Source: Acinetobacter sp.
GTDB taxonomy: Bacteria > Pseudomonadota > Gammaproteobacteria > Pseudomonadales > Moraxellaceae
Length of the DNA: 64,000 nucleotides
Direction: 5' to 3'
Assembly (NCBI GenBank): GCA_031277915.1
Contig: JAITLL010000018.1
Span: 1-64,000, forward strand
Within the stretch, counting starts at the first letter, position 1. Each line of letters starts with the position of its first letter. The translations under genes were made by a program, and so were the position numbers. Of the stretch, positions 1-64,000 are shown piece after piece. A model generated the notes under the pieces. It worked only from the letters and a program-made list of their open reading frames with translations. It was not told where the DNA came from and searched no databases.

Positions 1-2
1 GC

Positions 3-2447
3 ATTTATACCGTGAACGCTAAAGGCACCACGGCAAGTGCAGCTTCAACTGCGGTAACGGTGACACCGGGTACCCCAAGTGCGGATGGCGTGACTGACTA
101 TGCGGTGGACTTAAGTCAACAGACTAAAGACAGTTTGAAGAATGGGGATAGTGCATTACAAAGTATCGTTACACAAGTTGATGGTAAAGATGTTAAGACC
201 ATTAATAAGGCAAATAATACAGCAAACTTTGTGACTGGAGATAATATTGCTTTAACAGCTAACTCTGATGGCAGTATTACTGTTGCAACGCAAAAAGATG
301 TGAAGTTTGATAATGTCACAACTAACAACCTAACAACTACAGGCGACACCAAACTTGGTGATCACTTTACTGTGAATAAGGACGGTGCTCACTACACTGG
401 ACCGATCACAGCGGGAGACAACATTGTTAATAAAGACTATGTTGATCAAGCTGCGACAGGCATTACAGACAAAGGTTTAAACTTTAATGCAAACAGTGGC
501 AACGTTGTTCATAAAAATCTAGGGGATAAATTAGGTATTATTGGTAGCGGTGAAAAAACTGACGACCAATATAGCGCTAGCAATGTAAAAACAACGACAG
601 ATGCTAATGGCAATATTGTCGTGATGTTAGATAAAAACCTAAATACAGATAGCCTCGTGTTAAATGGAAAAGATGGCGTAAATGGAGCACCAGGTACACC
701 AGGTTTAAGTATTAAAGGTGAGACAGGCGCGGCAGGTGTAAACGGTAAAGATGGTGATACAACAACACGTCTTGTCTATACCCCAGTCAACGCAGATGGA
801 GCACCAGGTGCACCAGAGCAAGTGGCTACTTTAAACGATGGGTTAAAGTTCGCAGGCAATCAAGGCAACTTAATTGCTAAGAAAATGAATGAAACCTTAA
901 CCATTAAAGGTAACTTGGCAACTTCAGCCGATGCGACCGCAGAAAATACACGTGTAGATTCAGAAGATGGAAACTTAGTCGTTAAAATGGCTAAAGATCT
1001 AAAAGATTTGAATAGTGTCACAACCAACAACCTAACAGCCACAGGCGACACCAAACTTGGTGATCACTTTACTGTGAATAAGGACGGTGCTCACTACACT
1101 GGGCCAATCACTGCAGGTGACAACATTGTTAATAAAGACTATGTAGATCAAGCATCAGCGTCTTCAAAAACTGAAGTTGAAGCTGGCAAAAATATGACTG
1201 TACAAAGTCATAGTGGAGCAAATGGCCAAACGATCTATAACGTATCAACAGCCGATAAAGTCAATTTTGACCAAGTGACTGTGGGTAGCGTGAAAGTGGA
1301 TAAGAATAACGTTGATGGCGCAGGCAATACCAAAGTGACTGGTGTTGGTGCTGGAGATCTTAATTCAAAATCTACCGATGCAGTGAATGGTTCACAATTA
1401 TATGCGACTAACCAAATCGTTAATAATCTGAGTCAAGGTTTTACACTTCAAACCAATGGTGCAAATGCGACTGCAGTAAAAGCAAGTGATACCGTTGATA
1501 TTGGTACTCAAGATGGTGAACAGAATCTAACTGTGTCTAAGTCTGGAAATACGATTAAGTACGGTTTAAATCGTGATCTAAATGTCGATAGCGTGAAAGC
1601 TGGAAATAATACTTTAAATTCTAAGGGTTTAATCATCGATGGTGGTCCAAGTATTACATCCGATGGCATAGATGCTAATGGCAAGGTCTTGAGTAACATT
1701 GCTGCTGGCGTAAAACCTACTGATGCGGTCAATGTCAGCCAGTTAACCAATGTTGTAGCAGGCGCTAAAACTGAAGTCGAAGCTGGCAAGAATATGACTG
1801 TACAAAGTCATAGCGGAGCAAATGGCCAAACAGTCTATAACGTTTCAACAGCGGATAAAGTCAATTTTGACCAAGTGACTGTGGGTAGCGTGAAAGTAGA
1901 TAAGAATAACGTTGATGCTGCTGGCAATACCAAAGTAACGGGTGTTGGCGCTGGAGATGTTAATTCAAAATCTACCGATGCAGTAAATGGGGCACAACTA
2001 TATCAATCTAATCAAAATGTTGCGTCTTATTTAGGGGGCGGGGCTACTGTTAATGAACGAGGCCAAACAACAGCACCTACTTATAATGTAAATGGTAACA
2101 CTTACAATAATGTCGGTGATGCATTGGGAAGCTTAGATCAAAAAGTTACCACTGTAGGTAATCAATTAGAACAAGCCTTCTATTCAACAAATAATCGTAT
2201 CGATCACTTAGAAAACCGTGTAAATGCTGGGACCGCGCAAGCTCTGGCAGCAGCAGGTTTACCTCAATCTTATATTCCCGGTAAGAGCATGATGGCCATT
2301 AGTGGTGGTACATACAGAGGAGAGAGTGGCTACGCTATAGGTTTGTCAACCATCTCTGATAGCGGTCGATGGGTATTTAAAGTCAATGGCAGTGGCGACT
2401 CACGTGGTGACTTCGGTGGGTCTGTTGGTGCTGGAATTCAATGGTAA
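3..2447 (+). CDS. ata: Ata-type trimeric autotransporter adhesin, C-terminal part (5' end outside window)
   Basis: The reading frame is open from the first bases, so the signal peptide, head and part of the stalk lie upstream. The visible part is a stalk of repeated YadA-like modules. These contain paired direct repeats, motifs such as STDAVNGSQLY and NIVNKDYVDQ, and a short collagen-like Gly-X-Y stretch (GKDGVNGAPGTPG, about residues 218-247 of the visible part). A C-terminal YadA-type anchor follows, beginning near AGTAQALAAAGLPQSY and ending in an aromatic residue (GIQW), as expected for a trimeric outer membrane barrel. An RGD tripeptide lies 14 residues before the end. These proteins mediate adhesion to extracellular matrix and biofilm formation. 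The following OmpA-like lipoprotein gene is the usual neighbour of ata in Acinetobacter, which supports the name. Confidence 0.9.
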   Translation: MYTVNAKGTTASAASTAVTVTPGTPSADGVTDYAVDLSQQTKDSLKNGDSALQSIVTQVDGKDVKTINKANNTANFVTGDNIALTANSDGSITVATQKDVKFDNVTTNNLTTTGDTKLGDHFTVNKDGAHYTGPITAGDNIVNKDYVDQAATGITDKGLNFNANSGNVVHKNLGDKLGIIGSGEKTDDQYSASNVKTTTDANGNIVVMLDKNLNTDSLVLNGKDGVNGAPGTPGLSIKGETGAAGVNGKDGDTTTRLVYTPVNADGAPGAPEQVATLNDGLKFAGNQGNLIAKKMNETLTIKGNLATSADATAENTRVDSEDGNLVVKMAKDLKDLNSVTTNNLTATGDTKLGDHFTVNKDGAHYTGPITAGDNIVNKDYVDQASASSKTEVEAGKNMTVQSHSGANGQTIYNVSTADKVNFDQVTVGSVKVDKNNVDGAGNTKVTGVGAGDLNSKSTDAVNGSQLYATNQIVNNLSQGFTLQTNGANATAVKASDTVDIGTQDGEQNLTVSKSGNTIKYGLNRDLNVDSVKAGNNTLNSKGLIIDGGPSITSDGIDANGKVLSNIAAGVKPTDAVNVSQLTNVVAGAKTEVEAGKNMTVQSHSGANGQTVYNVSTADKVNFDQVTVGSVKVDKNNVDAAGNTKVTGVGAGDVNSKSTDAVNGAQLYQSNQNVASYLGGGATVNERGQTTAPTYNVNGNTYNNVGDALGSLDQKVTTVGNQLEQAFYSTNNRIDHLENRVNAGTAQALAAAGLPQSYIPGKSMMAISGGTYRGESGYAIGLSTISDSGRWVFKVNGSGDSRGDFGGSVGAGIQW
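315..451 (+). repeat. ata internal direct repeat 1, copy a
   Basis: About 137 bp, nearly identical to 1017-1153 (offset 702 bp). It encodes the stalk module that runs from the VTTNNLT motif to NKDYVDQA. Such repeats allow length variation by recombination. Confidence 0.85.
1017..1153 (+). repeat. ata internal direct repeat 1, copy b
   Basis: Second copy of the module at 315-451, with only scattered, mostly silent differences. Confidence 0.85.
1167..1403 (+). repeat. ata internal direct repeat 2, copy a
   Basis: About 237 bp, repeated at 1767-2003 (offset exactly 600 bp). It encodes the module from KTEVEAGKNMTVQS to STDAVNG. Confidence 0.85.
1767..2003 (+). repeat. ata internal direct repeat 2, copy b
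   Basis: Second copy of the module at 1167-1403. It lies immediately before the membrane-proximal neck and the barrel anchor. Confidence 0.85.
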
Positions 2448-2460
2448 TGAAATGATGCTC

Positions 2461-2484
2461 GGATGTTCATGAAAATGAACATCC
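2461..2484 (+). terminator. Hairpin after ata
   Basis: A perfect 10-bp stem (ggatgttcat / atgaacatcc) closes a gaaa tetraloop just after the ata stop codon. The following run is only moderately T-rich, so it may be a partial terminator or attenuator ahead of the lipoprotein gene at 2529. Confidence 0.6.
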
Positions 2485-2528
2485 CACTATTTCTTTGAAA
2501 ATTTTAATCTGATTTAAGTGAGCAAAAA

Positions 2529-3362
2529 ATGAAAAAATTTACTATTGCTATTCTGGCATTTGGTCTTCTGGGGGGATGTGCGACAGGTACAACCATTTCT
2601 GAAGATGGAGCAACACATGACTTAAAATGGCATAAGGCTTCAAATACATTTTTTAATAAACACCAAGGTACCTTTCCAAATTTACAAAGTTTAAGTCAAA
2701 TTAGAGAGGGAATGACCAAAGATCAGCTCTATGAATTGCTTGGACGTCCTCAATACGAGGATGGTTGGAGACCACGAGAATGGAATTATTTATTTCATTT
2801 TACAACTCCTGGTCAGGGTGAAAATGGCGTAACGACTTGCCAATACAAGGTTCTATTTGATAAAAAAATGTTTGCGCGCAGTTTTTATTGGAACCCAATC
2901 GATCCTAAAGATGGCGTATGTCCTCCTGCTGTAGCGCCACCAGTGAAAGAAAAAATTGCTGAGAAACCACCGACAAAGCGCTATACCTTAGGTGCAGATG
3001 CACTATTTAGATTTGATAAAAGTAATATTCAAGACTTAAGTCCTAAAGGTAAAGCGGATCTCGATAATCTGATCACTGATTTGAGACAATTTAAGGTTGT
3101 CAATTCCATTCGGATTACCGGCTATACCGATCGTTTAGGAACACCATCTTATAACCAAAAACTTTCTCAAGATCGAGCTGCCAGCATAAAACAGTATTTT
3201 GCCAATCGAGGAATCAATCCAAACATTATTGTTTCGGAAGGACGAGGAGAGGCTCAAACCGTTGAAGGGTGTGGAAGTCGTCTTTCGAAAGCTGAATTAA
3301 TTAATTGTTTAGCTCCTGACCGTCGCGTAGTGATTGATGTTGATGGTTATATTGAACAGTAA
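2529..3362 (+). CDS. BamE/SmpA-OmpA two-domain lipoprotein
   Basis: A 277-residue protein with a lipoprotein signal peptide (lipobox LLGGC, Cys about 17). Residues about 55-130 resemble the SmpA/OmlA (BamE) fold, with the typical motif IREGMTKDQLYELLGRP. Residues about 150-275 form an OmpA-like peptidoglycan-binding domain (FRFDKSNIQ, ITGYTDRLGTPSYN, LSQDRAASIKQYF). It is therefore expected to sit in the outer membrane and tether it to peptidoglycan. It follows ata by 81 bp in the same direction. In Acinetobacter this neighbour is thought to help display or stabilise the adhesin; that role is family knowledge, not visible here. Confidence 0.85.
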   Translation: MKKFTIAILAFGLLGGCATGTTISEDGATHDLKWHKASNTFFNKHQGTFPNLQSLSQIREGMTKDQLYELLGRPQYEDGWRPREWNYLFHFTTPGQGENGVTTCQYKVLFDKKMFARSFYWNPIDPKDGVCPPAVAPPVKEKIAEKPPTKRYTLGADALFRFDKSNIQDLSPKGKADLDNLITDLRQFKVVNSIRITGYTDRLGTPSYNQKLSQDRAASIKQYFANRGINPNIIVSEGRGEAQTVEGCGSRLSKAELINCLAPDRRVVIDVDGYIEQ

Positions 3363-3497
3363 TTCATGAGCAGCATTTTCAGAAATATTTATTTTTAATT
3401 TGCTGATGAAATTAAATATTGAATAAACATAACCTCGCGATATAAGCAGAGCTTATTTTATTCAAAATATCTTAAGTAAAAATTTAAAAAGACATGA

Positions 3498-3521
3498 ACC
3501 AACTTTTTTAGGAAAGTTGGT
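3498..3521 (+). terminator. Rho-independent terminator of the ata operon
   Basis: The stem accaacttt / aaagttggt is followed, after a short gap, by a T-rich stretch (attttttt). It lies 135 bp after the stop of the OmpA-like lipoprotein gene. Confidence 0.75.
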
Positions 3522-3564
3522 GCATTAATTTTTTTAAAATTTTAAAAATGCAAGAGAAATACGG

Positions 3565-4134
3565 ATGCTTAAAACGACATTAGTATGCTTGTGGTGGTTA
3601 AAAAGTCAGCACTTTAAAATCATAATCGAGTGCCTCAATCTTGAGCTTAAAATAGGCGTGCTTAAAATTTTAATGTTAATGGCTATTAGATTACGTAATA
3701 CCGAAAGTATATTAAAAATCTCAACGAATGAACTCTTTCTTGATTCAAATGTAATCGTAGCTTCGTTGTACTGGTTGTCTAAAATTAAAGTCATTGTACT
3801 AATGAGTGAAGCTGATTTAATCGAAAGAAAACAGTATTTAATTCGTTATTCACAACAAGAACAAGAACTTCGAGATGCTTATGATGATTGCTGGGTAGAG
3901 CTACCTAATCAGAAAGTACTCAAAATGTTAAAAACAACCGCAAATAATCAGAAAATTACATATGAAGCATTAAGTAATTATCTGATGTTGATAAAAGGTG
4001 TGAAAAAGAATACCAAAAAAATCAAACCGATTTATTTTGATGAAGACTTTGTTAATGGGTGCTTTAAAGGAACATGGAGAGAGATATTAGTGAGAAATGA
4101 GTTAATTGAGTTTTGGGGGGGACACCACTTCTAA
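3565..4134 (+). CDS. Hypothetical protein
   Basis: I do not recognise this 189-residue protein. The C-terminal 110 residues, from an internal ATG at 3802 (MSEADLIERKQYL), look like an ordinary soluble, charged, mostly helical protein. The first 79 residues are hydrophobic and basic and could be untranslated sequence if the true start is at 3802. A weak purine-rich stretch precedes the ATG at 3565 and no good ribosome site precedes 3802, so the start is open. It lies between the ata terminator and a TetR gene of the repeated module family. No transmembrane topology or catalytic motif is evident. Confidence 0.45.
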   Translation: MLKTTLVCLWWLKSQHFKIIIECLNLELKIGVLKILMLMAIRLRNTESILKISTNELFLDSNVIVASLYWLSKIKVIVLMSEADLIERKQYLIRYSQQEQELRDAYDDCWVELPNQKVLKMLKTTANNQKITYEALSNYLMLIKGVKKNTKKIKPIYFDEDFVNGCFKGTWREILVRNELIEFWGGHHF

Positions 4135-4288
4135 TCAAACAGACTGCCATAGAGAGGCTGTTTTAACAATAAAACTCGAGATGCGTTAAGGCAGTCTTTG
4201 TGGGTCTTTGCATGATTTTTTTGCTCAAAAAGAGTAACGGTAGTCTGATTTCATAAGACATCACAACTTATTTTATAATGGTAAAACG

Positions 4289-4849
4289 ATGTTAAATTTA
4301 GAAATATCTTCAGCAGAATTAAAAGTCATTTGTACCTCAATACATCTGTTTAATAGCAATGGATTTCATAACACAGGTATGAACCTTTTGATTAAACAAG
4401 CCAACATTCAAAAAGCCACTCTTTATAGTTATTTTCAGTCTAAAGAACGACTTATTGAAATGTGTATCAACTTTCAAACAAAATTACTCAAAGAAGCCGT
4501 ACTGGCTATTATCTACTCAAGCCACTACCGTACTCCAATTGATAAACTCAAAGAAATTGTTATTTTGCATGCTGATATTAAAAGCCTTTACCATCTTATA
4601 CTTAAAGCCATTTTTGAAGTAAAAATTATTTATCCAGAAGCTTACAACATGGCGGTTGAATATAGAAAATGGTTGCTTCATGAAATTTCTGAGTTGATCT
4701 TTAGTTTAGAAACCCATGCATTGAAACCTGATGCAAGCATGGTTTTAAACCTGATTGATGGTTTACTACTACAACTTTTAGACTCAAATAATTTAGATGA
4801 TAGGGATAAGGTGGTGGAACGTTTTTTTGGTGGGGTGAAGTTGCAATAG
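4289..4849 (+). CDS. TetR family regulator, module copy 1
   Basis: A 186-residue protein. The N-terminal helix-turn-helix (about residues 10-55) has the TetR pattern NGFHNTGMNLLIKQANIQKA followed by TLYSYFQSKERL. The C-terminal ligand domain contains the motif HADIKSLYHLILKAIFEVK, shared with the two other full copies in the window (26365 and 54588). It is the most diverged copy. About 120 bp of its leader is alignable with the leaders of the other two (aacaataaaact, then gagatg, cagtcttt and tggtaaaac just before the start). It may control the convergent pump at 4915-7577, but that pump has its own divergent TetR, so the target is unknown. Confidence 0.8.
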   Translation: MLNLEISSAELKVICTSIHLFNSNGFHNTGMNLLIKQANIQKATLYSYFQSKERLIEMCINFQTKLLKEAVLAIIYSSHYRTPIDKLKEIVILHADIKSLYHLILKAIFEVKIIYPEAYNMAVEYRKWLLHEISELIFSLETHALKPDASMVLNLIDGLLLQLLDSNNLDDRDKVVERFFGGVKLQ

Positions 4850-4861
4850 TATGGTGTCATA

Positions 4862-4888
4862 GTGGGCTGGCTCAGAGCCAGTACCCAC
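4862..4888. terminator. Hairpin between convergent genes
   Basis: Strong imperfect stem: gtggg-ctggctc / gagccag-ta-cccac with a one-base loop. It sits between the stop of the TetR gene (4849, +) and the stop of the HlyD-like gene (4915, -). There is no clear T-run, so a role as terminator or mRNA-end stabiliser is inferred from position. Confidence 0.45.
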
Positions 4889-4914
4889 CGATTGAATGAT
4901 TAGATTTAAAGCTC

Positions 4915-6003
4915 TTATTTCTTAGTCGTATCTACAGACACTACAACAGATAAACCAGGACGCAACGATTTAATATCCGCTTGGTTTTCAAGAAGCCTAA
5001 TACGTAACGGTAAGCGCTGAACAATTTTAGTAAAGTTACCAGTTGCATTCGTTGCTGAAATGGGTGAGAAAAATGCACCAGTCGATGGTGAGAAGCTATC
5101 TACTAAACCCTTTAACTCAACATTATAAGCATCGACATAGACAGTAACGGGTTGACCAATTTTAATTTGCTTTAGCTCAATTTCACGGAAGTTGGCTTCA
5201 ACATAAACTTGATCTAAAGGCACAACCACCATGAGTGGATTACCTGCGCCAACAAAGTTACCTACGTTTGCAGACTTTTGCCCAATCATGCCATCAATAG
5301 GTGCTCGAACTTCTGTATAGCTCAAGTTTAGTTTAGCTTTATCAAGTGCAGCTTGTGCTTGTTTCAAAGCGGCTTGTTTGGCTTGAACCTGAATTTTATA
5401 TTGGTTGAGCTGGTACTGAGCATCTATTACTTTTTCTTTACTGCTGTCTAAATCGGCATATTGTTCAGTCAAAGTAGTTTTTGACTGCTGCGTAATCAAT
5501 CTAGACTCTGCTCCAAGTGCTTGTAACTGCTCATAGCGGGCTGTATTGTCTTTTGTGAGTTTAATTCCAGCTTCTACTTTTCTAAGCTGAGCTTCTGTTT
5601 CTCGAATAACCGTTGGTTGTCTTTCAACAGCTAGCATTGCTTCATTTAGGTCGGCTTGTGCTTTGGCATAATTAGATTCGGCCTCAGCCATAGCTGCTTT
5701 ATAGTCGCGTGGGTCAATACGCGCTAAAAGCTGGCCTTTTTTTACGGTTTGGTGGTCTTTAATATAAATTTCTTCGATATTGCCCGACACTTTAGGGGCG
5801 ATGGTAGAGTACTCGACATCCACCCGTGCATCGTCGGTTTTAATAATCGAAGAAGGTATAAATATAAGCTTTAAAATCCATAAAATGGAGGCTAAAACAA
5901 TAATGAATGCAATAACCATAACCCAGTGTTTTTTAAGATATTGCACCTTTGTTAACTTGGGTGGTTCAGTAATGGTGTTATCTTGGGCTTCGTGAGTACT
6001 CAT
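4915..6003 (-). CDS. HlyD/EmrA-type membrane fusion protein
   Basis: A 362-residue periplasmic adaptor. There is one N-terminal membrane segment (about residues 30-52), a biotinyl-lipoyl-like half (DARVDVEYSTIAPKVSG) and a long alpha-helical hairpin (about 100-215, rich in Ala, Gln and Lys). The second lipoyl half contains LSYTEVRAPIDGMIGQ and is followed by a beta-barrel region. It would link the inner membrane DHA2 pump encoded just upstream to an outer membrane channel such as TolC. Its ATG overlaps the stop of the pump gene (ATGA), so the two are translationally coupled. No channel gene is present locally. Confidence 0.85.
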   Translation of the reverse strand: MSTHEAQDNTITEPPKLTKVQYLKKHWVMVIAFIIVLASILWILKLIFIPSSIIKTDDARVDVEYSTIAPKVSGNIEEIYIKDHQTVKKGQLLARIDPRDYKAAMAEAESNYAKAQADLNEAMLAVERQPTVIRETEAQLRKVEAGIKLTKDNTARYEQLQALGAESRLITQQSKTTLTEQYADLDSSKEKVIDAQYQLNQYKIQVQAKQAALKQAQAALDKAKLNLSYTEVRAPIDGMIGQKSANVGNFVGAGNPLMVVVPLDQVYVEANFREIELKQIKIGQPVTVYVDAYNVELKGLVDSFSPSTGAFFSPISATNATGNFTKIVQRLPLRIRLLENQADIKSLRPGLSVVVSVDTTKK

Positions 6004-7577
6004 AAAGATTTTCCTGAGTTATGACTATTCATTAACTTAATGAGAGCAATGCGTGGCGGATAAGTTCGAACTGGCAAAATCAACATAACGATAAATAAAA
6101 TTGCGGTAAGTCCCGCTAAAATCAGATATTGATCGCTAATGACCAACACCGACTGCTGTGCCTGAATGGCAGAATTTAAAGCAGATAAACCACCTGAAAC
6201 ACGTTCGGTACCATTTGCGGTAAGCACAGGTGGGGTAAGAGGGTTAATTACAGGACCTTGAATATTTTGAAAAACGTGTTGGGCAGTATTTTCAATCAGC
6301 CGTGTTGAATGGTATTCACCACGTACGCGATTGACCCAGTCCAAAATACATACACCTAGTACGCCGCTAATGGCACGTGGGGTATTAATCATTGGTGAGG
6401 CGTAAATTGCCATCGTCGGATGTACACTGTTTGTACCCATCATGAGCAATGACAACACCACACAGGTTTGACCTAAACATGAAATTGCATGCCAAAAATA
6501 AAACTGGTCTTGATTCCATGTGGTATCGAGTTGGCTTGCACCTAAGCAACCAGCCATAACCAGAAGTAAACCGAAACCATGTACATAGCGGCTGTCGACC
6601 CAAGCCTGATTTAAAACTTTAATAACAATGGGAATATAAATAAATTGTAAGGCCGCAATTTGTAAGCCAATCCACATGGTTTGCGTGGGTTTATAACCAT
6701 GTACAGCACTGAGGTAGTTCAGTGGCAATGTACTGGTTGACATCCCAATAATCACAAAGCAAAACAGAGCAATAACCGCGTAGGCAAAATTCCGTATTTC
6801 GAGCATTTGCGGTTTAATTAATGGTGTTGGGTAACGCCATTCATGTATTAAAAATAAAGGTAAGGTAATGGCACTGATTAAAGCCAACACACTAATTAAT
6901 TTAGAATGGAACCAGTCTAAATGATTGCCATGCAATAACATGGTACTCAAACTTGCTATGCCAATAATGGCTAAAATCGCACCTGTCCAATCGTAAGTTT
7001 TGATTCTTGAATAATTTAATGGATCTTGTGGAATACCAAAATAGACCAGCGCAGCACTTAAAGCACAAAAAGGAATGGTCTGAAAAAATATCATTTTCCA
7101 GCCAATCACATCTAAATAAAAGGCAGCGAGTGCAGCACTTAAGTTAGGAAAGAAAGTTGCGGTTAATGCATAACAGGCTAAACCCCAGAGTCGAATATCT
7201 GGCCCTAAAAAGCGTAGGGCACATGCCATGAGTAAGGGAATGGTTAAACCATTGGCAAGCCCTTGTAAGCCGCGTAATAAGTAAAATATTTCAATATTGG
7301 GACTAAAAGGAATTAAAACACTAGAGATGAGGCAAAGCCCTATAGCGAAAAGAAGAACTCTGCGCATAGAAAAAATAACGGCCCAACTCGTGGACAAGAT
7401 CATTCCAATAATCATGGTACTGGCATAAATACTGCTGACCCAATAACCAGAGTCGACACTAATACCCATTGCACCGCGAATATCGACCAAGGTAATGCTG
7501 GTGATTCGGTTATTAAATTCGACAGTCATTGCTGCAAAAATTGCACCTGCCAAACCGATGAGTGGTCGTATATTCAT
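6000..7577 (-). CDS. DHA2-family (EmrB-like) MFS efflux pump
   Basis: A 525-residue, very hydrophobic protein consistent with 14 membrane segments. It begins MNIRPLIGLAGAIFAAMTVEF and contains the MFS-like segment GYWVSSIYASTMIIGMILS. As part of an EmrAB-type system it should expel hydrophobic toxicants by proton antiport through the HlyD-like partner at 4915-6003. It is transcribed away from the TetR gene at 7750. The 172-bp gap contains a perfect palindrome suited to repression of both genes. The substrate cannot be read from sequence. Confidence 0.85.
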   Translation of the reverse strand: MNIRPLIGLAGAIFAAMTVEFNNRITSITLVDIRGAMGISVDSGYWVSSIYASTMIIGMILSTSWAVIFSMRRVLLFAIGLCLISSVLIPFSPNIEIFYLLRGLQGLANGLTIPLLMACALRFLGPDIRLWGLACYALTATFFPNLSAALAAFYLDVIGWKMIFFQTIPFCALSAALVYFGIPQDPLNYSRIKTYDWTGAILAIIGIASLSTMLLHGNHLDWFHSKLISVLALISAITLPLFLIHEWRYPTPLIKPQMLEIRNFAYAVIALFCFVIIGMSTSTLPLNYLSAVHGYKPTQTMWIGLQIAALQFIYIPIVIKVLNQAWVDSRYVHGFGLLLVMAGCLGASQLDTTWNQDQFYFWHAISCLGQTCVVLSLLMMGTNSVHPTMAIYASPMINTPRAISGVLGVCILDWVNRVRGEYHSTRLIENTAQHVFQNIQGPVINPLTPPVLTANGTERVSGGLSALNSAIQAQQSVLVISDQYLILAGLTAILFIVMLILPVRTYPPRIALIKLMNSHNSGKSL

Positions 7578-7640
7578 CTTTTACCTTAAATTTTAAAAAT
7601 GAACTTATTGCACCGAACAGGGCAAATATTAAGCTCAACT

Positions 7641-7654
7641 GTACCGATCGGTAC
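7641..7654. promoter_or_regulatory. Palindromic TetR-type operator
   Basis: gtaccgatcggtac is a perfect 14-bp palindrome and is extended by partial symmetry. It lies between the divergent EmrAB-like operon and the tetR gene at 7750. Position and symmetry suit autoregulated TetR repression; the binding itself is inferred. Confidence 0.65.
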
Positions 7655-7749
7655 TGTACTATCTTATTAAAATTACGTCAATTCTCGATTTTGAACTTTT
7701 TGATGAGTTACACTAATCATGAAATTTCTAAATATATTTGTAGGTTCGT

Positions 7750-8379
7750 ATGTCAGATTGCATTAAAGCCAATGAGAAAGATCAAAAAATTTTGGATGCA
7801 GCAACAAAGTTTTTTCTGATCCACGGTTTTAGTGGCACAACGACAGATATGATTCAAAAAGAAGCTGGTGTTTCAAAAGCCACCATGTATGGTTATTTTA
7901 AAAATAAAGAAGCGATGTTTGCTGCGGTCATTGAACGTCAATGCACCAACATGCAAAAACAAATTATTTTAGTGGAGACGCAAGCTAAAAATTTACGTTC
8001 AGCTTTAACCGAGATGGGAAAAACCTATCTCTGCTTTATATTGTCACATTCAGGTTTGGCTTTTTTTAGGGTTTGTATTGCTGAAGCAGTCAGATTCCCA
8101 GAGTTATCAGAAAAATTCTTTGAACTTGGACCACAAAAACTGGCAAATATTATTGCGGGTTATCTTGAAAAATCGGCCAAACAAGGGGAAATTGAATTAA
8201 GTTCTTCCTCAGAGGCGGCAAATATCTTTTTATCGCTTTTACGAAGTGATGCACATTTAAAATGTCTAACCCATCCTGATTATTTAATATCTGAGAATGA
8301 AATTAGTATTTGGGTTGAATATGTAGTCGATTTATTTTTAAAAAATATAAACTATCAGGAAAATCCAACTTCTACATAA
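7750..8379 (+). CDS. TetR/AcrR family regulator of the EmrAB-like pump
   Basis: A 209-residue protein with an N-terminal TetR helix-turn-helix (about residues 15-60: ATKFFLIHGFSGTTTDMIQK, then VSKATMYGYFKNKEAMF). The C-terminal domain resembles the AefR-like TetR group, with an aromatic- and Cys-containing helix (LCFILSHSGLAFFRVCIAEA). It is divergent from the pump operon with an operator-like palindrome between them, the classic arrangement of a local repressor. It differs clearly from the three paralogous TetR copies elsewhere in this window. Confidence 0.85.
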   Translation: MSDCIKANEKDQKILDAATKFFLIHGFSGTTTDMIQKEAGVSKATMYGYFKNKEAMFAAVIERQCTNMQKQIILVETQAKNLRSALTEMGKTYLCFILSHSGLAFFRVCIAEAVRFPELSEKFFELGPQKLANIIAGYLEKSAKQGEIELSSSSEAANIFLSLLRSDAHLKCLTHPDYLISENEISIWVEYVVDLFLKNINYQENPTST

Positions 8380-8392
8380 AATTGATAAAGCC

Positions 8393-8412
8393 AAGGCCGC
8401 AAAAGCGACCTT
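8393..8412. terminator. Bidirectional terminator-like hairpin
   Basis: aaggccgc / gcgacctt around an aaaa loop, followed by ttttc. It lies between the convergent tetR (ends 8379) and multicopper oxidase (ends 8445) genes. The stem has one C/A mismatch. Confidence 0.5.
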
Positions 8413-8444
8413 TTCATTAAGAGCTAAAATTAAAATAGTTAAGG

Positions 8445-10412
8445 TTAGTGATGCCCTTGCGAGACTCCACCATTCCCATCTGGAAGGCTAATGCGAATAT
8501 TTTGCATCATGCCTTGATCTTCATGATCTAAAATATGGCAGTGCAATACAAAATCACCGATATAGCGTTGGTATTTGGTTCTTACAACGATTTTATAACT
8601 GGCTCCCTGTACATTTTTAACCCAAATGGTGTCTTTCCATGTACCTTTCAAACCACGATATTGGGGATCGGGAGGAGCCGATTTGTCGTAGTCATCAATA
8701 GCATTGATATCGCTGACATCTTTACCGTTAGGGTCATACACTGCCACAACTTGAAATGGGTTTACATGAATATGAAAAGGGTGACTGGCTAATTTAGAGG
8801 TAAGTATCCATTCATCGGTTTTACCTAACTCAAGAGTACGGTCAATTCGGCCCGGTTTGTATGGTTTTCCATTCACCTGAAACTGAATTGGATTAGCCTT
8901 AGTATCAATATTAAATTCTAAAAATTGTTTATACGGTGTTGCTGGTAAGTCCTGATGAGGAACAAAATGACTGAGCTTTAAATTTTGTTCTAAATCTTGA
9001 AGCACAGCAGGAAGCATATCTGGTGCAATATTGCGTGTTGCATTATTGCTTAAAGCTGTTGTTAAAGACTGAGGTGGTGAAGTGGCTTTATTGACTTGAA
9101 TAATCCCAAGTAAGCGTCTCTCTGAAAATGTGCGATCCACGTTAGCAGAGGCAGATGCCGCTTCATCAATCAAACAATAACGGCCTTCTTGCGGGAATTG
9201 CATTAAGGCATCAAAACGGTAACCCGGTTGAAAAACAGTGATTGTTTTATCCATAACCTGTTTGAGAGCTAGACCATCTGCTGCAATGATGTGTTGACTC
9301 ACAATAGGGCCAGTACAACTCTCTCGTAATAGTTTTTTCTCGCCTGTTGGGGTCAAATCAAGTTTGGAAGGTATATTTTGCATTTGGCGAACGCTCAGGT
9401 TAATACTGTCGCGGACACCAGCATGAACCATTCTCCAACGTTCGACTTGTCCTGCTATGGTTTGAGTGATGAAAGGTTGAACTTCACCATTAATGCTCGT
9501 ATAGCGCCCAGATGTTCCCCAATCACCAGGACCAAAGCCTTGATAGTCCCTAATTTCACCAATTTGATTATTTGGGCAAATATAGTTTCCACTTTGGTCA
9601 GTTTCTATTTTTCCATTAGTATCATAGCAAGCGTACTGGATTTGCTGAAAAACCAGCGTTCTTTCTTTGAAACCATAAGTGAGTAAATCGAGATCACCTG
9701 TTTTATTTGGAGTGGGTTGTCGATATCCACGAATAATTAAAGCGCCTGCCATCCCACTTGCAACTTGAATAGCAGTTGAACCATGTCGATGTGGATGATA
9801 CCAAAACGTCCCAGCCGGATGGTCGGGTGGTATATTGTATTCGTACTGGAAGTTAACACCCGGATTAATCGAAACTAAAACGTTATCGCTATTTCCAGCT
9901 GGGTTAATCCATAAACCGTGTGTATGCATATTGGTGCCATCAAAACAGTGCGGTTTATTTACATCAAAATGGTCACCAGTACAGCTTGGGTCCTTAGGAA
10001 GTTTTGTGTGTGTAATTGGGTCTATATCCAGCTGATTATTTAAAGTTGCCCGTACAGTTTCACCGGGAAAGACCTCAATAGTTGGAGCAATATAAGGTGT
10101 ATCAGGTCGTGTATTTGTGCCTTGATAGCTACGTAACATGACTTGGTCATAACGGTTTGTTGCAGGGTTCCAGAGTCTATTTATCGTTTTTTTAACGTCC
10201 CAAGTAAACAGAGCTTCATTTGAAGATTGCATTTGTGGAGCATTTGTTGATGCAGTAGTAGGGTTCGGTGCTGCAAGCAAAGCTTGATGATTACGTGCAA
10301 CAGACATTTCAGGTGGGTCTTCTAATATACGGTTAGAAGACTCATCTGCTAAGGCATACCCACTCACTAACGTTAGAGGGGTGCATAATATTAAATGAGC
10401 TATTTTCATCAT
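8445..10412 (-). CDS. Exported multicopper oxidase
   Basis: A 655-residue protein with a Sec signal peptide (cleavage near ALADE). All four copper-ligand motifs are present in order: NMHTHGLW, WYHPHRHG, HPFHIHVN and, near the C terminus, HCHILDHEDQGMM, which carries the His-Cys-His and Met pattern of the type 1 and trinuclear copper sites. It should oxidise phenols or metal ions in the periplasm with reduction of oxygen to water. The length is greater than that of CueO. It follows a tyrosinase gene by 38 bp on the same strand, so the two copper oxidases are likely co-expressed. The natural substrate is not evident. Confidence 0.85.
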   Translation of the reverse strand: MMKIAHLILCTPLTLVSGYALADESSNRILEDPPEMSVARNHQALLAAPNPTTASTNAPQMQSSNEALFTWDVKKTINRLWNPATNRYDQVMLRSYQGTNTRPDTPYIAPTIEVFPGETVRATLNNQLDIDPITHTKLPKDPSCTGDHFDVNKPHCFDGTNMHTHGLWINPAGNSDNVLVSINPGVNFQYEYNIPPDHPAGTFWYHPHRHGSTAIQVASGMAGALIIRGYRQPTPNKTGDLDLLTYGFKERTLVFQQIQYACYDTNGKIETDQSGNYICPNNQIGEIRDYQGFGPGDWGTSGRYTSINGEVQPFITQTIAGQVERWRMVHAGVRDSINLSVRQMQNIPSKLDLTPTGEKKLLRESCTGPIVSQHIIAADGLALKQVMDKTITVFQPGYRFDALMQFPQEGRYCLIDEAASASANVDRTFSERRLLGIIQVNKATSPPQSLTTALSNNATRNIAPDMLPAVLQDLEQNLKLSHFVPHQDLPATPYKQFLEFNIDTKANPIQFQVNGKPYKPGRIDRTLELGKTDEWILTSKLASHPFHIHVNPFQVVAVYDPNGKDVSDINAIDDYDKSAPPDPQYRGLKGTWKDTIWVKNVQGASYKIVVRTKYQRYIGDFVLHCHILDHEDQGMMQNIRISLPDGNGGVSQGHH

Positions 10413-10418
10413 AAATAT

Positions 10419-10438
10419 AGGCCTGAAAAATCAGGCCT
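10419..10438 (-). promoter_or_regulatory. Intercistronic hairpin between tyrosinase and multicopper oxidase genes
   Basis: Perfect 8-bp inverted repeat aggcctga / tcaggcct with a four-base loop, in the 38-bp gap between the two minus-strand genes. On the transcribed strand one arm carries the only AGG-like ribosome-site candidate for the oxidase. It could therefore tune translation or end part of the transcripts. This is inference. Confidence 0.45.
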
Positions 10439-10450
10439 CTCCCTTATTTA

Positions 10451-12013
10451 TTATTTTGAAGTTTCTAAACGAACTTGAGAAATACTCAGTCCTTGAGAAC
10501 TTACCTTTTCCTTCACTGGATTAAGCGTTAAATCGGTAGCAACAAACTGAACTTCCACGTCTTCAGCAGGTACGCCTAATTGATGAACTTGATCGCTGAC
10601 TTGATAGACTAATTGACCCATAGCACCATTACTCGCATGCCCGCCGTGGCTATGATCTGACACACCGAAATAGTTAATTGTGGCAACATAAATTTTTTGT
10701 TCAGGTTTATTTTTAGGAGATAAATAAATCTTATAAGTCAGATTTGGATTACCCACCATTTGTACATCATCTAAGATTAAATAAGTTTGTCCTGATGAAA
10801 GTGTCATTCGAGAAAGTGGACTAGCACTTTTTAAGGAAGTTGCGGTTTGAGGTGCTAAAGCTACTTTTTGACTTACACCCATCAGTTGAATGGTTTTATT
10901 ACTGCTGACTGGTTTATGAACCTTTTTAAATAGATTTACTTTTCCTGCTTGACTACTCATAACAGTTCCTTGAACTTTACAAGCGTTTTCATTGGTATAG
11001 CGCACTGGAATTTTACCAGGGGTAAATACATCAGCAATGGTCATGGTGACTTTATTGCCGTTTTCATCTGCAAAGGTATATCGAGTGTTATACCAGCTAT
11101 CTGGCATACCTAAGTTTTTCTTTGCCCACTCAAGTGTAATGGGTTGCCCGTTGGCTTTTTTATTTAACCAGCATTGCCACAAGCGGTCTATATTGGCATG
11201 GTGCATATAAAATACAGGGTCTAAACCTGCAATTGGTACAAATCCCATATCTGGCAGCACACAGTTTCCACCCACCGCACAGTGCATTACACCATGGGGT
11301 TGTTGCTCTAATTCTAAAGAGAATGCTCGGAATTCATTCCATTTAAATGCTTGGGCTGCGCTGGCACTATCTGGATCTATAGGACTGATATATTCATTTA
11401 AACCAGGGGTACGAAACTGGTCATATAAACTACCTGTTTGTTTGCCTCGGACCAATTGAGGCAGAGCTAAGCCTTTACCATCAGCTGCTTTTTCTTGGTA
11501 ATAGTCCCAGTAAGGAAGTGAATAATCTTGCCCAACATATTTACGTACTGTTCGCTCATAAAAATAAAGCATCATACGGTGCCAAGGTAAGAAGTTTAGA
11601 TTGTCATAAGTTGGAGTGCTATGTTGGCACGTACCCCACACCTCGTCAGTAAAGCCATCTTTTGGGACTATGGAGTTTTGCATATGTTTATAGTAACTAT
11701 CACATAATGCTTTACCATTTTCTTTTAAACAATCTGGCATACGCTTATTAATATAAGCTTGCTTATCAGTTGCATTTGGACCAGTGCCAAAATAGCCGTG
11801 TGTATTGGCCCAATAGTTAAAGCTTGTACGAAACTCCGGAGATAATGGATTGGCATTATTATTTGCTCGCATTTTTTCCAGACCTTTTTGTAGTGCACTT
11901 ACTTTGGCTGGGTCTTTTGCAAACTCCGTGGCACTCATTCGTAGCGAGTCAGCATGTGTTGCGAAGCTCATGCCAAATAAGAGAGTACCCAAAATATAAT
12001 AATTTCTCTTCAT
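10451..12013 (-). CDS. Exported tyrosinase-family copper oxidase
   Basis: A 520-residue protein with a signal peptide (MKRNYYILGTLLFGMSFATHADS). The CuA region is around residues 125-165 (CQHS, then LNFLPWHRMMLYFYERTVR). The CuB region is around 240-290, with MHCAVGG and GLDPVFYMHHANIDRLWQCW. These are the hallmark histidines of type 3 copper tyrosinases and polyphenol oxidases. A C-terminal domain of about 200 residues with beta-rich and His/Gly features (HSHGGHASNGAMG) may act as a lid or copper-loading domain. The expected reaction is hydroxylation and/or oxidation of phenols to quinones outside the cytoplasm. It is the first gene of a two-gene unit with the multicopper oxidase. Confidence 0.85.
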   Translation of the reverse strand: MKRNYYILGTLLFGMSFATHADSLRMSATEFAKDPAKVSALQKGLEKMRANNNANPLSPEFRTSFNYWANTHGYFGTGPNATDKQAYINKRMPDCLKENGKALCDSYYKHMQNSIVPKDGFTDEVWGTCQHSTPTYDNLNFLPWHRMMLYFYERTVRKYVGQDYSLPYWDYYQEKAADGKGLALPQLVRGKQTGSLYDQFRTPGLNEYISPIDPDSASAAQAFKWNEFRAFSLELEQQPHGVMHCAVGGNCVLPDMGFVPIAGLDPVFYMHHANIDRLWQCWLNKKANGQPITLEWAKKNLGMPDSWYNTRYTFADENGNKVTMTIADVFTPGKIPVRYTNENACKVQGTVMSSQAGKVNLFKKVHKPVSSNKTIQLMGVSQKVALAPQTATSLKSASPLSRMTLSSGQTYLILDDVQMVGNPNLTYKIYLSPKNKPEQKIYVATINYFGVSDHSHGGHASNGAMGQLVYQVSDQVHQLGVPAEDVEVQFVATDLTLNPVKEKVSSQGLSISQVRLETSK

Positions 12014-12416
12014 GATTTAAAATCCTTGTCGTGTTTAATATTCTTATAGTTAGTAAGTTATTTGTAGTATGTGGAATTTTCCAAATAACTGGATAATTCT
12101 TATACATCAATCTAGCACATAAAATAGTTTCTATTAAAGGTTTATATTCAATATTAGCTTTAGATTAGATTAATTTAATTTTTAAAGTCGTAATTTTTTA
12201 GAAAAACTTAATTTTGTGATTTTAAATAAAATCTTGTTTTATTAATAATTTTATTTTTAAAGAATAAATTTAAAATAAAAAACAATTATATTTTTGAGTA
12301 ATGTGTTTTGTTTTTTACTTTTTATGATTCTTGGTTGTCATTAGTTTATTTTAATTAAATTTAAGTATTGAATGCTTGTCTGCATCACAAAATTTGATTT
12401 GAAATTTATAACGGTC
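12014..12416. other. Intergenic region upstream of the tyrosinase gene
   Basis: About 400 bp of very AT-rich DNA. It must hold the promoter of the tyrosinase-oxidase unit. Near the gene there is a 9-bp inverted repeat (agttatttg at 12056-12064, caaataact at 12082-12090) enclosing ggaattttcc, a possible operator. I see no gene in the rest. Confidence 0.5.
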
Positions 12417-13196
12417 TTAATCGTGAGTATGAAATCTTTTTTGAAAATGGGTAGGTGGATAGCCCATAATTTTACTGAACATTGCTGTAAAAGCCGCTGA
12501 GTGTTCATAACCTAAACTAAAGGCAATTTCCGTAATTGAGATATTTTCTTTTAATGCATTTAAAGCATAAATGATGCACACCCGATTACGCCAAGCTTGA
12601 AAGGACATGCCTGTTTCTGACTTAAACCAGCGGTGAAAAGTCCGTTCACTTTTATTGTGGTCATGTGCCCAGTCTTTAGGACTGCTATGAATATCGGGAT
12701 GCTCCATAAACTTTGCACACTGTTTAGAGAGTAATGTGTTGTGAGGCAGAGGAATAAATAGAGGCAGGGCTGGTGCAACTTCTAATTCATATAACAATAA
12801 ATCGATAAGAGCGCCGTCACGGCCTGTGCATTGGTAGTCCACAGGTAGCTGATTTGCCTGAATGAGTAGTTGATGCAGTAACGGTGAAACTTGTATGACT
12901 TCGCAATATGTTGCCTGTCTTGGTGCATTATCTGCTTCTATGTACAAACTATAAGTACTGACTTTAGATAGCCATACCCGATGTGGTTTACCTGCGGGTA
13001 TCCAAACACCGCTGTAGGGTAACACGAGCCATTGGCCATCTTCGGTTTCAACTTTCATCACTCCTTCGGGTGCATATAAAAACTGGGCACGGCGATGGCT
13101 ATGCGTATCTAACAAAGTATCCGCAGGATAGTCTGATCCTAACGCTAGAACTACTTGCGGTAGATGGTCTACATCATTAATCGGAATATTACGCAT
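12417..13196 (-). CDS. AraC family regulator with N-terminal cupin
   Basis: A 259-residue protein. The N-terminal cupin-like sensor (about 20-120: DTHSHRRAQFLYAPEG, WIPAGKPHRVWL) is followed by a C-terminal AraC-type double helix-turn-helix (about 160-255: SERTFHRWFKSETGMSFQAW, ITEIAFSLGYEHSAAFTAMF). It is divergent from the TauE/SafE-type gene at 13295 with about 100 bp between them, so that exporter is its likely target. It ends 404 bp downstream of the tyrosinase start on the same strand and is not obviously co-transcribed with it. Confidence 0.8.
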   Translation of the reverse strand: MRNIPINDVDHLPQVVLALGSDYPADTLLDTHSHRRAQFLYAPEGVMKVETEDGQWLVLPYSGVWIPAGKPHRVWLSKVSTYSLYIEADNAPRQATYCEVIQVSPLLHQLLIQANQLPVDYQCTGRDGALIDLLLYELEVAPALPLFIPLPHNTLLSKQCAKFMEHPDIHSSPKDWAHDHNKSERTFHRWFKSETGMSFQAWRNRVCIIYALNALKENISITEIAFSLGYEHSAAFTAMFSKIMGYPPTHFQKRFHTHD

Positions 13197-13294
13197 ATAT
13201 TTTTGGCTGAAATTAATAAAAATATGGCTTTTCTACGTTAGTTTGCCATAGGGCTATTTTATATCATGCCTCTATAAACGTAAGGAAGATGATC

Positions 13295-14104
13295 ATGCTA
13301 TATGAGCTATTTTTATTTGGACTACTTTCAGGCATAACCACTTGGTTATTTGGTTTTGGCGGCGGTTTTGTTGCTGTACCTTTGCTTTATACCATCATTA
13401 TTCAAAAGTGGAGCAATGAAAGCAGTGTCGGCATACATGCTATGCAAATCGCCGTAGCCACATCAGCCTTCGTCATGCTCTGTTCGGCTGCTTTTGCAAC
13501 CTTTCGGCACTATCGTTCGGGACATATAGATTGGCAAAAGATCCGCTTTTTATGGGGTGGTATCGCATTTGGCGGAATAGTCGGTGCGGTAATGGCCTCA
13601 TTGTTTAATGGAAATTGGCTTCGCTGGATATTTATGGGCTATGTGTTCATAACGATTATTGATTGTTATTACAGACCAGGGTTTATGGTGACATCAAGGC
13701 AACAGCAAAACTATGGGCAGAACAGCGAACTTATTAAAGGTGGAGTTATCGGCTGGGTTGCAGCACTTTTAGGGGTTGGAGGAAGTGTCATGACGGTTCC
13801 TTTATTACGGCGGCGGGGGTGTTCTATGGCTGAGGCCGCGGCTATTGCAAACATTCTCACGCTGCCTTTGTCTTTAACTGCAACGCTGACCTATTGTGTA
13901 TTGTCACTTTGGCAATCTACATGGGCACCCAACGGATTTATCGGTCTAATCTGGTTTGAAGCTGCTTTATTCTTGGTTGCTGGAACATGGATCGGACTAT
14001 ATTTTTCAGAAAAATTTATTTCAAAACTACCTGATTTATGGCGGGCAAAGTTGTATCCATTACTTTTGATGATGGTGTTAATTGTCATGATTTTTGTAAA
14101 TTAA
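13295..14104 (+). CDS. TauE/SafE family (YfcA-like) membrane exporter
   Basis: About 269 residues from the ATG at 13295. That start is preferred over 13289 because the ribosome site aaggaag abuts 13289 but is well spaced from 13295. The protein is hydrophobic with about 8 membrane segments and two internal copies of the family Gly-rich motif: GFGGGFVAVPLL near the N terminus and GVGGSVMTVPLL near the middle. The family exports sulfite or organosulfonates, or takes up small anions. It is divergent from an AraC regulator that probably controls it. Confidence 0.8.
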   Translation: MLYELFLFGLLSGITTWLFGFGGGFVAVPLLYTIIIQKWSNESSVGIHAMQIAVATSAFVMLCSAAFATFRHYRSGHIDWQKIRFLWGGIAFGGIVGAVMASLFNGNWLRWIFMGYVFITIIDCYYRPGFMVTSRQQQNYGQNSELIKGGVIGWVAALLGVGGSVMTVPLLRRRGCSMAEAAAIANILTLPLSLTATLTYCVLSLWQSTWAPNGFIGLIWFEAALFLVAGTWIGLYFSEKFISKLPDLWRAKLYPLLLMMVLIVMIFVN

Positions 14105-14221
14105 ATTTTTATTTCAATTATTTGAAGAATAATTTCTCTTAAATATCGAATCTCTAAATGCTCTAAAACTGCAAATTTTATGTCTTAAATGGCTTTGGAA
14201 AAAGTTTGAAAAATAGACTTG

Positions 14222-14254
14222 AAATATATAGTGGCTTTATGCCACTATATATTT
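14222..14254. promoter_or_regulatory. Perfect inverted repeat upstream of the NAD salvage operon
   Basis: Arms aaatatatagtggc and gccactatatattt (14 bp each, perfect) flank tttat. The repeat ends 32 bp before the start at 14286. The TATAGTG-type arms, together with an NrtR-like Nudix regulator gene in the same cluster, suggest it is that regulator's operator. It could alternatively form an RNA hairpin. Confidence 0.65.
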
Positions 14255-14285
14255 ATCGAAGGTCATCAGACAAAAAGAGGATGAT

Positions 14286-15170
14286 ATGGCTATCCAGCTT
14301 TTAGATGCGGTAAGAAAAGAAGTTCCAGTGAAATTTACGCAGTTTTCTGGTGGCGAGCGTCATGTTCAACTTGATGAGAAAACTTTGAGCTTACTAGCTG
14401 GCAACGTAGTGGTTCGCGCACAAATGACCTCAAGTCACGATGTGATGGACTATTTACTACTTGAAAATATATTGCTGAATCAGGGTTTAACCATTGACCT
14501 AGAAATTCCGTATTTTCCATATGCACGCCAAGACCGTATTTGTGCAGTGGGCCAAGCGTTTTCACTCGATGTTATGACTAAGTTGCTTAACATCAATGCA
14601 GATAAAAAAGCGGGCAAACAAGGCAAAGTGACTGTTTGGGACTGCCATAGTGAAGTAACAACAGCATTACTTGCTGCCAATACGTCTTTTAGTGAAGTTG
14701 TAAATGTGAGTTCAGTCGAGATTATCAAAAAGAGTGAAGCGCTGAGTACACTGCTAAAAGATGAAAAAACCGTGCTGATTTGCCCAGACAAAGGTGCAAA
14801 AGCACGTACACAAATGGTTGCAGACGCTTTTAATGTTGAGCGCAAACAACCTGTCACTATTGTTCAGTGTGATAAAAAACGTGATCCAGTGACTGGCAAA
14901 ATTTTGGGTACGCATGTACATGCTGCTGATTTATCAGGCCTAACAGCCGTCATTACCGATGATATTTGCGACGGCGGTGCGACTTTTATTGGTATTGCCA
15001 AAGAACTCCGTCGCCTCAATTGCCACAAGGTCGTTCTATATGTGACACACGGTATTTTTAGTAAAGGAATAGCGGTTTTTGATGGACTGCTTGACCAACT
15101 ATTTACCTCGGACAGCTTTCCACAACAACCATCAAACAAAATTTCAGTAATTGCTTTTGCAGCAGAATAA
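14286..15170 (+). CDS. Ribose-phosphate pyrophosphokinase-like protein (PRPP supply for NadV)
   Basis: A 294-residue protein, a little shorter than housekeeping Prs (about 315). It has the PRPP-synthetase/phosphoribosyltransferase loop VITDDICDGGATFIG, the conserved YFPYARQDR segment (ATP/ribose-5-phosphate region) and ICPDKGAKAR. It is expected to make PRPP from ribose 5-phosphate and ATP. It lies 11 bp upstream of nadV, whose enzyme consumes PRPP, so it looks like a dedicated paralogue within the NAD salvage operon rather than the main prs gene. Confidence 0.85.
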   Translation: MAIQLLDAVRKEVPVKFTQFSGGERHVQLDEKTLSLLAGNVVVRAQMTSSHDVMDYLLLENILLNQGLTIDLEIPYFPYARQDRICAVGQAFSLDVMTKLLNINADKKAGKQGKVTVWDCHSEVTTALLAANTSFSEVVNVSSVEIIKKSEALSTLLKDEKTVLICPDKGAKARTQMVADAFNVERKQPVTIVQCDKKRDPVTGKILGTHVHAADLSGLTAVITDDICDGGATFIGIAKELRRLNCHKVVLYVTHGIFSKGIAVFDGLLDQLFTSDSFPQQPSNKISVIAFAAE

Positions 15171-15181
15171 AGAGAACAAAG

Positions 15182-16675
15182 ATGACTATTAAACTTAATC
15201 CATTAAACGCTATCGATTTTTATAAAGCTGATCACAGACGTCAGTATCCGGCAGGTACGGAGTACGTCTACGCAAACTTTACACCGCGTTCATCTCGACT
15301 TGCTAAAATGTTGCCTGACTTTGACGATAAAGTTGTGTTCTTTGGGCTTCAGGGTTTTATCAAACACTTTTTAATCGACACGTGGAATGAAGGCTTTTTC
15401 AAACAGCCTAAAGATAAAGTGGTGGCTACATATAAACGCCGTATGGATAGTTCATTAGGTGAAGGCGCTGTACCGGTCGATCACATTGAAGCATTACACG
15501 ACTTGGGATATTTACCATTACGCATTAAAGCATTGCCAGAAGGTAGCCGCGTCAATATGCGTGTACCTGTACTTACAGTAATTAATACCGCCCCGCGGTT
15601 CTTTTGGTTAACGAATTATATTGAAACCGTGTTAAGTGCTGAGCTTTGGAAAAGCTGCACTACCGCCACAATTGCCTACGAGTACAAACGCTTATTAACT
15701 CAATATGCTGTAAAAACTGGCGCACCACTCGATTTTGTACCAGTGCAAGGACACGATTTTAGTAGTCGTGGTATGAGCGGAATTTATGATGCGGCGCAAT
15801 CAGGTGTAGGGCACTTGACCAGTTTTATTGGAACAGATTCGGTTGCTTCAATCGACTACGCAGAAGAATATTACAATGCAACTGGTGTGATTGGTGTATC
15901 TGTACCTGCAACCGAACACAGTGTGATGTGTATGGGTACAGAAAACAGTGAGCTAGAAACCTTTAAGCGTTTAATCTCTGAGCTTTATCCATCTGGTGTG
16001 GTTAGTGTTGTGTCTGATACTTGGGACTTTTGGAGAGTGATTACCGAGTTTACAGTGGCTTTAAAACCTGAAATTTTAGCAAGAAAACCCAATGCTTTAG
16101 GCTTGGCGAAATTGGTTTTCCGTCCAGACTCTGGTGACCCAGTTAAAATTATTTGTGGTGACCCAGATGCCAAAGTTGGCAGCCCAGCGTATAAAGGCGC
16201 AGTTGAATGTTTATGGGAAGTGTTTGGCGGTACAACAACTGAGCAAGGCTATAAAGTACTGAATGAACGTGTCGGTTTAATTTATGGTGACTCGATTACC
16301 CTAGACCGTGCACAGCGCATTTTGGAAGGGTTAGAAGCCAAAGGCTTTGCTTCAAACAACTTGGTGTTTGGTATAGGTAGTTTTACCTATAACTACTTAA
16401 CTCGCGATACCTTTGGGTTTGCTGTAAAAGCAACTTGGGGACAGGTAAATGGAGTAGGCCGCGAGTTGTTTAAAGACCCGATTACAGACTCAGGAGTAAA
16501 AAAATCTGCGAAAGGTCTATTACGTATCGAAGAAAGTGAAAATGGTTTTACCTTGTTTGATGAGCAAACAGCCGAACAAGAACAAGGCGGCGCACTAAAA
16601 ACAGTCTTTGAAAATGGTAAACTTCAATATGAGTGTACTCTGGATCAAATTCGTGAGCGTTTATCCGTCGTATAA
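15182..16675 (+). CDS. nadV: Nicotinamide phosphoribosyltransferase (NadV/NAMPT type)
   Basis: A 497-residue protein with the full-length NAMPT architecture: N-terminal NPLNAIDFYKADHRRQYP, HDFSSRGMSG, VPATEHSVMCMG, FRPDSGDPVKI, LIYGDSITLDRAQ, and the phosphate-binding region GIGSFTYNYLTRDTFG. It joins nicotinamide with PRPP to give NMN, the first step of a salvage route to NAD. Position immediately after a PRPP synthetase-like gene, and before a Nudix-derived regulator, fits the known Acinetobacter NMN pathway. Confidence 0.92.
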   Translation: MTIKLNPLNAIDFYKADHRRQYPAGTEYVYANFTPRSSRLAKMLPDFDDKVVFFGLQGFIKHFLIDTWNEGFFKQPKDKVVATYKRRMDSSLGEGAVPVDHIEALHDLGYLPLRIKALPEGSRVNMRVPVLTVINTAPRFFWLTNYIETVLSAELWKSCTTATIAYEYKRLLTQYAVKTGAPLDFVPVQGHDFSSRGMSGIYDAAQSGVGHLTSFIGTDSVASIDYAEEYYNATGVIGVSVPATEHSVMCMGTENSELETFKRLISELYPSGVVSVVSDTWDFWRVITEFTVALKPEILARKPNALGLAKLVFRPDSGDPVKIICGDPDAKVGSPAYKGAVECLWEVFGGTTTEQGYKVLNERVGLIYGDSITLDRAQRILEGLEAKGFASNNLVFGIGSFTYNYLTRDTFGFAVKATWGQVNGVGRELFKDPITDSGVKKSAKGLLRIEESENGFTLFDEQTAEQEQGGALKTVFENGKLQYECTLDQIRERLSVV

Positions 16676-16684
16676 CTGAGTTTA

Positions 16685-16714
16685 GATGAGTCGTTACATG
16701 GGTATCGGCTCATC
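16685..16714 (+). terminator. Terminator-like hairpin after nadV
   Basis: The 9-bp stem gatgagtcg / cggctcatc (one G-U pair) is followed by attttt. It lies between nadV and the Nudix regulator gene and probably lowers read-through. Confidence 0.55.
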
Positions 16715-16735
16715 ATTTTTATCAAGAGGCTGAAC

Positions 16736-17503
16736 GTGACTATTCAAACTGAACAAGAATTCCTTGCCAGTTATGATCGCCGAGATTATGACGCACCTTT
16801 ACTCACTGTAGATATGGCTATTTTCTCGGTATTTAATGGTCAGTTGCAGGTACTACTCATTAAGCGACCAAACTTTCCAGCCAAAGACCAATGGGCTTTA
16901 CCGGGTGGTTTTGCCGATTTAACCCACGATCAAGACTTGATGGCTACGGCGTATCGTAAGCTAGTCGAAAAAACAGGGATTGCTTCACCTTACTTGGAAC
17001 AAGTTGCCTCTGTTGGCAATGCCAAACGTGACCCACGTGGTTGGGCAGTGACTATTTTGTATTTTGCTTTAATCGATTTCAACGCCTATCAGCAACAAGC
17101 TTTGGCTGAATACAGTGAATGGGTGCCAGTGACAAAAGCACAAGAATTAGTATTGGCGTTTGATCACAATAAATTGCTTAACTTGGCATTAGAGCGCTTA
17201 ACCAATAAAACTCGTTATACCGCATTACCAGCCAGCCTTATGCCTGAATTATTTACGCTGACCGAGCTACAAACCATTTATGAAATTATTCTTGGACAAT
17301 CTTTAGATAAAAAAGCGTTTAGACGCCGTGTGACAGAAGCAGGTGCAGTGGAAGAAACCAACCACAGTAAAGTTGTAGGGAAACGCCCAGCTCAGCTTTA
17401 CCGTTATGCACTCGATTCTTTCGACTTTATATTTCCTCGTTCACTCGAGTTACCTAGAAATAAAGAGGGCGAAGATAAGCAAAACATTGAGCTTTCTAAC
17501 TAG
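16736..17503 (+). CDS. Nudix-derived transcriptional regulator (NrtR/NadQ-like)
   Basis: A 255-residue protein from a GTG start preceded by aagaggc. The N-terminal Nudix-like domain (about 20-150) has a degenerate Nudix box, ALPGGFADLTHDQDLMATAY then RKLVEKTG. Some catalytic acidic positions are replaced (RK and EK where active enzymes have RE and EE). The C-terminal half carries a winged-helix region (LTELQTIYEIILGQSLDKKA, FRRRVTEAGAVEE) and ends with the NrtR-like RPAQLYRY motif. Regulators of this type bind NAD metabolites and repress NAD salvage genes. The 14-bp inverted repeat at 14222 is a candidate target. A simple Nudix hydrolase is less likely given the winged helix. Confidence 0.8.
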   Translation: MTIQTEQEFLASYDRRDYDAPLLTVDMAIFSVFNGQLQVLLIKRPNFPAKDQWALPGGFADLTHDQDLMATAYRKLVEKTGIASPYLEQVASVGNAKRDPRGWAVTILYFALIDFNAYQQQALAEYSEWVPVTKAQELVLAFDHNKLLNLALERLTNKTRYTALPASLMPELFTLTELQTIYEIILGQSLDKKAFRRRVTEAGAVEETNHSKVVGKRPAQLYRYALDSFDFIFPRSLELPRNKEGEDKQNIELSN

Positions 17504-17575
17504 CGCATATTGATGCACTTTGATTTATAATACCGCGCTTATGATTGATGTCATGTTTTGATCAGCACGTTGCCT

Positions 17576-18970
17576 ATGTCACACGTTTCTCCCTGCTTCC
17601 AGCAAAACCAGTTTTTTGTGTTGGTGGAGTATCTCACTTCACTGCATGAAATTTATCCTGTGAAACATGAGTTTTCAGGATATCCGGCTGCAATGACATT
17701 GGCAGATCGTGTACATTCGGATCATGATATTGCGCCACTTGAAGCCAGCAAAAGTTACCCAGATTCAATCGATAAAGTCTTACACTTTTCAGGTAAGGCC
17801 AGAGACATACAAGACTTCGAGCACTTTTTAGCACAAGCTCAAGCAGCCAACATTCAAAACTTGTTATTGCTTACAGGCGATAAACTCAAAGAACACCATA
17901 ATGGACGAGATGGACAGCCTCGTAGTCGTTACTTAGAGTCAGTAAACGCTGTAATGGCTGCCAAACAACATGGTGGGTTTCGTATTGGGGTTGCCTTTAA
18001 TCCATTTAAATATGTCGAAGCTGAGCGTGATGCGCAGTACTTAAAGCTGCATAAAAAAATTAAAGCAGGTCCTGACTTTATCATTACCCAATTGGGCTAT
18101 GACATTGAAGCCTTAAAACAAGCCAAATCCTTTTTAACGAAGCATGCTTATTCGCAGCAAATACTGGCTTGTGTCATGCCACTGACTTTAGGCCGTGCCA
18201 ATTTTATGGTAAAGCATAAAGTTGCAGGTATTGTAATTACCCCACACATGTTAAAAGTTTTGGCAGACGAAAAACAGGCAGGGCATACAGACCGCGTTTA
18301 TTTACGCTGTGCTTTACAGATTTTGATATGTAAACATTTAGGGTTTGCAGGAATTCACTTATCTGCCTGCCATAAGCCAGAAGAGCAAATGCTGCTTGAA
18401 AGCTACATTGAGCAATACAGACATCTGGAGCTTGAAACCTTAGAAGAGCTTTGGAACTCACTTTGGCAAGTCACTACAGGCAAAGAGTTTTCACCTGAAA
18501 TTGCTCGGTTTTCACGTCAGCCAACGTCTAAACAATTAATTAAATATCGTCAACTGCATGTTATGCATGAAGCAATGTTTGGATCAAAAATTGCTAAAGG
18601 CGTTGGACGGTTTATTTTCAAAGCATCTTTTTGGGATAACGCTTTGGTTGCCAAAGCATTACTTAAAACAGAAGTACTGAGCAAACATAGCCTTGTCGGC
18701 TGTGAAAGCTGTGGTCAGTGCCGCCTAAGCGATACTTTATATATTTGCCCTGAAACGTGTCCAAAAGGTTTAGCCAACGGCCCTTGCGGCGGAACAACTT
18801 TAGACCGCTGCGAATTTGGTGACCGTGAATGTATTCACTCGGTCAAAGCGAGACTTGCAAAAGCGGTTAAGCAAACCGACATATTAAAAGATAAATTGAT
18901 TCCCACAGTAGCAATTGAAACAAGAGGAACTAGTTCTTGGAAAAATTGGTATTTAGGGGCAGAAGCTTGA
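17576..18970 (+). CDS. Methylenetetrahydrofolate reductase-like protein with Cys-rich C-terminal domain
   Basis: About 464 residues from the ATG at 17576; an in-frame TTG lies at 17558. The N-terminal two-thirds fits the MTHFR TIM-barrel (HFSGKARDIQDFEHFLAQAQ, NLLLLTGD, GVAFNPF). The C-terminal region, about residues 375-440, is a Cys-rich domain of the MTHFR C-terminal type (CESCGQCRLSDTLYICPETC, then KGLANGPCGGT), probably binding metal or an iron-sulfur cluster. Enzymes of this kind act in one-carbon metabolism. The function of the Cys-rich version is less defined. The gene stands alone, 54 bp or more after the Nudix regulator gene. Confidence 0.75.
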   Translation: MSHVSPCFQQNQFFVLVEYLTSLHEIYPVKHEFSGYPAAMTLADRVHSDHDIAPLEASKSYPDSIDKVLHFSGKARDIQDFEHFLAQAQAANIQNLLLLTGDKLKEHHNGRDGQPRSRYLESVNAVMAAKQHGGFRIGVAFNPFKYVEAERDAQYLKLHKKIKAGPDFIITQLGYDIEALKQAKSFLTKHAYSQQILACVMPLTLGRANFMVKHKVAGIVITPHMLKVLADEKQAGHTDRVYLRCALQILICKHLGFAGIHLSACHKPEEQMLLESYIEQYRHLELETLEELWNSLWQVTTGKEFSPEIARFSRQPTSKQLIKYRQLHVMHEAMFGSKIAKGVGRFIFKASFWDNALVAKALLKTEVLSKHSLVGCESCGQCRLSDTLYICPETCPKGLANGPCGGTTLDRCEFGDRECIHSVKARLAKAVKQTDILKDKLIPTVAIETRGTSSWKNWYLGAEA

Positions 18971-19371
18971 GATTTGCATTTATGCTTAAGCTTATTACAG
19001 CAATAATTCAAATTTAAAAATAAACTAATTAAATATATATTTTACTGTTAGCTTTAAATTATATCTTATAGGATAAGTTCATCTCTAAGATAAAATTATA
19101 GGTATACCATCTGGTCAGCAAGATTTGATCTGACATTTAAATGACTAGTTTGCTTTGAAAGCGAGTATTGACGTTAAAACCTATAAAGATTTTGATTAAC
19201 ACGATAACAAATTAGAGAACCTTACAACTGTGTTTTCTGTTTATGTCATGATATCGCTGGGATTTCTAATAATCATTGTCTTAAATGACTAAAAACAATA
19301 TTTATTAAAACAATGAGTAACTTCACTAGCAATTGTATTTTATTTACAAGTTAACCTACTTGAGATTAAAA
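18971..19371. other. Intergenic region, no gene seen
   Basis: About 400 bp of AT-rich sequence between the MTHFR-like gene and the DUF4442 gene. It presumably holds the promoter of the latter. I found no open frame or strong hairpin. Confidence 0.4.
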
Positions 19372-19884
19372 ATGAGCAACTATATTTCGAATTTTAGAAC
19401 AAAAATTTCTGGTGTTAGTGTGTTACAAGAAAATGATGTGCTAACTGCTTTTAAATCACTAAAAAAGTTGCCAGGTGGTTTATTGATTCTCTCAAAAATT
19501 GTCAGTCGTGTCGCTCCATACTTTCAAACCGTAGATCCGATCATTGAAAGTTTGAATACCCGTACATGTACAGCAAATATGAAAAAACGAAAATCTGTCG
19601 AAAATCATATTGGAACTGTTCATGTTATTGCGATTTGTAATGGATTAGAGTTTGTGATGGGTGTTTTAGCAGAAGCATCTGTTCCAAAAAATTTGAGGTG
19701 GCTGCCTAAGGGAATGCAGGTTAATTACTTAGCAAAGGCGGATTCAGATATTAAACTAACGGCTACAATTGAGAAAGATTGGGAAGTTGGTGATTTTGAT
19801 ATAAAAGTGCAGGCTCATAAAAAGGATGGTGTATTAGTTGTTGATGGCACTATTAAGCTTTGGGTAACTGAAAAGAAAAGGTAA
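19372..19884 (+). CDS. DUF4442 hotdog-fold protein
   Basis: About 170 residues from the ATG at 19372 (MSNYISNFRTKI); upstream in-frame codons lack a ribosome site. The sequence has the shape of a thioesterase-like hotdog protein of the DUF4442 type: VAPYFQTVDPIIESLN, HVIAICNGLEFVMGVLAEAS, LPKGMQVNYLAKADSDIKLT. The central AICNGLEF helix matches the hotdog helix. Its substrate is unknown. It stands alone. Confidence 0.7.
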   Translation: MSNYISNFRTKISGVSVLQENDVLTAFKSLKKLPGGLLILSKIVSRVAPYFQTVDPIIESLNTRTCTANMKKRKSVENHIGTVHVIAICNGLEFVMGVLAEASVPKNLRWLPKGMQVNYLAKADSDIKLTATIEKDWEVGDFDIKVQAHKKDGVLVVDGTIKLWVTEKKR

Positions 19885-20029
19885 AAAACTATCTGTTCCT
19901 ACCTCTTTGGTTATTGTCTTAGTGACAACTAAATCCCGCTAAATTTCGATTGTAGGCTAGGCTTTTAGCTTATAATTTGCATCCAAAAAAAATTTAATGG
20001 CTTAAATAAATAAAAACCACTAGCGGTAT

Positions 20030-20281
20030 GAGACCCATCGTGATTACCAAGCTCATTATGACCAAGCCCGTTCTGTGGTCAGCTTGAAATAAGCCGCATT
20101 CGGTGTACACAACAAAATGAAAAGTCTGCCAAGTCGTCAATTACGGAAGCAAATAGTGGTGTAGTGGCAGCACAAGCCGATTGATACTGATCGACTAAAA
20201 GTGATGTATTCCATTTACGAACAGTATTATGAAAATACCAGATTTTCTATTTTTGTAGATGATTTTAAAAATAACAATTGT
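20030..20281 (+). pseudogene. Relic of an acyltransferase-like gene
   Basis: One frame reads through as ETHRDYQAHYDQARSVVSLK, stop, AAFGVHNKMKSLPSRQLRKQ, stop, then PIDTDRLKVMYSIYEQYYEN and TRFSIFVDDFKNNN. This is protein-like composition with two in-frame stops and no start. The last part resembles the N-terminal region of GNAT-like proteins, but I cannot name the family firmly. The parent gene appears to have been lost. Confidence 0.4.
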
Positions 20282-20364
20282 TTGTCTTAATTATGTCCAA
20301 TCAAAGCGACTGCGTAGGAGTATACTTAAAGCGAATCTTTTGCGTTAAAAGAAAGGCTGTCTCA

Positions 20365-20487
20365 ATGAAAAAGTTGGTTGCTGTACTTGCTGTAATTGTT
20401 GTTTTAACTGGATGCGTTTACGACCCTGTTAATTATGACAAAATACACGACCAAGAGTTCCAAGACCACCTCAGGCAAAACGGTTAG
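20365..20487 (+). CDS. Small lipoprotein
   Basis: A 40-residue peptide from the ATG at 20365 (MKKLVAVLAVIVVLTGCVYD), with a clear lipobox LTGC and a 23-residue mature part ending in HLRQNG. A good terminator hairpin follows at once. Function is unknown; small entericidin-like or envelope lipoproteins of this size are common. Confidence 0.65.
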   Translation: MKKLVAVLAVIVVLTGCVYDPVNYDKIHDQEFQDHLRQNG

Positions 20488-20495
20488 CAATAAAA

Positions 20496-20525
20496 AACCC
20501 ACTCAATGAGTGGGTTTCATTTTTG
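20496..20525. terminator. Terminator after the small lipoprotein gene
   Basis: aacccact / agtgggtt with a short loop, followed by tcattttt. It lies right after the stop at 20487. The A-run on the other side means it could also serve minus-strand transcripts. Confidence 0.75.
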
Positions 20526-20767
20526 GTTCTGGTAATCTCTCTTTACCTTCCCGTGAAACAAATACGGCAAAAGTGGAAGCTGCTCTCTTATGGCTCATTT
20601 TATTCTTCGTTTATACATGTAAATCTGATTTCAGTTTTAGGAAAGTTACCTAAAATATAGGGTGGTTTTGTCTCTAAAATAAAACGCTCATCTTCATTAA
20701 ATAAATATCAACCACAACCATTTATTGATAGCTCATAAACACCCAGAAAAAATGTTTCTTTTCTCAT
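20503..20767 (-). pseudogene. Two adjoining small minus-strand frames, the first with an in-frame stop
   Basis: On the minus strand 20767-20600 reads MRKETFFLGVYELSINGCG, stop, YLFNEDERFILETKPPYILG and NFPKTEIRFTCINEE. This is a protein-like frame of about 55 codons interrupted by one TGA. A few bases later 20598-20503 reads MSHKRAASTFAVFVSREGKE and RLPEPKMKPTH. Both look like decayed or very small genes. I do not recognise either. Confidence 0.3.
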
Positions 20768-20926
20768 TGTATTTTGGATTTTTTTGATGCCTTATATCTT
20801 TGCATGGTTTAATTTAAGATCTGGTTATTCCTATACAGCTCGGTGGATAAGCTTTATTTGGATGATATGTGTTTTGTTTATTGTTATCGCAGATTAAACT
20901 GCCAACTATTAATAATGAGTCAATTT

Positions 20927-21265
20927 ATGAAAAAGATTATTTTTACTACAGTATTGGGTTTGGTAATTTCTAATTTTGCAAATGCAGATACGCTTATTCC
21001 AAGAAGCGTTCAAGGTGATAAAGGAAAATATTATTTAATAGAGAAGAAAAAACAAGGTGATATTATTATTACACTTCACAAACGTATTGGTGTAGAAACT
21101 ATAGATTACACTCGATTGGAAACAAACTGTAGAACGATGAAAATGCGTGAAATTGGAACTGGAGAGGGATCAATAAAAGCTATAAAAATCAATCCTACTA
21201 AGTGGTTTGATTTAGTAGAAGGCTCAAGTAAAAGTGACCTAGCTCATTTTGTCTGTAAGAAATAA
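20927..21265 (+). CDS. Exported surface-adhesin E-like protein
   Basis: About 112 residues from the ATG at 20927 (MKKIIFTTVLGLVISNFANA), giving a clear Sec signal peptide. The mature part has two cysteines (NCRTMKMREIG, HFVCKK) in the spacing of the surface-adhesin protein E-like domain family. In that family a short beta-rich exported protein is closed by a disulfide. A longer in-frame extension to 20843 is unlikely because it would bury the signal peptide. It stands alone. Confidence 0.6.
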   Translation: MKKIIFTTVLGLVISNFANADTLIPRSVQGDKGKYYLIEKKKQGDIIITLHKRIGVETIDYTRLETNCRTMKMREIGTGEGSIKAIKINPTKWFDLVEGSSKSDLAHFVCKK

Positions 21266-21590
21266 AATTAGCAAAAGTTAAACTTCTAAATCATCAAAAT
21301 TATTGAAAAGAAAAAGAATCTTAAAAGCATCATAGGGTGCTTTTTTATATCTACATATTTTATTAAAAGTACTTTTGTTTCTATATTTTCAAATTCGTTA
21401 TTGTACAAACTCTTTAAATTTTTCTATTTATGTTATAGAAAAGGATGGGATGGGTATTAAGCCCAAAAGAAGCGCTTAACCGATCTTCTTAAAATTCGAT
21501 GGATTTCGTTAAATAAGCAGACTATGACTGCACTTTTAGAAATTTGTACTAAGTTACTAAAATTACAACTTAAATGGATTATAAGTCACT
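21266..21590. other. Intergenic region upstream of the amidase gene
   Basis: About 325 bp. A T-run after aaagcatcatagggtgctttttt (about 21330-21350) looks like a terminator for the preceding gene. The rest is AT-rich, presumably holding the amidase promoter. Confidence 0.45.
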
Positions 21591-23051
21591 ATGTTAAATA
21601 CAAATGAAAAAAATAGCTGGATCGAATCACTTGATTTATCAAATGCTTCAGTAGATATCATTACTAAACTCATTCATGAAAGAAAAGTGTCTTGTGAAGA
21701 GCTTGTGCATCATTACTTCGATATTATTGAAAAACAGCAATCCTTAAATGCATTTATTAGCACAGATAAAGCTTCAGCAATTCAGCAAGCTCAATATTGG
21801 GATAAATACCTACTGACTGGAAAAACATGCCCAGCTTTGATGGGTATTTTAATTGCGGTTAAAGATAATATTCATGTTGCAGGTTTCCCAAATAGTGCAG
21901 GTACACCAGCTTTAGCTCAATTTAAGCCTCAAACTTCTGCGCCCGTTATTCAAAAACTCATTGATCAAGGCGTGATTATTGTCGGTAAAGCCAATATGCA
22001 CGAATTGGCCTTTGGGGTCACAGGTTATAATACTGCCATGCATATAGAGGGCGTGGTGGGTACACGAAATGCCGTAAACTCGTTGCACATTGCTGGCGGG
22101 TCCTCCTCGGGTAGCGCGGTGGCTGTTGCGGCAGGTATGGTTCCGATTGCTATGGGGACAGACACAGGCGCTTCGATTAGATTACCGAGTGCATTAAATG
22201 GTTGTGTGGGTTTTCGTCCAACGGTAGGACGATATTCACAAGACGGTATTACCCCAATTTCACATACGCGGGATACCGCTGGCCCTATAGCGCACACAGT
22301 ATCTGACATTATTTTAATTGATCAGCTTATTACTCAAGAATCAAGAAAAGAACCATTACAGCCTCATCAAATTCGGCTCGGTATCAATTCATATTTTTGG
22401 AATCATTTAGATGAAGATGTTCATGAGCAGGCGCATATTGCCCTTGAGCTTTTAAAAGATGCAGGAGTCGAAATTATTCCTGTCGATATGCCGAATTTAG
22501 AACAAATCAATCAAGCTATTTCATTTCCTGTGGCCATTTATGAAGGCAAATATGATCTGATTCAATATTTGAAAGATCATCATGTAAATTTGACCATAGA
22601 GACTGTAGTCGATCAGATCTCAAGCCCAGATGTACAGGCAATTTTTAAACTGAATATTCTTCCTGAGTTAACTCTAGATCAGACGGGGCAATTTGTTCCT
22701 GTTTTACCTTTGTATGAAAAAGCGATTAGTGAAGCTCGACCGCAATTGCTTGAACTCTACCAAAACACATTTAAAGCGCATAACTTACATGCTTTATTAT
22801 TTCCAACTTCACCGATTGTTGCACCACTAGCAAACGAAGAAGTCTATTCAATTGAAACTTTCCAGACACTGATGAGAAATACAGACCCCGGTAGTAATAT
22901 TGGAATACCAGGACTGAGTTTACCTATTGGTAAGGGCGCGAAATCAAAACTACCAGTTGGATTTGAAATAGATGGCCTAGCTCATCAAGATAGTGAACTG
23001 CTTGCGATCGGAATAACTTTAGAAGAAATTTTTAAGGGTTTAAATAAGTAA
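21591..23051 (+). CDS. Amidase signature family hydrolase
   Basis: A 486-residue protein with the complete amidase signature: catalytic Lys 91 (LIAVKDN), the Ser-rich loop GGSSSGSAV (about 169-177) and the nucleophile Ser 195 in GTDTGASIRLPS. The position before Ser 195 is Ala where most members have Gly. The family hydrolyses amides such as indoleacetamide, allophanate or aryl-amides. The context gives no pathway, so the substrate is open. There are no GatB or GatC neighbours, so it is not the tRNA amidotransferase subunit. Confidence 0.8.
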   Translation: MLNTNEKNSWIESLDLSNASVDIITKLIHERKVSCEELVHHYFDIIEKQQSLNAFISTDKASAIQQAQYWDKYLLTGKTCPALMGILIAVKDNIHVAGFPNSAGTPALAQFKPQTSAPVIQKLIDQGVIIVGKANMHELAFGVTGYNTAMHIEGVVGTRNAVNSLHIAGGSSSGSAVAVAAGMVPIAMGTDTGASIRLPSALNGCVGFRPTVGRYSQDGITPISHTRDTAGPIAHTVSDIILIDQLITQESRKEPLQPHQIRLGINSYFWNHLDEDVHEQAHIALELLKDAGVEIIPVDMPNLEQINQAISFPVAIYEGKYDLIQYLKDHHVNLTIETVVDQISSPDVQAIFKLNILPELTLDQTGQFVPVLPLYEKAISEARPQLLELYQNTFKAHNLHALLFPTSPIVAPLANEEVYSIETFQTLMRNTDPGSNIGIPGLSLPIGKGAKSKLPVGFEIDGLAHQDSELLAIGITLEEIFKGLNK

Positions 23052-23111
23052 AAATAGGCTGCCTTGACGTATTTAACAAGAGATTCGCCGTAGGTGATTC
23101 ATGTGCAAATA

Positions 23112-23150
23112 TTTGCTCATTTTTAGTCAAATTAAATAGATTTGAGCAAA
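23112..23150. promoter_or_regulatory. Operator-like inverted repeats downstream of the HD gene
   Basis: tttgctca (23112-23119) and tgagcaaa (23143-23150) are exact reverse complements, followed by tatgcgcaaaa and tttttgct. The same words (ttgctca, tgcgcaaat) recur upstream of hipA at 23893-23945 and 23988-23995. Confidence 0.45.
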
Positions 23151-23269
23151 TATATGCGCAAAATGGTGAATTTTTGCTAGAGCAGGAGTCTTTTTCATAG
23201 TGATTTTGATTTTGTTACAAAATCAAAATAAATCATTTTAGATTTAATAAACCTAGCGAATTTGACACT

Positions 23270-23710
23270 TTAGCCCAACTTATCTTGTGCCGTTGAAACA
23301 ATTAACATCGTTTGAAGATAATAATCTACACGTGCGTGATTATTGTCCTTATGTGAGTTATGCGCATTAAAGGCTGCATCATGGAGTTTCACCACTCGAG
23401 CGATCGGATTCGAACTACAACGAATTAAATATTCTTTACGTGTTTCATTTTCTCGTTTAGTTAATGCATCGACGGTATCGCGAACTTCTTTTCCAAATAA
23501 ACTTTCGATTTTGTCTAGGGTAAGAGGTGTGTCTTCAACACTATCGTGTAGAAGAGCGGTAATAATGTAGATTTCTGAAAATTGATGCTCAATTAATGAA
23601 TTAACTACACCTTTAATATGGTACTCAAAGTAATCATGAGGGCCATACTTTTGACCTTTATGAGATTCTTTTGACAAAGTCTCTGCGAGTTCAACTTGAT
23701 TTTGAGTCAT
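23270..23710 (-). CDS. HD-domain phosphohydrolase (RelA/SpoT hydrolase-like)
   Basis: A 146-residue protein with the HD motif HDSVEDTPLTLDKIESLFG (metal-binding His-Asp about residue 54-55) and the upstream conserved H of SHKGQKYG. The C-terminal RVVKLHDAAFNAHN may supply the downstream conserved Asp. The layout matches single-domain ppGpp or nucleotide hydrolases and MESH-like proteins, with no synthetase domain. It is divergent from hipA at 24004 across 293 bp. A role in alarmone or nucleotide breakdown is family-based inference. Confidence 0.7.
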   Translation of the reverse strand: MTQNQVELAETLSKESHKGQKYGPHDYFEYHIKGVVNSLIEHQFSEIYIITALLHDSVEDTPLTLDKIESLFGKEVRDTVDALTKRENETRKEYLIRCSSNPIARVVKLHDAAFNAHNSHKDNNHARVDYYLQTMLIVSTAQDKLG

Positions 23711-23892
23711 TTTTTGCTCTTATCACTTTAAGTATATGACGCGGCCTAATTTGTAAGATGGTCGCTTAGGTCATAATTTTATACTGAATAGCTGCTTTGT
23801 TGTGAATACTCTGGTTTGTTTGGAGAGTCTCTGCAACGTGATATTCAACGTATGAAAAAGAATAAATAAGTTATTGCTATCTACAAATATAC

Positions 23893-23995
23893 AATGCGCA
23901 AAAAATTGCTCAAATTTATCTAAAATAAATCAAATTGCGCAAATATATTCACAAAAAGTATTTTTTATAGTATTTTTGAGAAAATAATTGCTCAT
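23893..23995. promoter_or_regulatory. HipB-type operator candidates upstream of hipA
   Basis: Several related words lie in this AT-rich gap: tgcgcaaa (23895-23902), ttgctcaaattt (23906-23917), aaattgcgcaaata (23932-23945) and ttgctcat (23988-23995). Autoregulation through repeated upstream sites is usual for hip loci. Here the pattern is seen and the binding is inferred. Confidence 0.5.
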
Positions 23996-24003
23996 TTACA
24001 TCA

Positions 24004-25335
24004 ATGAAAAAATTAACAATACAAGCTTTACTCAATAAAAACTGGATAGATATAGCAGAACTAAAGCTGTTAGAGCCTAAGTTAGGTTCGTCTAGTGCTA
24101 GTGAACTCGAATATGAATTGAATTATGCCATTCAATATTCAGACAGACGAGATGAGCACGCCTGTAGTTTATCGCTTCCTGTACAAATTCTTATAAAACA
24201 CGAATCGAGCACATGGTTTGGCTTTTTAGATGACATTGTTCCATCTGGAGCCGCACGCCGTTATTGGGTGAATTATCTAGATTTACAACGTTTAACCCAT
24301 GCAGAGCAAGAAAGTATTTTATTAGAAAAAGGGGGAATGGCACCCGTTGGTAATTTAAGAATTAAGGAAGCATTGCCTCCTCTAAACCCAGAATCAACCT
24401 TACATTTACGTTATTTTTCTAAGGAAGATGTGGCTGAGCGTAATATTGATTTTCTGGAATATGCTCAGCAAATGGGTGCTATTAGTGGTGGTGCAACTGG
24501 TGCAGGCGGTGAAGCTCCCAAGTTACTTATTCGTGTTTCACCAGAACAACAAGTCTGGATTGATACCTACCAAGAACAATTTGATCAGCCAGATCAGCAT
24601 TATTTAGTTAAATTCCCGCGAAATAAACGTAGTGAGATTGACTGTAACATTCTCAGAGCTGAATATTATTACTATCAGATACTCAATGAGTTAGGTTTTA
24701 ATACGATTGAAACAACGCAAATGCAGCTCATTGAAGGTACAAAATATCCATCTTTGTGGCTACCACGGTTTGACACCGAATGGCGTGATCAAAGTTGGCA
24801 TCGTCATGGTCTAGAGTCTGTGTATTCGGTACTCAATAAGTCTTCTGGCAGTCATCTTAATCATTTTGAAGTCATTGAAGATCTATGTAGATTACTCACA
24901 AGCATTGACTCAGATTTTGATGCTTCACAATTTGTTTGTGAGTGGTTACAACGCGACTTACTCAATATCATTTTTGGTAACTCAGATAACCATGGTCGTA
25001 ATACATCATTCCTAAAAAAATCTGGAAAAATTATTCTTTCTCCTATTTATGACTTTGCGCCTATGAAAGCCGACCCAGAAGTTGTGACCAGATCAACGAC
25101 TTGGGGAAGTCCATACGAAGAAGGTGGTGAATACCGTTGGGCGCAAATTACTCAAAAACTTGCCCCATGGTGTGATCCTGCCGTATCGCTAGCAACATTA
25201 AAGACTCTGGCAAATAATCTGCTTGGCTTAAGACAACGACTGGTTGACAAAGGTGTTCCGAAACAAATTATTGAAATGCCTGCGCTGTCATTTGATTACA
25301 TAGAAGCTAAATTAAAAAGATGGGAACTGCTATGA
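24004..25335 (+). CDS. hipA: HipA family kinase toxin
   Basis: A 443-residue protein with the HipA layout. The Gly-rich nucleotide loop is GGATGAGGEAPKLLI (about 162-176). The catalytic segment is LLNIIFGNSDNHGRNTSFL (about 320-337, catalytic Asp near 328), and the metal-binding segment is LSPIYDFAPM (Asp near 350). Relatives phosphorylate glutamyl-tRNA synthetase or other targets and stop growth. The antitoxin-like HTH gene follows and its ATG overlaps this stop (ATGA). The order toxin then antitoxin is the reverse of E. coli hipBA. The active-site residues appear intact. Confidence 0.85.
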   Translation: MKKLTIQALLNKNWIDIAELKLLEPKLGSSSASELEYELNYAIQYSDRRDEHACSLSLPVQILIKHESSTWFGFLDDIVPSGAARRYWVNYLDLQRLTHAEQESILLEKGGMAPVGNLRIKEALPPLNPESTLHLRYFSKEDVAERNIDFLEYAQQMGAISGGATGAGGEAPKLLIRVSPEQQVWIDTYQEQFDQPDQHYLVKFPRNKRSEIDCNILRAEYYYYQILNELGFNTIETTQMQLIEGTKYPSLWLPRFDTEWRDQSWHRHGLESVYSVLNKSSGSHLNHFEVIEDLCRLLTSIDSDFDASQFVCEWLQRDLLNIIFGNSDNHGRNTSFLKKSGKIILSPIYDFAPMKADPEVVTRSTTWGSPYEEGGEYRWAQITQKLAPWCDPAVSLATLKTLANNLLGLRQRLVDKGVPKQIIEMPALSFDYIEAKLKRWELL

Positions 25336-25640
25336 ATATAAAAAATCAAACCCAAGACCGTCAGCAAGTTCTTATCGATTTATATAAACAGTATTTGTTG
25401 AGTGAGATTACGCTAGGACAACTACTGTCGTATTTACGCAAAAATGTGTTGGGTTTGTCGCAAGAACAATATGCTAATTTGGTGGGTATAAGCCGTCGGA
25501 CTTTAACTGACATTGAACAAGATAAAGGTAAACTCACTCAGTCAGTGCTAGATAAAGTATTTAAGCCGCTTGGTTTAAAAGCAGGGCTTGTACCTACACA
25601 TGAACATATTGTGAGTAAAATTATAAAGCCAACTGAGTAA
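25332..25640 (+). CDS. hipB: HipB-like XRE antitoxin/regulator
   Basis: About 102 residues from the ATG at 25332, which overlaps the hipA stop. An upstream in-frame ATG at 25320 would overlap by 16 bp. A single XRE helix-turn-helix occupies about 30-85 (LRKNVLGLSQEQYANLVGIS, RRTLTDIEQDKGKL). The short C-terminal tail GLKAGLVPTHEH may contact HipA. It should neutralise HipA and repress the operon through the upstream repeats. Confidence 0.8.
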   Translation: MNIKNQTQDRQQVLIDLYKQYLLSEITLGQLLSYLRKNVLGLSQEQYANLVGISRRTLTDIEQDKGKLTQSVLDKVFKPLGLKAGLVPTHEHIVSKIIKPTE

Positions 25641-25652
25641 GTAATTAATTTA

Positions 25653-25682
25653 AAGGTTCACAAGGGTACGCTTGTGAACCTT
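25653..25682 (+). terminator. Hairpin after hipB
   Basis: Perfect 12-bp stem aaggttcacaag / cttgtgaacctt with a six-base loop, 13 bp after the hipB stop. The T-run is displaced (attttttgag, about 10 bp later), so it may terminate or stabilise the transcript. Confidence 0.6.
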
Positions 25683-25974
25683 GGAAAGACATTTTTTGAG
25701 CCAAATTAGACCTTAAGTTTTTGAAATTTTAAACTTTAACTTAATGATATAAAAGATGATTGTAAATATTACTTAAGAGTTTCCTTAATTATCTAATTAA
25801 ATGAAAAATAATAACTATTTAAATAATTTCTAGCCAATTTCACATTGACACCTTAATTTTTGAAGATTACCATTTGCGGGCTGGCCTACATCGCCAGTCG
25901 GTTCTCGCAGACCGTATTTTTGGACTACATCAGAGCTATTTCTTCTGAGGAATAGTTTTGCATGTAAATCTCGT

Positions 25975-26086
25975 TCCCTCCCGTAGCGGTAGGACGGGAG
26001 AGGGACACCCTTGGGTGTGCTGGAGTCCAAACCAGTCTGCGAACCCTCTTTCGTTCTGCCACCATAATCTTATGCTCTGGCAGAAC
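25975..26086 (+). ncRNA. Candidate structured RNA in TetR module copy 2
   Basis: Three successive stems: tccctcccgt (25975-25984) with acgggagaggga (25994-26005, one bulge), acaccc/gggtgt (26005-26018) and gttctgcca/tggcagaac (26053-26061 and 26078-26086). All three recur in the copy at 54191-54307, with changes mostly in the loops. Function is unknown. Minus-strand overlapping frames (for example 25936-26142) are also open, so a small peptide is an alternative. Confidence 0.4.
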
Positions 26087-26364
26087 TCCATATATAAGGA
26101 GTCGGCTTTGCACATCCATAATTTATTGGCAACCTTTGCCAAAAGCTATAACAACACAGCTTAAAACATTTAACGCAGCTTGATCGCCGTAAGGCTTTTC
26201 AGGCTTTAGCTCGTTATTACTTAAAACTTCATCAACAACTAAAACTTGAGATGTGCTCGGCACAGTCTTTACGGCTTTGCTACGCCTTTTTTTCACCTTT
26301 AGAAAAGTGGAAGGCTTTTATATCTCATTTATATACAACAATAATTTTTTATAACGGTAAAAAT

Positions 26365-26934
26365 ATGCAAAATTTAGTTCTCCCAACACGTGCATTAAAA
26401 GTCGTAAATAAATCAATTGAGCTGTTTCACTATAATGGGTTTCATATAGTCGGCGTAGACAGACTCGTGAAAGAGTCTGGCATTCCAAAAATGACGTTTT
26501 ATAACTACTTTCACTCTAAACAACGCTTTGTTGAAATTTGTTTGATGGTACAAAAAGAACGACTTCAAGACCAAGTGATTGAAATGGTCGAATACGATGA
26601 ATACACAAGCGCAGTCGATAAACTCAAAAAGCTCTATGATTTACACGCAGACATAGACGGGCTGTATTACCTGTTATTTAAAGCCATATTTGAAACGAAA
26701 AATAACTACCCAAACGCGTACACAACCGCCGTGAGATATAGAACATGGCTCACCAACGAAATATATAGCCAGCTTAGAGCACTTAACTCCGATGCTACTT
26801 TTACTGATGCCAAGCTATTTGTGTATATGATCGATGGCGCCGTGATTCAGCGGTTAAGTTCGGATGAATTTGATGAAAGGGTAGTGGAGGTGTTTTTAAG
26901 AGGGATGGGGGGAGGTGTAAATAATTTTGAGTAG
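26365..26934 (+). CDS. TetR family regulator, module copy 2
   Basis: A 189-residue protein from the ATG at 26365. A longer frame to 26251 is open but lies inside the conserved non-coding leader. The HTH is at about residues 10-55 (IELFHYNGFHIVGVDRLVKE, SGIPKMTFYNYFHSKQRFVE). The C-terminal domain (HADIDGLYYLLFKAIFETKN, YRTWLTNEIYSQLRALN) is nearly the same as in copy 3 at 54588, with most differences at the extreme C terminus. It precedes the orphan gene at 27104 and could regulate it. The ligand is unknown. Confidence 0.85.
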   Translation: MQNLVLPTRALKVVNKSIELFHYNGFHIVGVDRLVKESGIPKMTFYNYFHSKQRFVEICLMVQKERLQDQVIEMVEYDEYTSAVDKLKKLYDLHADIDGLYYLLFKAIFETKNNYPNAYTTAVRYRTWLTNEIYSQLRALNSDATFTDAKLFVYMIDGAVIQRLSSDEFDERVVEVFLRGMGGGVNNFE

Positions 26935-27031
26935 ATGATCTAAAAAGACAGTAAGCGTTAGATAAATATTTATTTTTTATCAACTGTTCTAAAATCAATG
27001 CAGTAATAAAAGCCAAAATTAATATAAATAA

Positions 27032-27068
27032 TTTCATAGTTTAATATAACTTATATTAAACTATGAAA
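27032..27068. promoter_or_regulatory. 18-bp perfect inverted repeat upstream of the orphan gene
   Basis: tttcatagtttaatataa and ttatattaaactatgaaa are exact reverse complements separated by one C. The repeat ends 35 bp before the ATG at 27104. Its size and symmetry suit an operator or a factor-independent hairpin. There is no T-run on the + strand, which makes a regulatory site more likely than a terminator. Confidence 0.6.
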
Positions 27069-27103
27069 AATTAAATAAGCAGTTTAAAAAGGCAATATAA
27101 AAA

Positions 27104-28795
27104 ATGGATCAAATGTTAGACTTAAGTGTAATTGATAAATTAATTGATGAAGAATCAGAAAGTGTAAAATTAAAAAAAATCAGTTTAGAGTTAGCTATAT
27201 GGAGGTTTTTAACAGTTGCTGAGGATCATGTAAGATGCTTATACATTGCTGAGAATATGAGTTTTGAAGAAATTAGTTTTATTAACTTTCAAATGAAATT
27301 TATTTACAAATTTTCTATTCAAAAAATTTGTAGAGATATGTTGAAAATAAATGTAAAAAAAATAGATCTAAAAACAAATCAACTAGTGTATAAAGAATAT
27401 GGTGAATTAATATCATCTAGTTTTAATTATGTTAAAAAGTACAATATTATTTCAAGGCTATATGATAATTATTTTGATTTAAGTATAAACGGAAATATAG
27501 TGGATTGCACCTATAAACAGAACGCTTATTTGTGTGAATATAGTGCTTTAGAATTGTTAGGACATGGACAATCTGAAAGAGACTTATTTGTAAGTGTCAT
27601 CCTAAGCTTTTATTATTTAAATAAGGAAACCTCTTTAAAATGTTTTGTATTTGACAATTTTGAATCAAAAGTATTATTGAAAAATAGAAGTATTTCTTAT
27701 AAATTTGATTCTTCATTTTTGAATATATTAAATAATGCATTTGGAGAACTAAAGAGGAAATGTGTTTTTAATGGGAATTTTATTTTTAAATGGGGAGATT
27801 CTGAGACCACTAGGAAAGTAATAGATGCAATTCTTACTAGATGTCTTTCTCATTTATTAATCATGTGGGTGGCTGTAAAAAAATATAATTTTGTAGGTGG
27901 CTTTGAAGATAGTCTTGTACTACAAATTAAGAAAGAAATGCTAGTCGAAGAAATATCTTTAATATCTAATATCGATAACAAAAATATTATATATGAAGTA
28001 ATTGATTTTTTAACCTATCTAATAAATGATCCTAATGCAGATTCTGCTTTACAACCAATATTTGATTTTCAAGGTAATTTGTATTTACCATGCATTCATA
28101 TAATTGAATCAAATATAGAGAGAAATATTTTCACACTATATTCACGAAAGGAAACAAAAGAATATGATAGTGGTAGTAAAGTATTTGAATTAAGTATGAT
28201 TGAATCTATTGAGAAAAACTTAATTAATTATAATTATAAGAAGAATTTTAAAATCAGGATATCTGGAAATGACCAAGAATATGATTTTATTTTAATTGAT
28301 AAGATAAATAAATTTATTATGATTGTTGAGTTGAGATGGATGATTCAACCTGCAGACCCAAGAGAAATCTCAAGAAAACTTAATGCTTGCAGAGAAAAGT
28401 TAGATAAAGTTAAAGAAAAAAAAGAATATATGATAAATTTCAAAAAAAATTTTGAAAAAAGTTTATATTTAGATAACTTAGATGAATATTCAATTCAAGG
28501 AGTAATTGTAATTGATGGATATGGTGGAGAATTTTCAGAGGATATAGATATCCCTTTAACTACTATGGAAATTTTTAATATCGCATTATGTTCATGCAAA
28601 GGGATAGTAGAAGTCTATGAGAGTATTAAGAGTTTAAAATGGCTTCCAAAAGAAAATGAATTTTTTTGTAAGGCTAATGAAGCTTTCGAAATTGGACACT
28701 ATACTTTTAATATTTCTGGGCTGAGCATAATAAGTAGAGATACGAATAGCTATGTTAAATCATTAAAAAATTTTTTTGAAAAATTTGAAATTTGA
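27104..28795 (+). CDS. Orphan protein with a possible PD-(D/E)XK nuclease-like core
   Basis: A 563-residue protein that I do not recognise. Base composition is clearly more AT-rich than the neighbours, with many Ile, Lys, Asn and Phe codons ending in A or T, which suggests recent transfer. Around residues 395-430 the segment YDFILIDKINKFIMIVELRW is followed by MIQPADPREI. It has the strand-loop-strand spacing of a restriction-like nuclease core, with Asp, then Glu-Leu-Arg in place of E-x-K, so activity is uncertain. No signal peptide or membrane segments are seen. It lies alone behind a TetR gene and an 18-bp inverted repeat. A defence or mobile-element role is only a hypothesis. Confidence 0.6.
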   Translation: MDQMLDLSVIDKLIDEESESVKLKKISLELAIWRFLTVAEDHVRCLYIAENMSFEEISFINFQMKFIYKFSIQKICRDMLKINVKKIDLKTNQLVYKEYGELISSSFNYVKKYNIISRLYDNYFDLSINGNIVDCTYKQNAYLCEYSALELLGHGQSERDLFVSVILSFYYLNKETSLKCFVFDNFESKVLLKNRSISYKFDSSFLNILNNAFGELKRKCVFNGNFIFKWGDSETTRKVIDAILTRCLSHLLIMWVAVKKYNFVGGFEDSLVLQIKKEMLVEEISLISNIDNKNIIYEVIDFLTYLINDPNADSALQPIFDFQGNLYLPCIHIIESNIERNIFTLYSRKETKEYDSGSKVFELSMIESIEKNLINYNYKKNFKIRISGNDQEYDFILIDKINKFIMIVELRWMIQPADPREISRKLNACREKLDKVKEKKEYMINFKKNFEKSLYLDNLDEYSIQGVIVIDGYGGEFSEDIDIPLTTMEIFNIALCSCKGIVEVYESIKSLKWLPKENEFFCKANEAFEIGHYTFNISGLSIISRDTNSYVKSLKNFFEKFEI

Positions 28796-28914
28796 TATTT
28801 TGTCAAGATGGAATATATGTTTTTATTTTTTATAGAAAAGGTAACGCAATATTTAAATTAATAACTTTAGAATAGTATGAATTAAATTTTATTCAAGTAA
28901 CTTTTAGAAAAAAC

Positions 28915-29423
28915 ATGAAAGACATTGAAATCTTAGAAATTGGTGATTATGAAAAAGATCTATCACTATTGTTAGACGATTCTGTAATAACAAGGCCTCA
29001 ATAGGTTTTCTGGCTCCGATAGAAAAGAAAGAACTCTTAAATTATTGGCGTGAGGGCAACCATAAATTAGCACAAGGGAATAGCCGTTTATGGATTGCTA
29101 TTCAACAAGGAAAAATTGTCGGTAGTGTTCAATTGTCTTTGGTGAGTAAAAAGAATGGAGTTCATAGAGCTGAAGTTGAAAAACTCATGGTGCTTACAGC
29201 AGCAAGAAAACAAGGAATAGCAACGTTACTACTGGATGAACTAGAAAATTTTTCACGAGAAAAGGATTTGCGCTTACTTGTCTTAGATACACGTGAAGGT
29301 GATGTGTCCGAACTTTTATATAGCAAAATTGGATTTGTCCGTGTGGGTGTAATTCCAAGTTTCGCATTAAGTTCCAATGGAAACTATGACGGTACGGCGA
29401 TTTATTATAAAAGGCTTGTTTGA
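28915..29423 (+). pseudogene. GNAT acetyltransferase with frameshift
   Basis: The ATG at 28915 opens MKDIEILEIGDYEKDLSLLL and stops at a TAG after about 29 codons. A shift near 28983-28987 (gtaataac where gtaaataac would keep frame) restores a long frame: NNKASIGFLAPIEKKELLNY, then the GNAT acetyl-CoA motif AARKQGIATLLLDELENF and LYSKIGFVRVG to the stop at 29423. A single lost A explains the break. An internal ATG at 29133 could yield only a 96-residue C-terminal part. The protein is probably inactive in this strain. Confidence 0.75.
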
Positions 29424-29546
29424 AACTAGAAAAAACTTCCAAAAGCTTATACAACTGCCGTGAGTTGTAGAACATGGCTTACTAACGAAATATATAGCCA
29501 ACTAGTACTTAAGTTAGATGCTTCTATTTTCGTAAAAGCTCTATAA
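29422..29546 (+). pseudogene. TetR relic (module family)
   Basis: gaaact at 29422 aligns with the ETKN codons of the full copies. After one lost base the frame reads PKAYTTAVSCRTWLTNEIYS then QLVLKLDASIFVKAL and a stop. This matches YPNAYTTAVRYRTWLTNEIYSQL of the 26365 gene. It abuts the stop of the acetyltransferase relic, with no start or HTH region left. Confidence 0.8.
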
Positions 29547-29571
29547 AAAGCCCTGAATATTCGGGGCTTTT
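29546..29571. terminator. Bidirectional terminator
   Basis: aaaagccctgaatattcggggctttt is an almost perfect palindrome with A- and T-runs at its ends. It lies 11 bp beyond the stop of the minus-strand lipoprotein gene at 29582. Confidence 0.75.
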
Positions 29572-29581
29572 CACTTAAGTT

Positions 29582-30283
29582 TTACTTTAATGATTCTGGT
29601 ACATAATTTGGCGAATCAGTACCATAAAATGATTCAACATCTGCATCATATAAAGATTTATATCTATCTTTTGATGCGACATCTTTAGTTTCATCAATAA
29701 ATTTTTGTATTTTAACTTTATAGTCAGTGTGACCGGCTTTATACATTTCAGTTAAATATACAAATTCGGCGTCTCTGTACTGGGGATCATCTTTGCTAGT
29801 CGATTTACTCAATTCGGTTTGTATGAGTTGTGCTGAGGCTTCATGACACTGTTGAATTTTTACTTTGGCCTCATTTAATTTTTCAAGCAATGTACATCTA
29901 AACATTATCCGTTGAGACAAGGGTTTCTCTTTAATCTGTTGTTCATTTAACTCATAAGCCTCTTTATACATACCAGACAGCATATAAATATTCATCAATG
30001 CCATTTCTCTTTGTTTTTTGGCAGTAACTTTTTTAATTTCAGGTATTAAAGGTGCTAAAGTTTGTTTTATCTTTTCATCTTCACCAGAAGTCACAACTTC
30101 ATTTGTGATTGTTTCATATCTATCTAAAATCGCTTTATCACTTGCCGATAGTTCAGTGTTTACGTTTTGAGAACTGCTTTTCGCAGTAGTATCTACCTTT
30201 TTTTGTTCATTTGATGCCTTGCTACAAGCAGTAACTCCAAATACAGAAATGAGAACAATAGTACTGATTAATTTTCTATTCAT
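29582..30283 (-). CDS. Hypothetical lipoprotein
   Basis: A 233-residue protein with a lipoprotein signal peptide (lipobox GVTAC, Cys about 20) followed by a Ser/Lys-rich linker. The mature part is predicted helical and charged, with TPR-like spacing (MALMNIYMLSGMYKEAYELN). It lies 205 bp downstream of the PAAR cassette on the same strand. It could be an additional immunity-type or unrelated envelope protein; nothing in the sequence decides this. Confidence 0.6.
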   Translation of the reverse strand: MNRKLISTIVLISVFGVTACSKASNEQKKVDTTAKSSSQNVNTELSASDKAILDRYETITNEVVTSGEDEKIKQTLAPLIPEIKKVTAKKQREMALMNIYMLSGMYKEAYELNEQQIKEKPLSQRIMFRCTLLEKLNEAKVKIQQCHEASAQLIQTELSKSTSKDDPQYRDAEFVYLTEMYKAGHTDYKVKIQKFIDETKDVASKDRYKSLYDADVESFYGTDSPNYVPESLK

Positions 30284-30450
30284 GATTTACGTCTTGATGC
30301 TGAATTTAAGGTAAAATAAAATCTAGTGTGAGGTGGGTTTGGTCGAACAGTACCACCATCAAATTTTGCGGTGTACATCTCAAGCCAATTTCATGCCTTT
30401 TTCTATTGACCACATTCTTTTTAAATGAATCAATTGGGGATAAAGCATTA

Positions 30451-30480
30451 AAAAAGCCCTAAACATTTAGAGCTTTTTTA
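30451..30480. terminator. Terminator of the PAAR cassette
   Basis: aaaaagccctaaa / tttagagcttttt with a short loop, flanked by A and T runs. It is placed 8 bp beyond the stop of the immunity-candidate lipoprotein gene (minus strand). Confidence 0.75.
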
Positions 30481-30488
30481 ATAATGAT

Positions 30489-30977
30489 CTATTCACATAC
30501 TTCTACAAAGTTTCGGGCAGTTTTATCTTTACTGTCGCGTAATTTAATAATTTTCTTTCTTTCACCATAAAGACTGTGAACATCATTTACTGTTTCATTT
30601 TTAAGCTGGCTTTTGTATGGACCTTCAACTTTGTTCACGTAATTTTCCATGAATACAGTCATCCAACATATTGTGTTGAGGTCACCATAGTCATAACCGT
30701 TTTTATCTAAGCCTTGAACCCAATCTGGATACTCATCATTTAAAAGGCTCCGTGCTGTTTCTAACTTAACATAGGAATTATTAAACAAAGAGTTTTTCAA
30801 AGCAGGCTCATTGTTCACATTCTTATTTGCTTCAATGATCAATCTATAATTGTCAGTGGCATAATTTTTCAGATCTACTTTCACATACTTATCAATTTCT
30901 TCTTTATCTGTTGAAGCCTTACAAGAAGTTAGGAATAAGCAGGAAAGTAAAAGTATTGGTATTAATGTAATTTTCAT
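30489..30977 (-). CDS. Lipoprotein, candidate immunity protein of the PAAR cassette
   Basis: A 162-residue protein with a lipobox (FLTSC, Cys about 19). The mature part is small, charged and ends in cysteine-containing FVEVCE. Its ATG overlaps the stop of the upstream putative effector gene (ATGA), so the two are translationally coupled. A periplasm-facing lipoprotein directly after a PAAR-linked gene fits the pattern of immunity to a periplasmic toxin. I do not recognise the family. Confidence 0.65.
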   Translation of the reverse strand: MKITLIPILLLSCLFLTSCKASTDKEEIDKYVKVDLKNYATDNYRLIIEANKNVNNEPALKNSLFNNSYVKLETARSLLNDEYPDWVQGLDKNGYDYGDLNTICWMTVFMENYVNKVEGPYKSQLKNETVNDVHSLYGERKKIIKLRDSKDKTARNFVEVCE

Positions 30978-31588
30978 ATTGAGAAGCGGTTATTAGGTGG
31001 AGAGTAGTGGTAATTCTGAATATATAACGAAACAGTTGCTTGATCGTAAGGACGACCAAATACATTTTTGTACATATATTCGTTAATACTATAGGGACCA
31101 TTGTTGGTATACGTAGCTAATGCATTAGCTGCAAGAACAGGCTTACTTGCATTAGATAATGCCAAATCTATTATTTCACCAAAGTTTTGTTTAGCAATTG
31201 CCATACGAGCCTTAAAGGTATCCTTTGCAAGCTCTGTAATCATCTCTGCACCTTTATTCCTAGAGTGCTTCTGAGCATATAGGGTGAACTTTAAGTACAT
31301 CATCGTATGAAAGGAATAGCGTCCCAATACTTCATCTGAAAATTGCCGTAAATCAAATTCAAGACCAAAACGGATTGCTAGATCATGCTCAAATGGATAA
31401 TGCTGTTTTACCCAGTCCCATTGTGCTTGGTTCATCATAAAAGTATAAGGCACTGTTGTATGATAGTTTAGAATCTTAACAATGCTATTACATAAGAGAG
31501 GATCAAGTAACTCATCTGCATGACAGACTTTAACCTCGTTATCCAAAGATGGAATTAATGTTGGTGAAAATACTTTATCTTGTGCCAT
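30974..31588 (-). CDS. Candidate type VI secretion effector
   Basis: About 204 residues from the ATG at 31588, which has a proper ribosome site (aagga); an in-frame TTG lies at 31594. There is no signal peptide. It includes FDLRQFSDEVLGRYSFHTMM, a helical middle, and SINEYMYKNVFGRPYDQATV near the C terminus. I cannot match it to a known toxin family. It is sandwiched, with almost no gaps, between a PAAR gene and a lipoprotein gene, the usual PAAR-effector-immunity order. The toxic activity is inferred from context alone. Confidence 0.6.
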   Translation of the reverse strand: MAQDKVFSPTLIPSLDNEVKVCHADELLDPLLCNSIVKILNYHTTVPYTFMMNQAQWDWVKQHYPFEHDLAIRFGLEFDLRQFSDEVLGRYSFHTMMYLKFTLYAQKHSRNKGAEMITELAKDTFKARMAIAKQNFGEIIDLALSNASKPVLAANALATYTNNGPYSINEYMYKNVFGRPYDQATVSLYIQNYHYSPPNNRFSI

Positions 31589-31597
31589 TTTCAATCC

Positions 31598-32143
31598 TTA
31601 AAGCGGTGGTAGCGGTTTAGAAGCATCAATCGTCTGAAACTCCACCTCATCAGGTGTAGCAGCATTGATAATATGAGTTTTACCTTCTTTATCAGTCCAA
31701 CCCGTTTCTACCTTTCCATCCTTCTTATAAATAATTGAATAGGGAATATCGCTAAAGACCTTTTGTGTCTTCTCATCCTTTAACTGGAACTGAATTCCAT
31801 ATTCTTTAGGTTTATCTTCTACAAAGCTATCTTGAGCAGCTGTATGTGTAGCAGTTGAACCTAGAGAAGACCCGCCGCCATTGTCCTGTACTACCAGACC
31901 TTGTTTTGGCAGTAATTTACATCCACATGATAAACTATCACCAGCACGGGCAGCCATTTTACCAAAGATATTCATGTTCGGATCACCTGATACAATGGTG
32001 GCTAAAACCTTATGTGTAGGGCAAGTTGCTTTATCCCCAGTACACGCTACAGCAATCCCGTCAATTAGAAACAATGAGTTTCCACTAATTACTTTACCAC
32101 CACCAGTCGTTGGGCAACCTATTGTTATATATGGTGTAGCCAA
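31598..32143 (-). CDS. PAAR-domain protein with C-terminal extension
   Basis: A 181-residue protein. The N-terminal PAAR repeat region (about 1-85) has the typical ITIGCPTTGGGKVISG, ACTGDKATCPTH and GDSLSCGCKLLPKQG motifs with zinc-binding Cys and His. Ser/Gly-rich linker residues about 90-105 are followed by a beta-rich domain (about 110-181, QFQLKDEKTQKVFSDIPYSI, KDGKVETGWTDKEGKTHII) of the type that carries or docks effectors on type VI secretion spikes. It is the first gene of the three-gene cassette. No core type VI genes are in the window, so it is an orphan delivery module. Confidence 0.85.
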   Translation of the reverse strand: MATPYITIGCPTTGGGKVISGNSLFLIDGIAVACTGDKATCPTHKVLATIVSGDPNMNIFGKMAARAGDSLSCGCKLLPKQGLVVQDNGGGSSLGSTATHTAAQDSFVEDKPKEYGIQFQLKDEKTQKVFSDIPYSIIYKKDGKVETGWTDKEGKTHIINAATPDEVEFQTIDASKPLPPL

Positions 32144-32333
32144 TTCTATTCCTTGTTATTATCGTAAAGGGGAAAGATAATAACAAAGATTGAACAGACA
32201 AGTATGTATAGTTTTTATTTGGAGATTTATTATTAAGATGCTGATATATTTTTAGATTATATTTCACTATAAAATTTTTAATCTTGCTGTACATTCTGTT
32301 TACAGTAGCCACAACTATTTATTATAAAAAGCT

Positions 32334-32372
32334 TGTTTAATTGCATAGTTCAGCTTTTAGATCTAAATCAAA
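32334..32372 (+). pseudogene. Short TetR relic fragment
   Basis: Reads IVQLLDLNQT in the frame corresponding to MVQLLDSNKP of the relic at 34682 and LLLQLLDSNN of the full gene at 4289. The fragment is very short, so homology rests on its near identity to the 34672 relic. Confidence 0.4.
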
Positions 32373-32456
32373 CCAGCTAAAAGGGAAAAGTATCCTACTT
32401 TCTGACTGCATAACTTATACGCTCAAAAATAATGTGAATGTTACAATTTGTGTGAT

Positions 32457-32474
32457 AGCCCTCTAAAGAGGGCT
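32457..32474 (-). terminator. Terminator of the MFS pump gene
   Basis: Perfect 8-bp stem agccctct / agagggct, 17 bp past the minus-strand stop at 32492. The T-rich side on that strand is weak. Confidence 0.6.
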
Positions 32475-32491
32475 AACTTTTATAATTAGAC

Positions 32492-33895
32492 TTACTTCTT
32501 CACTTTAGTAGAGAGTATTAAGGCTAATAAAGGAGCAATGACAAATCCAAGGAATAGGAATAATGCAGCAGAACGTGCACCTTCAATACCGCCTGGAGAA
32601 GTAAAGCCACCTAAATTTGCAATAATACCTGCCAGTGCAGCTGAAAGCGCAGTAGCATAAAGTTGTATGGTGGTAATAGAGGATGATGCTAACGTTTCTT
32701 CACCACTATTAGCTGCTGAAAAAACACGGGTTAGAATGTGTGGCCATGCTAGTCCTATACCAAAGCCTACAGAGGCTAATGCCATACAATAAATGATAAT
32801 ACCTAAAGCTGAGTTACTCCATGCTGCCTGATACGTTAATATTGCGAGTAAAACTAATGCTATTAATATAACTAGGGGACTAAAACGAATAAATTTATAA
32901 ATAGTTTGTTCACTACGTCCAGCACTAAAAATAGCTGCTAATGTCCATCCTCCAGCCATCATTGCAGTCATGTAACCCGCAGTTAACGGTGAAAAGTTAT
33001 TAATGATTTGTAAAAAGTATGGTACGTAAATTTCAGTAGTTAAAGCAGCAACTAATAAACACATTAAGCCGTACAGTACGCCTAGCTGACTTGATAAAGA
33101 GTAGGAACCTGTAGGTAATAACTTGTTTTTCGCTTTATTATCAATTTTTGATATTAATACAATTAAGAATAGGCTAATGATGATCCCGAGTAGATTGTAT
33201 TCTATTTTTAACGATAAACTTCCGATGGATACGGATAGTACAGACAATACTAATAATCCAATACTTAGATATGGAATTTTAGTTGAATTATTTGATTTCT
33301 CTGTAAATTTAAATTGAATAATAACGATAAAAGCTAAAATAAGGGATATTGGAAGCAATATTCCAAATGCCAAACGCCAGTTACCGAGTTGTGCAAATAT
33401 ACCGCCGATAGCTGGACCAACAAGGGTCGCGATTCCCCACATTGCGGAAACCAAAGCCATTGCTCTCGACCAAAGATTTTGAGTAAACACAATACGAATT
33501 AGTGCATAGCTTAGAGCAAATAATATTCCTCCACCAAACCCTTGTATTGCACGCCCTAATAATAAAAATGGCATTGATGTAGCCATAGCACATACGATTG
33601 AACCAAGAGAAAAGACTCCTAGAGCAATTAAATATGCAGTTTTAGGTTGAGTCTGTTCAAGGAGTTTACTTGCTAATGCAGAGCCGACAATAGATGCAAT
33701 TACAAATAACGTAGTATTCCATGCATAAAATTCGAGACCGCCAATTTCATTAATAATGGTCGGTAAAATTGTTGTTACTACATAAATATTAATTGCATGA
33801 AGAGCTACGCCACCTGCGAGAGCAATCGATTTTAAGCCGTTACTTCCACGTAGAAGAGCACTCCAAGACTGTTCAACTGCGGTTTTCTGATTCAT
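32492..33895 (-). CDS. MFS transporter (DHA2-like)
   Basis: A 467-residue hydrophobic protein with about 12-14 membrane segments. It contains the MFS motif-A-like LLGRAIQGFGGGILFALSYA region and PAIGGIFAQLGNWRLAFGI (antiporter motif C surroundings). It is probably a proton-coupled exporter. It is divergent from an ArsR-rhodanese regulator at 33993, so it may export a sulfur-, cyanide- or metal-related toxicant; that is inferred from the neighbour only. Confidence 0.8.
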   Translation of the reverse strand: MNQKTAVEQSWSALLRGSNGLKSIALAGGVALHAINIYVVTTILPTIINEIGGLEFYAWNTTLFVIASIVGSALASKLLEQTQPKTAYLIALGVFSLGSIVCAMATSMPFLLLGRAIQGFGGGILFALSYALIRIVFTQNLWSRAMALVSAMWGIATLVGPAIGGIFAQLGNWRLAFGILLPISLILAFIVIIQFKFTEKSNNSTKIPYLSIGLLVLSVLSVSIGSLSLKIEYNLLGIIISLFLIVLISKIDNKAKNKLLPTGSYSLSSQLGVLYGLMCLLVAALTTEIYVPYFLQIINNFSPLTAGYMTAMMAGGWTLAAIFSAGRSEQTIYKFIRFSPLVILIALVLLAILTYQAAWSNSALGIIIYCMALASVGFGIGLAWPHILTRVFSAANSGEETLASSSITTIQLYATALSAALAGIIANLGGFTSPGGIEGARSAALFLFLGFVIAPLLALILSTKVKK

Positions 33896-33992
33896 TTTTT
33901 TAATTCCATTATTCCAGTAATTGATGGAATGATAGGATGATGTTATCTTTTAATCAATATCTAATTTTCTTCTGTATTTGAATTTGGCAAAA

Positions 33993-34634
33993 ATGAGCAA
34001 CAACTCTGAACTTGAAAATTTAGCTAACCTAGCCAAAGCTATAGGCCATCCTCATCGTCTTGCACTATTGCAAAATTTATTTATTAATGAGTATCCAGTT
34101 GAAACATTATCCGAATTAACTTCATTGTCTGTCACGAACACTTCTCAACATTTACAACAATTAAAGAAAGCTGGTTTAGTCTCATCTCGTCGTAATGGTA
34201 AGAGTATTATCTATAGTATTGGTGATGGCCCGATTGCAAATATCTTGGCTGCATTGCGTAATTTTCAGTTATTTCAACATAATGAAATAAAAAGTGTTAT
34301 TTATCATGGAGTTCATTATCCAGAACAGTTAGATGGCGTATCAATTGCTGAACTCATTGAAAAAATGGATAACGGAGCATATTTACTGGATGTTCGTTCT
34401 AAAGAAGATTATCTAGCAGGGCATATTCCGGGTGCCGTAAATATTCCTTGTGAAGAACTTAATTTACATTTAAGTGAGCTGCCAAAAACTAAACCAATTA
34501 TTACTTATTGTGGTGGACGTTATTGTATTTTATCAATAAATGCTGTTGCTCAACTAAAAGAACATGGTTTTGATGTCTCGCGTGTTCCTGACGGTTTTCC
34601 AGGTTGGCAGGCGGCAGGTTTACCGATTGATTAA
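33993..34634 (+). CDS. ArsR-type regulator fused to a rhodanese domain
   Basis: About 213 residues from the ATG at 33993; an in-frame TTG lies at 33978. The N-terminal winged helix of ArsR type (about 5-90) includes AKAIGHPHRLALLQNLF and LTSLSVTNTSQHLQQLKKAG, but not the ELCVCDL metal-binding motif. The C-terminal rhodanese domain (about 120-210) includes YLLDVRSKEDYLAGHIPGAV and active-site loop ITYCGGRYCILS, with the catalytic Cys intact. Such fusions are thought to sense sulfur transfer or persulfides. It is divergent from the MFS pump, which it probably represses. Confidence 0.85.
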   Translation: MSNNSELENLANLAKAIGHPHRLALLQNLFINEYPVETLSELTSLSVTNTSQHLQQLKKAGLVSSRRNGKSIIYSIGDGPIANILAALRNFQLFQHNEIKSVIYHGVHYPEQLDGVSIAELIEKMDNGAYLLDVRSKEDYLAGHIPGAVNIPCEELNLHLSELPKTKPIITYCGGRYCILSINAVAQLKEHGFDVSRVPDGFPGWQAAGLPID

Positions 34635-34649
34635 GAGAATATTTGTATG

Positions 34650-34671
34650 AAAGCCCTTTTATTAGGGCTTT
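34650..34671 (+). terminator. Terminator of the ArsR-rhodanese gene
   Basis: aaagccct / agggcttt with a short loop followed by gttt. It lies 15 bp after the stop codon. Confidence 0.65.
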
Positions 34672-34762
34672 GTTTAATTGCATGGTTCAGCTTTTAGACT
34701 CAAATAAACCTGATGAACGGAAGAGATTGCTTGAGTCTTTTTTATATGGCTTGGTTATTTAG
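34672..34762 (+). pseudogene. TetR relic (module family, C-terminal end)
   Basis: From 34682 the frame reads MVQLLDSNKPDERKRLLESF then LYGLVI and a stop. This aligns with LLLQLLDSNNLDDRDKVVER at the C terminus of the 4289 TetR. Nothing of the N-terminal part remains. It lies directly after the terminator of the ArsR-rhodanese gene. Confidence 0.7.
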
Positions 34763-34855
34763 TTTTTGTAGTTGTTTGCGACAAATAACTCAATATAAAT
34801 TTAAGTATATGATTTAATTGATTATAAAATATTGAGATAAAAAGAAGGAAGTTAA

Positions 34856-35629
34856 ATGATTTCAAAGAAATTTATATTACTAGTCTTTTTATTAATACTT
34901 GTAAAACATGAGGCGTTGGCCGATTCATCTATTGATGTACTACTAGATGAGGGTAAAGATTATTTTGAAGGTATTAATGGTAAAGAGCGAGATTACGATA
35001 AAGCTTTAGAACTATTTTTAGTGGCTGCAAAACAAGGAAGTCCATTAGCAGAAGCTCGAATTGCATATATGTATCAAACAGGAACTGGGGTTACTCAAGA
35101 CTATTCCGAAGCTTTTAAGTGGAACCTTAAAGCTGCAAAGAACGGAGAATTACAAGCACAATATAATTTGGCATTGATGTATAAAGATGGTTTAGGTACA
35201 GGAAAAAGCGATACAAATGCTTTTAAATGGTTTAAACAGGCAGCACTCCAAGGTGATGCATCTGCTCAAATAAATTTGGGGTTAATGTATCAAAATGGCG
35301 AAGGTGTAGATAAGAATGTAGATAAAGCATTCACTTGGTATAAGAGCGCTGCTGCTCAAAATGATTTCATGGCTTTTTATTACTTGGGAACGTTCTATGA
35401 AGAAGGAATCAGTGTTAAAAAAGATGAAAAGCTTGCATTTGATTACTATCGAAAAGCTGCATTATTAGAGTATGGACTTGGTCAATATGAATTAGCTAGA
35501 TGCTATGAATATGGAATTGGAACAGATAAGAACATGAGCAAGGCAATAGAGTGGTATGGTAAGGCAGCTACGAGAGGTAGTGACGAAGCTATCGAAAAAT
35601 TGAAAGAACTAGAAAGCAAAAAATTTTAG
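34856..35629 (+). CDS. Exported Sel1-repeat protein
   Basis: A 257-residue protein with a signal peptide (cleavage near EALADS). About six Sel1-like repeats of 36 residues follow, each with a pattern like AQYNLALMYKDGLGTGKSDT or AEARIAYMYQTGTGV. Sel1 proteins act as periplasmic scaffolds or adaptors. There is a good ribosome site (agaaggaag) before the ATG. The gene stands alone; its partner is unknown. Confidence 0.8.
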   Translation: MISKKFILLVFLLILVKHEALADSSIDVLLDEGKDYFEGINGKERDYDKALELFLVAAKQGSPLAEARIAYMYQTGTGVTQDYSEAFKWNLKAAKNGELQAQYNLALMYKDGLGTGKSDTNAFKWFKQAALQGDASAQINLGLMYQNGEGVDKNVDKAFTWYKSAAAQNDFMAFYYLGTFYEEGISVKKDEKLAFDYYRKAALLEYGLGQYELARCYEYGIGTDKNMSKAIEWYGKAATRGSDEAIEKLKELESKKF

Positions 35630-35674
35630 AATCTAATCAATCAGTTAATTTATTTTTGATTAAATATAACTGAT

Positions 35675-36670
35675 TTATTCATCATTTAATGCACATTCAA
35701 AGTTACTTGGGTTTTCTTTACATCTTACTTTTTTCAAAAAATTCATCATTTTAGGGTCATAAATACCTGATTTGGTTAGCTGTATACGTGCCTCGCGCAT
35801 CATTTTCATATAATTTAATTGTTCATTTTTAGGAATATCCATCCAATATTTTGAAGGAATATCACTTTCATATTTGGCAATAATGCTAAACGTTCTATTG
35901 AGTTGGCTGGCTACCCAAGTTCGAGACTTTTGCCCAAAACCTGCTGGAAACTGGTCTTTACGAATAATGAAGTTTGCTGAAATTTGAGTTAAAGGAAAAC
36001 GAATGATTGCTCCTTTCTCTCCTAAACCTTTGTATAGTTCAAAAGGTTTAAATGCCACAATAGGAGCGGGCACAATATCAATTTCATGGTTATTAAACTT
36101 TGCACCAGCATTGGTCACGTCTACCGATACAGCCTGACCGCCAACATGTTGCACAAGCTTTGGTTGGGCTTCATCATATTTAAATACCCCAATTTTCTTA
36201 CCAGCAGCTTTCGCTAGAGTATTTATGCTTCTATCATTTACAAATAAATATGCAGGGCCAATTGTGCCTAAACCTGCAATTTCGTAAGGGCCTACCACCA
36301 TGTTTTTTGCGGCCATTGGTGAAGACAACAGCTTATAGGCGTTAATTGCCGTTTTCATATTTGTTAATGCGCCAACGGCATCTAAAGATCCTGTATATTT
36401 ATTAAATTGACGGCCACGTAAACCATTAATAATAGCGCCATCACATTTTCCAACTTTTAAGTCTTCAGCCGCAACACGTTCATCAACATAGGCTTTTAAA
36501 GATATATCAGCTCCCCAATTTTTGGCTTCAAGTGCATAATCCTTTGCTAAAGCGAAAGCTTCTCCCGACTTACCAATTGGGTCAAAAACACAGACAGTTT
36601 GTTGTTTTGCATAAATAGTGGTTGTTAAACATGTGCTTGTAATCAATAAAATAATTTTTAAACGATCCAT
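35675..36670 (-). CDS. AdeT1/AdeT2-type putative solute-binding protein
   Basis: A 331-residue protein with a signal peptide (MDRLKIILLITSTCLTTTIYA). The mature part begins KQQTVCVFDPIGKSGEAFAL, and the whole resembles periplasmic TRAP/DctP-like binding proteins. It corresponds to the Acinetobacter AdeT family, historically linked with aminoglycoside efflux though a pump function is doubtful. It ends with cysteines (RCKENPSNFECALND) likely to form a disulfide. It lies next to adeS, the usual location of adeT-like genes near adeABC. Confidence 0.75.
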   Translation of the reverse strand: MDRLKIILLITSTCLTTTIYAKQQTVCVFDPIGKSGEAFALAKDYALEAKNWGADISLKAYVDERVAAEDLKVGKCDGAIINGLRGRQFNKYTGSLDAVGALTNMKTAINAYKLLSSPMAAKNMVVGPYEIAGLGTIGPAYLFVNDRSINTLAKAAGKKIGVFKYDEAQPKLVQHVGGQAVSVDVTNAGAKFNNHEIDIVPAPIVAFKPFELYKGLGEKGAIIRFPLTQISANFIIRKDQFPAGFGQKSRTWVASQLNRTFSIIAKYESDIPSKYWMDIPKNEQLNYMKMMREARIQLTKSGIYDPKMMNFLKKVRCKENPSNFECALNDE

Positions 36671-36883
36671 ATTTAATTATCCATTATTTAAATTATAAAA
36701 ATTATTTTATGAATCTGGGTTAGATTAGATATGGCATTTCAAGGAAAATATTTAGTGAAAAAGTCAAAAGACAGCAACGAAAGTGGTGTGGACTATTTTT
36801 AATGGAAAGAGAGTCTATCAACAATAATCTAGTTTAGGCTTAGGGTGGGCTGAACAAACCATCAGCTTACCCGGAGTATCTTT

Positions 36884-37954
36884 TTAATTATCCATTAAAA
36901 TTTTTATAGTGAAAGTACTTTTGGAACCATGATTGCTATATTGAATAGAACCTTTAAGCGCAACCACAATTGCATGTACAACAGCTAGACCTAAGCCTGT
37001 ACCGCCAAACTCTTTATTTCTTGATTCTTCTAATCTAAAAAATGGTTTAAACAGATCATCTTGGAACTCAGTTGCAATGCCGGGGCCTTCATCTTCAATT
37101 TTTAATATCCAATTTTGTGAAATTACTTCCGAAGAGATTTTAAGTTTTCCTGCATTTGAATAACGAATTGCGTTATCAATTAAAGCAATTAAAACTTGTT
37201 CAATACGGCGACGGTCACAAAATACAGGAGTTGTCGTTAGGTCTAGTTCTGGTACTAAGTTTGCTTGTTCTAAGCGGTCTTCAAAGGCTTTAAGGACTTT
37301 TTCAACCACAGACTTAAAGTCGAATAACTCATAATTTAATCTTAGTTGCTGGTTCTCTACTAAACTTAGGGTTCGTAAGTCTTCGACTAAGTGAGATAGA
37401 CCTTCAACTTGATTTAAGAGACTTTTGAATAGAATTTCATCAGGATTAAAAACGCCGTCGATTATGCCTTGTAGGCGGCCTTGCAAAATTGTGATTGGAG
37501 TTCTCAGTTCATGAGCTATAGCAGCATTCCACACCTGTGCATTTTCCACAGAAACTTCTAGTTTTTGAGCCATATCATTAAAATTATGTAAAAGTTCGGA
37601 CATTTCAGCCGAGTGAACCCTATTGTCATAAGCTCTAGCAGAGAGATCACCCTGACTAATTTTGTTGGCTGCTTCGGCTAAGAAATTGATCGGAATAATA
37701 AAGCGTTTAGCCAAATGCATACCAATCACGAGTGAAATCAGACAACCACAGAAAATGACGGCAGACATCCAAATCCAATCTATAAAATGAAATTCTGTCC
37801 AATCCTCTTGTAGAGAGTCTAAAGTGAGCCAACCTTTTTCAATAGCATAGCTATAAATGAGATAACCTAGTAAAACTGAAAATAGGGTAATACTCAAATT
37901 AACAATACTGAAAGCAATAAAAAGTTGCTTACTGATTCCTAACTTACTTTTCAT
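36884..37954 (-). CDS. adeS: AdeS sensor histidine kinase
   Basis: A 356-residue protein. Two membrane segments (about 10-35 and 60-82) flank a short periplasmic loop. A HAMP region (about 82-135), the H-box IAHELRTPITILQGR (His 148) and the N, G1 and G2 boxes (IDNAIRYSN, DEGPGIATEFQ, FGGTGLGLAVV) follow. It phosphorylates AdeR. Gly 30 and the Thr after the H-box Arg are present, so two positions often changed in over-expressing strains appear unaltered. It is translated from the same transcript as adeR, 32 bp downstream. Confidence 0.92.
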   Translation of the reverse strand: MKSKLGISKQLFIAFSIVNLSITLFSVLLGYLIYSYAIEKGWLTLDSLQEDWTEFHFIDWIWMSAVIFCGCLISLVIGMHLAKRFIIPINFLAEAANKISQGDLSARAYDNRVHSAEMSELLHNFNDMAQKLEVSVENAQVWNAAIAHELRTPITILQGRLQGIIDGVFNPDEILFKSLLNQVEGLSHLVEDLRTLSLVENQQLRLNYELFDFKSVVEKVLKAFEDRLEQANLVPELDLTTTPVFCDRRRIEQVLIALIDNAIRYSNAGKLKISSEVISQNWILKIEDEGPGIATEFQDDLFKPFFRLEESRNKEFGGTGLGLAVVHAIVVALKGSIQYSNHGSKSTFTIKILMDN

Positions 37955-37986
37955 AAAAAATTCCCTAGCCCTATTTTTAATATTAT

Positions 37987-38730
37987 TTAAACATCATCTT
38001 TTACAGCTAGTGGATTATCGAGTCTATATCCTACGCCACGCACATTAACTAACATGTGGAGTATTCCTTGTTCCTCCAGTTTTTTTCTAAGCTTACTCAC
38101 ATGGCTATCTACGGTTCGTTCCAGTGCATCACTATCATTCATACAATGATTCAGGAGTTCACCGCGTGTAAAAACTTTGTGAGGTTGATCAATCATGAGT
38201 GAAATAATTTTATATTCAGTGAGCGTTAGATTAAGCAATATTTTCTTGTTTTGAGCATGAAGATAAACACTATGAGTATCTGTATCAATTTCAATGTCTT
38301 TGTAGACCTTATTTTTATTAGATGCTTTATTGGTTAGCTCAGTTCTTCGTAAGACTGCCTGAACTCTAGCGATGACTTCATTCGGGTTAAAGGGCTTAAC
38401 AACAAAATCATCTGCACCGACTCTTAATGCCATGACCTTATCAATATCTTGATCTAGCGCCGTCAGCATAATCACGGGAGTTTGAGCTTTTTGGCGGATT
38501 TTATTTAACACTTCCCAGCCGTTAAGCTCGGGTAATTTAATATCAAGTAAAATTAAATCAATGGGTTGGCTTGAATGTATTTCAATCGCTTGCTTTCCAT
38601 TCATGGCTCGTACAACAGTCATTCCTTCTCTTTTTAAATAATTTTCAATAATGTCGCCAATATCATAATCGTCCTCTACAACGAGAATAACCTTATCGCG
38701 ACAATCAAAAGAAAAAGAACGATCAAACAT
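37987..38730 (-). CDS. adeR: AdeR response regulator
   Basis: A 247-residue OmpR-type regulator. The receiver domain (about 12-130) has acidic D20/D21, phosphoacceptor Asp 63 (LILLDIKLPELNG), and Lys 112 in VVKPFNP. The winged-helix effector domain is at about 145-240 (LTLTEYKIISLMID, ERTVDSHVSKLRKKL, VRGVGYRLDNP). It activates adeAB. Asp 20, Ala 91 and Pro 116, positions where activating changes have been reported, have the wild-type residues. It is divergent from adeA with the direct-repeat operator between them. Confidence 0.93.
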   Translation of the reverse strand: MFDRSFSFDCRDKVILVVEDDYDIGDIIENYLKREGMTVVRAMNGKQAIEIHSSQPIDLILLDIKLPELNGWEVLNKIRQKAQTPVIMLTALDQDIDKVMALRVGADDFVVKPFNPNEVIARVQAVLRRTELTNKASNKNKVYKDIEIDTDTHSVYLHAQNKKILLNLTLTEYKIISLMIDQPHKVFTRGELLNHCMNDSDALERTVDSHVSKLRKKLEEQGILHMLVNVRGVGYRLDNPLAVKDDV

Positions 38731-38784
38731 AGAAATGTGGTTATATAAAATGCTTCAACTCATCATACGCTAAATTATCTGTAT

Positions 38785-38806
38785 TTCTCCACAGTTCCTC
38801 CACACT
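38785..38806 (+). promoter_or_regulatory. AdeR-binding direct repeat
   Basis: ttctccacag (38785-38794) and cctccacact (38797-38806) form two 10-bp direct repeats separated by two bases in the adeR-adeA spacer. This matches the described AdeR target of 10-bp repeats with a 2-bp gap. Confidence 0.8.
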
Positions 38807-38865
38807 CTAGTGACGATTGCTACACACTCATCAAAAATAATGTCAGCATCAAAAACTCACTTGGT

Positions 38866-40062
38866 TTGGACAGTATGCAAAAGCATCTTTTACTTCCTTT
38901 ATTTTTATCTATTGGGCTGATATTACAGGGGTGTGGTTCAAAAGAAGCGGCTCAAGCTGAGCCAGCACCAGCGAAAGTCAGTGTATTAAGCATTCAATCG
39001 CAATCAGTTAATTTTAGTGAAAATCTTCCTGCACGTGTGCATGCATTCCGTACCGCGGAAATACGTCCACAAGTCGGAGGAATTATTGAAAGAGTTTTAT
39101 TTAAACAAGGTAGTGAAGTTAGAGCAGGGCAAGCTTTATATAAAATTAATTCAGAAACTTTTGAAGCAGATGTAAATAGCAATAGAGCTTCACTCAATAA
39201 AGCTGAGGCAGAGGTTGCGAGACTTAAAGTTCAGTTAGACCGTTACGAACAGCTCTTACCAAGTAATGCAATTAGTAAGCAAGAAGTGAGTAATGCTCAA
39301 GCTCAATATCGTCAGGCGCTTGCTGATGTCGCGCAAATGAAAGCTTTGCTAGCTCGACAAAATTTGAACCTGCAATATGCAACTGTTCGGGCGCCTATCT
39401 CGGGTCGTATCGGGCAATCTTTTGTCACTGAAGGTGCATTGGTTGGTCAAGGTGATACGAATACCATGGCCACAATTCAACAGATTGATAAAGTCTACGT
39501 CGATGTTAAGCAATCAATTAGTGAATATGAACGATTACAAGCGGCTTTAAAAAGTGGTGAGTTATCTGCAAATAGTGAAAAAACTGTGCGTATTTCTAAT
39601 AGTCAAGGACAACAATATAACGTCACAGCAAAAATGCTGTTTGAAGATATTAACGTTGACCCTGAAACAGGTGATGTAACCTTTCGTATTGAAGTAAATA
39701 ATACCGAGAGAAAACTACTTCCGGGTATGTATGTACGAGTTAATATTGACCAAGCTTCTATTCCTCAAGCTTTATTAGTTCCAGCTCAAGCGATTCAACG
39801 TAATATCAATGGTGAACCTCAGGTCTATGTGATCAATACAAAAGGGGGAGCTGAAGTTCGTCCTATTGAAATTGGACAGCAATATGAACAGTACTATATC
39901 GCCAATAAAGGCTTGAAAGTTGGTGACAAAGTCGTTGTTGAAGGTATTGAGCGTATCAAGCCCAATCAAAAACTAGTAATGACGACGTGGAAAAAACCTG
40001 CATCAGAAAATAGTGCTTCAAATGTAGAAACAAAACCGTCTACAAATCAAGGAGCTCAATAA
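38866..40062 (+). CDS. adeA: AdeA membrane fusion protein
   Basis: A 398-residue RND adaptor with a lipobox (LILQGC, Cys about 23). It has the lipoyl half FRTAEIRPQVGGIIERVLFK, an alpha hairpin, LQYATVRAPISGRIGQSF in the second half and a C-terminal membrane-proximal domain. It bridges AdeB to an outer membrane channel. Its stop overlaps the adeB start. Expression depends on AdeRS through the repeats at 38785. Confidence 0.93.
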   Translation: MDSMQKHLLLPLFLSIGLILQGCGSKEAAQAEPAPAKVSVLSIQSQSVNFSENLPARVHAFRTAEIRPQVGGIIERVLFKQGSEVRAGQALYKINSETFEADVNSNRASLNKAEAEVARLKVQLDRYEQLLPSNAISKQEVSNAQAQYRQALADVAQMKALLARQNLNLQYATVRAPISGRIGQSFVTEGALVGQGDTNTMATIQQIDKVYVDVKQSISEYERLQAALKSGELSANSEKTVRISNSQGQQYNVTAKMLFEDINVDPETGDVTFRIEVNNTERKLLPGMYVRVNIDQASIPQALLVPAQAIQRNINGEPQVYVINTKGGAEVRPIEIGQQYEQYYIANKGLKVGDKVVVEGIERIKPNQKLVMTTWKKPASENSASNVETKPSTNQGAQ

Positions 40063-43000
40063 TGATGTCACAATTTTTTATTCGACGTCCCGTTTTTGCA
40101 TGGGTCATCGCAATTTTTATCATATTGTTTGGGTTACTTAGTATTCCAAAATTGCCAATTGCTCGTTTCCCTAGCGTAGCTCCACCTCAAGTGAACATTA
40201 GTGCGACTTATCCGGGAGCAACTGCCAAAACGATTAACGATAGTGTTGTTACCTTAATTGAAAGGGAATTATCCGGTGTAAAAAATCTACTTTATTATAG
40301 TGCAACAACAGATACTTCGGGCACAGCAGATATTTCTGTCACTTTTAAACCGGGTACAGATGTCGAAATGGCTCAGGTCGATGTTCAGAATAAAATTAAA
40401 GCTATTGAAGCACGTTTACCACAGATTGTACGGCAGCAAGGTTTACAGGTTGAATCCTCATCTTCAGGCTTCTTGATGCTGGTCGGTATTAACTCTCCTA
40501 ATGGTCAATATTCAGAAGTAGATTTAAGTGATTATCTGGTTCGAAATGTCGTAGAAGAGCTAAAGCGTGTTGAAGGCGTAGGTAAAGTTCAATCTTTTGG
40601 TGCAGAGAAAGCGCTTCGAATTTGGGTCAATCCAAATAAATTAGTTTCCTATGGTTTATCAATTACTGATGTCAATAATGCAATTCGTGCAAATAATATT
40701 GAAATTGCACCTGGGCGCTTAGGCGATTTACCTGCAACTAAAGGTCAACTCATTACGGTTCCATTGTCAGCACAAGGTCAACTATCAAGCGTAGAGCAGT
40801 TTAATAATATCAGCTTAAAAAGCAAAACCAACGGAAGCGTCATTCGTTTGTCTGATGTCGCAAATGTTGAAATCGGATCGCAAGCCTACAACTTTGCTAT
40901 TTTAGAAAATGGTAAACCCGCTACTGCTGCCGCAATTCAGTTAAGCCCGGGTGCTAACGCCGTAAAAACAGCAGAAGGTGTTAGAGCAAAAATTGAAGAA
41001 TTAAAGCTCAACTTACCAGAGGGTATGCAGTTTAGTATTCCTTACGACACCGCGCCGTTTGTTAAAATTTCAATTGAAAAGGTAATTCATACATTACTTG
41101 AAGCGATGGTTTTGGTTTTCATTGTGATGTATTTATTTTTACACAATGTACGCTATACGCTTATTCCTGCGATTGTTGCACCTATTGCTTTACTCGGTAC
41201 TTTTACCGTGATGCTGCTTGCCGGATTTTCGATTAACGTACTCACCATGTTTGGTATGGTGCTGGCCATTGGGATTATTGTCGACGATGCCATTGTCGTC
41301 GTTGAAAACGTTGAAAGGATTATGGCGACTGAAGGATTAAATCCGAAAGAAGCGACATCTAAGGCAATGAAAGAGATTACCAGTCCTATTATTGGTATTA
41401 CATTGGTATTAGCCGCAGTATTTTTACCTATGGCGTTTGCGAGTGGTTCAGTCGGAATCATTTATAAACAATTTACGCTGACCATGTCCGTGTCTATTTT
41501 ATTCTCGGCCTTATTAGCACTCATATTAACACCTGCACTTTGTGCAACCATTTTAAAACCAATCGATGGTCATCATCAGAAGAAAGGCTTCTTTGCATGG
41601 TTTGATCGTAGCTTTGATAAAGTCACGAAAAAGTATGAACTGATGCTACTTAAAATCATCAAACATACTGTACCCATGATGATGCTTTTTGTGGTGATTA
41701 CAGGCATTACCTTTGCAGGAATGAAGTATTGGCCAACAGCATTTATGCCAGAGGAAGATCAAGGCTGGTTTATGACATCTTTCCAATTACCATCAGATGC
41801 AACGGCCGAACGCACGCGACATGTGGTGAATGAATTTGAAAATTCGCTTAAAGACAAACCCGATGTCAAAAGTAATACGACGATTATGGGATGGGGTTTT
41901 AGTGGTGCAGGACAAAACGTAGGTGTTGCTTTCACGACTTTAAAAGATTTCAACGAGCGAACGACTACCGCAAGTGCCATGACGAATGCGGTTAATACAT
42001 CAATGGCGAATAGTGCGGAAGGCGAAACAATGGCAGTACTTCCACCTGCTATTGATGAGCTAGGTACATTCTCTGGTTTTAGTTTGCGTTTACAAGATCG
42101 AGCAAACTTAGGGATGCCTGCTTTATTGGCTGCCCAAGATCAACTTATGCAGATGGCGGCTAAGAACAAAAAGTTCTATATGGTTTGGAATGAGGGTTTA
42201 CCGCAAGGCGATAATATTTCTTTAAAAATTGACCGCGAAAAGCTTAATACCCTTGGTGTTAAATTCTCAGACGTTTCAGACATCATTTCAACCTCAATGG
42301 GTTCAATGTATATCAATGACTTCCCTAATCAGGGTCGTATGCAACAAGTGATTGTACAAGTTGAAGCTAAATCACGTATGCAACTCAAAGATATCTTGAA
42401 CTTGAAAGTGATGGGTTCGAGCGGTCAATTGGTGTCGTTGTCTGAAGTGGTAACGCCTCAGTGGAACAAAGCGCCGCAACAATATAATCGTTACAACGGA
42501 AGACCATCTTTAAGTATTGCTGGTATTCCTAGCTTCGATACATCTTCGGGTGTGGCAATGCGTGAAATGGAACAATTGATTGCTAAGTTGCCTAAAGGCA
42601 TTGGCTATGAATGGACTGGTATCTCTTTACAAGAAAAGCAGTCTGAATCTCAAATGGCCTTTTTACTTGGTTTATCAATGTTAGTGGTGTTTCTTGTATT
42701 GGCTGCACTCTATGAAAGCTGGGCGATTCCACTTTCTGTGATGTTGGTTGTGCCACTTGGTATTTTCGGTGCGATTATTGCCATTATGTCGAGAGGTCTA
42801 ATGAATGATGTGTTCTTCAAAATTGGTCTCATTACGATTATTGGTCTATCCGCAAAGAATGCCATCTTGATTGTTGAGTTTGCAAAGATGCTCAAAGAAG
42901 AAGGCATGAGTTTGATTGAAGCCACAGTTGCGGCAGCCAAACTTCGGTTACGACCAATTCTGATGACGTCTCTTGCTTTTACATGTGGTGTAATTCCTCT

Positions 43001-43169
43001 TGTGATTGCAACAGGTGCAAGTTCTGAGACTCAACATGCATTAGGTACGGGTGTATTTGGTGGCATGATTTCAGCAACGATTCTGGCTATTTTCTTTGTT
43101 CCCGTGTTCTTCATCTTCATTTTGGGCGCCGTAGAAAAGCTATCTTCTAAGAAAAAAATCTCATCTTAA
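40062..43169 (+). CDS. adeB: AdeB RND multidrug pump
   Basis: A 1035-residue HAE1-type pump of full length. N terminus is MSQFFIRRPVFAWVIAIFII from the second ATG at 40065, which may be the true start. Other landmarks are transmembrane relay region GMVLAIGIIVDDAIVVVENV with paired Asp and GLITIIGLSAKNAILIVEFA. It pumps aminoglycosides, tetracyclines including tigecycline, fluoroquinolones and other drugs out of the periplasm by proton antiport. No internal break is seen. Loss of a complete adeC downstream means another channel is needed. Confidence 0.95.
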   Translation: MMSQFFIRRPVFAWVIAIFIILFGLLSIPKLPIARFPSVAPPQVNISATYPGATAKTINDSVVTLIERELSGVKNLLYYSATTDTSGTADISVTFKPGTDVEMAQVDVQNKIKAIEARLPQIVRQQGLQVESSSSGFLMLVGINSPNGQYSEVDLSDYLVRNVVEELKRVEGVGKVQSFGAEKALRIWVNPNKLVSYGLSITDVNNAIRANNIEIAPGRLGDLPATKGQLITVPLSAQGQLSSVEQFNNISLKSKTNGSVIRLSDVANVEIGSQAYNFAILENGKPATAAAIQLSPGANAVKTAEGVRAKIEELKLNLPEGMQFSIPYDTAPFVKISIEKVIHTLLEAMVLVFIVMYLFLHNVRYTLIPAIVAPIALLGTFTVMLLAGFSINVLTMFGMVLAIGIIVDDAIVVVENVERIMATEGLNPKEATSKAMKEITSPIIGITLVLAAVFLPMAFASGSVGIIYKQFTLTMSVSILFSALLALILTPALCATILKPIDGHHQKKGFFAWFDRSFDKVTKKYELMLLKIIKHTVPMMMLFVVITGITFAGMKYWPTAFMPEEDQGWFMTSFQLPSDATAERTRHVVNEFENSLKDKPDVKSNTTIMGWGFSGAGQNVGVAFTTLKDFNERTTTASAMTNAVNTSMANSAEGETMAVLPPAIDELGTFSGFSLRLQDRANLGMPALLAAQDQLMQMAAKNKKFYMVWNEGLPQGDNISLKIDREKLNTLGVKFSDVSDIISTSMGSMYINDFPNQGRMQQVIVQVEAKSRMQLKDILNLKVMGSSGQLVSLSEVVTPQWNKAPQQYNRYNGRPSLSIAGIPSFDTSSGVAMREMEQLIAKLPKGIGYEWTGISLQEKQSESQMAFLLGLSMLVVFLVLAALYESWAIPLSVMLVVPLGIFGAIIAIMSRGLMNDVFFKIGLITIIGLSAKNAILIVEFAKMLKEEGMSLIEATVAAAKLRLRPILMTSLAFTCGVIPLVIATGASSETQHALGTGVFGGMISATILAIFFVPVFFIFILGAVEKLSSKKKISS

Positions 43170-43174
43170 GTTAA

Positions 43175-43211
43175 ATGCATCAGGGGAAATACTTAATTTC
43201 CTCTGATGCAT
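43175..43211 (+). terminator. Strong hairpin between adeB and the adeC relic
   Basis: A 16-bp stem (atgcatcaggggaaat / atttcctctgatgcat, one G-U pair) closes a five-base loop just after adeB. No long T-run follows. It can attenuate transcription into adeC or protect the adeAB mRNA 3' end. Confidence 0.65.
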
Positions 43212-43247
43212 CCTATGCTCAACTCATTTTATTATTTGGAGAATACT

Positions 43248-43589
43248 ATGTCGAAAGTGGCAATCGTATCTCGTGGACTCGTTGTTTCTGCACTTTCTGT
43301 TGCACTCGTCGCATGTGTAAATATGCAAGCACCACAGCCGACAGCGATTTCTCATATTTCTCAAAATTTTACTCAGAATTCTTCAGGAACCACTATTGTG
43401 GAAAAAAGTTATAAACAGTTTATTTCTGACCCTAAATTATTACAGGTCATTAAAATAGGTCTAAACAATAATCGGGATTTACGGACTGCTACGCTTAATA
43501 TTGAGCGTGTACAGCAACAATACCAAATCACAAAAAATAGTCAGCTCCCGACCATTGGCGTAACGGGAAATGCAGTAATATTGGGCTAG
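43248..43589 (+). pseudogene. adeC: Truncated adeC (outer membrane factor)
   Basis: The lipoprotein N terminus of AdeC is intact (MSKVAIVSRGLVVSALSVAL, lipobox VAC), followed by YKQFISDPKLLQVIKIGLNN. The frame ends after 113 residues at VTGNAVILG where AdeC normally runs to about 465. The sequence from 43580 on reads LESVIDLQKDLEHALL in another frame and does not continue AdeC convincingly, suggesting a deletion junction near 43580. The protein cannot form a channel. Confidence 0.85.
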
Positions 43590-43709
43590 AGTCGGTTATC
43601 GATTTACAAAAAGATTTGGAACATGCACTACTGTGCGCAGAACAAATGCGTGTTGAAAGTGTTATATAGCTGTTTTAAAAACATAAAAAGATAGGTGAAG
43701 ATGCTCGAT

Positions 43710-44681
43710 TTATAAGCCTGACTCTCGGATTTTTCCGGGGGCCAGTCCATAGCGTTTTTTAATCGCACGATTAAAATGAGACTGACTCGAAAATCCTAAT
43801 CTGTAAGCAATCTCACCAATGGTCACTTTGCGCTGATGCAAATCATGCAATAGCGCATAGCCACGTTCTAATCGTAAGGTCCAGATATAGTCACTGACCG
43901 AAGACTGATCTTGTAAGTGAAATAGCCGATTTAAATGGCGCAGTGAAATTCCAACAGCCGCCGCGACTTGTTGAGTGGAAAGGTCGGGGTCAGAAAGATT
44001 ATTCGCAATATAATGTTTAGCTGTTTTTAAATAAGCATGATGTGCCCAGCTCAACTGTGTACCTTTTGTGTGGTTAATCACGGTGGTAGAAATGAGTGCC
44101 CGAATATCATCGTAAAAACAGGCCCCATCTTGTTCCCACGGGTTAATAAAATAGTTGCGAATAGTGGAGCTTAGATTTGTGGCAAAAAGTTTGTCACTTT
44201 TTGATTGATTAGACAGTTGAAGCGGCAGTTGATCGATACGTAATTTACAAAGCTCTGAAAAAACATGGGTAGGGATGTCGATCAAATATTGCTGCATTTC
44301 GGTTAAAAAACCAAAATGATATGGCACCCTTGTGTCATAAATAATGATCTCACCCGGTTCTAATAACAGACATTTTCCTTTTTGTACAAAATAGGCTTTG
44401 CCACTAATAATCAGACAGGCAAAAATCGACTCTGAGATAGAGCTGCGTATGTTTTTTTCATCCCGCTCAATCATATGATTATTGCCAATAATATTGGCTA
44501 TGCCCAACTCGGGTAATTTCACACAGGTCATTTCACATTGAATTCCTTCAAGATGAAGCGAAGAAGTCTTCAAACCAATGAGTGAATGGGTATTAGATGT
44601 GTTCCAGTATTCAAGTTGATCAGTAAAAGGCACATCCTCTGTCGAATAATGCGCATAAGAAACTATGCTGGAAGTGTTCAT
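43710..44681 (-). CDS. AraC family regulator (AraC-binding-like N-terminal domain)
   Basis: A 323-residue protein. The N-terminal ligand domain is beta-rich (AYFVQKGKCLLLEPGEIIIY). A C-terminal AraC DNA-binding domain occupies about 215-320 (LSTQQVAAAVGISLRHLNRL, IGEIAYRLGFSSQSHFNRAI). It is divergent from the cupin-MFS-dehydrogenase operon at 44931, whose likely activator it is, sensing the pathway substrate. It starts just beyond the adeC deletion junction. Confidence 0.8.
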   Translation of the reverse strand: MNTSSIVSYAHYSTEDVPFTDQLEYWNTSNTHSLIGLKTSSLHLEGIQCEMTCVKLPELGIANIIGNNHMIERDEKNIRSSISESIFACLIISGKAYFVQKGKCLLLEPGEIIIYDTRVPYHFGFLTEMQQYLIDIPTHVFSELCKLRIDQLPLQLSNQSKSDKLFATNLSSTIRNYFINPWEQDGACFYDDIRALISTTVINHTKGTQLSWAHHAYLKTAKHYIANNLSDPDLSTQQVAAAVGISLRHLNRLFHLQDQSSVSDYIWTLRLERGYALLHDLHQRKVTIGEIAYRLGFSSQSHFNRAIKKRYGLAPGKIRESGL

Positions 44682-44930
44682 CCTAAACCGTCCTTATTTT
44701 AGTTTTTCATAAAACCTACTGTTATAACTATACTCATAAAAGGTTTAAAACAACCCTTTTTAATTGAAAGTGACCATTTCAATACTTAAAAAATAACGAC
44801 CTCATCAAGTCAGCTAAATACCAAAGAATAATGTCCTGCTAGATCAAAAAACACGACCAGCTTAGATAAGCCAACCGAGCATTGTTTCGCTAAAGTGATT
44901 TCCACGATATCAAAATTAAGGAGATATATC

Positions 44931-45464
44931 GTGGTTGACAAAGCGAAGGATGAATTTTGGCAAGATATTTCACCTATTCTTAATCCATTCAAACCAGATG
45001 CATTACCAGAGGCTTATATTGCCGATGCAGCATCGGACGATGAACGTCTTTATGTACCTTTTACCGATACTGTATCGTCGCGTCCGCTATGGATTTCACC
45101 TTCACAAAATAAATGGTGCGATATCCTCATGGCCAAAAGCGCCGGTCTGGTCAATCGACACTACCATCCACACGAAGTTTTTGCCTACACCATCTCTGGA
45201 AAATGGGGCTATCTGGAACATGACTGGACAGCAACAAAAGGGGACTTCGTTTATGAAACGCCGGGCGAAGGACATACGCTCGTCGCTTTTGACCATCCTG
45301 AACCAATGCGTGCTTTTTTCATTGTAAAAGGGCCACTGATCTGGTTGGACGAACAAGGCAACCCCGACGGATATTTCGACGTGCATTCATATATCGAGAT
45401 GTGTAAAGCACATTATGAAAAAGTCGGCCTCGGCGCGGAGATGATTGAAAAACTTTATCGTTGA
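44931..45464 (+). CDS. Cupin of the 2,4'-dihydroxyacetophenone dioxygenase family
   Basis: A 177-residue protein from a GTG at 44931 with a perfect upstream ribosome site (aaggag). It has a cupin core with metal ligands in NRHYHPHEVFAYTISGKWGY (two His and Glu) and a later His in GEGHTLVAF. Relatives cleave the C-C bond of hydroxy-aryl ketones, giving carboxylic acids. It is first in an operon with an aromatic-acid-type MFS importer and a diol dehydrogenase, consistent with catabolism of a hydroxyketone. The exact substrate is unknown. Confidence 0.75.
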   Translation: MVDKAKDEFWQDISPILNPFKPDALPEAYIADAASDDERLYVPFTDTVSSRPLWISPSQNKWCDILMAKSAGLVNRHYHPHEVFAYTISGKWGYLEHDWTATKGDFVYETPGEGHTLVAFDHPEPMRAFFIVKGPLIWLDEQGNPDGYFDVHSYIEMCKAHYEKVGLGAEMIEKLYR

Positions 45465-45488
45465 TCAACAGCTGCAAAGGAATATGCA

Positions 45489-46727
45489 ATGTATACATCT
45501 CATCGGTCCTTTTTGACCTACGAAAATCGGTTATTGCTGATTTTGTGCGTGACCTCCGGTTTCGTGTTTTTTGACCGTCTGGCCTTGTCGTTTCTATTTC
45601 CTTTTATATCCGATGAGTTACATCTCAGTGAAATGCAGCTCGGCCTCATGTCTTCTGCACTGTCGTTGACATGGGCATTATCGGGGGCATTGTCAGGCGC
45701 GTGGTCCGATGCTCGAAGTATACGTAAACCCATTCTTTTGCTCGCTGTACTTGGCTTTTCAGTATGTGCGGCTGCTTCTAGTTGGGTGGTCGGGTTTATG
45801 AGTTTACTCATACTTCGTGCCTTGATGGGGTTGTTCGAAGGGCCAGTTTTACCCATGTCACAGTCCTTAATGGTAGACAGTTCCACACCTGCACGCCGTG
45901 GACTAAATATGGGCCTGTTACAAGGCTCATCTCCCGGACTCATTGGTGGTGTGATCGGACCGCCCGTGGTGATCGGTATTGCGACGCATTATGGATGGCG
46001 TGATGCATTTTACGTTTCATGTATCGCAGGCTTGGTTCTCGCCTTGTGTATATGGCTTTGGGTAAAAGAAAAGCCGAGTCAGGCACAACCCGTACAAGCA
46101 CAGCAAAACTCTACTGTAAGCAGATGGGTTCTACTACGTGAACGGAATATTTTGTTGTGTGTCCTGATTGGTTGCTGTTTTCTCACGTGGTTTGTGGTGA
46201 TTATTTCATTTGCACCGACATTTTTAATGAAATATCGGCATTTTTCTGCAACGGACATGACCATTGTTATGACTTGTCTGGGTGCAGCGTGGGTGTTTTG
46301 GGGATTTGTGGTTCCCGGGTTATCCGACCGTATGGGGCGTAAGACAGCTCTATTGATCTTTTCCCCAATTGCTGCTTTATGCCCAATTGCCATGATTTAT
46401 GGTACATCCGTCATGAGTCTAGGATTATTCGTGTTCTTGACCTATACGGGGCTTGGTTGTTTCACATTATTTATGTCGACCATTCCCGCTGAAACCGTAC
46501 CACGCCATTCAATTGCAAGTGCACTGGGACTGATTATGGGAACAAGTGAACTGGTCGGTGGCTTTTTTGCCCCGATCGTCGCAGGTTTTGCGGCGGATCA
46601 TTATGGGTTAGCAATCGCCATGTGGATGGCTGCCGCCGCCGCTATGATTGCAGGCATTTTCTCGGCTGGACTCAAAGAGACCGCACCGATCGTACTAAAA
46701 AAGCAAACCGACAACGTAATTTCATAA
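45489..46727 (+). CDS. MFS importer (aromatic acid/sugar acid type)
   Basis: A 412-residue protein with about 12 membrane segments. It has the DRLALSFLFPFISDELHLSE beginning typical of the anion/aromatic acid:H+ symporter families and an MFS loop SDRMGRKTA between helices. It lies 24 bp after the cupin gene and 25 bp before the dehydrogenase gene, so all three should be one transcript. It probably imports the compound that the cupin and dehydrogenase degrade. Confidence 0.8.
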   Translation: MYTSHRSFLTYENRLLLILCVTSGFVFFDRLALSFLFPFISDELHLSEMQLGLMSSALSLTWALSGALSGAWSDARSIRKPILLLAVLGFSVCAAASSWVVGFMSLLILRALMGLFEGPVLPMSQSLMVDSSTPARRGLNMGLLQGSSPGLIGGVIGPPVVIGIATHYGWRDAFYVSCIAGLVLALCIWLWVKEKPSQAQPVQAQQNSTVSRWVLLRERNILLCVLIGCCFLTWFVVIISFAPTFLMKYRHFSATDMTIVMTCLGAAWVFWGFVVPGLSDRMGRKTALLIFSPIAALCPIAMIYGTSVMSLGLFVFLTYTGLGCFTLFMSTIPAETVPRHSIASALGLIMGTSELVGGFFAPIVAGFAADHYGLAIAMWMAAAAAMIAGIFSAGLKETAPIVLKKQTDNVIS

Positions 46728-46752
46728 ATACAAACTGATGATGGAGAAAAAT

Positions 46753-47823
46753 ATGATGCGCGCGCTTAAATGGCATGCTGCCCATGATATTCGTTTAGAA
46801 AAAATTGAAGTACCGACACCCAAAGCTAATGAAGTCGTTGTTTCGGTTGCATATTGTGGCATTTGTGGCAGTGACTTACATGAATATGACAGCGGCCCAC
46901 ATGCAATTCCGATAGAAGTACCTCATAAACTGTCAGGCAGTGTGGCACCCATCATTATAGGACATGAGTTTTGTGGCACTGTGGTGCAGGTCGGAAGTTC
47001 TGTAAGAAACTTTAAAGTCGGCGACCGTGTTTCGGTAGAACCAGAATATCGCTGTCAACAATGTGCATATTGCGAAACTGGTTCATACAACCTATGTGTA
47101 TCAATGGGTTTTGCCGGTTTAATGGGAGACGGCGGTATGGCTGAGTTTGCCGTTATTCCAGCTTATATGTTGCACCATTTACCCGATACGGTGAGTTTTG
47201 AACAAGCTGCGACATTTGAGCCAGCCGCAGTAGCACTACATGCCTTACACCGTGCTGAACTCAAGCTTGGTGACACATGTGCCGTATTTGGTTTAGGGCC
47301 AATTGGCCTTTTACTGGTTGCACTCGCAAAGTTACAAGGAGCCACCACCATTGTTGCGGTCGATGTTTCAGAAGAACGCTTAAGCTCTGCTAAACAAGCT
47401 GGAGCAACGCATGTGTTCAATGGTCGAGAGTTTGATAGTCATGCATTGGTTCAGGCCATTCAAGCGGAAACAAACGGGTTGGGGGTAGATGTTAGCTTTG
47501 AAGCTGCTGGCTTAAACGCCACTTTGGAAAATGGATTACAGGCCCTGCGTAAAGGAGGGAAACTGGTCATGGTGGGCCTCATGTCTGAAGCTAAATTTAA
47601 CTCATTTGATATGGTGAATAATGAGTTATCTCTCATAGCGAGTGTGGGTTATCGACATGTCTATGAAGAACTTATTCAACTGGTTGCAAATAAAATGTTT
47701 GATCCATCTTTCATTGTGACCAAAGTTGTCCCGTTGGAGCGCGCTGTTACTGATGGTTTCGATGCACTGCTTAAAGACAGATCACAAATCAAAATTTTGG
47801 TGGCACCGAACTTGAGTTCTTAA
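46753..47823 (+). CDS. Zinc-dependent 2,3-butanediol dehydrogenase-like enzyme
   Basis: About 356 residues. ATGs at 46753 and 46756 follow a ggagaaaaat site; the ATG at 46738 precedes it. Catalytic Zn ligands are Cys 37 region (AYCGICGSDLHEYD) and GHEF. The structural Zn loop is CQQCAYCETGSYNLC, and the NAD-binding motif is GLGPIGLL. The sequence follows the (R,R)-butanediol dehydrogenase branch, which oxidises vicinal diols or acetoin. In this operon it may process a hydroxyketone or its reduced form. It is the last gene before a strong bidirectional terminator. Confidence 0.8.
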   Translation: MMRALKWHAAHDIRLEKIEVPTPKANEVVVSVAYCGICGSDLHEYDSGPHAIPIEVPHKLSGSVAPIIIGHEFCGTVVQVGSSVRNFKVGDRVSVEPEYRCQQCAYCETGSYNLCVSMGFAGLMGDGGMAEFAVIPAYMLHHLPDTVSFEQAATFEPAAVALHALHRAELKLGDTCAVFGLGPIGLLLVALAKLQGATTIVAVDVSEERLSSAKQAGATHVFNGREFDSHALVQAIQAETNGLGVDVSFEAAGLNATLENGLQALRKGGKLVMVGLMSEAKFNSFDMVNNELSLIASVGYRHVYEELIQLVANKMFDPSFIVTKVVPLERAVTDGFDALLKDRSQIKILVAPNLSS

Positions 47824-47854
47824 GTATTTATAATAATTAGATGAGTCAAAATTA

Positions 47855-47885
47855 AAAAAGCCCTTCTTATATAAGGGCTTTTTTA
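47855..47885. terminator. Bidirectional terminator
   Basis: aaaaaagccctt / aagggctttttt with a seven-base loop, between the convergent dehydrogenase (+) and FadL-like (-) genes. Confidence 0.85.
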
Positions 47886-47920
47886 AGGATTTTTATCAAT
47901 CTAAGAATCTACCAGTAGCT

Positions 47921-49111
47921 CTATTTCTTTTGATAAGACAATTTTAAACCTAAAACAATACTATCATTATTTGTGAATTTTCCGACAATATCTCCATTTT
48001 GGCGTTTAGCTTCAGCATCTCCGAGCCATAAATATTTACCACCAAACGAGATTACCCATTCGGGTATAAAGTGATATTGGAACCCAAGACCAACTCCCCA
48101 ATAACCATTAATTGGTCCTAATGCATTTGCAGGATCACCAAGGCCTGAATCCCAATTCACCGAGGTTGATAGAACAAACTTTTCAGACATCTTTTTCGCC
48201 AGTCCAACTTGAGCTGACCACTGATTTTTCTCATAATTAATTAATGGGAAGCCTGTATGGTTCGGACTTGCCGAGGCGGTTCGTTCTGCTAATTTAACTG
48301 GCTTTAATTCGAAATCTTTCCAAGGAACCCAGCGAACATTTGCAGTTAATAAAATCTGCTTACTTAAACCTATCTGAGAATCAAAGTTAACTGATTTGGG
48401 AGAAGTAAATGTTATAGGTGATATATAAACATCATCATTTAAAGCACTAAATTGTTCTCTACTTTCAGTTTTATGCTTGATTTCTGAACGATAGGTGAGG
48501 GCTGTTTTTAAACCTAATTCAGGCTTTTTAATGTTTAAACCTATAACCCAACCAGTCGCATAATCTGGGTCCAGTTCGGCATTATAATTTGCCATACCTT
48601 TATAGACATGCCCTCGTAATTGAACTTTACCTTGTATCTCTTCAATCGCTGGTCCTGCATAAATATTAAAATATTTATTAAGATTTAAACCAACCAACGC
48701 CGTCAAATTATGGCTACTCAATATAGCATTAGTCCCTTGTTCTAGGTCATTTAGAGATTGAGAAACAAAATCACTTTGGCCATGATGTTGAAGATTAATA
48801 CTAAAGGGTTGGTCATAAAGAAGACCAATACTAATATTTTCATTTAAATCAGTTTTTAATCCGCCTCTGACGGATGAATAATTTTTGGTAATATTTGGAA
48901 TATTCTGTGGAACACCAGAATGGCCTAGCCCCATATCTTGCCCACTTATTTGAGGAATAACATAGTTATAAGAGGCTGAGGCATAGGTTCCCTCTTGGAG
49001 AAAATCGGTAATTGGCTGCCCAGATCTATCTAAAGCAGCCGCATATATTGTAGTTAAGAATGGTGATACTGCTAAAATAAGCACAGTGTAATAAGCATTA
49101 TGTGAATACAT
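47921..49111 (-). CDS. FadL/OmpP1-type outer membrane channel
   Basis: About 396 residues from the ATG at 49111 (MYSHNAYYTVLILAVSPFLT), which has a gagg site; the 13-residue upstream extension is unlikely. A signal peptide is followed by a beta-barrel with the family features GLGHSGVPQNIPNITKNYSS near the N-terminal plug and a C-terminal strand ending LGLKLSYQKK. FadL-family channels take up hydrophobic compounds. It lies downstream of the arylsulfatase and its activating enzyme and probably admits their hydrophobic sulfate-ester substrate. Confidence 0.75.
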   Translation of the reverse strand: MYSHNAYYTVLILAVSPFLTTIYAAALDRSGQPITDFLQEGTYASASYNYVIPQISGQDMGLGHSGVPQNIPNITKNYSSVRGGLKTDLNENISIGLLYDQPFSINLQHHGQSDFVSQSLNDLEQGTNAILSSHNLTALVGLNLNKYFNIYAGPAIEEIQGKVQLRGHVYKGMANYNAELDPDYATGWVIGLNIKKPELGLKTALTYRSEIKHKTESREQFSALNDDVYISPITFTSPKSVNFDSQIGLSKQILLTANVRWVPWKDFELKPVKLAERTASASPNHTGFPLINYEKNQWSAQVGLAKKMSEKFVLSTSVNWDSGLGDPANALGPINGYWGVGLGFQYHFIPEWVISFGGKYLWLGDAEAKRQNGDIVGKFTNNDSIVLGLKLSYQKK

Positions 49112-49294
49112 GGTAGCCTCAAATTCCTTTTGGGGCATACAACATCCCAATTTAATATTTTTTATTAGAATGTTGTATGAATATTATCTATATTGTGATT
49201 TAGAATTAAGTAAATATCCTTAGTCTGGTATGGGTTAATTTTGACTTTTAATACTCTCCTATAGTTCTCTAAATTTTTCGTTTCTATATTGCCG

Positions 49295-50254
49295 TTAAGG
49301 GCGGACAACACATCTGAAACCTATATGACTACTGGATGTATCAATAGCTTCAGGATGTCTAGCTGCTGGCCTATATCGTCGACAATAATTAGGTGCGCAG
49401 AGGTGAGAACCTCCTTTAAGTACCCGTCGGGGAATATCTATATGTGGCATTGTGGGATCATGACTTTGATGTTCTTTGCCACCTCGAGGATTGTGTCGTA
49501 TACAGCAAGGTGAAACAGATTTGAATTGATGGGTTGGCGACCAAAAATCTGCTGTCCATTCCCATACATTTCCGATCATGTCATATAGCCCATAGTCATT
49601 TGGTGGAAACATTTTTACGGGAGACGTTCGGGAGTAGCCATCCTCCATTGTATTTTCATATGGAAAGTTTCCTTGCCATGTATTCGCCATATGTTTGCCC
49701 ATAGGGGTGAGTTCATTACCCCACGCAAATTCACAACCCTCAAGATTTCCTCTAGCTGCATACTCCCATTCTGCTTCAGTCGGTAAAGATTTCCCTAACC
49801 ACGAGGCATAAGCCAAAGCATCACAATACGCAATATGAACAACTGGATGATCATCTAAACCGTGAAGTGTAGACTCAGGACCCTGTGGATTACGCCATGT
49901 AGTTCCAAATTCAAATTTCCACCAAGCCCAATCTGTTAACTCATCTCGATTTGTAGGAGAGACAAAGAGTAAGGAGCCAGGTTGTAACATATGAGCTGGA
50001 GCTCCTGGGTAATCGCTTGGATTCGGAGGGAGTTCAGCAAAAGTTACATATCCAGTTGTCTCAACAAACTGTTTAAATTGCAAGTTTGTAACAGGTGTTT
50101 TATCAATCCAAAAAGGAGAAACATTCACATGATGGGCAGGGGCTTCTTCCGGATAATGGGCATTTGAGCCCATTAGGAAAGTGCCCCCATTTAGGTAAAC
50201 CATATCGTTCATATCAATATCATTCATCACTCGTGGTTGATCTGTCATACTCAT
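49295..50254 (-). CDS. Formylglycine-generating enzyme-type sulfatase activator
   Basis: A 319-residue FGE-sulfatase domain protein: MVYLNGGTFLMGS, NPVTNLQFKQF-like PVTNLQFKQFVE, LPTEAEWEYAARGN, VWEWTADFW, and the C-terminal RVLKGGSHLCAPNYCRRYRP. Cys 286 and Cys 291 keep the five-residue spacing of the two catalytic cysteines of human FGE (336 and 341). It converts the sulfatase active-site Cys to formylglycine. Its start codon follows the arylsulfatase stop directly (TAAATG), so the two are coupled. No signal peptide is seen. Confidence 0.88.
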   Translation of the reverse strand: MSMTDQPRVMNDIDMNDMVYLNGGTFLMGSNAHYPEEAPAHHVNVSPFWIDKTPVTNLQFKQFVETTGYVTFAELPPNPSDYPGAPAHMLQPGSLLFVSPTNRDELTDWAWWKFEFGTTWRNPQGPESTLHGLDDHPVVHIAYCDALAYASWLGKSLPTEAEWEYAARGNLEGCEFAWGNELTPMGKHMANTWQGNFPYENTMEDGYSRTSPVKMFPPNDYGLYDMIGNVWEWTADFWSPTHQFKSVSPCCIRHNPRGGKEHQSHDPTMPHIDIPRRVLKGGSHLCAPNYCRRYRPAARHPEAIDTSSSHIGFRCVVRP

Positions 50255-51877
50255 TTATCTAAAAGGTACAGGAGTCTTATATTTCTTCATGGTTTCTAAA
50301 TGCCTCATCACAGCTTCTTTTAAAACTGGAATTTGAGGTTGTTTTAGAGGAGCCATGGCATGCTCTTCTTTTGGGTCAATAAGTAAATTGAAAATTTTTC
50401 CACCATACAGCAAAGGTTGAGCTGTTCCTTGAAAAGGACTTGCTTGAGGCCATGTATCCGGATTGTTAAAGCTTTGTTCTTTAACTAATAATTTATATTC
50501 AGCAATACGGATTCCCATAAAACTATCATTTGCCCAATAATATTGGACCCGGCGGCGTGACTTCCCATCGTCAGCAATGAGAAATGAGGACTGATCGATA
50601 GTATCCATATAACGATCACTAGGCATGCTATTACCTGCACCCGCTAAACTGAGGGAAGTTGCATAAATATCAGTTAGATCAAATAATCCTTCAGATACTC
50701 GTCCCGGTTTAATGACTCCAGGCCAAAAAGCAATTCCCAGAACACGGACGCCACCTTCAAAACTAGTGGCTTTTCCTGCACGAAATGGGGTAACACCTGT
50801 ATCAGGAAATGTTTCACTAAATGGACCATTATCGCTCGCTAAAATAATGAGTGTGTTCTCTGCTTGACCAGACTTTTCTAATGCTTTTCGTATTTGTCCT
50901 ATCCGATAGTCAATTTCTACTAAAGCATCTTTGTAGGGATATTTCGCAAGCGATTTACCTAAAAAATCAGGATGTGGATAATTATCATTGTGGCAGCAAC
51001 GTGTCCCCATATAGAGAAAAAATGGTTTATTGCTATTCTTTGCATCATTAATAAAGCTAATTGCTTTATCTGTTAATTTTTCATCTACTAGACGAATTGA
51101 ATCATTATCGATCGGGAAAACAGCTTTTGCTTCTTGACCTTTAGAAGCTTCTACAATAGCCATTATTTCGCCTTCAGCAGCCCATTTTTTTCGGGCAGGA
51201 TCTAACATCAATTCTGGATTACGCCAAGATTCTCGCCATGCTGTATAGTCGTCAGATGATGTAAGTATTCCATAATAATGATCGAAACCGACATTTTGTG
51301 GTTGAGCTTCTTTGGCAGAACCTAGGTGCCATTTACCAATTGCTTGTGTTACATAGCCAGCATCTTTGAGTTTTTGGGGAAGGGTTGTGTTGGGGTTAAT
51401 CCCTCTTTCATGAGCACCTTCACCGGGTAGCATTGGACGTAATAGACCTGTTCGAATAGGTAGTTGTCCAGTTAAAATTGAAGCTCTAGTAGGTGTACAA
51501 GAGGGTTGTGAATAAGTATTCATTAACTGTAGGCCATCTTTGGCCATACGATCCATATTGGGTGTAGCAGCACCTGTAGAAACTCCGCCGCCGTATACTC
51601 CAAGATCGCCCCAACCAACGTCATCTAATAAAATAACGATAATATTAGGAGCATGACCGAAACGTTGTTTAAGTACATTTAATCGTTGCTGGGTAGATGA
51701 TTCTTGTTTAACACGAACAATGGAGGGTTCTTGATTCGGATGGTCGGCTTTGGTCTGTGCTAAAAATGTATCATCTGTCATCGCTGTCGTTTGGGCATTA
51801 ATATGTTGTGCCAATGTTGATAAAGCAAATGCAGAAATTAGAGCTGTACTCATACGTAATTTTGTATTTAAGAGCAT
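50255..51877 (-). CDS. Exported arylsulfatase
   Basis: A 540-residue protein with an N-terminal signal sequence (cleavage near HINAQ). It has metal-binding Asp 85 and Asp 86 (VILLDDVGWGDLG), the formylglycine site Cys 127 in SCTPTRASILTG, AIGKWHLG and ASDNGPF. It hydrolyses sulfate esters in the periplasm to release sulfate. Maturation requires the FGE encoded next to it. A good ribosome site (agga) precedes the ATG. The divergent AraC regulator at 52530 may control the unit. Confidence 0.9.
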   Translation of the reverse strand: MLLNTKLRMSTALISAFALSTLAQHINAQTTAMTDDTFLAQTKADHPNQEPSIVRVKQESSTQQRLNVLKQRFGHAPNIIVILLDDVGWGDLGVYGGGVSTGAATPNMDRMAKDGLQLMNTYSQPSCTPTRASILTGQLPIRTGLLRPMLPGEGAHERGINPNTTLPQKLKDAGYVTQAIGKWHLGSAKEAQPQNVGFDHYYGILTSSDDYTAWRESWRNPELMLDPARKKWAAEGEIMAIVEASKGQEAKAVFPIDNDSIRLVDEKLTDKAISFINDAKNSNKPFFLYMGTRCCHNDNYPHPDFLGKSLAKYPYKDALVEIDYRIGQIRKALEKSGQAENTLIILASDNGPFSETFPDTGVTPFRAGKATSFEGGVRVLGIAFWPGVIKPGRVSEGLFDLTDIYATSLSLAGAGNSMPSDRYMDTIDQSSFLIADDGKSRRRVQYYWANDSFMGIRIAEYKLLVKEQSFNNPDTWPQASPFQGTAQPLLYGGKIFNLLIDPKEEHAMAPLKQPQIPVLKEAVMRHLETMKKYKTPVPFR

Positions 51878-52529
51878 GATATATTCCTGATCATTGGAAG
51901 ATATATCTAATTTTTAGCAACCGTAATGTTGAGCTTAATAATTAGAAGTTGAGTAATAGAAAAATTTAAATTAAAAAGTGGTTTTAAGTGATGTTATAAA
52001 TCAGTATCTTATTTGATATAGGGGCAATTTTTTCTTTAACTGATTATATGGAGGCTGAATAACTTTAAAAAAAATAGAGTGTAATCCAAAATTAAACATA
52101 ATTTATTCCTTTAATTAATCTATTCGGAATTTTCCAAGAGTAAAAATTAACTGAACTTGGAAAATATATAACCTAAGCTATATTTTTTGTATGTGAATTT
52201 CAATTAGTAGAAATTCTATTAAATTTATTAAGTTGTTAATACTTATAATTTTTTATAAAATTTTGACCTAAAGTAGAAGTGAAATGGCATAAATTAGAAA
52301 TAAACAATTCATGAGGATAAGTCATTCAAATATCAAAGCTATTAGAGCTGTCGTAATCAATTTCAAAGGATACGCTGTATGAAAATTATTGTTTAGTGTA
52401 TGATAAATCTAAGATTTAAAAAGTAGATCTCCATATTTTTTTGAAATAGTTTTGATTAATTTTTTCAAAATATTTATGAAAGTTTCTGACTAAAATTAAT
52501 TTATCTGAATAGGTTTGGTTGGTGTAAAA
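51878..52529. other. Long intergenic region between sulfatase operon and AraC gene
   Basis: About 650 bp, very AT-rich, with promoters for the divergent arylsulfatase and AraC genes. The only clear short repeat I noticed is ggaattttcc (52130-52139), the same word that lies upstream of the tyrosinase gene. I saw no gene. Confidence 0.4.
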
Positions 52530-53594
52530 GTGAAGGTAAGTTTTAATACAAATGGTAAAGTTCGAATTGGTTTAATTAATCATATACTAGATAATTGTGA
52601 CTCTTTTAATATTACCAGAGAAGAATTAATAGAAAAAATTAATTTAAATGAAAACTTATTGATAGACCCTAATTCTTTTTTATCATTTCAATATTTAGAA
52701 AAAATAATACTTTTCTTATTTTCTAATTCAGATGACCCATTAAAATTAATCAAATTTATTGACAAAAATAACTCTATAGCAAATGGAGTATTAGGTTATT
52801 TAATTGAAATTAGTTCCACCTTGCAAGAAGCAATAGAGACTTTTGAAAAATATTGGGAGCTAAATGGTAAAATTGGTAAGGTTTTTCTAATCGAAAAGGA
52901 AGAATTTATTTCTCTAGAGTGGGTATGCTTATTAGGTAGTCCAAAATTTATAAAATATGCAACAGAGTATAAAATTGCTTGGTGGACTAGTATTGTTCAA
53001 CTCGTCAAAAGTAATGAACAAACGATCTTGCATTCGATACATTTTCAACATGATGTTTTGAAACCTGAACATGTTGAATTTTATGAAAACTTTTTTAAAT
53101 GTCCTGTATATTTTAATCAGCCAAAGTCAGCAATTGTTTTATCAAAAAATGCATTAAATTTACCATTAAAAACAGCAAATCGTAGATTGTATGAAAGTAT
53201 TGAAAATTACGCCAAATTAATTGTGAAAGAGTCAATAGAGAGTAATGAATTTACGAGTAAAGTACGTTCTATCTTATATGAGCAGCTATATATAGGAGGA
53301 AATTTTTCACGTGACTATATTGCAAGTAAATTAGGGGTAAGTGAGCGTACATTAAGTAGAAAATTACTTGAAGAGCAAAGTAAATATAGTGATATTTTAG
53401 ATGAAATTAGATTTGATCTTGCAAAAAATTATTTGAGAAACAAAGATTTTAAAATATCTATAATTTCTAAATCTTTGGGGTTCTATACTTCTACTGCTTT
53501 TATAACTTGGTTCAAGTCCAAAACAGGAAGTACACCAAATAAGTTTAGAGAGACTCATAAAGAAAAATGCCTGCTCAACTCTATAAATAACTGA
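52530..53594 (+). CDS. AraC family regulator (arabinose-binding-like N-terminal domain)
   Basis: About 354 residues from the GTG at 52530 (MKVSFNTNGKVRIGL); a TTG start at 52515 is also in frame. The N-terminal domain (about 20-210) is of the kind seen in OruR/VirF-like regulators. The C-terminal AraC HTH (about 245-350) contains SRDYIASKLGVSERTLSRKL and ISIISKSLGFYTSTAFITWF. It is divergent from the sulfatase genes. AT-rich codon use is stronger than in the neighbours. Confidence 0.75.
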   Translation: MKVSFNTNGKVRIGLINHILDNCDSFNITREELIEKINLNENLLIDPNSFLSFQYLEKIILFLFSNSDDPLKLIKFIDKNNSIANGVLGYLIEISSTLQEAIETFEKYWELNGKIGKVFLIEKEEFISLEWVCLLGSPKFIKYATEYKIAWWTSIVQLVKSNEQTILHSIHFQHDVLKPEHVEFYENFFKCPVYFNQPKSAIVLSKNALNLPLKTANRRLYESIENYAKLIVKESIESNEFTSKVRSILYEQLYIGGNFSRDYIASKLGVSERTLSRKLLEEQSKYSDILDEIRFDLAKNYLRNKDFKISIISKSLGFYTSTAFITWFKSKTGSTPNKFRETHKEKCLLNSINN

Positions 53595-53643
53595 ATATTC
53601 CTAGATGAACAGGCTAAATTTCTAAACATACCTTTAAGGGTGC

Positions 53644-53845
53644 TTAGGTAAAGTTAAGCACGCCGTATTCAGAGCCACCTTTAAAGCCAATTTTCAGCCA
53701 GTTTAAATTTTTAAACAGAGGGTTTTCAGAACTGTTAAGCGCAGGGGCATCTTTAACACTTTCAAGAAGTGGGCAAATTTCATTGGCTGAGAGATACCAC
53801 TCTGCATCCTGCCATGTCGCTGTTTTTCCAATACTACTTCTTAGT
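53644..53845 (-). pseudogene. C-terminal relic of a serine hydrolase (beta-lactamase-like)
   Basis: On the minus strand 53845-53644 reads RSSIGKTATWQDAEWYLSAN, then EICPLLESVKDAPALNSSEN, ending WLKIGFKGGSEYGVLNFT and a stop. The FKGGSEYGV segment resembles the KTG-box region of class A beta-lactamase-like serine hydrolases. No start or upstream half exists, so this is a fragment. Confidence 0.5.
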
Positions 53846-54190
53846 TAGAAAGTTCGTCACTGAATGTCCTCTCTTATTAAAAATTAATCTCTAATTTTTT
53901 ATCAATAGCTTAAAACAATAGTTCATTTTGGCTTATCAAACTCAATATATCTATATAAATTTAAAGCGCTTTATAAACCTCAAATTAATAATAAATTTGA
54001 ATTATTTATTCTTATTTTTTTTATGATCTATTTTAAAGCAAATGTCATTTTGTGTGCTTGACGATAAGAGACTTGAGCACTATTCTTTGCGGACTGGCCA
54101 CATTGCCAGTCAGTCGTCGCAGACTGCACAATGAAAGACCGTATCAGGATTATTTCTTCTGAGGAATAGTTTTGTGCGTGGACTCCTCGT

Positions 54191-54307
54191 TCCCTCCCGT
54201 AGCGGTAGGACGGGAGAGGGACACCCTCGGGTGTGCTGGTCAAGTCTTTCTCCAGTCTGCGAACCTTCTTCCGTTCTGCCACCCTAATTTTAATGTTTTG
54301 GCAGAAC
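54191..54307 (+). ncRNA. Candidate structured RNA in TetR module copy 3
   Basis: Stems tccctcccgt (54191-54200) with acgggagaggga (54210-54221), and gttctgcca (54273-54281) with tggcagaac (54299-54307). The loop of the last stem differs from copy 2 while the arms are unchanged, which favours selection on structure. Confidence 0.4.
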
Positions 54308-54587
54308 TCCCAATAAAAAGGAGTTGGCTTTGCACATTCATTATTTCTTGGCAACCTTTGCCAAAAGCTATAACGACACAACTTAAAACATATTTAGCAG
54401 CTTGATCACCAATAGGTTTTCAGGCTTTAAGTCATTAAGGCTCAAAAAACTTGCATCAACAATAAAACTTGAGATGTGCTCGGCACAGTCTTTATGGCTT
54501 TGCTACGCCTTTTTTTCACCTTTAGAAAAGTAAAAGGCTTTTATATCTCATTTATATACAACAATAATTTTTTATAGCGGTAAAACT

Positions 54588-55136
54588 ATGCCAAATTTAA
54601 TTCTCTCAACACGTACATTAAACATCGTAAATAAAGCAATTGAGCTGTTTCACTACAATGGATTTCATATAGTCGGCGTCGACAAAATTGTGAAAGAGTC
54701 CGAAATACCAAAAATGACGTTTTATAACTATTTCCACTCTAAAGAACGCTTTATTGAAATTTGCCTAATCGTGCAAAAAGAACGACTCCAAGAGAAAATA
54801 GGTTCTATGGTGGAATATGACGATGCCACAAGCGCAATCGATAAACTCAAAAAGCTTTATTATTTACACGCAGATATAGATGGACTGTACTATTTGTTGT
54901 TTAAAGCTATTTTTGAAACTAAAAATAACTATCCAAATGCCTATACAACTGCATTGAGATATAGAACATGGCTTACCAACGAAATATATAGCCAGCTTAG
55001 AGCACTTAACCCAGATGCTTCATTTTCGGATGCTAAACTGTTTGTGTATATGATCGAAGGTGCCATTATTCAGCGCTTAAGTTCGGATGAAGTTAATGAG
55101 AGAGTACTTGAGCTGTTTTTTAAAACAAGCATTTGA
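54588..55136 (+). CDS. TetR family regulator, module copy 3
   Basis: A 182-residue protein from the ATG at 54588 (MPNLILSTRTLNIVNKAIEL). The HTH is IELFHYNGFHIVGVDKIVKE, then IPKMTFYNYFHSKERFIEIC. The ligand domain is nearly identical to copy 2 (HADIDGLYYLLFKAIFETKN). It ends shorter (LELFFKTSI). A terminator-like leader hairpin precedes it (gcctttt / aaaaggc then ttttatat, about 54507-54545). In copy 2 the matching arm differs. The regulated gene is unknown. Confidence 0.85.
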   Translation: MPNLILSTRTLNIVNKAIELFHYNGFHIVGVDKIVKESEIPKMTFYNYFHSKERFIEICLIVQKERLQEKIGSMVEYDDATSAIDKLKKLYYLHADIDGLYYLLFKAIFETKNNYPNAYTTALRYRTWLTNEIYSQLRALNPDASFSDAKLFVYMIEGAIIQRLSSDEVNERVLELFFKTSI

Positions 55137-55205
55137 ATATAAAAGAATAATTTAAAATATGGTGTGATGAATAGACCATGAGCGCTGTGCGATCAGCCGA
55201 AGTAG

Positions 55206-55225
55206 AGTGGTGGCAGTCCACCACT
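55206..55225 (+). terminator. Hairpin downstream of TetR copy 3
   Basis: Perfect 8-bp stem agtggtgg / ccaccact around cagt, about 70 bp after the stop. No T-run follows; the role is uncertain. Confidence 0.4.
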
Positions 55226-55318
55226 AACTACAAGGTATCTACAAAATCGTTGGCTATTCAATAAGTAAAGTTTACTATTTGCTATGAAATATTATAGTGA
55301 GGCTAGATTTTTTGATAG

Positions 55319-55555
55319 CTACGATTTTTGTTTGGCTTTTTGGCGTAAGACATACAAATATAAGCTTTCTACTTTTTCACGTGCCCATGGCGTGGTACGT
55401 AAGAATCGTAATGATGATTTAACACTTGGATCTATGCAAAAACATCTAATTTCAATTTTACGACTTAAGCCTTCAAATCCACCGTAGTAGTCCAATAATT
55501 CATCCAAAATGTCAGCAAGTTTTTTGCCGTGTAAAGGGTCATTGGAGGCGTTCAT
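55319..55555 (-). CDS. VF530-type (DUF2132) DNA-binding protein
   Basis: A 78-residue protein matching the small VF530 family from end to end: NDPLHGKKLADILDELLDYY, GFEGLSRKIEIRCFCIDPSV and KSSLRFLRTTPWAREKVESL. The family is a compact helical fold with predicted DNA binding. It sits between TetR copy 3 and a TetR relic, on the opposite strand. Confidence 0.85.
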   Translation of the reverse strand: MNASNDPLHGKKLADILDELLDYYGGFEGLSRKIEIRCFCIDPSVKSSLRFLRTTPWAREKVESLYLYVLRQKAKQKS

Positions 55556-55556
55556 A

Positions 55557-57057
55557 ATAAATCAACAATATTTTGGGAGCCCATTATTATAACCTGAGCT
55601 AGTTTGAAAATGAGAGGGTTGAAATTTAAACCTAATTAGCGGGAGAGATTGCTTGAATATTTTTTGATGCATTGGTGTGAGTATTTGAAATACTGTATGT
55701 ATTGTGGTGATGGAAATCCAAAGAATAGCTGTACACACGTACTATATCAGTTTTTCTAAGCATGTAAAGGAGTTTTTGAAAATTTATTTATAAATTTCAA
55801 TAATATATAAATAAATCAATGTATTTGAATTTAGCCTAAGCAAACTAATAACTTTAATATTCAAAAGTCCATTTAGGGAAAGAAGTCTGTACAGCAGCAG
55901 CAACCAGTAGCCAAAAATACAGCCCGTAAAGGCGGTAAGTAGCTTACACGTTCTAGCTAGGGCAAAATAAAAGTGTAATTACATTTTGTAGAAGGTTGCC
56001 TAGAGAATTATTCTGACTAAAACTAGAAATAGAGTTATGCCAAAGGTAATTAAGAGCGCTAAAGCCCAGCATACAGTGGCACAAGTTTAATAATTGACCA
56101 CAGTAAAGAATAAACGGCGTAGCAACAACGTAGAGTAGCCAGAGCCATATATGGTAGGTTCTTATATATCTTATTTAACATAATATAGATTATGCGAACA
56201 GTTATATAATTCATGCTTAGATTACTGTGTTGCTGAGTTTTCAGCTCTGGTATTTTATTTTGTTTAGCCTACATTGAGTTTCTCTTACCAATATTTGATA
56301 AAAATGTGACGTCTCATCTTTCTATTTAAATTTAGGCTACTACAGTACGTTTCAGAAATTATTGTGGCGCTATCTCGGTTATTTTTTTAGCTTTTACTAT
56401 GCTTAGACGTTTAGATCATTGCTTAGCTAAAAATTTGAATTAAATTACAGATATGAAATCTACTTAATAACTGAATAGCCAAATTCATAGCCATATGTTC
56501 TCTGTCACTATAAAGTAATTTTTCTTACGCTCATCATGTCTTTATTTTATTGAAGGAAATAAATTAAGAATTAAATTTAAGTAGTATTGTGGCTTAATTC
56601 TATACTATGGAATTTTATTCAACAGTACTAAATATTCTAAATGATTGTTTAGAATATATTCAATATCGTTTTTTATTAACTTAAACTTGTTATATTTTAG
56701 TTTGCATAAATATAAAAGCACATAACTAAATCAAAAATAATATATTATTATGTTAAATAATATTAATGGTTAAAGTGCTATGAGTTTTAAAAAGTAAGGT
56801 TATTCTTATTAAAGTATTTATTATCAGTAATTTATTTTTATGCAAATCAATATTTGTTATTGTTTAATAATGTGATTTGATTATCATTTTTTGAGAGGTG
56901 TCTATAAACTAATAACTATTTATATAAATAAAATGATTAATGAGATATAGGTCACATGTTATTTGTTATTTTTTATTAAGATTAATTTTTATATTGTCTT
57001 TAAATAAAAAATATTGTATCTCTTATATTAACTATTTAATAAATAGGTATATATAAA
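55557..57057. other. Gene-poor accessory stretch
   Basis: About 1.5 kb without a credible gene. Seen: a TetR relic (55628-55666), a short basic frame near 55890-55940 ending VAKNTARKGGK, and a 17-codon frame at 56038 (MPKVIKSAKAQHTVAQV). The remainder is very AT-rich up to the fimbrial locus. It looks like the debris of lost genes. Confidence 0.5.
55628..55666 (+). pseudogene. Short TetR relic fragment
   Basis: Reads KPN, stop, RERLLEYFL. It aligns with KPDERKRLLESFL of the relic at 34672 (26 or more of 39 bases in common, same frame). Too short to be sure alone. Confidence 0.45.
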
Positions 57058-57348
57058 ATGAAAAATAATATATTTAAGTGTGTGATTTTGGCGGTACTTT
57101 CCACTTCCCCACTATTTTGTTATGCAAATAACACAATAATGATTAAAGGAAATATTGTTGAAGATACGTGTTCTACGGTAAATATTGAAAAAGAGTGTGT
57201 CCAAATCAATACTTTGAATACGACTATTGATACTCAATATTTAAACAAAGATAATGTATTTAACTTGGCACGACATACTGAGAAAATGGATACGAGTATC
57301 GAAACTATAAGTGCTAATAAAAAAGTAGTTCTTGTTAGCTACCATTAA
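57058..57348 (+). CDS. Small fimbrial-subunit-like exported protein
   Basis: A 96-residue protein with a signal peptide (cleavage near CYANN). The mature start TIMIKGNIVEDTCSTV resembles the pilin pattern TITINGLVTDKTCDIV of the gene at 57806. It then lacks the later pilin strands and C-terminal tyrosine motif, so it is either a decayed pilin or a distinct small protein. It lies 457 bp upstream of the fimbrial operon. Confidence 0.55.
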   Translation: MKNNIFKCVILAVLSTSPLFCYANNTIMIKGNIVEDTCSTVNIEKECVQINTLNTTIDTQYLNKDNVFNLARHTEKMDTSIETISANKKVVLVSYH

Positions 57349-57805
57349 TGTCACAAATCTCAAATTTATCTTTTACTTATAATTTTATTGTATATCTCAA
57401 GAGCGAATTCTTCAGTTCGGTAGTGAATAAACTGATAATTCGCTCTTTTTGCTTTTAAAAAATGATAATTTGTTCACATTTTTGCAAGCAGAGACACAAA
57501 TTATCCTATATAATTGCTTCATTAAAATTTTCTTAAAATAATTTTCCTTATTGTATCGTTTCTTTTTTAATTATTACTGTAGATCCATTCTTATTAATTT
57601 TTTATTTAAAAACAATTACTTATAATAAATTTTTATGTATAATTGCATCTCAATGAATTCTGGATTTTTCTTATTATTTAAAAATAGTGTGATGTGGTTT
57701 GCATTTTGTTTAAAAAGTGTTAGTATTGTCACATTACTTTTCAAGATGCCAAGCTCTGGAAAAGTAAGAAATTAAACTTTTATCCAGACTTTTTGAGAAA
57801 ACACT
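57349..57805. other. Promoter region of the fimbrial operon
   Basis: About 457 bp, AT-rich. A stem gagcgaatt / aattcgctc (about 57401-57445) followed by tttttgc looks like a terminator for the small gene at 57058. The rest presumably holds the fimbrial promoter. Confidence 0.5.
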
Positions 57806-58339
57806 ATGAAAAAACTTGCTTTGATCGCTGCTCTTTCAGTTGTAGGGATTGCGAACGCTCAAGCGGCTGATGGTACAATTACAATTAATGGTTTAGTAAC
57901 AGACAAGACTTGTGACATCGTTACACCTGCTGGTAAAGATTTCACAGTTACTCTTCCAACTGTTTCTAAACAAACTTTAGCTGCTGCTGGAAACGTTGCT
58001 GGTCGTACTCCTTTCCAAATTAAATTAGCTAACTGTTCAGAAGGTAAAGTTGCAACTTACTTCGAACCAGGTGCAACAGTTGACTTCAATACTGGTCGTT
58101 TACTTAACCAAGACGCTACTGGTGCTAAAAACGTTAACGTTCAACTTTTAGGTAACAACAACCAAGTAATCCCAGTTCTTGCTGCTGGTGCAAGTGGCGC
58201 TCAAGCAAACTCTCAATGGGTTGACGTTGCAGCAGCTGGTAGTGCAGACCTTAACTACTATGCTGAATACTATGCAACTGGTGCTTCTACTGCTGGTAAA
58301 GTGAACACTTCTGTTCAATACACAATTATCTATCAATAA
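57806..58339 (+). CDS. Type 1-like fimbrial major subunit
   Basis: A 177-residue pilin with a signal peptide (cleavage after AQA-A). The mature N-terminal donor strand region GTITINGLVTDKTCDIV has the first conserved Cys, the second Cys lies in KLANCSEGK, and the C terminus VQYTIIYQ has the penultimate-Tyr pattern recognised by chaperones. Codon use is more biased (strong use of preferred GCT, GGT and AAC codons) than in neighbours, fitting high expression. It begins a chaperone-usher operon. Confidence 0.88.
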   Translation: MKKLALIAALSVVGIANAQAADGTITINGLVTDKTCDIVTPAGKDFTVTLPTVSKQTLAAAGNVAGRTPFQIKLANCSEGKVATYFEPGATVDFNTGRLLNQDATGAKNVNVQLLGNNNQVIPVLAAGASGAQANSQWVDVAAAGSADLNYYAEYYATGASTAGKVNTSVQYTIIYQ

Positions 58340-58349
58340 TTGATGGATG

Positions 58350-58381
58350 ATAGGGTTTCTATATTCGTATAGAGGCCCTAT
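58350..58381 (+). terminator. Attenuator between pilin and chaperone genes
   Basis: A 14-bp stem (atagggtttctata / tatagaggccctat, two G-U pairs) closes a ttcg loop and is followed by ttttt. It probably makes the major subunit mRNA more abundant than the downstream genes. Confidence 0.8.
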
Positions 58382-58426
58382 TTTTGTGTAATGCTTTCCC
58401 GAACTTCCTTGGCTGAGAATCCTGAA

Positions 58427-59161
58427 ATGAAATTGAACAGTTATAATTTTTTGTTAGGTCTGGCATTTGCTTCAGCGGTAGCCGCACCTGCCTCTCATGC
58501 AGAAATTGTAATTCATGGCACTCGTGTAATTTATCCATCGGATGCTCGCGAAGTTACGCTACAAGTTAGCAATAACGGTTCAAAACCAGCACTTGTCCAA
58601 GCTTGGATCGATGAAGGCGACCCAAAAAGTACTCCGGATCAATCAAAAGTTCCTTTTATGATTGCTCCTCCAATTTCTCGTGTTGAAGCAACAAAAAGTC
58701 AGACTTTTCGTATTACTGCTCTACCCACTGCTTCTCAATTAAATCAGAAGCAAGAAACTGTTTTGTGGTTAAACGTTTTGGATATTCCTCCAAGACCTAC
58801 TTCAAAGAGTGCAGATACGACACCTGATAATTTTCTGCAACTAGCAATTCGTTCACGGATTAAATTCTTCTATCGTCCAGCTTCGATTAAAGATGACGCG
58901 AACTTAGCAGCAGATAAGCTTCAATGGGTTAAATCTGGTCAAAACTTAATGGTAAAAAATCCAACACCTTTTCATATCACAATGACGTCTGTTTATCAGA
59001 AAGTTGGTGATAAAAAAGTTGATTTGTTACCTGAAGGGCTCATGGTTAAGCCTTTTTCTGATGCATCTGTTCAGCTTAAGAATGGCAATGTTCAGGATAT
59101 GAGTTTTATTAATGTGAATGACTACGGTGGTCGAGTCGAACACGCAATAAAACTTCAATAA
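58427..59161 (+). CDS. Periplasmic fimbrial chaperone
   Basis: About 244 residues from the ATG at 58427 (MKLNSYNFLLG); an ATG at 58391 would put 12 residues before the signal peptide. It has a two-domain PapD-like fold: GTRVIYPSDAREVTLQVSNN, the Arg/Lys anchor region and LAIRSRIKFFYRP (the conserved G1 and domain 2 region). It delivers pilin subunits to the usher by donor-strand complementation. It lies 57 bp upstream of the usher gene. Confidence 0.88.
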   Translation: MKLNSYNFLLGLAFASAVAAPASHAEIVIHGTRVIYPSDAREVTLQVSNNGSKPALVQAWIDEGDPKSTPDQSKVPFMIAPPISRVEATKSQTFRITALPTASQLNQKQETVLWLNVLDIPPRPTSKSADTTPDNFLQLAIRSRIKFFYRPASIKDDANLAADKLQWVKSGQNLMVKNPTPFHITMTSVYQKVGDKKVDLLPEGLMVKPFSDASVQLKNGNVQDMSFINVNDYGGRVEHAIKLQ

Positions 59162-59218
59162 TCAGATTTATCTTTAATAAATTTTAAGCACCTATTATGT
59201 GAGTAGGCGGACTTAGCT

Positions 59219-61777
59219 ATGCCAAAAAAAGGGCAAGAATCTTATAAATTATTAAAACGCCATATTTGTTATTACTTGGCTTCTGGTGTTGTTACAATGA
59301 CAATGCCTGTATTCGTGCACGCTGAAGAAACAGCTGCGAGTGCTCCTGTTGAAGCTGAGTTTGATTCTGCTTTTTTAATTGGTGATGCAAAAAAAGTTGA
59401 TATTTCTCGCTTTAAATATGGCAACCCTGTTTTACCTGGCGAATACAACGTTGACGTATATGTAAATGGTCAATGGTTTGGTAAACGTCGTATGGTGTTT
59501 AAAGCAGTAGATCCGCAACAAAATGCAGTCACTTGCTTTACAGGAATGAATCTTCTTGAGTACGGCGTAAAACAAGAGATTTTGTCTAAGCATGCTCCCC
59601 TCCAAAAAGAAAATAATACTTGTTATAAAATAGAGGAATGGGTAGAAAATGCATTTTATGAGTTTGATAACTCTCGTTTACGCGTAGACATCTCAATTCC
59701 TCAAGTCGCATTACAAAAAAATGCCCAAGGTTATGTCGACCCAAGTGTTTGGGATCGCGGTATTAATGCTGGCTTTTTATCTTATAATGGTAGTGCTTAT
59801 AAGACGTTTACTCATTCGAATGATAGAAGTGAAACGACCAATGCATTTATGGGGATCACTGCCGGATTAAATTTAGGTGGTTGGCAATTACGTCACAATG
59901 GTCAGTGGCAATGGCAAGATACGCCTGCCGAAAATCAATCTAAATCTAGTTATGAAGAAACAAGTACTTATTTACAGCGAGCTTTCCCGAAATATCGTGG
60001 TGTTTTAACACTTGGTGATAGCTTTACAAACGGCGAAATATTTGATTCTTATGGTTATCGTGGTATCGATTTCTCAAGTGATGATCGAATGCTGCCAAAT
60101 AGTATGCTGGGTTATGCTCCGCGTATTCGTGGTAATGCTAAAACCAATGCAAAAATTGAAGTTCGTCAGCAAGGTCAACTTATTTATCAAACAACGGTTG
60201 CACCAGGTAACTTTGAGATTAACGACTTGTACCCTACTGGTTTCGGTGGCGAGATTGAGGTTACTGTTATTGAAGCGAATGGAGAAATACAAAAATTTTC
60301 TGTGCCGTACGCATCTGTTGTACAGATGTTACGCCCTGGTGTAAACCGTTATTCATTAACAGTCGGTCAATTCCGTGATCGTGATATTGATCTTAATCCT
60401 TGGGTTGTTCAGGGTAAATACCAACAAGGTATTAACAACTACTTAACGGGTTATACTGGAATTCAAGCTTCTGAAAATTATACAGCTTTATTACTAGGTG
60501 CTGCTTTTGCAACTCCTATTGGTGCTGTTGCATTTGACGTTACCCATTCAGAAGCTGACTTTGAAAAGCAAGCTTCACAGTCTGGGCAAAGTTTCCGTTT
60601 AAGTTATAGTAAGTTAATTTCACCAACCAATACCAACTTAACGCTCGCAGCCTATCGCTATTCGACAGAAAACTTCTATAAATTACGTGATGCTCTACTT
60701 ATTCGTGATTTAGAAGAGAAAGGTATTAATACCTATGCTGCGGGTCGCCAACGTAGTGAATTCCAAATTACCTTAAACCAAGGACTTCCTGAAGGTTGGG
60801 GTAACTTCTATATGGTAGGTTCGTGGGTTGATTACTGGAACCGTAGTGAAACAACTAAACAGTACCAGATTGGCTATAGCAATAATTACCACGGTTTAAC
60901 TTATGGTTTATCTGCAATTAACCGTAAAGTTGAATACGGCGCAAGTACTCAGTCACGTGATACTGAGTACCTAATGACGTTGTCTTTCCCACTGAACTTT
61001 AAGAAGAATTCAGTCAATGTCAACATTAGTGCATCTGAAGATAGCCGTACCGTGGGTGCAAGTGGTATGGTGGGCGATCGCTTTAGTTATGGTGCTTCTA
61101 TGTCGCATCAAGACTATACGAACCCATCATTTAACGTAAATGGTCGTTATCGTACAAACTATGCAACTGTTGGTGGCTCTTATAGCATAGCTGACTCTTA
61201 CCAACAAGCAATGGTGAGCTTAAGTGGTAGTGTTGTTGCTCACTCAGAAGGTATTTTGTTTGGACCTGAACAAGGTCAAACAATGGTACTTGTACATGCA
61301 CCTGAGGCAGCCGGAGCAAAAGTGAGTAATACTGTTGGTCTAAGCATTAATAAAGCAGGTTATGCGGTAGTTCCATATGTTACGCCGTACCGTCTTAATG
61401 ACATCACGCTTGATCCACAAGAAATGTCTAGCAAAGTAGAACTTGAAGAAACGAGTCAACGTATTGCCCCATTTGCTGGTGCAATTGCTAAAGTAGACTT
61501 TGCGACTAAAACAGGTTATGCAGTTTATATTAATAGTAAAACTGTAGATGGCAACAGCTTACCGTTTGCAGCACAAGTCTTTAACCAAAAAGATGAAGCT
61601 GTAGGTATTGTTGCACAAGGTAGTATGATTTACTTACGTACCCCACTTGCTCAAGATCGACTCTATGTAAAATGGGGTGACGAAAGCAATGAGCGTTGTT
61701 CGGTTGAGTACAATGTGAGTAACCAGTTGCAAAATAAGCAACAAAGTGTGGTAATGACTGAGGCTGTCTGCAAATGA
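59219..61777 (+). CDS. Fimbrial outer membrane usher
   Basis: An 852-residue usher. The N-terminal domain includes EFDSAFLIGDAKKVDISRFK and YGNPVLPGEYNVDVYVNG. The plug and barrel follow, with IRGNAKTNAKIEVRQQGQLI and YPTGFGGEIEVTVIEANG. The C-terminal domains end near RCSVEYNVSN. It forms the 24-strand channel through which pilins are assembled. Its stop overlaps the adhesin start (ATGA), showing coupled translation. Confidence 0.92.
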   Translation: MPKKGQESYKLLKRHICYYLASGVVTMTMPVFVHAEETAASAPVEAEFDSAFLIGDAKKVDISRFKYGNPVLPGEYNVDVYVNGQWFGKRRMVFKAVDPQQNAVTCFTGMNLLEYGVKQEILSKHAPLQKENNTCYKIEEWVENAFYEFDNSRLRVDISIPQVALQKNAQGYVDPSVWDRGINAGFLSYNGSAYKTFTHSNDRSETTNAFMGITAGLNLGGWQLRHNGQWQWQDTPAENQSKSSYEETSTYLQRAFPKYRGVLTLGDSFTNGEIFDSYGYRGIDFSSDDRMLPNSMLGYAPRIRGNAKTNAKIEVRQQGQLIYQTTVAPGNFEINDLYPTGFGGEIEVTVIEANGEIQKFSVPYASVVQMLRPGVNRYSLTVGQFRDRDIDLNPWVVQGKYQQGINNYLTGYTGIQASENYTALLLGAAFATPIGAVAFDVTHSEADFEKQASQSGQSFRLSYSKLISPTNTNLTLAAYRYSTENFYKLRDALLIRDLEEKGINTYAAGRQRSEFQITLNQGLPEGWGNFYMVGSWVDYWNRSETTKQYQIGYSNNYHGLTYGLSAINRKVEYGASTQSRDTEYLMTLSFPLNFKKNSVNVNISASEDSRTVGASGMVGDRFSYGASMSHQDYTNPSFNVNGRYRTNYATVGGSYSIADSYQQAMVSLSGSVVAHSEGILFGPEQGQTMVLVHAPEAAGAKVSNTVGLSINKAGYAVVPYVTPYRLNDITLDPQEMSSKVELEETSQRIAPFAGAIAKVDFATKTGYAVYINSKTVDGNSLPFAAQVFNQKDEAVGIVAQGSMIYLRTPLAQDRLYVKWGDESNERCSVEYNVSNQLQNKQQSVVMTEAVCK

Positions 61778-62775
61778 AAAAATTACTTTTAAATAGTGGT
61801 GTTTTAGTAGTATTAGGTTTTTGTATTAATACAGGTGTTCAAGCCGCATGTACGCCCAGCAGTGGTTTCAGAACAATTGATATTCCTATGCAGGTTGGAC
61901 GAGTTGTGGTTCGTCCAAGTGATCCTGTAGGTAAAGTTTTGGTTAAATCACTTTTTGAGATCAGACCCGATCCTTATACTACATATACCTGTAGTCGTTC
62001 AGATATGATGGTCGCGCGCTTATTACAAAATTATGCGATTAGTTCACTTGGGGATAGTATCTATTCAACAAATATCCCAGGTATTGGTATTCGTCTCTAT
62101 CGTGAAGCTTTTAATGCCTCAACTTTCTCGGGCTATTATCCTTATACTCGTAGCGTTCCAGGGACTCTCATTAATCTTGCGGAAGGTTATTTTGTTGTAG
62201 AAATTGTAAAAACAGCTGAGAACACTGGTTCTGGTACTTATAGTACTTACTATGCTGGAACCCGAAGTGATCGCCCATTTTTAACAAGTAGTGTATATGG
62301 TAACGCAATTACCATTGCTTCTTCTTCTTGTGAATGGCGTGGTGCTATTAATAAAGTTGTACAGCTGCCGACTGTTACAAAAGCTGGATTTAAAGGAGTT
62401 GGTTCAACTCAAGGAGACCAGTCTTTCGATCTCAATATTTTATGTAATGGTGGTATCAACCCTACTGGATATGAAGAGAAAAACCTTATTAGCTTAAGCT
62501 TTGATTATCAACAAGATGGAACTAACACCCAAGTTTTAAAAAATCTTGAACCAAATGCAACTAAAGCAAACGGTGTAGGTGTTCAACTTCTATGGAATTA
62601 CCAAAATAAGAATCAGGTTATTGGTACAGGCGATAAACTAGAGTTGGGAACAGTAAAATCAAACCAAACTGTTGAATATAGTGTACCGCTGACAACCCGC
62701 TATTATCAAACAGCTACAAATGTGACTGCTGGTAAAGTACGTGCAATGGCAACTGTAACGATTCAATATGATTAA
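61774..62775 (+). CDS. Fimbrial tip adhesin / minor subunit
   Basis: A 333-residue exported protein (signal MKKLLLNSGVLVVLGFCINT). The N-terminal lectin-like half is about 25-190. The C-terminal pilin domain is about 195-333, with a Cys near 200 (SSCEWRGAINKVVQLPTVTK), a second near 235 (LNILCNGG) and a terminal beta strand ATVTIQYD. This two-domain layout fits a tip adhesin. The receptor is unknown. Confidence 0.8.
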   Translation: MKKLLLNSGVLVVLGFCINTGVQAACTPSSGFRTIDIPMQVGRVVVRPSDPVGKVLVKSLFEIRPDPYTTYTCSRSDMMVARLLQNYAISSLGDSIYSTNIPGIGIRLYREAFNASTFSGYYPYTRSVPGTLINLAEGYFVVEIVKTAENTGSGTYSTYYAGTRSDRPFLTSSVYGNAITIASSSCEWRGAINKVVQLPTVTKAGFKGVGSTQGDQSFDLNILCNGGINPTGYEEKNLISLSFDYQQDGTNTQVLKNLEPNATKANGVGVQLLWNYQNKNQVIGTGDKLELGTVKSNQTVEYSVPLTTRYYQTATNVTAGKVRAMATVTIQYD

Positions 62776-62880
62776 TCATATTGAATCGTTACTAACCAGA
62801 ATAAAATTTTAAAATCAATAAAAAATTTAACTTATTAACACTTTCTAAAAATTTAATACTTAACTCGATAGGAATATTTT

Positions 62881-63834
62881 ATGAAAAAAATAGGTATAGT
62901 TGCTGTTAGTACAGTAACTTTATGTTGGGCAATGTATGAGGTATCTTCTGATAATACCAATACAGTATCGCCTAACGAATCAAGCCAAAAAGCAGCATCT
63001 AAAAGCATTTCATTAACTACAAAGAATGAAAAATTAGCACCTCAAATGGTCTTGGCCCAAACTAATTCCCTTAATTCCTCTGCCCCAGTTTGCCAATATA
63101 ATTTTAATGCGACTCAAGAAGATTTTGATCTTTGGAATAATCAACACCCTGAATATTTACCTATGAAAATATTTCCGTTGATAAATGGTCAAAAATTTGG
63201 TTTTAAAGTGGAGCCTGTCACAGAAGATAATTATGGTTATCTTGATTATAATGCAAAAAGCAAAACAAAAATGAATTCAACAAATTATGAAGGTGATTTT
63301 TTATTGCCTAATAAAGGTATTGTTGCTTTTGAGATGGAGCTTAAAGTACCCCTACTTTCTTCGAGCAGCTCCTCTTACTCAGCCGACATCAGTTTTAATG
63401 GTGTAACAGATAATAACTATACAATTAGATCAAATTATCATTTCGATATTGGTGCTCAGGATTTTGAGTTTGGTGAGAATCCACCTCGTTTATATCATAG
63501 CTTATCATCGGAGGTGGGAGATTATGAACTTATTGATAGTTACTTTAAAAACAAAAAAATGACAGATAATACAAATGAATATCAACGCTTAGGTGTTTAC
63601 ATTAATCAGGACACTAAGCAAGTCGGATTTATTTCTAATGGTGTTGATGAAGGATACCAATTTAAATTACCTGGTGCACTACAGAAAGTAGCTTTCTCAA
63701 TGAATGGAAATATAAATATTCTTTCTACGAATTTATTTGGACAAGAATTGTTTAATGAGCTTATTACTGACCGTAATGCGCTACAGTTTAGTTACCCTCA
63801 GGGTACAACTGACATGTGCGGTAATGCCATTTAA
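62881..63834 (+). CDS. DUF4882-type exported protein
   Basis: A 317-residue protein with an N-terminal hydrophobic segment (MKKIGIVAVSTVTLCWAMYE). The mature part matches the Acinetobacter DUF4882 pattern: PVCQYNFNATQEDFDLWNNQ at the start, TKQVGFISNGVDEGYQFKLP, and the C-terminal YPQGTTDMCGNAI closing a probable Cys-Cys pair. It lies 105 bp after the adhesin gene in the same direction and before a strong terminator, so it may be part of the fimbrial unit. Its role is unknown. Confidence 0.7.
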   Translation: MKKIGIVAVSTVTLCWAMYEVSSDNTNTVSPNESSQKAASKSISLTTKNEKLAPQMVLAQTNSLNSSAPVCQYNFNATQEDFDLWNNQHPEYLPMKIFPLINGQKFGFKVEPVTEDNYGYLDYNAKSKTKMNSTNYEGDFLLPNKGIVAFEMELKVPLLSSSSSSYSADISFNGVTDNNYTIRSNYHFDIGAQDFEFGENPPRLYHSLSSEVGDYELIDSYFKNKKMTDNTNEYQRLGVYINQDTKQVGFISNGVDEGYQFKLPGALQKVAFSMNGNINILSTNLFGQELFNELITDRNALQFSYPQGTTDMCGNAI

Positions 63835-63858
63835 AATATAAAACTATAAATTGAAAAA

Positions 63859-63887
63859 AAGGGCTGTGGATTCAGCCCTTTTTTTTA
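63859..63887. terminator. Terminator of the fimbrial region
   Basis: aagggctg / cagccctt with a six-base loop, A-run before and T-run after. It serves the + strand genes and the convergent dehydrogenase. Confidence 0.85.
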
Positions 63888-63888
63888 T

Positions 63889-64000
63889 TTAGAAATGAAT
63901 GACTGTACGAATTGATTTACCTTCATGCATTAAATCAAAAGCTGTATTAATGTCTTGTAAAGGCATGGTATGAGTGACAAAAGGCTCAAGTTGAATTTCA
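63889..64000 (-). CDS. Class III alcohol dehydrogenase / S-(hydroxymethyl)glutathione dehydrogenase, C-terminal end
   Basis: The minus strand reads [20 protein letters not shown] then [16 protein letters not shown] and a stop. This is the conserved C terminus of the glutathione-dependent formaldehyde dehydrogenase family. The rest of the gene is beyond the window. Confidence 0.85.

What the first reader, a model, noticed from the sequence alone, without database searches (positions are those of the whole stretch)
4289..55666. A dispersed family of paralogous TetR genes with decayed copies
Three full TetR genes of one family (4289, 26365 and 54588) and at least two clear relics (29422-29546, 34672-34762) plus two shorter ones (32334, 55628) lie in one 52-kb span, all on the + strand. 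Relics are 3' parts only. In two places unrelated genes lie between a full copy and a relic: 27104-29423 between copy 2 and the 29422 relic, and the VF530 gene between copy 3 and the 55628 relic. This pattern would arise if cargo entered next to or inside a tetR copy and was repeatedly duplicated or lost, or if the module is a recombination target. No transposase or terminal repeats explain it.
Basis: partly seen in the sequence, partly recalled or inferred. Interest (0 to 1): 0.75.

Follow-up and report, generated by a model that had tools for sequence, protein, structure and literature searches.

The report
Antisense-addressed TetR cassettes in Acinetobacter
The scattered regulator genes and their broken remnants belong to a real family of exchangeable cassettes, most of which pair a TetR switch gene with its own phage-type antisense RNA, and they mark places where these bacteria swap neighbouring genes.

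Summary
In detail: three TetR genes and four 3' relics, all + strand. It is a corner of a larger system. This genome has 18 full copies. Of 150 Acinetobacter genomes sampled, 15 have 12-19 matches, 14 have 1-6, 121 none. Copies 2 and 3 follow a C4 antisense RNA (RF01695). The pairing holds in 92 of 92 copies of six amplified genomes, 17 of 18 here, and 14 of 14 loci from low-copy genomes. The repeated unit is leader + C4 + tetR. C4's variable loop matches a site in its own leader: 49 loop types, mean exact run 7.4 nt against 4.4 for foreign leaders, 0 of 20,000 permutations reach it. All 92 copies lie on the leading strand, which fits the window's single strand. About 25 slots recur between genomes with differing modules, loops and neighbours. 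Relics mostly have their truncated edge towards an intact module (12 of 14), as one-sided recombination would leave. Both halves are published apart: TTTR switch regulators and 'Group 1' C4-like sRNAs of A. baumannii; my searches found no paper joining them. Reading: a new variant of P1-type C4 control. Silencing and the recombination route are inferred.

The parts
25765..26934 (+). Module 2: leader, C4 RNA and tetR; the start is approximate, about 600 nt before the ATG
   Evidence: Within-genome alignments of copies mostly begin near -600 and end within about 25 nt of the tetR stop or earlier
25905..25926 (+). b1 (25905-25912) and a1 (25919-25926) sites, complementary to strand b' and loop a' of the C4 RNA downstream
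   Evidence: a1; b1 read from the sequence; family-wide tests
25982..26066 (+). C4 antisense RNA; specificity loop at 26024-26031
   Evidence: RF01695, 56.3 bits, gathering score 45; loop
26365..26934 (+). tetR copy 2, 189 aa (an in-frame start at 26251 would give 227 aa)
27104..28795 (+). Cargo ORF, 563 aa, no family match
   Evidence: No hit in Pfam, NCBIfam, PHROGs or PADLOC at the thresholds used
29400..29532 (+). tetR 3' relic
   Evidence: E 2e-27; its right part is also found at the matching place in two other genomes
32345..32391 (+). tetR 3' relic, weak
   Evidence: E 3e-5
34681..34757 (+). tetR 3' relic
   Evidence: E 3e-18
53988..55136 (+). Module 3: leader, C4 RNA and tetR; the start is approximate
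   Evidence: Repeat families D1 and D5-D7 with module 2
54133..54139 (+). a1 site of module 3
54198..54286 (+). C4 antisense RNA; specificity loop at 54240-54251
   Evidence: RF01695, 59.7 bits; loop
54588..55136 (+). tetR copy 3, 182 aa
55628..55671 (+). tetR 3' relic, weak
   Evidence: E 8e-6
4289..4849 (+). tetR copy 1, 186 aa, without a C4 RNA; only about 125 nt of leader are shared with other copies

Best explanation
The genes belong to what is very likely the TTTR family of Acinetobacter, built as cassettes of about 1.2 kb: a leader with two short sites (b1, a1), a C4 antisense RNA, and a tetR. The C4 RNA, probably cut from the leader transcript, carries an address (loop a', strand b') that matches its own leader, so each cassette most likely silences its own tetR transcript; escape from that silencing would switch one TTTR on. 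The cassettes are amplified to 12-19 copies in one group of the genus (by its named members the A. baumannii complex) and lie on the leading strand. They are exchanged between about 25 chromosomal slots and act as homology anchors by which neighbouring DNA enters with one homologous and one illegitimate joint, leaving 5' relics upstream and 3' relics downstream of the intact copy. Shown here: the unit, the pairing with C4, the address match, the strand, the slot variation, the relic geometry. Inferred: the silencing, the part of C4 in the switch, the recombination route, and identity with the published TTTRs.
For: C4 upstream of 92 of 92 copies in six genomes, 17 of 18 here (matched by hand), 14 of 14 loci from low-copy genomes, 12 of 13 in NZ_CP077849. 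Address match: 49 loop types, 7.45 against 4.39 nt, 0 of 20,000 permutations; per-type Wilcoxon P 7e-9 by duplex energy; b' strand, 6 variants, 7.7 against 4.5 nt, 3 of 5,000 permutations; agreement in 14 loci not used before, 7 loop types. Strand 92 of 92. Same-slot module exchange: 122 of 231 pairs share a subfamily, 41 of 231 a loop. Flank variation 40-54% aligned at 11 slots against 99.5% at control loci. Relic edge facing an intact module in 12 of 14.
Against: No expression data were examined here. Copy 1 of the window and one W02 copy lack a C4. 5 of 49 loop types have exact matches under 6 nt. A second target downstream of C4 is seen only in about 8 types, and over all types the downstream energy test is null (Wilcoxon P 0.65), although the run-length permutation is not (0 of 20,000). 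2 of 14 relics point the other way. No empty site was found, so first entry is unexplained. 29 of 29 hits to distant TetR genes, from few orthologue groups, were all on the lagging strand, which I cannot explain. ABUW_1645 itself could not be aligned.
Confidence: 0.6

Rival explanations
1. An ordinary old gene-family expansion: modules multiplied before the species split and now sit in variable regions because such regions tolerate change. C4 is a phage relic carried along, and relics are plain decay.
For: Most slots recur across genomes (21 of 25 in two or more of seven), so much of the dispersal is old. Rfam C4 occurs in 128 of 150 genomes, mostly in low number.
Against: The loop and its site change together across 49 types, so pairing is kept. 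The same slot holds different subfamilies in 109 of 231 pairs. Plain decay does not predict that truncated edges face intact modules (12 of 14, P 0.006; 10 of 12 after merging orthologues, P 0.02).
Confidence: 0.2
2. The C4 RNAs act mainly in trans, against phages or other host genes, and the tetR next to them is a passenger or only one target.
For: Some loop types recur in different modules (68 of 4,751 different-slot cross-genome pairs). PMC5320573 proposes phage or host targets (passages). C4 controls phage P1 immunity (recalled, and so described in that paper).
Against: Best matches are to the own leader. Loops within a genome are nearly all distinct: 100 of 105, 5 duplicate pairs of 749 against 10.7 expected, P 0.04. 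Of the C4s examined, the tandem and stray ones mostly match no module leader of their genome.
Confidence: 0.2
3. A mobile element with its own ends, moved by an enzyme acting in trans, in one orientation relative to the replication fork.
For: Defined unit with unrelated DNA outside; one orientation relative to replication in 92 of 92; nesting of a module with relics of others.
Against: No inverted repeat of 40 nt or more in the window; shorter ends were not tested systematically. No empty site among the fetched loci. Relic breakpoints lie at many different points of the gene.
Confidence: 0.12

Closest known systems
TTTR regulators of A. baumannii AB5075 (ABUW_1645 and ten others; PMC9802203)
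   Same: A family of related TetR genes unlinked on the chromosome, of similar number (11 and a pseudogene). Their map order agrees with C4-like sRNA positions: mean 27 kb to the nearest against 115 kb for random genes, P 1.5e-4.
   Different: In the sections and passages that I read the paper names no C4 RNA or shared leader; it studies a plasmid-borne sRNA, SrvS.
Group 1 C4-like sRNAs of AB5075 (PMC5320573)
   Same: Same Rfam motif, about 20 per genome, a 'Region 1' upstream, tandem truncated copies.
   Different: The passages that I read do not tie them to TetR genes ('TetR' appears once there by the tool's word search, not as a linked gene in the text shown). Region 1 is left as perhaps auxiliary; here it holds sites matching the C4 address.
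c4-icd-ant immunity operon of phages P1 and P7, and the c4-a1b1 motif
   Same: C4 RNA in the leader, short paired sites a and b, a gene downstream under control (operon details recalled; c4-a1b1 is listed in a table of PMC2864571).
   Different: A chromosomal TetR takes the place of icd-ant, in many addressed copies per genome.
Homology-facilitated illegitimate recombination in Acinetobacter transformation
   Same: One homologous anchor and one illegitimate joint add flanking DNA (recalled; only a search listing seen); this predicts the relic geometry.
   Different: Here the anchor would be a repeated module that offers some 12-19 landing sites per genome. Not shown.

Membership tests
C4 antisense RNA (RF01695) | Covariance-model score over the curated cut-off | tested here: met
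   56.3 and 59.7 bits against 45
C4 antisense RNA (RF01695) | Processing from a longer transcript by RNase P and antisense action | not testable with these tools
   Processing at GGW motifs is reported for AB5075 Group 1 in PMC5320573 (passages)
c4-a1b1 arrangement of P1/P7 | Sites a1 and b1 upstream, complementary to a' and b' | tested here: met
c4-a1b1 arrangement of P1/P7 | Second target at a ribosome-binding site downstream of C4 (recalled from P1) | tested here: inconclusive
   SD-like site matched in about 8 of 49 loop types
TTTR family | TetR_N domain and several unlinked paralogues per genome | tested here: met
TTTR family | HTH close to that of ABUW_1645 | not tested
   AB5075 sequences not held; only map order compared
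TTTR family | Overexpression turns opaque cells translucent | not testable with these tools
   Reported for 11 AB5075 genes (PMC9802203, section 8)
Transposon or insertion sequence | Terminal inverted repeats | tested here: inconclusive
   None of 40 nt or more in the window; short ends not tested
Transposon or insertion sequence | Empty sites with fixed junctions | tested here: inconclusive
   0 found, but only among the fetched loci

The most novel reading that the evidence does not exclude
Each genome of the group holds a set of about 11-17 near-orthogonal RNA addresses, one per TTTR, so that related regulators of one switch are silenced one by one and freed at random. The addressed cassettes are traded between fixed leading-strand slots. 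A phage immunity device would thus have become a chromosomal combination lock and, at the same time, the landing pads for new genes.
Probability: 0.42. Interest if true: 0.82.

Novelty: new variant of a known kind. Interest (0 to 1): 0.66.

Why it matters
The published switch between virulent opaque and translucent cells rests on random activation of different TTTRs, and how each is turned on is open (PMC9802203, discussion). A self-matching antisense RNA in front of nearly every gene of the family gives a concrete, testable control element. It also gives a role to Region 1 of the abundant C4-like sRNAs, and it marks a set of gene-exchange sites in a genus known for gene gain.

Tried and rejected
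Phage origin of the tetR: tblastn in the phage collection gave 30 and 28 records, all named Acinetobacter. The 20 listed and the 28 listed are all 'Acinetobacter phage MD-2021a', contigs up to 379 kb with up to four places each; I take them for A. baumannii chromosome and did not use them as phages. PHROG 21633 matches, but its members were not seen.

Plasmid spread: the three smaller plasmid records opened (12.7, 23.3 and 120.9 kb) carry chromosome-like genes (csu fimbriae, hemE and others). Three records of 3.7-4.1 Mb filed as plasmids look like chromosomes and were used as such.

Coding function of the C4 stretch: open frames over C4 are common but not kept in one frame. Defence cargo: of 267 rare neighbour families of 150 aa or more (the 140 longest printed) I scanned 80, about 330-563 aa. 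PADLOC showed 25 of 122 families, each in one protein (methyltransferase, reverse transcriptase and others). In Pfam (25 of 106 families shown) the most frequent were MFS transporters in 7 and AraC-type HTH in 6 of 80. There was no control set, so enrichment was not tested. Empty sites: none found among fetched loci. Earlier slot clusterings merged neighbouring slots and were replaced. The first loop parsing misread some hairpins and was replaced.

Relic count: one search also matched distant TetR genes, since some were among the queries; these, one hit that is a neighbouring module's own leader (L091), clusters with fewer than five hits (among them the window relics at 32345 and 55628), and ten 5' pieces within 100 nt of a module (mostly tandem C4s) were left out of the 14. 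Merging orthologues to 12 was by eye. The control used 8 of 10 locus pairs; two had no overlap and were dropped. Some slots in that call are well conserved on one or both sides.
Full report
What was given. Three TetR genes and several 3' relics in 52 kb, all on the + strand, read as a possible hotspot module.

Check. The genes are at the stated places and match TetR_N. The relics are real: E 2e-27, 3e-18, 3e-5 and 8e-6, with no hit at E<=1e-4 in 20 shuffles of the window. Copies 2 and 3 are close (81% protein identity); copy 1 is a distant member (44% to copy 2).

A larger family. The genome holds 18 full copies and two that are cut by contig ends. In 150 sampled Acinetobacter genomes, 29 match at E<=1e-25: 15 with 12-19 matches, 14 with 1-6. 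Named records with close relatives are A. nosocomialis and A. seifertii and A. baumannii and others; that the rich group is the A. baumannii complex is my inference. Rfam C4 matches number 19-26 in those 15 genomes and 0-15 in the other 135.

The unit. Rfam finds a C4 antisense RNA before copies 2 and 3. In six complete genomes 92 of 92 copies have one upstream on the same strand, in 90 of them 275-331 nt before the gene. In this genome 17 of 18 have it, the exception being copy 1 of the window (matched by hand). In NZ_CP077849 it is 12 of 13, with stricter filters. In the 14 genomes with few copies one locus each was examined, and 14 of 14 have it. Alignments of copies within a genome mostly begin near -600 and do not run past the tetR stop, beyond which the DNA is unrelated (both outputs were cut). 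So leader + C4 + tetR is the repeated unit.

The address. C4 has a variable hairpin loop (a'). It could be parsed in 118 of 121 modules; there are 49 loop types. The three failures are copy 1 of the window, a W02 copy, and a G083 copy whose C4 lies only 91 nt from the gene. Each loop type was compared with the stretch upstream in its own leader and in the others. Longest exact complement: 7.45 nt own, 4.39 nt foreign, 0 of 20,000 permutations; by duplex energy, per-type Wilcoxon P 7e-9. In most types the site lies about 85-109 nt before the hairpin. The b' strand has six variants and behaves alike: 7.7 against 4.5 nt, 3 of 5,000 permutations, and 115 of 118 modules have a match of at least 6 nt. 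The 14 loci, with 7 loop types and not used before, agree: own runs of 6-8 nt, foreign means 3.5-5.4. This is compensatory change, as expected of a1/b1 sites; a c4-a1b1 motif is listed in PMC2864571 (passages). In the window the pairs are loop 26024-26031 with 25919-25926, and 54240-54251 with 54133-54139. Against: five of 49 types match by less than 6 nt. About 8 types also match an SD-like site just 3' of C4; over all types the downstream energy test is null (P 0.65), while the run-length test is not (5.37 against 4.76 nt, 0 of 20,000). Extra C4s in tandem before a module have at most weak own matches.

Strand. With dnaA and dif located, 92 of 92 copies in six genomes are on the leading strand; in three of the six the nearest copy is 1.0-5.6 kb from dif. 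Neighbouring ORFs of 150 aa or more are on it in 570 of 881 cases. Six copies in five other genomes, placed by hand, agree (for G065 one of its six). With 21 slots and a background of 62-65% the chance is about 4e-5 to 1e-4. As a contrast, 29 hits to distant TetR genes were all on the lagging strand; they come from few orthologue groups and are unexplained. The single strand in the window fits this; this draft genome itself was not oriented. Selection on a strongly expressed RNA is the simplest cause; a strand-bound entry route is possible.

Slots and exchange. 108 copies of seven genomes fall into 25 slots. In 231 same-slot pairs 122 share the TetR subfamily and 41 the loop, so modules are replaced in place. 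In 404 ordered slot pairs (each pair in both directions) 10 have both flanks joined to the module alike. Between G083 and G136, flanks next to 11 slots are 40-54% aligned by distance class, while control loci 25-30 kb away are 99.5% aligned (8 of 10 control pairs). Of 407 families of neighbouring ORFs within 3 kb, 277 occur in one of seven genomes (no control). At the slot of copy 2 a left anchor is shared by all nine genomes compared; five of the eight others share the acetyltransferase downstream, at different distances from tetR, and two others share the stretch from the 29.4-kb relic onward.

Relics. Counting clusters of at least five hits at a distance from modules, there are 14: 3' relics 8 downstream and 1 upstream of the nearest full copy, 5' relics 4 upstream and 1 downstream, all on the same strand (exclusions in Tried and rejected). 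The truncated edge faces the intact module in 12 of 14, P 0.006, or 10 of 12 after merging orthologues by eye, P 0.02. One homologous joint in the module and one illegitimate joint in an older copy would give this. Such recombination is known from Acinetobacter transformation (recalled; search listing only). Entry into virgin sites was not seen.

Link to the literature. PMC9802203 (sections 6, 8, 16, 18 and passages read) describes 11 TTTRs whose random activation drives colony switching. PMC5320573 (passages and section 11 read) describes 21 C4-like Group 1 sRNAs. Taking gene number as map position, 12 TTTR loci lie a mean 27 kb from a Group 1 sRNA, against 115 kb for random genes, P 1.5e-4, in matching order. 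In that table the Group 1 strands are > up to 1.96 Mb and < from 2.51 Mb, with 042 and 056 as exceptions. Searches for a paper joining the two found none in the open library; subscription papers are not covered, and Table S1 of PMC5320573, which gives neighbouring genes, was not seen, so the link may be on record there.

How it most likely works. C4, released from the leader RNA, binds a1/b1 on new transcripts of its own module and lowers tetR output; when this fails by chance the TTTR turns on. The match is shown; the silencing is inferred. An alternative is that a1/b1 holds C4 inactive inside the precursor until it is cut. Within a genome the addresses are nearly all different (100 of 105), with 5 duplicate pairs of 749 against 10.7 expected, P 0.04, which hints that cross-talk is avoided.

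Verdict. Real, larger than reported, half known in two literatures, with a join between them that I did not find in print. New variant of a known kind.

Noticed in passing
L073:9102-9682 (G083:C1:255601-256181), L136 at the matching place, ABUWs066-069 in PMC5320573: Three further C4 RNAs in tandem before a module's own C4; their loops have at most weak matches in the own leader.
   Followed up: partly
window 26108-26164 and the same place in many modules: A recurrent short frame with an SD-like AAGGAG (peptide like LHIHYFLATFAKSYNDTA) between C4 and tetR, perhaps a leader peptide in the place of phage icd (seen in the output; not tested).
   Followed up: no
window 26053-26086: GTTCTGCC at the 3' side of C4 can pair with GGCAGAAC just downstream, an alternative to the outer C4 stem (by eye).
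   Followed up: no
window 28915-29423: The acetyltransferase (GNAT) gene beside the relic looks frame-broken: an in-frame stop at about 29002 and the domain continuing in another frame (by eye; domain).
   Followed up: partly
window 27104-28795: A 563-aa ORF directly downstream of copy 2 with no match in Pfam, NCBIfam, PHROGs or PADLOC.
   Followed up: partly
window 310-2021: Internal direct repeats of 142 and 255 nt inside an 811-aa ORF.
   Followed up: no
window 24004-25640: A HipA-like gene and an HTH gene, like a toxin-antitoxin pair, directly left of module 2.
   Followed up: no
W02:C1:623300-625148 (L112): Two family members in tandem 0.8 kb apart in one slot; the first has no parsed C4.
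   Followed up: partly
G007, G008, G053, G083, G085, G136: 29 of 29 hits to distant TetR genes were on the lagging strand, the reverse of the TTTR copies.
   Followed up: no
Records CAKLQF/CAKLQH (phage collection); NZ_CP077849, NZ_CP064203, NZ_CP104448 (plasmid collection): What looks like Acinetobacter chromosome is filed as phage and as plasmid.
   Followed up: partly
L071 9715-9994 and L072 9666-10005 (own genome): C4 RNAs with leader pieces but no full tetR of the family in the 20-kb stretch.
   Followed up: partly
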